Below, piece after piece: positions 1-33,223 of a stretch of 33,223 nucleotides of DNA. How positions within the stretch are numbered: the first letter of the stretch is position 1; each line of letters begins with the position of its first letter. The notes below the pieces were generated by a model. That model was not told where the DNA came from. It made no database searches and worked only from the letters and a program-made list of their open reading frames with translations. The stretch is from Bacteroidaceae bacterium. GTDB lineage: Bacteria; Bacteroidota; Bacteroidia; Bacteroidales; Bacteroidaceae. The position numbers and the translations under genes were made by a program. Where the stretch lies: positions 1-33,223 of the forward strand of contig JAFTEV010000076.1 in assembly GCA_017453465.1 (NCBI GenBank), read 5' to 3'.

Positions 1-1
1 A

Positions 2-124
2 AAAAATCAGATGGTTGTAGATTCGGTCGCTGGAGGTTTGGATGAAATGGAAACGCCGTACCCCTATACGAGATTACAGTTAAACGGAGTCTCAGTTAGC
101 ATCGCTAATGAGATGTGGACATAA
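2..124 (+). CDS. C-terminal fragment of an unidentified protein
   Basis: An open frame enters from the left edge and stops at TAA 122-124, giving about 40 residues and ending in ANEMWT. The composition looks protein-like (VVDSVAGGLDEMETPYPY), but I recognise no family. Neither of the other two forward frames, nor the reverse strand, holds an open frame here. The start lies outside the window. It could be chance non-coding DNA; the main support is that a hairpin repeat begins shortly after the stop, as it does after other genes in this window. Confidence 0.45.
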   Translation, partial: KNQMVVDSVAGGLDEMETPYPYTRLQLNGVSVSIANEMWT

Positions 125-157
125 TCGCTGAATAGTTACGATAGCAGAAAAAAAACT

Positions 158-250
158 AAATAAAAGTTAAAAGTTAAAATTTAAAAGTTAAAATGGCTTG
201 TAGCGAACACTCCGCATGGCATTTTAACTTTTAACTCTTCACTTTTAACT
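158..250. repeat. Intergenic hairpin with tandem-unit arms
   Basis: The left arm iterates agttaaa (about 158-196) and the right arm iterates its complement ttaactt (about 213-250). Between them is a short spacer flanked by ATGGC and GCAT. This is the first of about twelve such elements in the window. It lies between the end of the partial gene and the aroQ promoter, so it could act as a terminator or 3'-end stabiliser, but it has no clean T-run. Confidence 0.75.
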
Positions 251-261
251 AAAAAAAGTCG

Positions 262-269
262 TACCTTTG
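262..269 (+). promoter_or_regulatory. Bacteroidetes -7 box upstream of aroQ
   Basis: TACCTTTG matches the Bacteroidetes -7 consensus TAnnTTTG and lies 28 nt before the aroQ start. No TTTG -33 element is visible at the usual spacing, so this is a partial match. An AGGAGA stretch at about 285-290 serves as ribosome binding site. Confidence 0.55.
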
Positions 270-297
270 TCGCGATAAGAAATCAGGAGAAAGAGAA

Positions 298-720
298 ATG
301 AAGATACTCATTCTGAACGGCCCCAACCTGAACTTGCTCGGAAAGCGTGAACCAGGGATATATGGTAGCCGGGGCTTTGCTGACTACTATGACGAACTGG
401 TACGTAGCTACCCCGACACGGAACTGAGCTACTATCAGTCGAACATCGAGGGGGAACTCATCAACGAGCTTCACCAGAAGGGCTATACATGGGACGGAAT
501 CATCTTGAATGCAGGGGCTTATACCCACACCAGCATTGCCCTGAGGGATGCTATATCGGCCATTACAGCACCTGTGGTAGAGGTTCACATCAGCAATGTG
601 CACCAGCGTGAAGCCTTTCGACACCAGTCCATGATAAGTGCTGTATGCAAGGGTGTCATCTGTGGTTTTGGCCTCGACAGCTACCGCTTGGCACTCGAAG
701 CTCTCATTCATCAGAAATAG
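298..720 (+). CDS. aroQ: Type II 3-dehydroquinate dehydratase
   Basis: Converts 3-dehydroquinate to 3-dehydroshikimate in the cytoplasmic shikimate pathway. At 140 residues it has the usual length for the small dodecameric type II enzyme. The N-terminal motif LNGPNLNLLGKREPGIYG carries catalytic Arg17 and Tyr22. QSNIEGELI and NAGAYTHTSIALRDA follow, then VEVHISN and REAFRH, which carry the substrate-binding His and Arg. The ATG at 298 is preceded by AGGAGA and gives the canonical N-terminus MKILILNGPN. The methyltransferase gene follows after 23 bases, probably in one transcript. Confidence 0.96.
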   Translation: MKILILNGPNLNLLGKREPGIYGSRGFADYYDELVRSYPDTELSYYQSNIEGELINELHQKGYTWDGIILNAGAYTHTSIALRDAISAITAPVVEVHISNVHQREAFRHQSMISAVCKGVICGFGLDSYRLALEALIHQK

Positions 721-743
721 CACCTCATCCCCCCCCCGTCACC

Positions 744-1421
744 ATGCACAGCGATATACTCTTGTCCGACATAGCTCAGTTTCAAGACCATATAGATGAT
801 TACATCGGGGCACACATCGACCCCGAAGGTGACTACCTGCACCGTCTCTACAGGGCTACCCACCTGCACCTGCTCTATAGTCGCATGGCCAGCGGACACC
901 TGCAAGGGCGCATCCTGAAGATGCTTACCCAGATGATTCGCCCCCACACTGTGCTCGAAATAGGCACTTACAGTGGTTACAGCGCACTCTGCCTGGCTGA
1001 AGGTCTGCCCCCACAAGGACACCTCCACACGATAGAAATCAATGATGAGCAAGAGGACTTTACCCGTCCCTGGCTGGAGAACTCGCCTTACGCTCAGCAG
1101 ATTACCTTCCACATAGGCGATGCCTTGCAAGTCGTTCCTCGGCTGGGTCTCTGCTACGACCTCGTCTTTATTGATGCTGACAAGCGTTTCTATCAGGACT
1201 ACTACGAACTCTCGCTTGAGTACCTCAATCCAGGGGGTTACATCTTGGCCGACAACACGCTCTGGGATGGTCATGTGCTGGAACCTCACCCTACTGACCC
1301 TCAGACTCGGAGCATACAAGCCTTCAACGAAGCCTTGGCTCAGGACTCCCGTGTGGAGAAGGTCATCCTGCCCCTGCGCGACGGACTTACCATCATCCGA
1401 AAACGCTGCACCACCCGCTGA
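744..1421 (+). CDS. Class I SAM-dependent O-methyltransferase (COG4122-like)
   Basis: Predicted small-molecule O-methyltransferase of the catechol/caffeoyl-CoA type; the substrate cannot be read from sequence. The start at 744 gives 225 residues, normal for the family. The frame stays open further upstream but would overlap aroQ and adds unrelated sequence. SAM-binding motif I is VLEIGTYSGYSALCLAEG, followed by HTIEIND. The acidic metal/SAM region DLVFIDADKRFYQDYYE and the strand ILADNTLWDG are both present. There is no clear Shine-Dalgarno site; a run of nine C (729-737) lies just before the start. Co-transcription with aroQ is likely. Confidence 0.9.
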   Translation: MHSDILLSDIAQFQDHIDDYIGAHIDPEGDYLHRLYRATHLHLLYSRMASGHLQGRILKMLTQMIRPHTVLEIGTYSGYSALCLAEGLPPQGHLHTIEINDEQEDFTRPWLENSPYAQQITFHIGDALQVVPRLGLCYDLVFIDADKRFYQDYYELSLEYLNPGGYILADNTLWDGHVLEPHPTDPQTRSIQAFNEALAQDSRVEKVILPLRDGLTIIRKRCTTR

Positions 1422-1479
1422 AAATCGCTGTAGTGGTTTTCCTGCAATGATGCAGTGAGTTTTAAGTAACCTATGATAA

Positions 1480-1720
1480 TTTTTTAACACGAATGATAAT
1501 TTTTTTTAACACGAATGACACGAAATTACACGAAGTTATGCGGACTAAAAGAAATTACACAAAGCACCTCGGCGGTGACGAATGACACGAAAGCCTATGG
1601 GATGGTTTCGTGAAGTTTCGTAGCACTCCAAGTGCTCCTTCGTGCAATATGCATGGTTCGTGAAGCTTCGTGTAATTCGTGTTTCAAAAAAAAAGAATTT
1701 CGTGTTTTAAAATAACCTTC
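1480..1720. repeat. Intergenic hairpin with acacgaa-type tandem arms
   Basis: This gap of about 350 bases between the methyltransferase and rbfA is filled by iterated acgaa-type units on the left (acacgaatgacacgaaa) and the complementary ttcgtg-type units on the right (about 1605-1710). Inner palindromes include agcactccaagtgct at about 1622. Several A and T runs border the arms. I see no coding sequence here. Confidence 0.75.
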
Positions 1721-1770
1721 GTGCCAGCAAAAAAATAACACCAAATCATCATCAAAAAACAACTAAAGTA

Positions 1771-2109
1771 TTGGAAACGAACAGACAAAACAAGATAGCA
1801 CGCCTCATCCAGAAGGACCTGGCCACCATCTTTCAGCAACAGACACGCAAGACACACGGCATACTTGTGTCGGTCAGCGTGGTCAGAATCAGCCCCGACC
1901 TTAGTGTGGCCAAGGCTTACCTCAGCATCTACCCCTCGGAGAAGGCTCAAGAGATACTCGACAACATCAATGCCCATAACAGCCAGATACGCTACGAACT
2001 GGGCACACTGGAAAGGCATCAGCTACGCATCATACCCGAACTGAAGTTCTTCCTCGACGATTCACTTGACTACGTGGATCACATCGACCAGCTCCTCAAG
2101 GAAGGTTAA
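1771..2109 (+). CDS. rbfA: 30S ribosome-binding factor A
   Basis: RbfA binds the 30S subunit and assists late 16S rRNA maturation, notably during cold adaptation. The 112-residue product begins METNRQNKIARLIQKDLATIF, the typical Bacteroidetes RbfA N-terminus, and contains SVVRISPDLSVAKAYLSIYP (KH-like core) and the C-terminal IPELKFFLDDSLDY motif. The start codon is TTG at 1771; no ATG gives a better N-terminus. The permease gene starts 28 bases after the stop, so the two are probably co-transcribed. Confidence 0.93.
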   Translation: METNRQNKIARLIQKDLATIFQQQTRKTHGILVSVSVVRISPDLSVAKAYLSIYPSEKAQEILDNINAHNSQIRYELGTLERHQLRIIPELKFFLDDSLDYVDHIDQLLKEG

Positions 2110-2137
2110 ACACTTCACATACAGCACACACAGAAGC

Positions 2138-3367
2138 ATGAGTTTCCCGTTCTATATAGCACGCCGCTACCTCTTCTCCAAGAAGTCACACTCTGCCATC
2201 AACATCATCAGCGGAGTCAGCATCAGCGGCATAGCCATAGCTACCGCTGCCCTCATCTGCATACTGAGCGTATTCAACGGATTTGAGGACATGGTGGCAC
2301 AGCTCTTCACGGCCTTCGACCCTCCCCTGAAAATCTTGCCCACAGAAGGGAAGTACATGGCAGCTGATGAACCCGAACTGGAGGCTCTGCGCAAGAATCC
2401 CAACATAGCCGTCTATACCGAAGTGGTTGAGGATAACGCACTTCTGCTTATCAACAATCGTCAGGCTATGGCCACCATCAAGGGTGTGGACGACAACTTC
2501 ACCAGCCTTACTCGCATCGAGGACATCCTCTACGGTGACGGCACTTTCCAGCTACACGCTGACATCCTGGACTACGGCATAGCTGGCACAGGTCTCCTGC
2601 AACAGCTGTCCCTGCCTGTCAACTTTTCTGAACCCATACAGGTGTTTGCACCTCGCAGTGGAGAACGCATTGATATGACCGACCCTCGCGAAAGTTTCAC
2701 ACAGGAAGAACTCTTTTCGCCCAACGTAGGGTTCATGGTGAAACAGGGAAAATACGATAACCACTATGTCCTGACCAGCATCAGCTTTGCACGCCGTCTG
2801 TTTGAACGTCAAGGCTATGTGACAGCCGTAGAACTCAAGCTGAAGCCTGGCCTCACCACTTCGGCAGAAAAGCGCAACATAGCTCAGAAACTGGGTTCCC
2901 GCTATCAGGTGCTCGACCGATATGAACAGCAGGAAGGCACCTTCAAGATTATGAAGATAGAAAAGCTCATTTCCTACATCTTCCTCACGTTCATCCTGTT
3001 GATAGCCAGTTTCAACATCATTGGTTCCCTCTCCATGCTGATGATAGAGAAGAAGCAAGATGCCATCACCCTGCGCAGTCTGGGTGCCACACCACGCCAG
3101 ATAACAGCTATCTTTATGCTGGAAGGGCGTCTCATTTCGCTTCTGGGAGCCGTCATTGGCATTGCCGTAGGTCTCACACTCTGCCTCTTGCAACAACACT
3201 ACGGACTCATCCGTTTCGGTTCGCAGGAAGGCACCTACATCATTGATTCTTATCCCGTCAGCGTACACACCACTGACATCCTTCTGACTTTCCTGACGGT
3301 CATTCTGACAGGGTTCCTCTCGGTGTGGTACCCCGTCAAGTCGTTTACACAAAAAATGGAAAACTAA
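2138..3367 (+). CDS. LolC/LolE-type lipoprotein-release ABC permease (FtsX family)
   Basis: Probable inner-membrane permease of the system that extracts lipoproteins from the inner membrane for transport to the outer membrane. It has 409 residues. The N-terminal MacB/LolE signature FYIARRYLFSKKSHSAINIISGVSISGIAIATAALI contains TM1. A periplasmic domain of about 200 residues follows, then three C-terminal helices of the FtsX domain (FLTFILLIASFNIIGSLSMLM, a helix around LLGAVIGIAVGLTLCLL, and one around LLTFLTVILTGFL). ATG 2138 was chosen because the upstream extension overlaps rbfA and is not protein-like. The ATPase partner is not encoded nearby. LolC, LolE and MacB-like members cannot be separated reliably by eye. 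Confidence 0.88.
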   Translation: MSFPFYIARRYLFSKKSHSAINIISGVSISGIAIATAALICILSVFNGFEDMVAQLFTAFDPPLKILPTEGKYMAADEPELEALRKNPNIAVYTEVVEDNALLLINNRQAMATIKGVDDNFTSLTRIEDILYGDGTFQLHADILDYGIAGTGLLQQLSLPVNFSEPIQVFAPRSGERIDMTDPRESFTQEELFSPNVGFMVKQGKYDNHYVLTSISFARRLFERQGYVTAVELKLKPGLTTSAEKRNIAQKLGSRYQVLDRYEQQEGTFKIMKIEKLISYIFLTFILLIASFNIIGSLSMLMIEKKQDAITLRSLGATPRQITAIFMLEGRLISLLGAVIGIAVGLTLCLLQQHYGLIRFGSQEGTYIIDSYPVSVHTTDILLTFLTVILTGFLSVWYPVKSFTQKMEN

Positions 3368-3500
3368 TGAAAAATAAGGAGATAGAGGGAGTTAAAGGAG
3401 ATATGTCGCTTTCAGCGACGGAGATAAAGGACGTTACATAAGTTTAGTATCGTCTTATAACTCCTTCTATCTACTTTTAACTCCTTCTAACTCCCTAAAA
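3368..3500. repeat. Intergenic hairpin with gagttaaagga-type arms
   Basis: It begins directly after the permease stop codon. The left arm (ggagatagagggagttaaagg) is matched by a right arm of iterated ttaactcctt/ctatct units at about 3455-3498. The spacer holds a small palindrome, gtcgctttcagcgac. The element fills most of the gap to the next gene. Confidence 0.75.
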
Positions 3501-3517
3501 ATAAAAAAAACATAGTT

Positions 3518-5209
3518 ATGAACAAAACCACATCTCTGCTGCTTCCCGCAGCATCAGCCCTTATCCTTGCCAGTTGTGGCGGATTTGGCAAGATTACCAG
3601 TGAAGACTTCACAGTGACCCCAACACCCCTGGAATACGTGGCAGGTGAAGTGCCAGCCACCATCAGTGCTAACATTCCAGCTAAGTTTATGCCCAAGAAA
3701 GGCATCGTGACCTGCACACCCGTCCTTAAGTGGGAAAGTGGCCAGGCAAAGGGCAACAGCGTTACGTTCCAAGGCGAGAAAGTTGAGGCCAACAACACCG
3801 TTATTTCTTATAAACAGGGAGGTACAGCCACCATGCGTGTGACTTACCCCTATCAGCAACCTATGGCCAAAAGCGAACTCTACATGCAGTTTGAAGCCAA
3901 GAAAGGCAGCAAGGACGTGAAGATACCCGAAGTGAAGATAGGTTACGGCGTACAGGCCACAGCAGCCCTCATCAGCGAAGCAGCTCGCACCAGCGGACAG
4001 TCTGTAGCAGCAGACAAGTTTCAGCGCATCATCAGTCAGAAACAGGAAGCAGCCGTCAAGTTCCTCATAGGTCAGGCTAACCTGCGTGGAAGCGAACTGA
4101 ACAGCACCACGGTGAAGGACTTTATTGCCAAGATGAAGGAAATTAAGAACGACCAGAAAAGTCTTTCCCTCAAGAACGTAGAAGTAAGTGCCTACGCCTC
4201 TCCTGATGGCAAGTATGACTTCAACGAAAAGCTGGCAGAAAAGCGTGGTGACGTATCAGAAAAGTATGTAAACCAGCAGCTGAAGGCACAACAGCTTACC
4301 ACTAATGTTGACACCAAATACACCGCAGAAGACTGGGACGGCTTCAAGGAACTTGTCAGTCAGTCGAACCTTCAGGACAAAGATGTCATCCTGCGTGTGC
4401 TCTCCATGTATCAGGACCCCGAACAGCGTGAACAGGAAATCAAGAACGTAGCCACAGTCTATAAGGAACTGGCCGATGCTGTATTGCCAGAACTCCGCCG
4501 TTCACGCCTCACCATTAACTACGACGTAATTGGCCGCAGTGATGCAGAAATAGCAGAACAGTTCAACGCAGATGCTACCAAGCTGAGCCTCGAAGAACTC
4601 ATCTATGCTGGCAACAAGCTGGCCACTACAGATGCTGAAAAAGAAGCCTACTACAAGAAGGCTACCGACCTCTATCAGGGTGACTACCGTGCCTACAACA
4701 ACCTGGGTGTACTCGCTATGAAACAGGGCAATACAGCCAAGGCAGCAGACTACTTCAAGCAAGCTCTCAGCAAGAACAATGCTGCACCCGAACCTAATGC
4801 CAACATGAGCACCATTGCCCTTCAGAACGGTGACTTCAAGTCTGCTGAAACCTACGCAGCAAAAGGCACTACCGCTCCTGCCGCTGATGAGACCTTGGGC
4901 AACCTCTACATCGCACAAGGCAAGTATGACCAGGCTGCTGCAAAACTCGCTAACTCAAACACCAACAGTGCTGCTCTGGCACAGATTCTTTCCAAGAACT
5001 ACACTGCTGCCAACAAGACCCTCAGCAACATCAAGGCTCCTAACGCACTCACATTCTACCTGAAAGCTATCGTAGGTGCACGTCAGAACGAACAGGCCGT
5101 AGTGCTCACCAACCTGAAACAAGCCGTACAGAAAGATGCTGCCTACAAGATTAAGGCACAGAACGACTGCGAGTTCGTCAATTTCCCTGATGCCATCAAA
5201 GCACTCTAA
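3518..5209 (+). CDS. Lipoprotein with OmpA-like segment and C-terminal TPR repeats
   Basis: A 563-residue secreted protein. The signal peptide ends at lipobox LASC (Cys20), so it should be lipid-anchored. Residues about 25-150 look like beta-rich domains. VEVSAYASPDGKYDFNEKLAEKRGDV (around residue 220) resembles the OmpA/MotB peptidoglycan-binding core (a GYASP-type strand followed by N..L...R). Residues about 375-470 carry TPR-like helical repeats (YRAYNNLGVLAMKQGNTAKAADYFKQAL; TLGNLYIAQGKYDQAAAKL). A role in the cell envelope bound to peptidoglycan is inferred; no specific partner can be named. Confidence 0.82.
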   Translation: MNKTTSLLLPAASALILASCGGFGKITSEDFTVTPTPLEYVAGEVPATISANIPAKFMPKKGIVTCTPVLKWESGQAKGNSVTFQGEKVEANNTVISYKQGGTATMRVTYPYQQPMAKSELYMQFEAKKGSKDVKIPEVKIGYGVQATAALISEAARTSGQSVAADKFQRIISQKQEAAVKFLIGQANLRGSELNSTTVKDFIAKMKEIKNDQKSLSLKNVEVSAYASPDGKYDFNEKLAEKRGDVSEKYVNQQLKAQQLTTNVDTKYTAEDWDGFKELVSQSNLQDKDVILRVLSMYQDPEQREQEIKNVATVYKELADAVLPELRRSRLTINYDVIGRSDAEIAEQFNADATKLSLEELIYAGNKLATTDAEKEAYYKKATDLYQGDYRAYNNLGVLAMKQGNTAKAADYFKQALSKNNAAPEPNANMSTIALQNGDFKSAETYAAKGTTAPAADETLGNLYIAQGKYDQAAAKLANSNTNSAALAQILSKNYTAANKTLSNIKAPNALTFYLKAIVGARQNEQAVVLTNLKQAVQKDAAYKIKAQNDCEFVNFPDAIKAL

Positions 5210-5229
5210 ACATTGCATTCGCATTCTTA

Positions 5230-6252
5230 ATGAATATCCTCAAAAACACTTTTCTTTTACCACTGATGGCCATGCTCCTGTTCCTTACGGGGTGTGGCCC
5301 CAGTGGTAACAACTTCCAACTACAAGGCGAGTTCACAGGCATGAAAGCAGGTGAACTTTACCTCTTCAACCCCAACGACCCACAAGGTCGCATCGACACA
5401 CTCCACATCGTAAACTACCACTTCAGCTACGAAGGAACAACCGAAGACACCATCCCCCTTATTCTTCTGTTCCCCAACGCCGTAGAACACGTTATATTCG
5501 TCAGTCCAGCCACATCACTCCGATACACAGCTGCTGCCAATGACCTGAAAAACTACCACATCGAGGGTTCAGCAGAAAATGACTTGATGAACCAGTTCCG
5601 CACAGAAACCTCCTCGCTAAAGGAAAAACAAATACCCAACACAGCTCGTCAGTACATCAAGGACAACCCTACCTCACCCGTATCGCTCTATCTCTTTGAC
5701 CGTTACTTCCTGCAATCACAAAGCAGCACCCCATCACAGATTACCTCAATCCTGAAACTGCTGAAGCCACACCACCCCGACAACCGACTCCTTCTTTCTG
5801 CCGAAGGACTTCTGAAAAACGCAGACCTCCTGAAGAAAGGCAACACTGTGCCCAACGTCACACTTACCCCAGCATCCCGCAAAACGCAGAAACTCTGGGA
5901 CAAGTCCACCAAAGACTATACGCTCATCTTCTTCTGGTCCACATGGCTCTCCAACGGTTACGACATACTTTATAAAATACGTCAGCTACAGGAAACCAAC
6001 AAAGAAACAATGCGCACAGTAGGCTTTTCGCTTGATAATGAACGCTATCGCTGGGAAGACCTCACCCGACGCGATTCTCTCCTGATTGACCACTCCTGCG
6101 ATGGCCTCTCTTGGTCATCTCCCACCATACAGCAGATAGGGCTTCAGACCCTCCCCTTCTACCTCATTACAGACCGCACACACCGCATCCTCACCACTGG
6201 TACCAACATGGACCAACTCTCCAAGGATGTCACTAAATATGTAAAAAATTGA
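5230..6252 (+). CDS. DUF4369/thioredoxin-like lipoprotein without CxxC
   Basis: A 340-residue lipoprotein with lipobox LTGC (Cys22). The first half (residues about 28-120) resembles the DUF4369 beta domain found ahead of thioredoxin domains in Bacteroidetes. The C-terminal part (about 205-340) has a thioredoxin/ResA-like pattern: PNVTL, TLIFFWSTWLSNG, a long helix, then LPFYLITD with the cis-Pro. At the place of the usual WCxxC active site the sequence reads STWLSNG, so both redox cysteines are missing and disulfide exchange is unlikely. It starts 20 bases after the TPR lipoprotein and is probably in the same operon. Confidence 0.8.
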   Translation: MNILKNTFLLPLMAMLLFLTGCGPSGNNFQLQGEFTGMKAGELYLFNPNDPQGRIDTLHIVNYHFSYEGTTEDTIPLILLFPNAVEHVIFVSPATSLRYTAAANDLKNYHIEGSAENDLMNQFRTETSSLKEKQIPNTARQYIKDNPTSPVSLYLFDRYFLQSQSSTPSQITSILKLLKPHHPDNRLLLSAEGLLKNADLLKKGNTVPNVTLTPASRKTQKLWDKSTKDYTLIFFWSTWLSNGYDILYKIRQLQETNKETMRTVGFSLDNERYRWEDLTRRDSLLIDHSCDGLSWSSPTIQQIGLQTLPFYLITDRTHRILTTGTNMDQLSKDVTKYVKN

Positions 6253-6388
6253 AGATTGAAGATTGAAATGAGGAGTTAAGTAGTTAGGGGAGTTAAGTAG
6301 TTAAGCCAATACATAAGCTCCGTAACGGCTTAACTCCTGTCCGAAGGACGAGTGAAACGATAACTCCTTAACTCCTTAACTTCTAAAA
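6253..6388. repeat. Intergenic hairpin with gagttaagta-type arms (copy 1)
   Basis: It begins at the stop codon of the preceding gene. The left arm iterates ggagttaagtagtta and the right arm iterates taactccttaactcc. The stretch 6320-6380 recurs in inverted orientation at 20773-20833 with only four mismatches over 61 bases by my alignment, so it is a dispersed element. The spacer contains gtccgaaggac, itself palindromic. Confidence 0.85.
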
Positions 6389-6403
6389 ATAAATTGTCCA
6401 ATT

Positions 6404-7036
6404 ATGAACTCATTAGAAAAAATTTTTGCAGAAAAACTGCTGAAGGTCAAAGCTATCAAGCTTCAACCTGACAACCCATTTACATGGGCAAGTGGATGGA
6501 AATCACCCTTCTATTGCGACAACCGCAAAACTCTTTCCTATCCTGACCTCCGCACCTTCGTCAAGACAGAGCTTTCACGGCTCATCCTTGAAAACTTTCA
6601 AGACGTAGATGCCATAGCAGGAGTAGCTACAGGAGCCATCCCACAGGGAGCACTCGTAGCCGACACACTGGCCAAACCCTTTGTCTATGTGCGCAGTAAA
6701 CCTAAAGACCATGGACTGGAAAACCTCATTGAAGGTGAACTGAAGCCAGGCATGAAGGTCGTGGTAGTGGAAGACCTCATCTCCACAGGAGGCAGCTCCC
6801 TGAAAGCCGTAGAAGCCATACGCAACAACGGTTGTGAAGTTATCGGCATGGTAGCCAGCTACACTTACGGATTCCCTGTAGCAGAAAAAGCATTCAAGGA
6901 AGCCAAGGTGCAGCTCCTCACCCTCACCAACTACGAAGCTGTGCTTGACGTAGCACTCGAAATAGGATATATTACTAACGATCAGGTTCCTGTGCTTGAC
7001 GAATGGCGCAGAGACCCAGCACACTGGATGGCATAA
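6404..7036 (+). CDS. pyrE: Orotate phosphoribosyltransferase
   Basis: Converts orotate and PRPP to orotidine 5'-phosphate in de novo pyrimidine synthesis. At 210 residues it has the usual length. The signature PRPP-binding loop is KVVVVEDLISTGGSSLKAVEAI; upstream are the FTWASGWKSPFYCDNR segment (orotate side) and AGVATGAIPQGA. The start ATGAACTCATTAG at 6404 follows the repeat directly and has no obvious Shine-Dalgarno site. The next gene overlaps its stop by one base (taATG), which indicates translational coupling. Confidence 0.96.
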   Translation: MNSLEKIFAEKLLKVKAIKLQPDNPFTWASGWKSPFYCDNRKTLSYPDLRTFVKTELSRLILENFQDVDAIAGVATGAIPQGALVADTLAKPFVYVRSKPKDHGLENLIEGELKPGMKVVVVEDLISTGGSSLKAVEAIRNNGCEVIGMVASYTYGFPVAEKAFKEAKVQLLTLTNYEAVLDVALEIGYITNDQVPVLDEWRRDPAHWMA

Positions 7037-7497
7037 TGGCAAAGTACGAAAGCAGCGTAAAGCAAATCAATCACCCCGTGGAAAGCGTCTATGCTAAAAT
7101 TTCTAATCTCAACAACCTTTCCATCATCAAAGAACGCATCAACGACCCCATCATTCGTGAGCAGATACCTGCTGATAAGCTGGAGCAAGTGTCTGACACC
7201 ATCAATAAGATGGAATTTACCGCAGATACAGTCAGCTGTGACGCAGGTATGATTGGAAACATTGCTGTCGAGATTGTTGAACGTGAAGAAAACAAATGCG
7301 TTAAGTATCAATCCACCAGTTCCCCAGTCAGCTTCACGTTCTGGGTGCAGGTACTCCCCACCAGCGACACCACCAGCAAGATGAAGCTCACCCTCGATGC
7401 CGACCTTAACTTCTTCATGAAGCAAATGTTCGACAAACCCCTACGTGAGGGCATAGAAAAAATGGCCGACATGATGGCCATGATTCCCTATAACTAA
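7036..7497 (+). CDS. SRPBCC-fold protein
   Basis: A 153-residue cytoplasmic protein with the polyketide cyclase/SRPBCC pattern: an N-terminal strand followed by HPVESVYAKISNLNNLSIIKERI, a series of beta strands (VEIVEREENKCVKYQSTSSPVSFTFWVQV), and a long C-terminal helix (PLREGIEKMADMMAMIPY). The start ATG 7036 overlaps the pyrE stop TAA by one base. The ligand and function are unknown. As far as I know a gene of this family often follows pyrE in Bacteroidales, which suggests a linked role, but that link is inference. Confidence 0.82.
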   Translation: MAKYESSVKQINHPVESVYAKISNLNNLSIIKERINDPIIREQIPADKLEQVSDTINKMEFTADTVSCDAGMIGNIAVEIVEREENKCVKYQSTSSPVSFTFWVQVLPTSDTTSKMKLTLDADLNFFMKQMFDKPLREGIEKMADMMAMIPYN

Positions 7498-7577
7498 TTA
7501 GGAATGAGGAATTAGGAATTGATACTCCAATTGTGAATTATCAATTGTCAAATTGTAAATTGTTCAATTGTCCAATT
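7498..7577. repeat. Intergenic repeat, aattgtgaatt family
   Basis: The whole gap between the SRPBCC gene and argH consists of iterated gaattagga, caattgtgaatt and caattgtc units. The segment gatactccaattgtgaatt (about 7520-7538) closely matches one arm of the element at 11222-11326. The repeat runs up to the argH start codon, leaving no room for a normal ribosome binding site. Confidence 0.75.
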
Positions 7578-8918
7578 ATGAATACCACCAAGCTCTGGAC
7601 GAAAAACGTCCAAATGACAGCTGAGATAGAGAAGTTTACCGTAGGTCGTGACCGCGAAATGGACCTCTACCTCGCCAAGTATGATGTGCTGGGTTCTATG
7701 GCCCACATCACGATGCTGGAGACCATCAACCTCTTGACAAAGGAGGAACTTCAGCTGTTGCTACAGGAGTTGAAGGCTATCTATGCACAGTGTGAACGCG
7801 GAGAATTTGTGATTGAAGAAGGTGTGGAAGATGTTCACAGTCAAGTAGAACTCATGCTGACACGCAAGCTGGGCGACATAGGCAAGAAAATCCATTCAGG
7901 ACGCTCACGCAATGACCAAGTGCTGGTTGACCTCAAGCTCTTTATTCGTGACCAAATCAGGGAACTTGCAGACTTGGTGAAGAATCTCTTCGATGAACTT
8001 ATTCAGCAGTCCAACCGTTATAAAGATGTACTGATGCCAGGCTACACCCACTTGCAAGTGGCTATGCCTTCCAGCTTCGGACTCTGGTTTGGAGCATACG
8101 CTGAAAGCCTTGTCGATGATATGCAGTACCTCCTTGCAGCCTGGAAAATCACGAACCGCAACCCCCTTGGCAGTGCAGCAGGCTATGGCAGCAGTTTTCC
8201 CCTAAATCGTCAACTGACTACCGACCTTCTGGGCTTTGACTCTATGGACTACAACGTCATTTATGCTCAGATGGGACGCGGCAAGACAGAACGCAACGTA
8301 GCCTTCTCTATGGCCACCATAGCTGGCACTTTGGCAAAACTTGCCTTTGATGCTTGTATGTTCAATTCCCAGAACTTCGGCTTTGTCAAGTTACCAGCAG
8401 ACTGCACCACAGGTTCCAGCATCATGCCCCACAAGAAGAACCCTGATGTATTTGAGTTGACACGAGCCAAGTGTAACAAGTTGCAGTCTCTTCCCGTCAC
8501 AGTCACCATGATTATGAACAACTTGCCCGTAGGCTACTTCCGCGACTTGCAAATCATCAAGGAAGTCTTCCTGCCTGCTTTCGACGACCTGAAAGACTGT
8601 CTTCAGATGGCCACCTACATTATTAATAAGATGGAGGTGAACCCTCATATTCTCGACAATCCCATCTACGACCCCATCTTCTCTGTGGAGGAGGTCAATC
8701 GCTTAGCAGCAGCTGGAATGCCTTTCCGCGATGCCTACAAGAAAGTAGGACTTGACATCGAGGCAGGTAACTTCACTCCAGACAAGCACATCCACCACAC
8801 CCATGCTGGCTCCATAGGCAACCTCTGCAACGACAAGATTCAGGCACTGATGGATGACGTGGTAAACGGTTTCAAGTTTGAGAAGATGGAACAAGCCATC
8901 AAAAATTTAACGCTATGA
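7578..8918 (+). CDS. argH: Argininosuccinate lyase
   Basis: Cleaves argininosuccinate to arginine and fumarate, the last step of arginine synthesis. It has 446 residues, normal for the fumarase/aspartase superfamily. The superfamily signature GSSIMPHKKNPD is intact and carries the catalytic serine loop. HSGRSRNDQVLVDL and GYTHLQVAMPSSF provide substrate and catalytic histidine contacts. ATG 7578 gives MNTTKLWTKN; the upstream in-frame ATG lies inside repeat DNA and is unlikely. The stop overlaps the next start (ATGA). Confidence 0.95.
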   Translation: MNTTKLWTKNVQMTAEIEKFTVGRDREMDLYLAKYDVLGSMAHITMLETINLLTKEELQLLLQELKAIYAQCERGEFVIEEGVEDVHSQVELMLTRKLGDIGKKIHSGRSRNDQVLVDLKLFIRDQIRELADLVKNLFDELIQQSNRYKDVLMPGYTHLQVAMPSSFGLWFGAYAESLVDDMQYLLAAWKITNRNPLGSAAGYGSSFPLNRQLTTDLLGFDSMDYNVIYAQMGRGKTERNVAFSMATIAGTLAKLAFDACMFNSQNFGFVKLPADCTTGSSIMPHKKNPDVFELTRAKCNKLQSLPVTVTMIMNNLPVGYFRDLQIIKEVFLPAFDDLKDCLQMATYIINKMEVNPHILDNPIYDPIFSVEEVNRLAAAGMPFRDAYKKVGLDIEAGNFTPDKHIHHTHAGSIGNLCNDKIQALMDDVVNGFKFEKMEQAIKNLTL

Positions 8919-9886
8919 TTTACAACTATTGCGGACATTCGGGAGTGCAGCTCCCTGTGCTGAGCCTCGGCTTGTGGCACAACTTCGGTAGTGTTGACGA
9001 CTTCAATGTGGCCACACAGATGATTCTGCGTGCTTTCGATGCGGGCATCTGCCACTTCGACCTTGCCAACAACTATGGCCCTGTGCCTGGTTCAGCAGAA
9101 ACCAACTTCGGTAGAATCCTGAAGAACAACCTTGCCAGCCATCGCGACGAAATGTTTATCTCCAACAAGGCAGGACACGATATGTGGCCAGGAGTCTATG
9201 GCACAGGTTCTTCACGCAAAAACCTCATGGCCAGTTGCGACCAGAGCCTTCGCCGCTGCGGGCTGGACTACTTCGATGTGTTCTACAGTCACCGCTACGA
9301 TGGTGTGACCCCCGTAGAGGAGACCATGCAAGCTCTCATCGACCTTGTGCGACAGGGCAAAGCGCTCTATGTAGGCATCTCCAAATATCCTGCCGACAAG
9401 CAGCAGCTGGCCTACGACATCTTGCGCGAAGCCCATGTACCTTGTCTCATTTCGCAATACCGTCACTCCATGTTCGACCGCAAGGCACAACAGGCAAACT
9501 TCCAGATAGCAGCCGACAATGGTAGTGGCATCATCTGTTTCTCTCCCCTTGCTCAGGGTCTGTTGACGGGAAAATATGACAACGGCATACCTGCCAACTC
9601 CCGTGCAGCCAAAGCATCAGGCTTCTTGCAGCAAAGCCAAGTCACCCCAGAACGCATCGAAGCAGCACGCAAACTGGGACAGATAGCAAAACGTCGCAGT
9701 CAGTCCATGGCACAAATGGCACTTGCATGGGTGCTGAGCGATGAGCGAGTCACCAGCTGCATTATTGGCACAAGCAGTGTGGCACAGCTGGAGAATAATC
9801 TGCAAACATTGGAAAACCTACATTTCTCAACTGAAGAACTTCATGAAATCGATGAAATCATCTCTGACCCGAAACTTTCTTTTTAG
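8915..9886 (+). CDS. Aldo/keto reductase, YghZ/MgrA-like
   Basis: Predicted NADPH-dependent reductase of the AKR14-like group (L-glyceraldehyde-3-phosphate reductase type); the true substrate is not known. It has 323 residues. The catalytic tetrad can be placed at Asp49, Tyr54 (FDLANNYGPVPGSAE), Lys85 (SNKAGHDMWPG) and His126 (YSHRYDG). The long NNYGPVPGSAE and WPGVYGTGSSRKNL loops are typical of the YghZ branch. CIIGTSSVAQLENNL near the C-terminus belongs to the cofactor-binding region. The start overlaps the argH stop by four bases. Confidence 0.92.
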   Translation: MIYNYCGHSGVQLPVLSLGLWHNFGSVDDFNVATQMILRAFDAGICHFDLANNYGPVPGSAETNFGRILKNNLASHRDEMFISNKAGHDMWPGVYGTGSSRKNLMASCDQSLRRCGLDYFDVFYSHRYDGVTPVEETMQALIDLVRQGKALYVGISKYPADKQQLAYDILREAHVPCLISQYRHSMFDRKAQQANFQIAADNGSGIICFSPLAQGLLTGKYDNGIPANSRAAKASGFLQQSQVTPERIEAARKLGQIAKRRSQSMAQMALAWVLSDERVTSCIIGTSSVAQLENNLQTLENLHFSTEELHEIDEIISDPKLSF

Positions 9887-10406
9887 CCTTGCATTGCTGG
9901 CGTGTAGTGGTTGCACCAAAGACATGGTGACCAGCACATATTCTACGGAGCACTACGTCAATGTCTATTTCGACCCCATTTCTGCTTACCTCCCCCTCAT
10001 GCAGGTGCTGGGCAGTCCAGGCTTTGGCAATCCAGGGCAATATGCCACATTGCGACGGTCAAGCACGAAAATCACCATCACCTCAGCCACAGGTGCCACC
10101 GAGTACACAGATGCAGTCATTATGAAAGGCTCCTACGGTTGTGGCGGACTCATCATCGGCACCAACTACGACAGCCAGTATTATGCCTACGACCTGGCTT
10201 GCCCCAACTGCAACCAAGCCCAGTATCGCCTCACTGTCCCCTTCGACGGCACAGGCATTGTGACCTGCAACCACTGCAAGATTTCGTATGACCTCAACAA
10301 CGGCACCATTCGCAGCACAGAGGGGAACACCATCCACCCCACCCCTCGCAGTCTGCTGCGCTACCGCATCACCTATTCAGGAACGTTTCTGAATGTGTAC
10401 AATTAG
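9843..10406 (+). CDS. Small lipoprotein with two CxxC pairs (Rieske- or zinc-ribbon-like)
   Basis: A 187-residue protein from ATG 9843 (ATG 9852 is an alternative), overlapping the 3' end of the reductase gene. A signal peptide ends in LLACSGC, with Cys21 or Cys24 as the lipidated residue. Later CPNC and CNHC pairs, about 25 residues apart, lie in a context (YAYDLACPNC; GIVTCNHCKISYDLNNG) that resembles a Rieske domain in which the His ligands are Cys. That would suit zinc or a rubredoxin-like metal rather than 2Fe-2S. Function unknown. The next gene overlaps its end by 14 bases. Confidence 0.72.
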   Translation: MKSMKSSLTRNFLFSLALLACSGCTKDMVTSTYSTEHYVNVYFDPISAYLPLMQVLGSPGFGNPGQYATLRRSSTKITITSATGATEYTDAVIMKGSYGCGGLIIGTNYDSQYYAYDLACPNCNQAQYRLTVPFDGTGIVTCNHCKISYDLNNGTIRSTEGNTIHPTPRSLLRYRITYSGTFLNVYN

Positions 10407-11235
10407 CCTTTATCACCAACTCAAGCAGGTACTGACACAGAGCGGAATGGACGAGCGGGAAGCCTCGGCCATAACCCTGATGCTGATTGAAGAAAAGACA
10501 GGACTTAGCCGCACCCAGATTCTCACTTCCGCAGCCACCGCCCACTGTGCAGACCTACTTCCCCTTGCACAGCAGGTAGCCAGAGGTGTGCCCGTGCAGT
10601 ATGTCCTTGGTTATGCCTACTTCTGTGGCATGAAGTTCCGCGTCACTCCCAGTGTACTCATTCCGCGACCCGAAACCGAAGAACTGGTGGAGTGGGTAAT
10701 CTCCAGTGTAAAAAGATACGGAGCAGAACCCCGCATCCTTGACGTTGGTACAGGTTCAGGTTGCATAGCCATCACCCTTGCAAAGCGCATTCCTACAGCC
10801 CATGTCACAGCTCTCGACATCAGTGCAGAAGCCCTGCAGGTAGCTCGCAGGAATGCCGAAGCCCTCCATGCCGAGGTACGTTTTCAGCAGCTCGACATAC
10901 TCCACCAGCAACCGCAAGGCACCTACGACCTCATTGTTTCCAATCCCCCCTATGTCTGCGAAAGCGAGAAAGCAACCATGGAGCGGAATGTGCTTGACCA
11001 CGAACCCCACCTTGCCCTCTTCGTCCCCGATGCCTCCCCCCTCCTTTTCTACGAAGCCATAGCCCGTCAAGCCCTCACCCCCCTCACCCCTAATGGCCAG
11101 CTCTACTTTGAAATCAATCGTCAATACGGCACAGCCCTCACCACCCTGCTCCACAGCCTTGGCTACACCGACATCCAGCTCCGCAGGGACCACTTTGGCA
11201 ATGACCGAATGATACAATGCACAATTAACAATTAA
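10393..11235 (+). CDS. prmC: Release factor glutamine N5-methyltransferase
   Basis: Methylates the glutamine of the GGQ motif in peptide chain release factors. It has 280 residues. The N-terminal helical domain with GVPVQYVLGYAYFCGMKFRVTPSVLIPRPETEELVEW is typical of PrmC/HemK. SAM motif I is ILDVGTGSGCIAITLAKR, and the catalytic NPPY motif is present (DLIVSNPPYVCESE). The C-terminal residues TINN and the stop codon are encoded by the first units of the following repeat (acaattaac), so the gene end appears to have been replaced by repeat DNA. Confidence 0.94.
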   Translation: MCTISLYHQLKQVLTQSGMDEREASAITLMLIEEKTGLSRTQILTSAATAHCADLLPLAQQVARGVPVQYVLGYAYFCGMKFRVTPSVLIPRPETEELVEWVISSVKRYGAEPRILDVGTGSGCIAITLAKRIPTAHVTALDISAEALQVARRNAEALHAEVRFQQLDILHQQPQGTYDLIVSNPPYVCESEKATMERNVLDHEPHLALFVPDASPLLFYEAIARQALTPLTPNGQLYFEINRQYGTALTTLLHSLGYTDIQLRRDHFGNDRMIQCTINN

Positions 11236-11326
11236 CAATTCACAATTTGAGTATGAAACTTCGGACAGCAGTAACGCCAGCTATACATACTCCAATTGTG
11301 AATTGTGAATTATGAATTAAAAATTC
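11222..11326. repeat. Intergenic hairpin, aattcacaattt family (complete copy)
   Basis: The left arm is caattaacaattaac followed by aattcacaatttgagtatg; the right arm is catactccaattgtgaatt followed by gtgaattatgaatt. The spacer of about 35 bases holds cttcggacagcagtaacg. It overlaps the last codons and stop of prmC. Half copies of this element are present at 7498-7577 (right arm) and 19002-19058 (left arm). Confidence 0.82.
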
Positions 11327-11330
11327 CCTC

Positions 11331-12110
11331 ATGTCTCTCACCTACTCTTCCCCCATCTTTGGCCCCGTCCACAGCCGTCGTCTCGGCGTATCTTTAGGCA
11401 TAAACCTCCTGCCCGCAGACGGAAAAATGTGTTCCTTCGACTGCATCTATTGCGAATGCGGATTCAACCACGACTTTCGCCCCAAGCAACCCATGCCCAA
11501 ACGGGAGGAAGTAGCCCGTGCCCTCGAAACACAGCTACAGAAGATGCAGACAGAAGGCCCCGCACCCGATGTCCTCACCTTTGCCGGCAACGGAGAACCC
11601 ACGCTGCATCCTCACTTCCCTGAAATCATCGACGACACCCTGCGTCTGCGTGACCAATACTTTCCCCAGGCCAAAGTCAGTGTCCTCACCAATGCCACCC
11701 AGACACAGCGTCCTGCCGTCTTTGAAGCCCTGCGCCGTGTTGACAACAACATCTGCAAGCTCGACACCATTCAGCCCGACTACATTCGTCTGGTTGACCA
11801 GCCCTGTGCGGCCTACGATGTAGAAGCCATCCTCGACCGCCTCATTGCCTTTGGCCAAGACTGCATCATCCAGACCATGTTCATGCAGGGCCAGTACCAA
11901 GGCCAATCGGTTGACAACACTACACCCCACTATGTCCTGCCCTGGCTCTCAGCCCTCCAGCTCATCCAGCCCCGCGAAGTGATGATTTACACCCTCGACC
12001 GTGAACCCCCACTCGGTACCTCCACCCTTCAGAAGGCCACCCACGAACAACTCGACAGCATTGCAACCCAAGTGCGCAGCCTCGGCCTCCCCTGTAGTGT
12101 GGCGTACTAA
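11331..12110 (+). CDS. Radical SAM protein (COG0731-like)
   Basis: A 259-residue radical SAM enzyme. The 4Fe-4S/SAM motif is CSFDCIYCECG (Cys34, Cys38, Cys41). The upstream segment GPVHSRRLGVSLGINLLP and the downstream FAGNGEPTLHPHFPEI (GNGE, SAM amino-group contact) match the COG0731 group often annotated simply as a radical SAM or Fe-S oxidoreductase. There is no SPASM extension. The exact reaction is unknown. It stands alone between a hairpin repeat and the bidirectional terminator. Confidence 0.86.
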   Translation: MSLTYSSPIFGPVHSRRLGVSLGINLLPADGKMCSFDCIYCECGFNHDFRPKQPMPKREEVARALETQLQKMQTEGPAPDVLTFAGNGEPTLHPHFPEIIDDTLRLRDQYFPQAKVSVLTNATQTQRPAVFEALRRVDNNICKLDTIQPDYIRLVDQPCAAYDVEAILDRLIAFGQDCIIQTMFMQGQYQGQSVDNTTPHYVLPWLSALQLIQPREVMIYTLDREPPLGTSTLQKATHEQLDSIATQVRSLGLPCSVAY

Positions 12111-12135
12111 GCGGGGCTGCCGTTACGCAAAGCAT

Positions 12136-12424
12136 GACCTCGAAGAGGTCGCACTTCACTGAATAACCCATGGTAAGACTGCGTCAAGCAGACTCACCAT
12201 GGGTGTTGCATAGATAGGGGTATATATACGTGGCACTTCGGTAGATGTGCCACACCATCGCAGATGGTACATACGGCATGGTGCATAACTACCTCCCGCA
12301 GAGGGGAGGTGTGGCACATCTACCGAAGTGCCAAAGCTTGTACTTGTCTGCCCTATCACCCATGGTGAGCCTGCTTGACGCAGTCTTACCATGGGTTAAT
12401 CAGAGTGTGACCTCTTCGAGGTCG
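12136..12424. repeat. Nested 290-bp palindromic element
   Basis: A large imperfect inverted repeat whose arms are themselves chains of small palindromes. In order: acctcgaagaggtc (12137-12150); acccatggt...accatgggt with an inner gcgtcaagc segment; gtggcac...gtgccac (about 12230-12253); accatcgcagatggt; acctcccgcagaggggaggt near the centre; then the same units in mirror order back to acctcttcgaggtc (about 12410-12423). Arm matches include taagactgcgtcaagcag against its complement with very few mismatches. There is no plausible coding sequence. It fills the gap between the radical SAM gene and the terminator. Confidence 0.85.
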
Positions 12425-12434
12425 GAACTATGCT

Positions 12435-12470
12435 AAACGAAAACTTATGAGCCATAATTTTCGTTTTTTT
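12435..12470. terminator. Bidirectional intrinsic terminator
   Basis: The stem aaacgaaaacttatg pairs with cataattttcgttt around a short loop and is followed by a T-run on the plus strand (12464-12470). On the minus strand the same hairpin is bordered by A/T sequence. It sits between two convergent genes, the radical SAM gene on plus and the mosaic protein on minus, which is the expected place for a shared terminator. Confidence 0.75.
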
Positions 12471-12479
12471 GAGGTTAAC

Positions 12480-14534
12480 TTACAAGGCAAGGCGGAAGCC
12501 AAGGTTATTGAACGAGACCGTGGGCGAACAGCTGCCTCGAACCGTCACACGACAGTTTGCGGCTGTGTCCTCCTCCTCCCAGTTAGCACCGTCCCAGCTA
12601 CCACCACGGATTACGCGGAGAAAGCCGGATGCAGCCCCTGTGGGATTAGACTGAGCAGAAGATGAATAGCTACCAGACCAATCTTGGCACCATTCATGCA
12701 CGTTGCCGCTCATGTCATAGAGGCCAAGCTCGTTGGCTTGCTTCGTGCCTACCTCATGGGTCTTCCAGCCGCTATTCTCCGTGTACCATGCCACATCGCC
12801 GATGGTGTTGCTGCCGCTGTACTTGTAGCCCTGGCTCTTCGTGCCGCCGCGTGCCGCAAACTCCCACTCGGCCTCGGTGGGCAGACGGAAGGTCTTGCCC
12901 GTCAGCGCGTTCAGCTTCGTGATGAACTCTTGGCAGTCGTTCCAGCTTACCTTTTCCACTGGCAGGTTGTTACCCTGCCAGAAGGAAGGATTGCTGCCCA
13001 TGACGGTTTTCCACAAGGCCTGTGTCACCTCGGTCTCGCCTATCTGATAGTTGCTCAGGGTCACGTTGTGCACGGGGGCTTCATCATCGTAAGCATCGGC
13101 ATCGTAGTTGGTGCCGGAGCTGCTCGTCTTCTGTGCACCCATCAAGAACGTGCCACCTGTGACGGAAACCATCTTGAACGACACGCTGTTCACCGTGTAG
13201 GTGGTGATGTCTGTAGCCGAAGAAGAGCAAACGGCGCGAACAGAATAACCATAGCAACGGGGGAGGTTACTGCTCCGAGTCACTTCAGACCCATTCGAAC
13301 TGCAGTTCACATACCATGCAACGGTCGGATTGAACTTATTTAGCGAACTCGACCAAAGCTTGACGTTGCTACCCACATAATCAACTGAACTGCCTCGATA
13401 ATACCCAGCAGCGTGCAAGAAAATGGAATTTCCAGAAGGTCCTTCTACTTTAAAGCCCTTCACATCGTTCAAGGTAGTCCAAGTCCATTTGCACTTTTCG
13501 CGGAGTTCTGTCAGCTCATCATCGGTCGGCATACGCCATGTGCCGCCCCAATTAGCATGAGCGGCATCATCTTCAAGGTCAAGTTGGTTTTTGTTGTCGG
13601 GAGCCGTGTAGCTGTAATCGGACGAGGTGTTGTATTTGGTCAAAGTCTTTTCAGTGCCTTGGCACCATTTGTAGGTGCTCCAGCTGTAGTCTGTCTTTGT
13701 TGTAGTCTCGCCCCAAGCAAAATAGTCGCCGTATTCTTCGGGAGCATTTGCGCCGATGTTCATGGTCGCCCACTTCACGGAGAGGCCAAGGTCAACGTAT
13801 GCATGAGTTGGGGTTGGGGTTGGAGCTGTACCGCCCACGGTCACCTCGCAGGTGGCAGAAGCTCCGAAGCCGTCAAGGGCGGTGCAGGTGATGGTGGCGG
13901 TGCCTTCGCCAACGGCTTCCACGGTGCCTCGATTGGAAACTGTCACTACATCTTCGTCGCTGCTTACCCACTCGTATGAAGTATTATCTGCATCGGCTGG
14001 AGATACTGTGGCCGTCAGGCGCACGGGGTCGCTGTCAAGCTGCAAGGCAAGCGAGGTCTGGCTGAGTGTGATGCTTTCCACGGGCTGGATAGGCTGGTTG
14101 TAGTAGGTCTGCACATTGCTTACATCTGGAGCCTTCACTACGAGGTAGCTTTTGTCGGCGGGCAGGAAGATGACCTTGAGATAAGTGGCAGCACGGCCAG
14201 CTGAATTGAAGAAGAGGATGCAGCCCTGCGAAGGCAGGAACTTGTAGGTGTAGCCCTTGCCGTAGTCGGTGGTGCCGTCGGAGTTGAGCGTGAAGCTGTC
14301 TGTTTTGGAACGGTACCACGTGCCAGCCAGCATATTGTAATCCACATAGTAGTGGTTCACTTCGGGGCCAACGACTTCGGTCGTGCCTGTGAGATAACCG
14401 TCAATCACCATGGTCACGTCGCCCACATCGAGCACGGTGTTGTGGTTCAGGTCGCCGTTAATGACTTGTGCACCCATGGACATGGGTAGCAGTGCGGCTG
14501 CAAGAAGCAGCAGGGTGTGTTTAATCTTGTTCAT
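12480..14534 (-). CDS. Secreted mosaic protein: dockerin-like, BIG2, FISUMP and SUMF1-like domains
   Basis: A 684-residue exported protein, the only long minus-strand gene in the window's centre. It has a signal peptide (1-22, MNKIKHTLLLLAAALLPMSMGAQ) and a dockerin-like calcium-binding half-repeat (INGDLNHNTVLDVGDVTMVIDGYL, 25-48). Next come a small beta domain (about 68-135), a bacterial Ig-like BIG2 domain (151-233), a linker TAPTPTPT, a FISUMP (Fibrobacter major paralogous) domain starting HAYVDLGLSVKWATMNIG (244-437), and a C-terminal formylglycine-generating-enzyme-like fold (about 450-684: GGTFLMGA, LPVEKVSWNDCQEF, FRLPTEAEWEFAARGG, DMSGNVHEWCQDW, LGFRLAL). The segment that holds the two active-site cysteines in true FGE reads RGGSWDGANWEEED here, so sulfatase activation is unlikely. 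A binding or adhesion role is inferred. The upstream ATG at 14573 adds no signal-peptide-like sequence and was rejected. Confidence 0.88.
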   Translation of the reverse strand: MNKIKHTLLLLAAALLPMSMGAQVINGDLNHNTVLDVGDVTMVIDGYLTGTTEVVGPEVNHYYVDYNMLAGTWYRSKTDSFTLNSDGTTDYGKGYTYKFLPSQGCILFFNSAGRAATYLKVIFLPADKSYLVVKAPDVSNVQTYYNQPIQPVESITLSQTSLALQLDSDPVRLTATVSPADADNTSYEWVSSDEDVVTVSNRGTVEAVGEGTATITCTALDGFGASATCEVTVGGTAPTPTPTHAYVDLGLSVKWATMNIGANAPEEYGDYFAWGETTTKTDYSWSTYKWCQGTEKTLTKYNTSSDYSYTAPDNKNQLDLEDDAAHANWGGTWRMPTDDELTELREKCKWTWTTLNDVKGFKVEGPSGNSIFLHAAGYYRGSSVDYVGSNVKLWSSSLNKFNPTVAWYVNCSSNGSEVTRSSNLPRCYGYSVRAVCSSSATDITTYTVNSVSFKMVSVTGGTFLMGAQKTSSSGTNYDADAYDDEAPVHNVTLSNYQIGETEVTQALWKTVMGSNPSFWQGNNLPVEKVSWNDCQEFITKLNALTGKTFRLPTEAEWEFAARGGTKSQGYKYSGSNTIGDVAWYTENSGWKTHEVGTKQANELGLYDMSGNVHEWCQDWSGSYSSSAQSNPTGAASGFLRVIRGGSWDGANWEEEDTAANCRVTVRGSCSPTVSFNNLGFRLAL

Positions 14535-14587
14535 TGTCTTGATTTGTTGGAATAAGAAAAGGCGTGTAACCATTCAATGCTTATTTT

Positions 14588-14710
14588 CTACTTTGGGTTA
14601 CCGGCAAGTGACCTTACAACTAAACAAGCAAGAACAGCTCACGCCCATTGGACGTGAACCTTCTGTACAGCTTGTTCTCAGTTGTGAATATTTGCCGGTA
14701 TTCAAAGTAG
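14588..14710 (-). repeat. Imperfect long hairpin in the leader of the mosaic protein gene
   Basis: The arms ctactttg...accggcaa (14588-14607) and ttgccggt...caaagtag (14692-14710) are inverted. Further matches are acaact/agttgt and aagaacag/cttgttct, and there is an inner stem tcacg...cgtga at the centre. It lies between the predicted promoter (14917-14948, minus) and the start codon at 14534, so it would be transcribed as 5' leader RNA. A regulatory role is possible but unproven. Confidence 0.6.
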
Positions 14711-14916
14711 AGAGAACAAGAGCAGAAAGCTCTATATCAATAAGTAAGAAATGGGAACAAGGGCCTTTTTAAGTGAATAAAAATTGGTTGTTTAGTTCCC
14801 TTATGGGCGAGCCGCACCTGTGTGGCTGCATTCCGATGTGTGTTTCTGTACTGTCTGGTTCTTGATGAATAGGTGTTTAAGTGGGTTCAACAATCGTGTT
14901 AACTGTAATTTCGCGG

Positions 14917-14948
14917 CAAAGATACAACCTCCGAGGCGGATTCGCAAA
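14917..14948 (-). promoter_or_regulatory. Bacteroidetes promoter for the mosaic protein gene
   Basis: On the minus strand TTTG (14948-14945) is followed after 20 bases by TATCTTTG (14924-14917), a full match to the Bacteroidetes -33/-7 pattern. Transcription would begin near 14910, giving a 5' leader of roughly 375 bases before the start codon at 14534. I see no closer promoter of this quality. Confidence 0.72.
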
Positions 14949-15104
14949 TTTATGGACGGAAAAATGAGTATATAGCGGGATGGCAGTGCTTTTCTAATCA
15001 GCAAGAAAAGGACTCTTGTTGCGGGCAGACTTCAGTCCAAACGCAGACAGATTGGGCAGACTTTTTTCGGGGTGTTCAGACTAAAATTATTGGGTTCGGC
15101 AAAG

Positions 15105-15199
15105 AAAGTTGACGCAACGGCGTTGTTTTTATAAACATCGGCGTTGTTTTCAGAAACAACGTACATTGTTTTTACAAACAACGCCGTTGCGTCAACTTT
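15105..15199. repeat. Perfect 24-bp stem cruciform with inner hairpin
   Basis: The arm at 15105-15128 is the exact reverse complement of 15176-15199 (aaagttgacgcaacgg... and its mirror). Inside is a second palindrome, cgttgttttcagaaacaacg (15142-15161). It lies in a gene-free stretch (14949-15412) of divergent orientation between the minus-strand mosaic gene and the plus-strand PH/XRE pair. I see no coding sequence in this stretch. Confidence 0.85.
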
Positions 15200-15373
15200 T
15201 GTTCGCAGTGCCTGTGAGTTTTCTTTGAAGTGACAGTGAAAATAATGTCCTACGGGAGTGGTTTTGAATCCCTATATGGCTGGTTCTAAACTGATTTGTG
15301 ACGGTGTTTAGGCTGCATTGCTTTGGGGGCGAAACAGGGTGGCGGGAATGTATGGTTGGAGGATTCTGGCACT

Positions 15374-15420
15374 TTATCAGCAAAACTGATAAGCATTATG
15401 TGAGAAATACTGTATCTTTG
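15374..15420 (+). promoter_or_regulatory. Promoter with adjacent dyad (candidate operator)
   Basis: TATCTTTG at 15413-15420 matches the Bacteroidetes -7 box, 35 bases before the start at 15455. A perfect 7-bp inverted repeat, ttatcag-caaaa-ctgataa (15374-15392), lies just upstream of where the -33 element would be. The second gene of the operon encodes an XRE-type DNA-binding protein, so autoregulation through this dyad is a reasonable inference. Confidence 0.55.
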
Positions 15421-15454
15421 CTGGCGAAATCGTAAATAACAAAAGTGTATCGGT

Positions 15455-16033
15455 ATGAAAACGATTTATGAATGCTCGCAAAGTAAGGGAGTAAAATGGA
15501 TTACTGCCCTTTCCTTCTTGATGATTATTCTTGCTATCTTGCTGGAGATGTATTATGTTTCCCAGGGGATGGACGTGACGAAGGCAGTCGTTGTAACTGC
15601 CATTTTGCTTGTGGCCTCCATTTCCTGTTTCTTCGTGTTTCCTCTCTACATTGTTGCGGACGATGAGGGGATAGGTATTCGCACCTTCCTGCGAACCATA
15701 CGGATTCGGTATGAAAACATTGACCACATTGAGCGGTTTGACAGCCAACACAGGTTGTTTGTGCAGGACGGGAAGATTGCCAAGGTGGGTGTGGGCAGCT
15801 CGTTGCAGGCGGGGCTGTTTGGTGTCACCAACACCATTCGGCTGTTTGGCATCGGTGGTGTGTTCGGGTATATTGGTTGGTTTCGCACGAAGGGCATCGG
15901 TACGTTCCGTTCATACGTGACTGATGCAAACAAGGTTTTCCTGATTTACCGCACGAAGGGTTTGCCTATTGCAATCAGTGTGAGTGAGCCAGATGAGTTT
16001 ATGCCTTATTACATGAAAGGAGGCGCGAAATGA
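15455..16033 (+). CDS. Membrane protein with bacterial PH-like domain
   Basis: A 192-residue protein with two transmembrane helices (about 14-34 and 42-65), followed by a beta-rich domain. The stretch GIGGVFGYIGWFRTKGIGTFRSYVTDANKVFLIYRTKGLPIAISVSEPDEF resembles the bPH_5-type pleckstrin-homology domains of small Gram-positive and Bacteroidetes membrane proteins. The function is unknown. It overlaps the next start by four bases (ATGA), so the pair is an operon. Codon use is less C-rich than in the genes to the left. Confidence 0.72.
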   Translation: MKTIYECSQSKGVKWITALSFLMIILAILLEMYYVSQGMDVTKAVVVTAILLVASISCFFVFPLYIVADDEGIGIRTFLRTIRIRYENIDHIERFDSQHRLFVQDGKIAKVGVGSSLQAGLFGVTNTIRLFGIGGVFGYIGWFRTKGIGTFRSYVTDANKVFLIYRTKGLPIAISVSEPDEFMPYYMKGGAK

Positions 16034-16371
16034 ATCTCTTGTATGATTTCTCGTCGGCCCTGCTGCAAGCTCGGCAGCGCAAGGGTGTAACGCAAGAGCA
16101 GATTGCTTTTACGTTGGACATTTCGCAGGCTACCTACAATGCTTGGGAATGTGGGCATCGCATTTGTCCCTACAAGCACATTATTGCGCTTATCAGTTAT
16201 TTTGACGATGAGCAGTTTACACGGCGGATGCTCAGAATCTTGCTGACATTGCAGCATAATATGGCTGGATTGAACCGAAAGTCTGCCACGGAACTTACTT
16301 CTTTCTACACGAAACTTGTCAAGTTGCTCGACGATGTAGTTTCGGATTGGCTTAATACGATTCACAATTAA
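16030..16371 (+). CDS. XRE-family helix-turn-helix protein
   Basis: A 113-residue protein with an N-terminal XRE-like HTH: LLQARQRKGVTQEQIAFTLDISQATYNAWECGHRICPYKHIIALISYF (about residues 10-58). The C-terminal half is helical with no recognised domain. It is translationally coupled to the PH-like membrane protein. The pair could be a membrane sensor with its regulator, or an antitoxin-like repressor with a membrane partner. Its last codons (TIHN) and stop run into the following repeat (attcacaattaacg). Confidence 0.75.
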   Translation: MNLLYDFSSALLQARQRKGVTQEQIAFTLDISQATYNAWECGHRICPYKHIIALISYFDDEQFTRRMLRILLTLQHNMAGLNRKSATELTSFYTKLVKLLDDVVSDWLNTIHN

Positions 16372-16463
16372 CGAAATCCGAATTACGAAATACGAAAGAC
16401 CATCCGGATGGTTTGACTTCGTCGAGCTAAAGGTTCGTAATTCGTAATTCGTATTTCGTATTT
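16372..16463. repeat. Intergenic hairpin with cgaaatac/gaattac arms
   Basis: The left arm is gaattacgaaatacgaaag and the right arm is ttcgtaattcgtaattcg plus tatttcgtatttc. The spacer includes the palindrome catccggatg. It abuts the stop codon of the XRE gene. Confidence 0.8.
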
Positions 16464-16483
16464 CCTCATTGTCCTCTGGACTT

Positions 16484-16604
16484 TTTGCCTTTTTGCTGTG
16501 CTCAAACCATTGCTTTTTGTTAATAAAAGTGGTTTTTCTCTATAAATTTCATTAAAAAGCATGGTTTTAGGGCAATGAAGCCGAAAAATGTTCGTACTTT
16601 TGCC
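16484..16604. repeat. 121-bp perfect direct repeat, copy 1
   Basis: It is identical base for base to 17348-17468, an offset of 864 bases. It starts at tttgcctttttgctgtgctc and ends at ttcgtacttttgcc. The two copies flank the HigBA-like pair. Copy 1 ends in the -7 box TACTTTTG (16595-16602). Confidence 0.95.
16595..16602 (+). promoter_or_regulatory. -7 box for the toxin-antitoxin pair
   Basis: TACTTTTG matches TAnnTTTG and lies 40 bases before the toxin start at 16642. It is part of the 121-bp direct repeat, so the same promoter is duplicated at 17459-17466. No TTTG -33 box is seen at the standard spacing. Confidence 0.5.
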
Positions 16605-16641
16605 AGATAGGTTTGAGTTGATTTTGCAGCATTAAGAACGT

Positions 16642-16959
16642 ATGAACGTTGAATTTGACGATATTGCTTTGGAAGAATTGTATGTAAATGGTACGACACG
16701 CAACCATGAGTACAAGCGACTTTCTAAGGATATTGTTAAGCGGTTTGTGAAAGTTGTTAACTATATCAAGGCCGTGAATAGGCTGGAAGATTTGTTTCTC
16801 ATTAAGTCGCTTCATTATGAGAAAAAGAGAGGAAATTTGAAGGGTGTTGATGTTGTATGGATTAATGACCAATATCGCTTATTGTTCTATAGTTCTCCTG
16901 ACGAAACAGGCATTGTTGTAAACGCATTGATATTTGAAATTTCTAAACATTATGAATAA
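16642..16959 (+). CDS. RelE/HigB-type toxin
   Basis: A 105-residue protein of the RelE/ParE superfamily, HigB-like group, predicted to cleave mRNA at the ribosome. The pattern is a helical N-terminal part followed by LFLIKSLHYEKKRGNLKGVDVVWINDQYRLLFYSSPDETGIVVNALIFEISKHYE, the usual strand run with basic residues (KSLHYEKKRG; NDQYRL). The gene precedes its antitoxin and overlaps it by eight bases, the order typical of higBA. Base composition is more AT-rich than in the neighbouring housekeeping genes, in keeping with an acquired cassette. Confidence 0.85.
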   Translation: MNVEFDDIALEELYVNGTTRNHEYKRLSKDIVKRFVKVVNYIKAVNRLEDLFLIKSLHYEKKRGNLKGVDVVWINDQYRLLFYSSPDETGIVVNALIFEISKHYE

Positions 16960-17317
16960 GAAGAATTTGACTCCCTTTTTGGCTACTCATCCAGGCGAAA
17001 TGATTCGGGATGAGCTGAAAGAGCGTGGCATGACGCAGAAATGGCTTGCTGCAGAAATGGATATGAAGCCATCTGTGCTTAGTGAGGTGATTCGTGGCAA
17101 GCGTTCAGTGTCTCGCCTGATGGCTGAGACGTTGGAAAGGGTTTTTAATATTCCTGCTGATGTTTGGATGAATCTTCAGGCACAGTATGACCGAGATGTG
17201 GCTGACATTGCTGAACGTGACAACCAGCATGAAACGATTCCTGTCACTATTCCCGTGCAGGACCGCAATTTGTTGCGCGAGATTGTGCGTAAGTTTGGCT
17301 GGGCTTGTATGCTTTAA
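16952..17317 (+). CDS. higA: HigA-type antitoxin (XRE family)
   Basis: A 121-residue antitoxin. The N-terminal PFLATHPGEMIRDELKERGMTQKWLAAEMDMKPSVLSEVIRGKRSVSRLMAETLERVF is the characteristic HigA HTH with the HPGE motif. IPADVWMNLQAQYD follows, also typical of the family. ATG 16952 gives MNKKNLTPFLATHPGE; the in-frame ATG at 16934 lies deeper in the toxin gene. It neutralises the preceding toxin and probably represses the promoter in the upstream direct repeat. Confidence 0.88.
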   Translation: MNKKNLTPFLATHPGEMIRDELKERGMTQKWLAAEMDMKPSVLSEVIRGKRSVSRLMAETLERVFNIPADVWMNLQAQYDRDVADIAERDNQHETIPVTIPVQDRNLLREIVRKFGWACML

Positions 17318-17347
17318 TTTTATTCGATGAGAGTTTAGAGGTTAAAG

Positions 17348-17468
17348 TTTGCCTTTTTGCTGTGCTCAAACCATTGCTTTTTGTTAATAAAAGTGGTTTT
17401 TCTCTATAAATTTCATTAAAAAGCATGGTTTTAGGGCAATGAAGCCGAAAAATGTTCGTACTTTTGCC
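17348..17468. repeat. 121-bp perfect direct repeat, copy 2
   Basis: An exact copy of 16484-16604. It ends in the -7 box TACTTTTG (17459-17466), which may serve the downstream lipoprotein gene at 17614 with a leader of about 145 bases. Confidence 0.95.
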
Positions 17469-17479
17469 GAATCTTTTGG

Positions 17480-17600
17480 TGCGGTATGTACGGTTGTACG
17501 GTTATGCGGTTGGACGGTTAGACGGTTGGACGGTTGTTCTACCGCAAACCATAAAACCACAAAACCGCAGAACCGCAAACCTGCAAAATCGCAGGACCGA
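17480..17600. repeat. Intergenic hairpin with ggacggtt/aaccgcaa arms
   Basis: The left arm iterates tacggtt, gcggtt and gacggtt (17480-17540). The right arm iterates accgcaaa and aaaaccgc (17540-17600). Single-arm pieces of the same accgcaaaa sequence occur at 19063-19100, and related sequence is inside the DEAD-box helicase gene at 31395-31520. Confidence 0.75.
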
Positions 17601-17613
17601 GTTTTAACGATAG

Positions 17614-18999
17614 ATGAATAGACGTTTTTTTGAAATAGCGATGCTCTGTCTGTCGGCTCTGATGCTGAATGCTTGTCTGAAGAAGGATGAGGACAGCGGT
17701 GAGTCGCATTGTGCCATTACTGCCTTTTCGGTGGGTAGCATTACGAGTTATGTGACGACGACGGATGGCAGTGGCAACAGTGTGACAACGAAACGGACGG
17801 TGGCGGGCAGCGACATTTTCTTTAGCATCGACCAGAAGGCGGGCACCATCACGAATGTGGATGAGCTGCCCAACTGGATTTCGCTGACAAAGGTGCTGCC
17901 TACGTTCAGCAGTTTTGGCGATGTGTTTTTAGTGGACGGCGATTATATTTATGGCATTACTTCGGGCACGGACTCTCTGGATGTGTCGGTGCCGAGGAAG
18001 TTGGCCTGTTTCTCGACGGACGGTCTGTATCGCAAGGATTATACGCTGACGATGAGGAAGCGGGCGGAGGTGTCGGACACGATTTTGTGGGAACGCCTTT
18101 CGGCTGCTGACTTGAAGTTGACGACTGGCCACAGGGCTTTGACGATGTCGGTCAGCTATAAGGATGCTGACGGCACGGACTCCCTGGTGCGCCGGATGTT
18201 TGTGTTTAGTGAGGACGAAGACGGCAGTCCTGCTGTCAGCAGTTCGCTGGACGGCGTTTCGTGGTTGCCCATGGAGGCTCTCGCGAGTGGTTCGGATAGG
18301 TTGGACTACCAATCTGTCACGGTGCATCAGGGCAAACTCTATGCGCTCAACGAACAGGGCTGGCTCTTTTCCTCTACGGAGCTGTCGAAGGGGCTGGTCT
18401 GGACAGAGGTGGGCGATGCGGGTTTGCAGCGTCTGCTGGGTTCGGATGGCTTGTATCTGTATGGCTATGATGGCACAAAGATTGTGGCCACGCGGGACTT
18501 GGAGAACTGGACGAGTGCGGGCGAACAAGACGTTGCTGCGTTGCCCGAACATAGTATCTATTGTTTTGCATCTACATCGAAGACCAACGGAGATTTGACC
18601 ATGGTCATGATGGGCGGCATCACTTCGGTGGATGAGCAGCATGGTGTGACTTGGTATAAGACTTCGTCGCTCAACAGTGAGTATAATGAGCCTTGGAGTT
18701 ATATCCAGGTGACGGGCGATAATGCTTACGGCTGTCCGCGACTGCTGGAGCAGAGCACTGTTTGTTATAATGGTTGCCTGTATGCTATGGGTCGCCGTTT
18801 GCAGTCGGATGGTTCGTACAAGTTTGAGGGTTTCTACCGCTCGGAGGATAATGGCATTGCATGGCATTTGCAAAAAACAAAGTGGCTGTTGCCAAAGGAC
18901 TTGAATGCGGCTGATGGCCCTGCCAGCATCATGGTTATTGGAAACCGTGTGTATGTAGTGCAGATGGGAGGCCGCGTGTGGAGAGGAGAAATCTTGTAA
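17614..18999 (+). CDS. DUF6242-type lipoprotein
   Basis: A 461-residue lipoprotein: signal peptide with lipobox LNAC (Cys21), then a beta-rich body. Residues about 35-150 form a putative Ig-like domain. The rest carries repeated short strands with aromatic motifs (SLDGVSWLPM, ENWTSAG, FYRSEDNGIAWHLQ) like a beta-propeller, matching what I know of the Bacteroidetes DUF6242 proteins. The function is unknown. It sits just upstream of the DUF6089 gene, a neighbourhood common in Bacteroidales. The coding strand is distinctly G/T-rich compared with genes before 12 kb. Confidence 0.72.
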   Translation: MNRRFFEIAMLCLSALMLNACLKKDEDSGESHCAITAFSVGSITSYVTTTDGSGNSVTTKRTVAGSDIFFSIDQKAGTITNVDELPNWISLTKVLPTFSSFGDVFLVDGDYIYGITSGTDSLDVSVPRKLACFSTDGLYRKDYTLTMRKRAEVSDTILWERLSAADLKLTTGHRALTMSVSYKDADGTDSLVRRMFVFSEDEDGSPAVSSSLDGVSWLPMEALASGSDRLDYQSVTVHQGKLYALNEQGWLFSSTELSKGLVWTEVGDAGLQRLLGSDGLYLYGYDGTKIVATRDLENWTSAGEQDVAALPEHSIYCFASTSKTNGDLTMVMMGGITSVDEQHGVTWYKTSSLNSEYNEPWSYIQVTGDNAYGCPRLLEQSTVCYNGCLYAMGRRLQSDGSYKFEGFYRSEDNGIAWHLQKTKWLLPKDLNAADGPASIMVIGNRVYVVQMGGRVWRGEIL

Positions 19000-19001
19000 T
19001 T

Positions 19002-19104
19002 TTACAATTTGACAATTGATAATTCACAATTCACAATTCACAATTCACAATTTGAGTATCAACCGCATAACCGTATAACCGCAAAACCGCAAAACCGCAA
19101 GAAT
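19002..19104. repeat. Intergenic repeat: aattcac array plus accgcaaaa array
   Basis: Four consecutive aattcaca-type units are followed by aatttgagtat, the same sequence as the left arm of the 11222-11326 element. Then tandem accgcataaccgtataacc and accgcaaaa units follow up to 19100. No inverted partner is obvious for either half, so these look like two half-elements joined together. Confidence 0.75.
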
Positions 19105-19153
19105 AGAATTGAAACTTGAGAATTTAAAAATATGGTATAGGCTTCGCCGAGCG

Positions 19154-19816
19154 ATGGGTTCACTCTCTGTGTTCTCTGTCTTCTCTGTGCTCCTTGTGCT
19201 TCCTGCTTATTCTCAGACGGAGCTGGAGTACAAGATGGAAATCGGCGGAATGTTGGGTACCAGCACTTATCAGGGTGATGCGGGCGGAGGTCTGTATAAG
19301 AATGTGAATCTGGGTGCTGTTGCGATGGCGCGCTATAACCTGAATCCACGCATGGCCTTGAAGTTTGACATTGGCTATGGCGGCATTTCGGGCGACGGGT
19401 CGAAGAATGCCTATCCTGTGGAGGTGGACCGCGAGTCGCTGAAGTTCAAGAAGTCGGTGTTCGACTTGGGTTGTCAGTATGAGTTGCACTTTTGGGCTTT
19501 CGGCACGGGTGCAAGCTATAAGAATACACATAGGCTGGTGCCTTACATCCAGCTGGGGCTGGGCTTTACGGCTACGAAGGGTGCTTTCTCCCTGAACATC
19601 CCCGTGGGGTTTGGCATTAAGTATAAGGTGGCCAATCGTGTGAATGTGGGTCTGGACTGGACGGTGCGTTTCTCGCTGACCGATAAGCTGGACGGCATTG
19701 CCGACCCTTACAGGCTGAAGGGCGGTTTCCTGAAGAACAAGGATTCGTATTGCTGGACGATGGTGTATGTGTCATACGACTTTTGGCCTCGGTTGAGGAA
19801 GTGTAATAATGACTAA
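19154..19816 (+). CDS. DUF6089-type outer membrane beta-barrel protein
   Basis: A 220-residue predicted barrel. After a signal peptide (cleavage near AYSQ), the mature part begins LEYKMEIGGMLGTSTYQGDAGGG and shows alternating strands (AVAMARYNLNPRMALKFDIGYGGISG; VFDLGCQYELHFWAF; YIQLGLGFTATKG; VGFGIKYKVANRVNVGLDWTVRF). The order DUF6089 - uppS - bamA is conserved in Bacteroidales and suggests a role in outer membrane or secretion functions. ATG 19154 is preferred; the only earlier in-frame initiator is a TTG at 19109. The signal-peptide codons are iterated tctctgtg-like units. Confidence 0.75.
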   Translation: MGSLSVFSVFSVLLVLPAYSQTELEYKMEIGGMLGTSTYQGDAGGGLYKNVNLGAVAMARYNLNPRMALKFDIGYGGISGDGSKNAYPVEVDRESLKFKKSVFDLGCQYELHFWAFGTGASYKNTHRLVPYIQLGLGFTATKGAFSLNIPVGFGIKYKVANRVNVGLDWTVRFSLTDKLDGIADPYRLKGGFLKNKDSYCWTMVYVSYDFWPRLRKCNND

Positions 19817-19849
19817 TTTGACAATTGATAATGGGAAGGATAAGTCAAA

Positions 19850-19965
19850 AGTGAATAGTGAAAAGTGAATAGTGAAAAATCTAAGTTACTGAGGCTAAAC
19901 GCAGCCTAATGGTGGCTAAACTGAAATTCAGATTTTTCACTTTTCACTCTTCACTTTTCACTCCC
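19850..19965. repeat. Intergenic hairpin with gtgaata arms (copy 1)
   Basis: The left arm is aaaagtgaatagtgaaaa and the right arm is ttttcacttttcactctt. The core 19875-19937 matches 29579-29641 in direct orientation at 56 of 63 positions by my alignment, including gctaaacgcagcctaatg. It fills the gap before uppS. Confidence 0.87.
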
Positions 19966-19986
19966 CTCCTATAAAAATGTGGAATT

Positions 19987-20742
19987 ATGTATAAGGAACA
20001 GATAGATATGAACAGGGTGCCCAAGCATGTGGCATTCATTATGGACGGAAATGGACGCTGGGCTCAGGCTCGTGGCCATGAGCGCAGTTTTGGCCATTCG
20101 GCTGGTGCTGACAGGATGCACGACATCATGACGTGCGGGGCACGGCTGGGTATCAAGTATATGACGTATTATGCGTTCTCCACGGAGAACTGGAACAGGC
20201 CAGAGGCTGAGGTGAATTATTTGCTCGACTTGATGCTGAAGCATCTGGAAGAGGAAATCTTTGTGAAGAACAACATCCGCTTCACCATCATTGGCGACAT
20301 TTCGCGTCTGCCCCAGCATCAGCAGGATGCTTGCAGGCAGCTGATGGAGCGCACAAAGAATAATGATGCTTCGTGCATGGTGGTGGCTTTCAGCTATTCT
20401 ACTCGTTGGGAAATGCAACGGGCTGTGCGGCTGATGGCCGAGAAGGTGCAGCGTGGAGAGTTGAAGCCAGAGGACATCACGGCGGAGACGATTGACGAGC
20501 ATCTGATGACGAACTTCATGCCTGAGCCAGAGTTGCTTGTCCGCACGGGTGGCGAAGAACGCTTGAGCAATTTCCTGTTGTGGCAGGCTGCCTATTCTGA
20601 GCTTTATTTCACTGACACGTATTGGCCAGACTTCGACGAGGAGTGTCTGTATAAGGCTATCGTGGATTACCAGCACCGTCAGCGCCGTTTCGGTAAGACG
20701 GGCGAACAGGTGGTAGAAGAGGCGAAGAATTTGACGATTTGA
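19987..20742 (+). CDS. uppS: Isoprenyl transferase (undecaprenyl diphosphate synthase)
   Basis: Condenses isopentenyl diphosphate onto farnesyl diphosphate to form the C55 carrier lipid for peptidoglycan and surface polysaccharides. It has 251 residues. [10 protein letters not shown] (Asp20 binds Mg-diphosphate), [23 protein letters not shown] and the C-terminal [23 protein letters not shown] are all canonical. The start at 19987 gives [17 protein letters not shown] 20008 (Met8) is an alternative, with AGGA upstream of it. Next to bamA, as usual in Bacteroidetes. Confidence 0.95.
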
Positions 20743-20882
20743 CAATTTACAATTGGACAATTGATATGGGTAGTTAAGGAGTTAAGTAGTTATCGCTTCG
20801 CTCGTCCTTCGGACAGGAGTTAAGCCGTTACTGACATTCCGTATTGGTTAACTACTTAACTCCTTTAACTTCTTAACTCCTA
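20743..20882. repeat. Intergenic hairpin with gagttaagta-type arms (copy 2, inverted)
   Basis: It begins with acaattt/acaattgg units at the uppS stop, then a hairpin with left arm tagttaaggagttaagtag and right arm ttaactacttaactcc. The block 20773-20833 is the reverse complement of 6320-6380 with four mismatches in 61 bases. It shares the palindrome gtccttcggac. Confidence 0.85.
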
Positions 20883-20910
20883 TATAATATAAAAACCGTA
20901 AAAACTCAAA

Positions 20911-23544
20911 ATGATTAGATACCTATTCCTTTGCGCAGTGGCATTGTTTCTGGCTCCGCTCTCGGCGGATGCTCAGGACGATGTGCAGGTGAAGCCATCG
21001 GTAGTTTATGGGCAGGCTCGTAAGCTGGAGATTGGTGGCATCGCAGTGGAAGGCGTGAAGAATTATGAGGACTACGTGCTGATTGGTCTGTCGGGACTCT
21101 CGGTGGGCGAGGTTATTTCTTTTCCAGGCGATGAGATTACTGCTGCCGTGAAGCGGTACTGGAAGCATGGCTTGTTTTCTGCCGTGAAGATTGAGGCTGA
21201 CAGCATCGTGGACAGCAAGGTCTATCTGAGGATTACGCTTGCCACACGGCCTCGCATCTCGAAAGTCAACATTTGGGGCGTGAAGAAGGGTGAGCAGAAG
21301 GACCTGGACGAAAAGATGGGACTCATCAAGGGTAATCAGGTTACGCCGAACATGATTGACAAGGCGAAGATTGTGGTGAAGAACTACTTTGCGGGCAAGG
21401 GATTCCGCAATGCCGATGTCGAGATTGTGCAGCACGATGACCCTGTACACAATGGTCAGCTGGTCTTGGATGTAAACATCGACAAGCACGAAAAGGTGAA
21501 GGTGCGGAAGATTTACATCACGGGTAATGAACACATCAAGACGAAGAAGTTCCACGGTGGTTTCTTCTCTGGCGGTCTGCTGAAGAAGACCAACGAGAAG
21601 GGTTTCAAGAGTCTGTTTAAGAAGAAGAAATTCATAGCCGAGAATTATGCCGAGGACAAGGAACGTGTGATTGAACGTTACAATGAGTTGGGCTACCGCG
21701 ATGCCAACATTGTGAAGGACAGCGTGGTGGACAATGGCGACAACACGGTGGATGTGTATTTGGGCATTGATGAGGGCGATAAATATTATGTGCGCAATAT
21801 CAGCTGGACGGGTAACACGATTTACAGCACTGATGCGCTGAACCGTGTGCTGAACATGAAGCGGGGCGATGTGTATAACCAGAAGCACATCAAGAACCGA
21901 CTGAACGCAGACGATGATGCTGTGTCGAACTATTATTCTAATGAGGGCTATCTGTTCAATCAGGTTGTGCCCATCGAGGTGGGCGAAGACGGTGACAGCA
22001 TTGACCTGGAAATTCGCATTGTTGAGGGCGTGCAGGCTTCTATCAACAAGATTAAGATATATGGTAACACGCGCGTGTATGAAGAAGTTGTGCGCCGTGA
22101 ACTGAAGCTGAAGCCTGGAGACTTGTTCTCGATGGATGCGTTCAAGCAGACGTATCAGGAAATTGCCCAGATGGGACACTTTGCACCAGAGGCTCTGGAA
22201 CCTAACAAGTGGATTAAGCCCGACCAGGTGAACGGAACGGTTGACCTCAGCATTGGTCTGACACCAAAGGCCAGCGACCAGATTGAGTTCTCGCTGGGTT
22301 GGGGACAGACGGGTGTGATTGGTAAGATTGGCTTGAAGTTTACCAACTTCTCCATGCGTAACTTGTTCTCGAAGAAAGGTGTGCGCCGAGGCTTCCTGCC
22401 GCAGGGCGATGCCCAGTCGCTGGAACTTTCGGGTTCTACCAATGGCCGCTACTATCAGTCGTACAGCATTTCATTCTCCGACAGCTGGTTTGGCAGGAAG
22501 CGTCCGAATATGTTCTCGGTCAGTGCCTTCTTCTCCCGTCAGACCGACGTGAGCAGTGCTTACTACAATTCCAGCTACTACAACAACTATTACTCCATGT
22601 TGTATGGCTACGGCAATTACAATTCCAGCTACTACAACAACTACTCCAACTTCTACGACCCCGACAAGTACATCATGTTGTTTGGCTTGTCTGTGGGTTG
22701 GGGTAAGCGTCTGAACTGGCCCGACAACAACTTCTATTTCCGCACGTCGCTGGGCTATACGCGCTATATGCTGAAGGACTGGGAGTATTTCTTGATAACC
22801 AATGGTAATTGCAACAACGTGAATCTGACGTTCTCGCTGGAACGCCAAAACATAGACAACCCGATTTATCCACGTCGTGGTTCGCAGATTTCCATGTCGG
22901 CATCGTTTACTCCGCCCTATTCGCTGTGGGATGGTGTGGATTATGCTCACTTGGCCACTTCTACGGCAGATGCGAATTACATGAGTGATATGCAGAAGAA
23001 GTATAAGTGGATAGAGTATCACAAGTGGTCGTTCAAGTCGAAGTTTTTCACACCGCTCTCCAGTGCGAAGAAGTGTTTTGTGCTGATGGCTCGTTTCGAC
23101 TGTGGATTCTTGGGCTGTTACAACAAGAACAAGCGGTCGCCGTTTGAAACTTACTACATGGGTGGCGACGGTATGTCGGGATATTCCACCAGCTACTACT
23201 CTGAAACCATTGGTCTGCGTGGCTACGAAAACGGCTGTCTGACACCCTACGGCAGCGAGGGTTATGCTTATACCCGTATGTCGCTGGAGTTGAGATACCC
23301 GCTGATGCTCGACAACTCGACCAACATCTATGCCTTGGCTTTCCTGGAAGGCGGTAATGCGTGGAATCAGGTGAAGAGGTTCAATCCCTTCGACATGAAG
23401 CGGTCGGCAGGTGTGGGTGTGCGCCTCTTCCTCCCGATGGTAGGTCTGATGGGTATTGACTGGGCTTATGGTTTCGACAAGGTGTTTGGCTCGAAGAGCT
23501 ATGCCGGCAGTCATTTCCATTTCATCCTCGGTCAGGAGTTTTAG
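20911..23544 (+). CDS. bamA: Outer membrane protein assembly factor BamA (Omp85)
   Basis: Central component of the BAM complex, which folds beta-barrel proteins into the outer membrane. It has 877 residues: signal peptide (1-21, ending SADAQ), several POTRA domains (about 30-450; repeated features such as EIGGIAVEGVKNYEDYVLIGLSGLSVGE, KVRKIYITGNEHIK, YVRNISWTGNTIY, SINKIKIYGNTRV), then a C-terminal barrel (about 470-877) with the Omp85 region YMGGDGMSGYS and LRGYENG, ending with the terminal Phe of HFILGQEF. A Tyr/Asn/Ser-rich loop around residues 550-587 contains an 18-codon near-tandem repeat. Confidence 0.95.
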   Translation: MIRYLFLCAVALFLAPLSADAQDDVQVKPSVVYGQARKLEIGGIAVEGVKNYEDYVLIGLSGLSVGEVISFPGDEITAAVKRYWKHGLFSAVKIEADSIVDSKVYLRITLATRPRISKVNIWGVKKGEQKDLDEKMGLIKGNQVTPNMIDKAKIVVKNYFAGKGFRNADVEIVQHDDPVHNGQLVLDVNIDKHEKVKVRKIYITGNEHIKTKKFHGGFFSGGLLKKTNEKGFKSLFKKKKFIAENYAEDKERVIERYNELGYRDANIVKDSVVDNGDNTVDVYLGIDEGDKYYVRNISWTGNTIYSTDALNRVLNMKRGDVYNQKHIKNRLNADDDAVSNYYSNEGYLFNQVVPIEVGEDGDSIDLEIRIVEGVQASINKIKIYGNTRVYEEVVRRELKLKPGDLFSMDAFKQTYQEIAQMGHFAPEALEPNKWIKPDQVNGTVDLSIGLTPKASDQIEFSLGWGQTGVIGKIGLKFTNFSMRNLFSKKGVRRGFLPQGDAQSLELSGSTNGRYYQSYSISFSDSWFGRKRPNMFSVSAFFSRQTDVSSAYYNSSYYNNYYSMLYGYGNYNSSYYNNYSNFYDPDKYIMLFGLSVGWGKRLNWPDNNFYFRTSLGYTRYMLKDWEYFLITNGNCNNVNLTFSLERQNIDNPIYPRRGSQISMSASFTPPYSLWDGVDYAHLATSTADANYMSDMQKKYKWIEYHKWSFKSKFFTPLSSAKKCFVLMARFDCGFLGCYNKNKRSPFETYYMGGDGMSGYSTSYYSETIGLRGYENGCLTPYGSEGYAYTRMSLELRYPLMLDNSTNIYALAFLEGGNAWNQVKRFNPFDMKRSAGVGVRLFLPMVGLMGIDWAYGFDKVFGSKSYAGSHFHFILGQEF

Positions 23545-23561
23545 GCTTGTGGGTGGGATTT

Positions 23562-23584
23562 CCACTACTCCCCATAGTGGTTTT
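23562..23584 (+). terminator. Intrinsic terminator after bamA
   Basis: The 6-bp stem CCACTA (23562-23567) / TAGTGG (23575-23580) is followed directly by TTTT. It lies 18 bases after the bamA stop. The T-run is short, so read-through into the ompH genes is possible. Confidence 0.6.
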
Positions 23585-23668
23585 GCTGCTTAACTTAGGT
23601 TTTTCCCTACATCGCGGAAATAAAATAATGCAGATATTTGCACCGAACTTTTAAAAACAGGAGATAAT

Positions 23669-24184
23669 ATGAAAAAGATTCTTTTGACAATAATGGTTGT
23701 TTTTGCGGGAGCTTTGGCAGCCAATGCGCAGAAGTTTGCGCTTGTTGACATGGAGTACATCTTGAAGCACGTGCCGGCTTACGAGCGTGCCAACGAACAG
23801 CTGAATCAGGTGAGCAAGAAGTGGGAAGGCGAGATTCAGGCTTTGCTCAACGAGGTGGAAACACTCTACAAGAAGTATCAGTCGGAATCGGTGTTCCTTT
23901 CCGACACGCAGAAGTCGAAGGCTGAAGAGGCTATCGTGGCCAAGGAGAAGGAGGCCAGCGAACTGAAGAAGAAGTATTTCGGTTCGGAGGGTGAACTCTT
24001 CAAGAAACGTCAGAGCCTGATGTCGCCCATTCAGGACGAAATCTACAATGCGGTAAAGGAAATCTGCGACAAGAAGGGCTACCAGCTTGTGCTGGACCGT
24101 GCTTCTGGCGGCAGCATCATCTATGCCTCGCCCAAGATTGACATCAGCGACGAAATACTTCAGCGACTGGGTTACAGCAATTAA
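23669..24184 (+). CDS. OmpH/Skp family periplasmic chaperone 1
   Basis: A 171-residue periplasmic protein: signal peptide (MKKILLTIMVVFAGALAANA, cleaved before QKFALVD), then the OmpH pattern with a small core (FALVDMEYILKHVPAYERANEQL) and a long Lys/Glu-rich coiled-coil hairpin (about 50-135). The C-terminal strand is YQLVLDRASGGSIIYASPKIDISDEIL. Skp-like trimers shield unfolded outer membrane proteins on their way to BamA, whose gene is just upstream. A strong AGGAG lies before the ATG. Confidence 0.9.
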   Translation: MKKILLTIMVVFAGALAANAQKFALVDMEYILKHVPAYERANEQLNQVSKKWEGEIQALLNEVETLYKKYQSESVFLSDTQKSKAEEAIVAKEKEASELKKKYFGSEGELFKKRQSLMSPIQDEIYNAVKEICDKKGYQLVLDRASGGSIIYASPKIDISDEILQRLGYSN

Positions 24185-24227
24185 CAGAAACAATAATCAC
24201 CAATAAACAAAGTATTAATAGAAAGAC

Positions 24228-24725
24228 ATGAAAAAAATTGTTTTCGCAGTGCTCTTGGCTTTGCCCATGAGCGTGTTCGCACAGAAGTTTGCACACGTTA
24301 ATTCTGAACAGATTATACAGGCTATGCCTGAGTTTACGACTGCTCAGACCGAAGTTCAGAACCTTCAGAAGCAATATGAAGAGGAACTCCAGCGTATGCA
24401 GGACGAACTCAAGACAAAGAGCGACGATTTCGACAAGAATCAGGCTACACTGCCCGATGCCGTGAAGCAGCGTCGTCAGCAGGAATTGCAGGACCTCTAC
24501 CAGCGTTTGCAACAGTACTACCAGACTTCTGAACAGGAACTCCAGAAGGCTCGTACAGAGAAGATGCAGACCATTCAGACAAAGGTCCTCAACGCCATTA
24601 AGGAAGTGGGTGCTGCTGGCCAGTATGTTTACGTGATGGATATTTCAAGCGGAATCCCCTACATCAGCGAAACGCTGTCAACCGATGTGACTGCCGAAGT
24701 AAAGGCTAAGCTCGGACTGAAATAA
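24228..24725 (+). CDS. OmpH/Skp family periplasmic chaperone 2
   Basis: A 165-residue paralogue of the preceding gene: signal peptide ending VFAQ, core KFAHVNSEQIIQAMPEFTTAQTEVQNL, Gln/Glu-rich coiled coil, and end region YVYVMDISSGIPYISETLSTDVTAEVKAKL. Two adjacent OmpH genes after bamA are common in Bacteroidetes. The two copies differ in the coiled coil (Lys-rich versus Gln-rich), which suggests different clients or mixed trimers; that is inference. Confidence 0.9.
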   Translation: MKKIVFAVLLALPMSVFAQKFAHVNSEQIIQAMPEFTTAQTEVQNLQKQYEEELQRMQDELKTKSDDFDKNQATLPDAVKQRRQQELQDLYQRLQQYYQTSEQELQKARTEKMQTIQTKVLNAIKEVGAAGQYVYVMDISSGIPYISETLSTDVTAEVKAKLGLK

Positions 24726-24754
24726 TCCCCCAATACTTCACCCTGAAAAAATTG

Positions 24755-25318
24755 ATGACTAAACACATCGCATTCATTACAGCGCTCCTCTTTGCTGCCA
24801 TGGTTTCGGCACAAGAGGCAGTGCTTTCTGACTCTGCACTCAACTCAGTGGAACGAGTCATCATACAGCCTCAACGCTTTGGTTACCTAAGTTATACAGA
24901 GGTGCTGAGGGCTATGCCAGAGTATGAAACAGCCATCAAGAGCCTGGACGAACTGAAGCAGACCTACGACCAGGAACTGCTGCGGGCCGAGCAGGACTTC
25001 TCTCGCAAGTTCTACGAATTTGTGGACGGGCAGCAGGACTTCCCAGAGAACATCATGCTGAAGCGGCAAAAGGAGCTTCAGCAACTGATGAACGAAAGCA
25101 TCAGCTTCAAGGAGGAAGCCAAGAAGCTGCTCACTCAGTCGGAGCAGGAACTGATGGCTCCGCTCCATGACAGGCTGAAGGACGTGCTCCGCAAGGTAGG
25201 TCTGGAGCGCAATTATTCGTTTATTCTCAACACCGACAACAACTCCTACCCCTTCATCAACACAACGGGAGAGGGTGAAGACTGTACCGACATCGTAAAA
25301 GAGAACCTTCAGAAGTGA
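24755..25318 (+). CDS. Third OmpH/Skp-like protein
   Basis: A 187-residue divergent OmpH-like protein. It has a signal peptide (MTKHIAFITALLFAAMVSAQ) and an extra N-terminal segment of about 25 residues (EAVLSDSALNSVERVIIQPQ). Then the OmpH core FGYLSYTEVLRAMPEYETAIKSLDELKQTYDQ, a coiled coil, and YSFILNTDNNSYPFINTTGEGEDCTDIVKENL follow. ATG 24755 was chosen over the TTG one codon earlier. Its stop overlaps the murI start (GTGA), so the chaperone-like gene and murI are translationally coupled. Confidence 0.82.
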   Translation: MTKHIAFITALLFAAMVSAQEAVLSDSALNSVERVIIQPQRFGYLSYTEVLRAMPEYETAIKSLDELKQTYDQELLRAEQDFSRKFYEFVDGQQDFPENIMLKRQKELQQLMNESISFKEEAKKLLTQSEQELMAPLHDRLKDVLRKVGLERNYSFILNTDNNSYPFINTTGEGEDCTDIVKENLQK

Positions 25319-26151
25319 GTGAAAACCCCAATCTTTCTGGTCCGATAGGTGTGTTCGACTCTGGCTTTGGTGGACTGACCATCCTTGACGGCATACGTCG
25401 CAAGATGCCGCAATACGATTACATCTATTTAGGCGATAATGCGCGTGCCCCCTACGGCACACGCTCTTTTGATATTGTCTATGAGTTCACTCTGCAAGCT
25501 GTTCAGAAACTTTTCTCTCTGGGCTGTCCGCTGGTCATTCTGGGCTGCAACACGGCTTCGGCCAAGGCTCTGCGCAGCATTCAGCAGAAATACCTGCCTG
25601 TGGCTGCTCCGACAAGACGTGTGCTGGGCGTAATTCGTCCCACGGCAGAAGTGGTTGGCACACTTTCTCGAACACGCCACATCGGTGTGTTGGCCACGGA
25701 GGGCACCATCAAGTCGGAGAGTTATAAGCTGGAAATCCAGAAGCTCTATCCTGGCACCACGGTGGTGGGTCAAGCCTGTCCCATGTGGGTTCCGCTGGTG
25801 GAGAACAACGAATTTGCCAGTGCGGGTGCAGACTACTTTGTGCGCGACAGCATCGAAAAGCTTCTGGCACAAGACTCCCTCATCGACACCATCATCTTGG
25901 GTTGTACCCACTATCCGCTCTTGCTTCCGAAGATAGAGAAATACTGTCCGCCACACATCAAGCTGGTTCCCCAGGGCCGCTACATTGCCGAGAGCCTCGA
26001 AGACTACCTGCATCGCCACACCGAGATGGACCAGCGCATTACCCGTGGCGCAACGTGCCAATACTACACCACAGAAAGCCGCACCAAGTTCAGAGAGTCT
26101 GCCGCCATCTTCCTGCACGAAGATGTGGAAGTGGAACGCATCACCCTCTGA
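25315..26151 (+). CDS. murI: Glutamate racemase
   Basis: Interconverts L- and D-glutamate to supply D-glutamate for peptidoglycan. It has 278 residues. GVFDSGFGGLT gives Asp15/Ser16; LGDNARAPYG and the first catalytic cysteine, Cys78 (LGCNTASAKAL), follow; the second is Cys197 with His199 (ILGCTHYPLL). The start is GTG at 25315, overlapping the stop of the upstream gene; it gives MSENPNLSGPIGVFDSG. Position after the OmpH genes is a conserved Bacteroidales arrangement. Confidence 0.95.
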   Translation: MSENPNLSGPIGVFDSGFGGLTILDGIRRKMPQYDYIYLGDNARAPYGTRSFDIVYEFTLQAVQKLFSLGCPLVILGCNTASAKALRSIQQKYLPVAAPTRRVLGVIRPTAEVVGTLSRTRHIGVLATEGTIKSESYKLEIQKLYPGTTVVGQACPMWVPLVENNEFASAGADYFVRDSIEKLLAQDSLIDTIILGCTHYPLLLPKIEKYCPPHIKLVPQGRYIAESLEDYLHRHTEMDQRITRGATCQYYTTESRTKFRESAAIFLHEDVEVERITL

Positions 26152-26182
26152 GGCAAACGATAACCGTAAAAACCGCAATCCA

Positions 26183-26728
26183 ATGGGCATCTATTCAGAC
26201 CTTTTCCTTACATTCAGCAAGATTGGCAGCTTCACACTGGGCGGAGGCTACGCCATGGTGCCCGTGATGGAAAAGGAAATTGTCGATAAGAAAGGCTGGC
26301 TCACCCACGAAGAGTTTCTCGACATCCTCGTTGTGGCTCAGTCCACTCCTGGCCTCTTTGCCATCGACATGGCCTCCCACATCGGCTACAAATACCGAGG
26401 CACACTGGGCGGCATCGTCGGCGCATTGGGTGTGGCTGGCCCCAGCATCGTTGTCATCCTGCTCATCGCCATGTTTTTCCATGCCTTCAAGGGTAACATC
26501 TACGTCGAGAAAATCTTTATGGGCGTGCGCCCCTGCGTCGTGGCTCTCATCCTGGCACCCTGCTTCAAGATGGCCAAGTCAGCCAAGCTCAATCGTCACA
26601 ACTGGTGGATTCCAGTGGTGTCCACCTTGCTCATCTGTGCCTTTGGAGTCAGCCCCATTTGGTGCATCCTTGCTGCTGGCATAGGCGGCTACATCTATGG
26701 TCGGCTGACCAGAACCACAGAACATTGA
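26183..26728 (+). CDS. Chromate transporter family protein, first half-size subunit
   Basis: A 181-residue membrane protein of the CHR family. The CHR signature is visible: FLTFSKIGSFTLGGGYAMVPVMEKEIVDKKGWLTHEEFLDILVVAQSTPGLFAIDMASHIGYK. About five hydrophobic segments follow. ATG 26183 starts the conserved N-terminus MGIYSDLFLTF; the longer frame starts inside murI and is not protein-like. The gene pairs with the next one as a split two-subunit transporter. Whether the physiological substrate is chromate or another anion is not known. Confidence 0.88.
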   Translation: MGIYSDLFLTFSKIGSFTLGGGYAMVPVMEKEIVDKKGWLTHEEFLDILVVAQSTPGLFAIDMASHIGYKYRGTLGGIVGALGVAGPSIVVILLIAMFFHAFKGNIYVEKIFMGVRPCVVALILAPCFKMAKSAKLNRHNWWIPVVSTLLICAFGVSPIWCILAAGIGGYIYGRLTRTTEH

Positions 26729-26735
26729 CACTGCT

Positions 26736-27308
26736 ATGATATTCCTGCAACTCTTCATCACATTCTCAAAGATAGGCATCTTCAACTTCGGCGGGGGCTA
26801 TGCCATGCTCTCGCTCATACAGGACGAAGTGGTCAACAAGCACCACTGGCTCACGGTCTCCGAGTTTACCGACATCGTAGCTGTCAGCCAATCCACCCCA
26901 GGCCCCATTGGTATCAATGCCGCTACCTACACAGGCTACACCGCCGTCATCAATGCTGGCTACCCCCAGTGGGCAGCAGCCCTCTCAGCCGTTATGACCT
27001 CGTTGAGCATCATGTGGCTGCCTTTCATTCTGATGATTACCATCAGCAAATTCCTCTTGAAGCACAAAGACAGCCAGTGGATTAACGACATCTTCGCTAC
27101 TCTGCGCCCAGCCATTGTGGGGCTGATAGCTGCTGCCGCCATCATGCTGATGAATCGCGAGAACTTCGGCTCTCCGTCCGAATCCACCTTTGTCTTCATC
27201 GTCAGCCTCGTCATCTTCTTTTTCTCCTTCATCGGCACCCGTCTCTTCAAGATTCACCCCATCTTGATGATTCTGCTCTGTGGCCTGGCCGGACTACTCA
27301 TCTATTAA
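26736..27308 (+). CDS. Chromate transporter family protein, second half-size subunit
   Basis: A 190-residue CHR family protein, homologous to the preceding gene: FITFSKIGIFNFGGGYAMLSLIQDEVVNKHHWLTVSEFTDIVAVSQSTPGPIGINAATYTGYT. It has about six hydrophobic segments, the last ending IHPILMILLCGLAGLLIY. It starts seven bases after the first subunit, and its stop abuts the next start directly. The two short CHR proteins are expected to act as a heterodimer with inverted topology. Confidence 0.88.
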   Translation: MIFLQLFITFSKIGIFNFGGGYAMLSLIQDEVVNKHHWLTVSEFTDIVAVSQSTPGPIGINAATYTGYTAVINAGYPQWAAALSAVMTSLSIMWLPFILMITISKFLLKHKDSQWINDIFATLRPAIVGLIAAAAIMLMNRENFGSPSESTFVFIVSLVIFFFSFIGTRLFKIHPILMILLCGLAGLLIY

Positions 27309-28574
27309 ATGACAGAAACTGCAAACATATACACCCTGCCTTCAGGACTTCGTCTCATCCACGTGCCCTCCCATTCGCCCGTGGCCTACTGCGGCATCAG
27401 CATCGATGCTGGCACACGCGACGAACTCCCCACCGAGCAAGGCATGGCTCACTTCTGCGAACACATGATGTTCAAGGGCACTACCCACCGCCATGCCTGG
27501 CACATTATCAACCGCATGGAGCGTGTGGGCGGCGACCTCAATGCCTACACCAACAAGGAAGAAACGGTGGTCTATTCCGCCTTCATGAAGGAACACCTGC
27601 CACGTGCCGCCGAGCTTCTCTTCGATGTGGTGTTCCACTCCACCTTTCCCCAGACCGAAATCGACAAGGAACGTGAAGTCATTGTCGATGAAATAGAGTC
27701 CTACAACGACTCCCCCGCCGACCTCATCTTCGACCACTTCGAGAACATCATCTACCAAGGTCGCGACCTGGGTCACGACATTCTGGGCACAGCCGACGAC
27801 GTGCGTCGCTTCACCTCTGCCGATGCCCAAGCCTTCACCCGGCGGCTCTACAAGCCAGAACGAATGATTTTCTTTGTCATGGGGGATTATGACTTTGAAT
27901 ATGTGAAACGGATCCTCTCCTCCGGCTATTCCCCCGTAATGGGGAGGGGAGAAGAGGTTACCGACATAAAGGAGACAAGCCGCATGGTTTCCCCTCCCCA
28001 TTACGGGGGAGGGACCGGGGGAGAGGGTCCGCTCTTTATCGAAGACCGTGCCACCCACCAAGCCCACGTCATGATTGGTTGTGCTGCCTACGGAGCGAAG
28101 GACGACCGCCGCATTGCCCTCTACTTCCTCAACAACCTGCTGGGCGGGCCAGGCATGAACTCACGCCTCAACATCGCACTGCGTGAACAGCGCGGACTGG
28201 TCTATACCGTCGAGTCGTCGCTGACCAACTACACCGACACCTCCACCTGGGCCATCTACTTCGGTTGCGATGCAGAAGACGTGGAACGCTGCCGCCGACT
28301 GGTGCGGAAAGAGCTTGACCGCCTGATAAACCAGCCCCTCACCCAAGCGCAGTTTGCTGCCGCCATGAAGCAGATAAAGGGGCAGATAGGCGTGGCCTGT
28401 GACAACTCGGAAAACTACATCCTCGACACCGCCAAGGCATTCCTGCACTACAACAAGTTTGAGGGCATGAACGACACCTTCCGCCAGCTCGACAAACTCA
28501 CGCCACAGTTCCTGCAGCAGGTGGCCACCGAAGTCTTTGCGCCTGAAAACCTCACCACCCTCATCTTCCGATAA
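27309..28574 (+). CDS. M16 family zinc metallopeptidase with in-frame repeat insert
   Basis: A 421-residue pitrilysin/processing-peptidase-like protein. The inverted zinc motif HFCEH (His48, Glu51 catalytic, His52) is intact, with the third ligand near Glu128 (EVIVDEIESYNDSPAD). The C-terminal M16 half includes LFIEDRATHQAHVMIGCAAY, NNLLGGPGMNSRLNIALREQRGLVYTVESS and the final LTTLIFR. Residues about 202-240 (SGYSPVMGRGEEV ... SPPHYGGGTGGEGP) are encoded by a palindromic repeat inserted in frame between the two halves, probably on a surface loop. No signal peptide is seen, so it should be cytoplasmic. Confidence 0.92.
   Translation: MTETANIYTLPSGLRLIHVPSHSPVAYCGISIDAGTRDELPTEQGMAHFCEHMMFKGTTHRHAWHIINRMERVGGDLNAYTNKEETVVYSAFMKEHLPRAAELLFDVVFHSTFPQTEIDKEREVIVDEIESYNDSPADLIFDHFENIIYQGRDLGHDILGTADDVRRFTSADAQAFTRRLYKPERMIFFVMGDYDFEYVKRILSSGYSPVMGRGEEVTDIKETSRMVSPPHYGGGTGGEGPLFIEDRATHQAHVMIGCAAYGAKDDRRIALYFLNNLLGGPGMNSRLNIALREQRGLVYTVESSLTNYTDTSTWAIYFGCDAEDVERCRRLVRKELDRLINQPLTQAQFAAAMKQIKGQIGVACDNSENYILDTAKAFLHYNKFEGMNDTFRQLDKLTPQFLQQVATEVFAPENLTTLIFR
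27913..28030. repeat. Palindromic repeat inside the M16 peptidase gene
   Basis: The left arm (about 27913-27951, including cccccgtaatggggagggg) and the right arm (about 27991-28030, including cccctccccattacggggga) are inverted copies around a spacer of 39 bases. The peptidase frame stays open through it. The opposite strand also reads without stops across the element and gives closely similar peptides (SPVMGRG... and SPPHYGG...). Confidence 0.9.
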
Positions 28575-28642
28575 CTTCGCCCCGACAGCGTCCATACAGA
28601 ATAGAAACAAAAGATATAATTACAAGACCTACTTTGACCATT

Positions 28643-29578
28643 ATGAGAAAGATTATTGGCATCGGCGAGACCATTCTCGACATTATATTCAAGAACGAGC
28701 AGCCCACAGCGGCAGTGCCCGGAGGCTCCGTCTTCAACGGCATTGTCTCCCTTGGTCGTCTGGGCATGAATGTGTCGATGATTACCGAGACAGGCAACGA
28801 CCGCGTGGGCAGTATCATCAAGCGGTTCATGAAGGACAACGGCGTGGACGACAGCAGCGTCTGCATGTACGCAGATGGCCGAACAGCCATTTCCCTTGCC
28901 TACCTCAACGAGCGCAACGATGCCGAGTACACATTCTACAAAGACTACCCCAAGGCTCGCCTCGACGTGCAGTGGCCCGACATCCAGAAGGACGACATCG
29001 TGATGATGGGTTCCTACTTCGTCCTCAACCCCGTGCTGCGCCAGAAGGTGAAAGAGTTTCTCGACTACGCCCGCAGCCGCGAGGCACTCATCTACTACGA
29101 CATCAACTTCCGCTCCACCCACGCCTCCGAAGCCATCAAGCTCTACTCCTCCATCCTGGAGAATTTCGGCGTGGCCGACATCGTGCGCGGCTCCACCGAG
29201 GACTTCCACCACATGTTTGGCATAGACGATGCAGCCGTGGCCTACCAGCGCGAAGTCTCCTTCTACTGCAAGCAGATGCTCTGCACCGATGCTGAAGGAG
29301 CCATCCGCCTCTTCACCCCCACCTTCAGCAAGGACTACAAGGTGCAGCGCATAGAGACCGTCTCCACCATCGGCGCAGGCGACAACTTCAATGCCGGCGT
29401 GGTCTTTGGCCTCATGGCCGAAGGTGTCAGGCGCGACGACCTCCCCACCCTCTCGTCCGCCAAGTGGGACATCATCGTGAACCACGGCATAGCCCTCGCC
29501 ACCGAGGTGTGCCAAAGTTTCAACAACTCCATCAGCAAGGAGTTTGCCCTACAGTATAAAATTAAAAGTGAAGAGTGA
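28643..29578 (+). CDS. PfkB family carbohydrate kinase
   Basis: A 311-residue sugar or nucleoside kinase of the ribokinase superfamily. It has N-terminal IIGIGETILDIIFKNEQPTAAVPGGSVFNGIVSLGRLG (substrate side with GGS), mid ALIYYDINFRST (the usual D.N.R motif), and C-terminal STIGAGDNFNAGVVFGL (PfkB signature 2 with catalytic Asp). The substrate may be fructose or a related sugar but cannot be fixed by eye. ATG 28643 gives MRKIIGIGET; the TTG three codons earlier is less likely. The last residues KIKSEE and the stop codon fall inside the following repeat arm (aaaagtgaagagtga). Confidence 0.88.
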   Translation: MRKIIGIGETILDIIFKNEQPTAAVPGGSVFNGIVSLGRLGMNVSMITETGNDRVGSIIKRFMKDNGVDDSSVCMYADGRTAISLAYLNERNDAEYTFYKDYPKARLDVQWPDIQKDDIVMMGSYFVLNPVLRQKVKEFLDYARSREALIYYDINFRSTHASEAIKLYSSILENFGVADIVRGSTEDFHHMFGIDDAAVAYQREVSFYCKQMLCTDAEGAIRLFTPTFSKDYKVQRIETVSTIGAGDNFNAGVVFGLMAEGVRRDDLPTLSSAKWDIIVNHGIALATEVCQSFNNSISKEFALQYKIKSEE

Positions 29579-29672
29579 AAAAATCTAAGTTACCAGAGCT
29601 AAACGCAGCCTAATGCTGACTAAACAGAAATTCAGATTTTTCACTCTTCACTTTTCACTCTTCACTTCCCTT
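29562..29672. repeat. Intergenic hairpin with gtgaaga arms (copy 2)
   Basis: The left arm is aaaagtgaagagtgaaaa (overlapping the 3' end of the kinase gene) and the right arm is ttttcactcttcacttttcactcttcac. The core 29579-29641 is a direct copy of 19875-19937 with seven mismatches in 63. It fills the gap to the helicase gene. Confidence 0.87.
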
Positions 29673-29691
29673 TAACTTCCCTTTCAGCAAT

Positions 29692-31623
29692 ATGAAGACA
29701 TTTGAAGAACTTGGTGTCTCAGGAGAAATACTCCGCGCCATCACCGAGATGGGTTACGAAAGCCCCATGCCCGTGCAGGAAGAAGTGATTCCGTACCTGC
29801 TCGGCCACAACAACGACATCGTCGCCCTGGCCCAGACAGGCACAGGCAAGACAGCTGCATACGGCCTGCCCGTGTTGCAGAAGATTGACACCAGCAACAC
29901 CCAGACACAGGCCATCGTCATCGCCCCCACACGCGAACTCTGCCTCCAAATCACCGACGACCTGAAGGACTACAGCAAGTACATCGACGGACTGCACGTG
30001 CTCGCCGTCTATGGCGGAGCCAGCATCGAACAGCAGATTCGCCAGCTGCGCCGTGGCGTGCAAATCATCGTAGCCACACCTGGCCGCCTCGTTGACCTCA
30101 TGGAGCGCAAGGTGGCCGACCTCTCACACGTGCAGAACGTCGTGCTCGACGAGGCCGACGAAATGCTCAACATGGGCTTCAGCGAGAGCATCGACGCAAT
30201 CCTGGCCGGCTGTCCGCCCCATGCCACAGAAGAAGGGGGCGAGGGGCGCAACACCCTGCTCTTCTCGGCCACCATGTCGAAGGAAATTGAGCGCATCGCC
30301 AAGGGCTATCTCGTCAATCACAAAGAAATTGTCGTGGGCAGCCGCAACGAGGGGGCCGAACACGTCAACCACATCTACTACCTCGTCTCGGCCCGCGACA
30401 AATACAATGCACTGAAGCGCATCGCCGACTACTACCCCGAAATCTACGCCATCATCTTCTGCCGCACACGCATGGAGACCCAGGAAATTGCCGACAAGCT
30501 CATACAGGACGGCTACAACGCCGAGTCGCTCCACGGCGAACTCTCACAGGCACAGCGCGACCTCACCATGCAGAAGTTCCGCCAGCACCGCGTCCAGCTC
30601 CTCGTGGCTACCGACGTGGCAGCACGCGGACTGGATGTCGATGAGCTCACTCACGTCATCAACTACGGCCTGCCCGACGACATCGAGAGCTACACCCACC
30701 GCTCCGGGCGCACCGGACGTGCCGGGCGCAGCGGCACCAGCATCAGCATCATCCACGTGAAGGAGAAAGGCAAGGTGCGCGCCATCGAAAAGCAAATTCA
30801 GAAGAAGTTCGTGCCCGGCATCCTGCCCACAGGCCCCGAAATCTGTGCCAAGCAACTCTACAAGGTCATTGATGACATCGAGAAGGTGGCCGTCGATGAA
30901 GAAGAAATCGCCCCATACCTGGGCGAAGTCTATCGCAAGTTCGACATGCTCGAAAAGGAAGACATCATCAAGCGCATGGTCAGTATGCAGTTCAACACCT
31001 TCCTTAATTATTACAAGAATGCACCCGAAATCATCCAGCCCAGCGATAAAGGCGGCGTGAAGGAGGCCAAGATGGGCAAGCGTACTGAGCGAGGTAGCCG
31101 CCGAGAACGTGGCTCAGAGCGCACGAGAGAGGCCGAACCGGGCTACACACGCTTCTTCATCAACCTGGGCAAGAAGGACGGCATCAGTCCGAAAGTCTTC
31201 ATGGGCTTCATCAACCGCGTTTCGGGCGGCGCACGCATCGACCTCGGTCGCATCGACCTGATGCAGAACTTCTCTTTCTTCGAGGTGCCCCAGCAGCAAG
31301 CCCAGACCGTGCTGCGCGTCCTCAGCGGCACCGACTTCGATGGTCGTCGGGTAAACGTAGAAGTAACCGACAACACCGAAGCTCAGTCACAAGGTCGCAG
31401 GACAGCAAAACCGCAAAGCCGCAAGACTGACTTCAAGTCCGTCCGCAGCCAAGCCAACCGTCCTGCTGGCACAGCCGCAAAACCGTACAGCCGCAAGGCT
31501 GCACAGCCGCAAAACCGTGGACCCAAAGGCGCACAGGAGTGGGCCAAATACTTCGAGGGCCAGGTAGAGTCCCAGCCCTTCTACGACAGGTTCACCAAGA
31601 AGAAAGGCGGCAAGCGCAAATAA
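29692..31623 (+). CDS. DEAD-box RNA helicase with C-terminal RNA-binding domain
   Basis: A 643-residue ATP-dependent RNA helicase of the CsdA/DeaD type, likely acting in ribosome assembly or mRNA turnover. It has a Q motif (FEELGVSGEILRAITEMGYESPMPVQ), Walker A AQTGTGKT (47-54), PTRELCLQ, ATPGRLVD, DEAD (153-156), SAT (192-194), then helicase C with ARGLD and HRSGRTGRAGRSG. A DbpA-like RNA-binding domain follows (about 480-560, GYTRFFINLGKKDGISPKVFMGFINRVSGG). The tail (about 568-609) is low-complexity Lys/Arg/Gln sequence encoded by repeat-like gcaaaaccgca units; the end (EWAKYFEGQVESQPFYDRFTKKKGGKRK) is basic. Confidence 0.93.
   Translation: MKTFEELGVSGEILRAITEMGYESPMPVQEEVIPYLLGHNNDIVALAQTGTGKTAAYGLPVLQKIDTSNTQTQAIVIAPTRELCLQITDDLKDYSKYIDGLHVLAVYGGASIEQQIRQLRRGVQIIVATPGRLVDLMERKVADLSHVQNVVLDEADEMLNMGFSESIDAILAGCPPHATEEGGEGRNTLLFSATMSKEIERIAKGYLVNHKEIVVGSRNEGAEHVNHIYYLVSARDKYNALKRIADYYPEIYAIIFCRTRMETQEIADKLIQDGYNAESLHGELSQAQRDLTMQKFRQHRVQLLVATDVAARGLDVDELTHVINYGLPDDIESYTHRSGRTGRAGRSGTSISIIHVKEKGKVRAIEKQIQKKFVPGILPTGPEICAKQLYKVIDDIEKVAVDEEEIAPYLGEVYRKFDMLEKEDIIKRMVSMQFNTFLNYYKNAPEIIQPSDKGGVKEAKMGKRTERGSRRERGSERTREAEPGYTRFFINLGKKDGISPKVFMGFINRVSGGARIDLGRIDLMQNFSFFEVPQQQAQTVLRVLSGTDFDGRRVNVEVTDNTEAQSQGRRTAKPQSRKTDFKSVRSQANRPAGTAAKPYSRKAAQPQNRGPKGAQEWAKYFEGQVESQPFYDRFTKKKGGKRK
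31395..31520 (+). repeat. Coding repeat in the helicase tail
   Basis: Units such as gcaaaaccgcaaagccgcaag, gccgcaaaaccgtac and agccgcaaaaccgtgg are iterated within the helicase gene. They resemble the intergenic accgcaaaa arrays at 17540-17600 and 19063-19100, which suggests an intergenic-type repeat is now translated (AKPQSRKT, AKPYSRKAAQPQNRG). Confidence 0.6.
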
Positions 31624-31629
31624 TCAATA

Positions 31630-32055
31630 CTAAACAAAGAAGCGGTATTCCTCCGCATCGTATGCCTCCAGGCCACTGACTCCATTGGCCTGGAGCACTC
31701 GTTCTATATAGACCTGTTCCCTCGGCGAGATGGCTCGCTCCCCATTGACGATGCGGTAATACTGCGTGTTGCCAAAGTGATAATACAGCGTGTCGCGAAT
31801 CTCCCTGGCCGCCTTCATGGGGATATTGTCAAACAGATGCGTCAGTCCGCGCTTAAACAGCTGCAACTCCGATGTCAGGTACTCCGTGCAGTCCTCTCCC
31901 TGCGCAAGCCGTGGGTTCAGCACCGAGACCGTCCTGCGGCTTTCGTCCACGTTCCTGAAAGCAACCTGCCGCAGACAATGTGCCGCCCGTGTGCACCCGC
32001 TGTTACTACAGTGCACAAAGGTCTTAGGTATCAACCGATAATCAATCGTTTTCAT
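31630..32055 (-). CDS. DUF6078-like protein
   Basis: A 141-residue protein, convergent with the helicase gene, their stops only six bases apart. The N-terminus MKTIDYRLIPKTFVHCSNSGCTRAAHCLRQVAFRNV has a Cys-rich pattern (HC-S-N-S-GC...HCLR) that I recall from Bacteroidetes DUF6078 proteins. The C-terminal half REIRDTLYYHFGNTQYYRIVNGERAISPREQVYIERVL looks like a helix-turn-helix-like fold. ATG at 32055 was chosen to match the family N-terminus; an in-frame ATG at 32079 adds MENREKND. The function is unknown. Confidence 0.68.
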   Translation of the reverse strand: MKTIDYRLIPKTFVHCSNSGCTRAAHCLRQVAFRNVDESRRTVSVLNPRLAQGEDCTEYLTSELQLFKRGLTHLFDNIPMKAAREIRDTLYYHFGNTQYYRIVNGERAISPREQVYIERVLQANGVSGLEAYDAEEYRFFV

Positions 32056-32147
32056 GTCATTCTTTTCTCTATTCTCCATCAGTTCTTTAGGTTTTTAAAG
32101 TACAACATTCTGCATAGTCATCTTCATCGCACCCCATTTTACCACCA

Positions 32148-32275
32148 TTTCCACTGCATTGGTAAAACATTACCACTATGGTGGTAAACTATTACCACCA
32201 TGATGGTAAACCTTTACCACCGCAGTGGTAATCCTTTCCCTTCATAATGGTAGCGAATTACCTGTGTGATGGTAA
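32148..32275. repeat. Palindrome array 1, TTACCA-N6-TGGTAA, 22-bp period
   Basis: Six 18-bp units with 4-base spacers, starting at 32148, 32170, 32192, 32214, 32236 and 32258, exactly 22 bases apart. Units 2 to 4 are near-perfect dyads (TTACCACTATGGTGGTAA, TTACCACCATGATGGTAA, TTACCACCGCAGTGGTAA). The first and fifth are degenerate (TTTCCACTGCATTGGTAA, TTCCCTTCATAATGGTAG). The sixth runs into the 3' end of the RhuM-like gene. The remaining gap back to 32055 holds nothing recognisable. Confidence 0.9.
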
Positions 32276-32592
32276 TCCTGTGCGCTTTCTTTTTCATAAG
32301 TTGCCGATGTTTTTAGGGTTACAATCATACGCTTCACCTCGCGATTGCCTCCCTGCTGAACTGTTTCCATTCTGGAAATAGTTGCCTCTTCTTTCAGTTC
32401 ACCAATCTCAAATATATTTGCCAAGTGCTTGCTGATGGCTGGCACTCCTACGTCGAAGAGTGCAGCCATTGCTTTCTGTGTACACCAAATGTTCTCATCC
32501 TTGTAATACACTTCCACGCCCTGCTCTTTATTTTCCAACTGAAAAATAAGGAACTCCGCTGTGCTGTTTCTTATTTCATATCTTTTAGCCAT
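32242..32592 (-). CDS. Truncated RhuM-like protein
   Basis: 116 residues matching only the N-terminal part of the RhuM/Fic-associated virulence protein family: STAEFLIFQLENKEQGVEVYYKDENIWCTQKAMAALFDVGVPAISKHLANIFEIGELKEEATISRMETVQQGGNREVKR. At the point where family members continue with a YNLDAIISVGYR-type motif, the sequence changes to unrelated residues. It ends YHHTGNSLPL, which is encoded by palindrome array 1. It has its own promoter, so the short form may be expressed. It could be a remnant gene or a functional DNA-binding fragment. Confidence 0.75.
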   Translation of the reverse strand: MAKRYEIRNSTAEFLIFQLENKEQGVEVYYKDENIWCTQKAMAALFDVGVPAISKHLANIFEIGELKEEATISRMETVQQGGNREVKRMIVTLKTSATYEKESAQDYHHTGNSLPL

Positions 32593-32620
32593 ATTAGGTT
32601 AACTCAGAAAATTGGTGGCT

Positions 32621-32652
32621 CAAAGATAGAAGAAACAATTGGAACGACCAAA
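32621..32652 (-). promoter_or_regulatory. Bacteroidetes promoter for the RhuM-like gene
   Basis: On the minus strand TTTG (32652-32649), a 20-base spacer, and TATCTTTG (32628-32621), a full consensus match. It lies 28 bases from the start codon at 32592. The rest of the stretch 32593-32816 is AT-rich with no recognisable gene. Confidence 0.75.
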
Positions 32653-32816
32653 ATAATTATTAAAAAGCTGACTGATTTTAGCAAAAATTCTATAGTAATG
32701 CAGTCAGAACATTACAACAGAAAGAAAAGAACTCCCAGGAGAAAAATGATAATGACAATGGTTGTAAAGCATCCTCCGGTCTTGGCTCTCTTCTGTTCTG
32801 CATAGCCAGGCACCCC

Positions 32817-32935
32817 TTCACATCACACTGGTAAAACCTTACCACTGCTAAGATGAACCTTACCATTGCACTGGTAAAACCTTGACTACGTAATGGCAAT
32901 ACATTACAACTGCTATGCAAACGTCTTACCGTAAA
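32817..32935. repeat. Palindrome array 2, degenerate TTACCA-N6-TGGTAA
   Basis: Units start at 32817, 32839, 32860, 32882 and 32904, with a partial one at 32926; spacing is 21-22 bases. The best unit is TTACCATTGCACTGGTAA (32860-32877). Others keep one good arm (TTACCACTGCTAAGATGA; TTCACATCACACTGGTAA). It is the same motif and period as array 1, but more decayed. The array lies upstream of the RhuM-like gene's promoter. Confidence 0.8.
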
Positions 32936-32999
32936 AAAGACAGTGATTACCTTATAAAACAATCAAAAAAAACGGCTGAAAAAAATTTCTATTCTTTCC

Positions 33000-33030
33000 T
33001 TTGCTGTTTCAACTTTTCTTTATACCTTTG
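33000..33030 (+). promoter_or_regulatory. Orphan plus-strand promoter
   Basis: TTTG (33000-33003), a 19-base spacer, and TACCTTTG (33023-33030) form a full Bacteroidetes promoter pointing right. No start codon with an open frame follows before the IS-like sequence, so the gene it once served appears to be interrupted or lies beyond the window. Confidence 0.7.
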
Positions 33031-33101
33031 TACCCGTTCATTGCGATGCACATACAATTTTTATTTGCTCAATCGCATCTTGAACTAGTAGTCTGTAAAG
33101 C

Positions 33102-33221
33102 CTAAAAGTTGACTAAAGGGTACAAGTGTTTTAGTTTAACCCTTGCCTCTTCATTTGTAAACTGCCAGTCTACTCCCTTTTGCCTGTTGTTTCTATCGGT
33201 ATGCCATTTCTCCAATTCCGC
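33102..33221 (-). mobile_element. 3' end of an IS630-family transposase
   Basis: The minus-strand frame enters from the right edge and stops at 33102-33104. Its 39 residues (ending DWQFTNEEARVKLKHLYPLVNF, preceded by EKWHTDRNNRQKGV) match the C-terminal end I know from IS630-type transposases (DWQFTTEDARIKLKRLYP-like). The start is outside the window. The element's terminal repeat should lie between about 33080 and 33101; IS630 elements insert at TA, and a TA is present at 33088-33089, but the boundary is not resolved. Confidence 0.75.
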
Positions 33222-33223
33222 AT

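What the first reader, a model, noticed from the sequence alone, without database searches (positions are those of the whole stretch)
158..29672. Family of hairpins with tandem-unit arms at nearly every transcription-unit boundary
About twelve gaps (near 158, 1480, 3368, 6253, 7498, 11222, 16372, 17480, 19002, 19850, 20743 and 29562) are filled by elements of one design. One arm iterates a short unit of about 5-9 nt, then a spacer often holding a GC-rich mini-palindrome, then an arm with the complementary iterations (the 7498 and 19002 elements are half copies). The unit differs between sites (agttaaa, acacgaa, gagttaagta, aattcac, cgaaatac, gacggtt, gtgaata). Junctions with overlapping or tightly spaced genes lack them. 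This regular placement suggests a mobile or self-templating repeat system acting on 3' ends or intergenic DNA, not random low complexity.
Basis: partly seen in the sequence, partly recalled or inferred. Interest (0 to 1): 0.8.

Follow-up and report, generated by a model that had tools for sequence, protein, structure and literature searches.

The report
Mobile heptamer-armed hairpins between genes
The gaps between genes of this uncultured gut bacterium hold many small dispersed palindromes whose arms are runs of a 7-10 letter unit; in related species the same kind of palindrome sits at a fixed spacing between back-to-back promoters, where different palindrome families replace one another.

Summary
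All 12 sites carry tandem 7-10 nt units, ten with a complementary second arm, two as half arrays; 12 of 19 window gaps of 60 nt or more hold one. They are about ten dispersed families, each with its own core and unit. In 723 kb of this genome 51 tandem-armed inverted repeats were found, 3 mostly inside called genes; one shuffle gave none. A sister species lacks them at five junctions read and carries a different heptamer array at two, so they are lineage-specific and probably mobile. Repeats crowd stop codons. Arms of one element are no more alike than arms of sister copies, so 'self-templating' is not supported inside this genome. In relatives, two families sit between divergent promoters: 20 of 20 copies of one; for the other, 40 of 41 promoter-facing ends (of 100 ends) lie 8-9 nt from a TAnnTTTG box. 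At two orthologous promoters the unit differs between species while the arms match each other on average (0 of 20,000 permutations), though not in every species. No mobilising enzyme, ends or target duplication was found. Inverted pairs of heptamer arrays are already reported in Xanthomonas and Geobacter; the promoter geometry and family exchange appeared in none of my paper searches.

The parts
161..250 (.). Family A hairpin, unit AGTTAAA; right arm ends 11 nt before TACCTTTG upstream of the gene at 298
1473..1690 (.). ACACGAA-type element (units 9-10 nt); second arm read by eye, end approximate
   Evidence: related elements with TTTTCAACACGAAT ends elsewhere in the genome
3375..3497 (.). Family G hairpin, 10-nt unit GGAGATAAA type
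6248..6381 (-). Family F hairpin (GAGTTAAG unit), with an ATTGAAG half array at its left edge; empty junction in L022
7496..7577 (.). Half arrays AATTAGG and CAATTGT; L022 has no array here
11221..11318 (.). Family H hairpin, CAATTAA/CAATTCA units; L022 has a different array (AGTAAAT type) at this junction
16371..16464 (.). Family D hairpin, ACGAAAT/CCGAAAT units, core GACCATCCGGATGG
17480..17593 (.). Family E element, 8-nt units ACGGTTGT / AACCGCAA; second arm by TRF and reading
19004..19100 (.). Half arrays of two families side by side (ACAATTC, AACCGCAA); L022 gap is a few nt without array
19843..19962 (+). Family B hairpin, AGTGAAN units; L022 has a different half array here
20728..20881 (+). 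Family F hairpin with an outer CAATTTGA array that contains the uppS stop codon; empty in L022 and in G015
29566..29667 (+). Family B hairpin; the upstream (PfkB-family) gene stops inside its left arm; empty in L022

Best explanation
These are non-coding palindromic elements, roughly 60-220 bp long, that spread as whole units (MITE/BIME-like), in about ten co-resident families. Each family has a conserved core and arms made of tandem copies of a degenerate 7-10 nt unit. Shown: dispersed copies, sister-species junctions without them, different arrays at the same junction in different species, and in relatives a fixed spacing to -7 promoter boxes. Inferred: an unidentified enzyme copies them into junctions; insertions survive where no gene function is hit, that is between a stop codon and the next core promoter; unit number drifts by slippage. 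In relatives two families form the spacer between divergent promoters; I infer that an array ending 8-9 nt before the -7 box can fill the -33 region on both sides, which lets an element be tolerated there and one family be replaced by another.
For: Family F has 46 listed matches in the own genome, 26 of them spanning 80 bases or more; cores of seven families have 3-14 copies each in 723 kb; B has matches in 44 of 45 and the AATTAGG hairpin in 40 of 45 genomes of the genus. L022 (same genome as G004) lacks the element at 6253, 7498, 19002, 20743 and 29562. Right- and left-arm peculiarities are shared between copies, as expected of whole-element copying. 61 of 97 codirectional repeat blocks within 10 nt of a stop or over it, null mean 44, maximum 52 in 1000. 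Promoter spacing in relatives.
Against: No transposase, no defined ends, no target-site duplication. Element outer edges vary and many copies are half arrays or mosaics. Two sister junctions hold another array rather than being empty. At one orthologous promoter six species share length and part of the core with different arms, which whole-element copying alone does not explain. Promoter activity was not measured.
Confidence: 0.6

Rival explanations
1. In-place origin: arrays arise by slippage and the two arms are kept complementary by template switching within the hairpin (quasipalindrome correction, a process recalled from the literature), without a mobile element.
For: Arms match within and not between species at two orthologous promoters, 0 of 20,000 permutations each; six species at the first promoter share length 116-118 nt and part of the core with different arms.
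Against: Families are dispersed at unrelated loci with conserved cores; within this genome arms are not closer inside a copy than between copies.
Confidence: 0.17
2. Selected 3'-end hairpins: transcription terminators or mRNA stabilisers that arise wherever a transcript ends.
For: Crowding at stop codons; the elements can form long hairpins by sequence.
Against: Divergent gaps hold repeats as often as convergent ones, 24 of 53 and 25 of 53; all 20 copies of the AATTAGG family lie upstream of both promoters; orthologous 3' junctions in L022 have none at five places. No RNA data.
Confidence: 0.1
3. REP/REPIN elements moved by a RAYT (Y1) transposase.
For: Short dispersed extragenic palindromes; 14 of 45 genomes of the genus have a Y1_Tnp match over the cut-off.
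Against: None in this genome, nor in G013, G014, G002 or G018, which carry the families; G000 is 85% complete, so absence is not proof.
Confidence: 0.05
4. Chance low complexity in AT-rich gaps.
For: Units are AT-rich.
Against: Shuffle gave no inverted repeat; families share cores over 100 bases or more.
Confidence: 0.01

Closest known systems
BrickBuilt MITE of Porphyromonas gingivalis (PMC4596501; abstract, outline and passages seen)
   Same: Same order; intergenic only; inverted ends plus tandem repeats; 19 copies; promoter activity in both directions in E. coli reporter assays.
   Different: One family with a 23-nt repeat between leader and tail, not 7-10 nt units forming both arms; no report in the parts seen of a fixed spacing to -7 boxes or of family exchange.
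GGGAATC heptamer arrays of Xanthomonas (PMC4692102; passages seen)
   Same: Heptamer arrays, 70 and 75 inverted pairs, very close to or over stop codons, not linked to known mobile elements.
   Different: G-rich, one unit per genome; 83% at the same place in the related species, whereas here most sister junctions read are empty or hold another unit.
Paired tandem octa/heptanucleotide sites of Geobacter metallireducens, classes 1-3 (PMC2700814; passages and supplementary legends seen)
   Same: Tandem 7-8 nt units in pairs on opposite strands with variable distance; dozens of copies; several classes in one genome.
   Different: Proposed there as regulator binding sites; insertion sequences found at fixed distance from class 1; no promoter spacing in the passages seen.
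TAACTGA repeats of Beggiatoaceae, Cyanobacteria and some Bacteroidetes (PMC4679880; abstract, outline and passages seen)
   Same: Heptamer units in gaps beside starts or over stop codons.
   Different: Direct arrays; one inverted repeat reported in the main genome.
STRR heptamers of cyanobacteria and the heptamer hairpin of the Nostoc tRNA-Leu intron (recalled; STRR seen only as a search term listing)
   Same: Degenerate heptamers; in the intron they form both arms of a hairpin.
   Different: Not compared by sequence here.

Membership tests
MITE | Short, non-coding, dispersed in many copies, mostly intergenic | tested here: met
MITE | Terminal inverted repeats | tested here: inconclusive
   Arms are inverted, but outer ends vary in unit number and many copies are half arrays
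MITE | Target-site duplication | tested here: inconclusive
   None seen by eye in copy flanks or against L022; flanks too diverged to decide
MITE | Parent transposon with the same ends | not tested
   No systematic search of transposases was made
REPIN/RAYT | Cognate Y1 transposase in the genome | tested here: not met
   (85% complete genome)
BrickBuilt | 23-nt tandem unit inside leader and tail | tested here: not met
   Units are 7-10 nt and lie in both arms
BrickBuilt | Measured transcription in both directions | not testable with these tools
   Only box positions known
Known RNA family | Rfam match at gathering score | tested here: not met
   0 matches in the window

The most novel reading that the evidence does not exclude
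The hairpins are portable two-way promoter cassettes. They run from one -7 box to the opposite one, spread through the genome, and replace each other box to box at the same promoter while box distance keeps helical phase (about 10.5 bp). A dedicated exchange mechanism recognises divergent -7 boxes, and the gene-end copies in this genome are the same elements come loose from promoters.
Probability: 0.22. Interest if true: 0.88.

Novelty: new variant of a known kind. Interest (0 to 1): 0.68.

Why it matters
Heptamer arrays in bacterial gaps have long been reported without an accepted origin. Here one genus offers many families, empty sites, and the same promoter with different families in different species, so origin and effect become testable by comparison and by simple promoter fusions. 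If the elements supply the upstream half of promoters, mobile palindromes are rewriting the promoter spacers of ordinary genes such as purD. The side result, helical phasing of divergent -7 boxes, is a separate lead.

Tried and rejected
Self-templating arms: left arm against reversed right arm, inside and between copies, seven families; lowest p 0.107 (C, gapped; one of its six rows is a chance core hit without an array). D had 4 rows and H 3, so those tests are weak; E and the 9-nt families were not tested.

RAYT: no support. The reverse transcriptase at C104 (391 aa) matches group II and defence RT models far below the curated NCBIfam cut-offs; no link found.

Rfam: none in the window. A loop motif CCATNCGG seen in several cores is only slightly enriched in the genome sample (126 found, 88 expected; 21 intergenic), set aside.

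Period-7 signal averaged over all promoters is weak; only 44 of 647 promoters have an array within 130 nt.

Orthologs of the L214 gene: of 30 loci 15 gave no plus-strand hit in my script; of the 15 shown only G020 has family B, and G063 and G013 have a different tandem-armed hairpin there. Orthologs of window gene 298: 14 shown, none with family A, one (L363) with another array; the rest were not read. The search with L196 also hit another repeat family; only its purD part was used.

Paper searches (open-licence PMC library only): BrickBuilt; Prevotella/intergenic/inverted repeat/tandem repeat/hairpin; Bacteroidetes/palindromic/heptanucleotide; short tandemly repeated repetitive; heptanucleotide repeats; heptamer repeats; quasipalindrome (86, listing only); divergent promoters/helical/Bacteroides (87, listing only); bidirectional promoter/miniature inverted-repeat/Bacteroidetes (94, none). 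None of these listings showed the Prevotellaceae elements, the spacing rule or the phasing.

Full report
WHAT IS THERE. The window is one whole contig (C66) of a 3.16 Mb genome in 108 contigs, G000, 85% complete, 6% contamination. Its nearest named relatives are uncultured Bacteroidales/Prevotellaceae genomes, many from rumen; L022 (RUG14757, the same contig as G004:C8 by length) has 90% identical BamA and aligns with window 5928-31607. All 12 places carry tandem 7-10 nt units, ten with a complementary second arm, two as half arrays.

FAMILIES. In 723 kb of G000 (26 contig pieces) 147 inverted repeats pass the threshold, 51 with tandem arms, 3 of these mostly inside called genes; one Markov shuffle gave none. 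At the stricter score 39 remain, 23 with period 7 and 9 with period 8. By sequence they fall into about ten families. Core searches gave A 6, B 14, C 6, D 10, F 14, G 6 and H 3 copies. Eleven relatives' samples (22-80 kb each, slightly looser repeat settings) gave 0-2.6 tandem-armed repeats per 100 kb in ten and 5.0 in G004, against about 7 in G000.

EMPTY SITES. Against L022 the junctions at 6253, 7498, 19002, 20743 and 29562 lack the element; at 11222 and 19850 L022 has an array of another unit (AGTAAAT type). 158, 1480 and 3368 lie outside L022's reach; 16372 and 17480 could not be compared. G015, the next relative by BamA, has no such element at the two uppS junctions. Of 29 relatives' loci, 16 were readable at these two junctions; none has a tandem-armed hairpin at uppS-bamA, and two (L141, L146) have other repeat-like sequence before uppS.

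PLACEMENT. With my own gene calls, 134 of 359 gaps of 25 nt or more hold a dispersed intergenic repeat, about 25% of gap length. Of 97 codirectional repeat blocks 61 come within 10 nt of the upstream stop codon or overlap it (uniform placement in the same gap: mean 44, maximum 52 of 1000 draws); 44 overlap it, and 36 come within 10 nt of the next start or overlap it. In divergent gaps 48 of 64 block edges are 100 nt or more from the start. Occupied gaps: convergent 25 of 53, divergent 24 of 53, codirectional 85 of 253. Survival in harmless places explains this without targeting.

ARMS. In seven families the left arm was compared with the reversed right arm of the same copy and of other copies; no family showed closer arms within a copy (B 0.758 against 0.753, p 0.37; F 0.574 against 0.587, p 0.83), and same-side arms of different copies were as close or closer in most families. 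Copies look inherited whole.

PROMOTERS IN RELATIVES. B has matches in 44 of 45 genomes of the genus. Of 60 copies fetched 51 were parsed, 9 not. Of 100 array ends 41 face a TAnnTTTG box (the Bacteroidales -7 consensus is recalled) within 40 nt: 29 at 8-9 nt after the recognised array, 12 at 23-31 because the last units escaped the pattern; read by eye, 11 of these 12 again have CACT 9 nt before the box, L245 does not. 59 ends have no box. Spacer letters differ between loci. Copies were chosen by similarity and some are orthologs. The hairpin with AATTAGG arms has matches in 40 of 45 genomes. Twenty further copies were fetched from the top of the list, purD orthologs and three other entries left out: 20 of 20 lie between CAAAnnTA on the left and TAnnTTTG on the right, in 11 flank clusters. 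In 18 measured, the array starts 6-9 nt from the left box; the right side is about 9-16 nt by a loose pattern that missed units in several, and clearly longer in L415 and L418. The query ran box to box, which favours complete copies. Among 647 called promoters in 3.0 Mb, 44 have a period-7/8 array upstream: 24 end 1-13 nt before the box, 4 at 18-36, none at 37-67, 16 at 68 or more, the last fitting the far arm. In G000 itself B shows no such spacing (0 of 36 arrays at 8-9 nt); only family A does, at 10-11 nt in 4 of 18 arrays.

TURNOVER AT ORTHOLOGOUS PROMOTERS. At the promoter of an AAA-ATPase gene (L229) 15 of 30 loci were compared: arms match within species (score 17.1) and not across (10.1; same side 10.2 and 11.0; shuffled 7.9), 0 of 20,000 permutations. 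Box distance is 115-118 nt in 9 of 15. Against a clean rule, 6 of 15 (G036, G018, G003, G012, G019, G034) score 8 or less, as shuffled. At purD (GARS domains) 13 loci after dropping two near-identical ones: 22.6 against 10.9 (same side 12.7 and 11.6), 0 of 20,000; units AGTGAAA, AATTAGG, AATTCAT, ATTTACG, CAATTGA; 3 of 13 (G066, G006, G015) score 8 or less. Ten more purD loci: B in G014 (with a run of N inside) and AATTAGG in G068; half ATGAAGA arrays in G065 and G022; family F in G020; no clear array in G000, G008, G031, G011; boxes only 22 nt apart in G063. Exchange of dispersed families explains purD; at the first promoter six species share length and part of the core with different arms, so in-place turnover stays possible.

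MECHANISM. Shown: dispersal, lineage-specific presence, whole-element inheritance, tolerated positions, spacing to -7 boxes in relatives, different families at one promoter. Inferred: the copying enzyme, slippage, supply of the -33 region. Not found: transposase, ends, target duplication. In form they work like MITEs; membership is not established.

SIDE RESULT. Distances between divergent -7 boxes are helically phased: 96 de-duplicated pairs from G000 and 11 relatives, Rayleigh R 0.48 at 10.5 bp, p about 4e-10; convergent pairs (45) R 0.06, same-direction pairs (44) R 0.16; ten permuted motifs reach at most 1.29 against 4.66 (R times root n). It is weaker beyond 100 nt (R 0.28, n 46, p 0.027), and holds with arrays (11 pairs, R 0.60) and without (85, R 0.46), so it is not a property of the hairpins.

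LIMITS. Gene calls come from a home-made hexamer model. No transcription data.

Noticed in passing
G000 and samples of 11 relatives (no single window place): Divergent -7 promoter boxes (CAAAnnTA ... TAnnTTTG) are spaced in multiples of about 10.5 bp, with or without hairpins; convergent and same-direction pairs are not.
   Followed up: partly
window 161-264 and C11 copies: Family A elements share the stretch GAAAAAAGTCGTACCTTTGC beyond the right arm in several copies, so this family may carry or sit beside a promoter.
   Followed up: partly
window 12159-12403: Large nested inverted repeat around ACCCATGG and TGGCACTTCGGTAGATGTGCCA in the gap between two converging genes, not of the tandem-arm kind.
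   Followed up: no
window 15105-15199: Palindrome with AAAGTTGACGCAACGGCGTTGTTT arms; close copies on C1, C10, C45, C89, C102 and C6.
   Followed up: no
window 32147-32240: Palindromic 22-nt tandem repeat (TGGTAAACCATTACCACCATGA).
   Followed up: no
window 27909-28031: 42-nt inverted repeat, 86% complementary, inside the M16 peptidase gene (27309-28574).
   Followed up: no
window 16482-16602 and 17348-17466: About 120 bp stretch repeated upstream of the HigB-like gene and of the DUF6242 gene; L022 has one copy.
   Followed up: no
L001:1249-2424: One reverse transcriptase gene of unassigned type beside a 181-aa ORF without NCBIfam or PADLOC match.
   Followed up: partly
L425 (G014 purD): A run of N lies inside a hairpin and several element matches lie near contig ends, so these repeats may break assemblies.
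   Followed up: no
G000 C7, C11, C5, C21: 61-bp near-perfect palindromes TAAATCATTGTTTGATTCTTAAGAATC... in several copies, another dispersed family.
   Followed up: no
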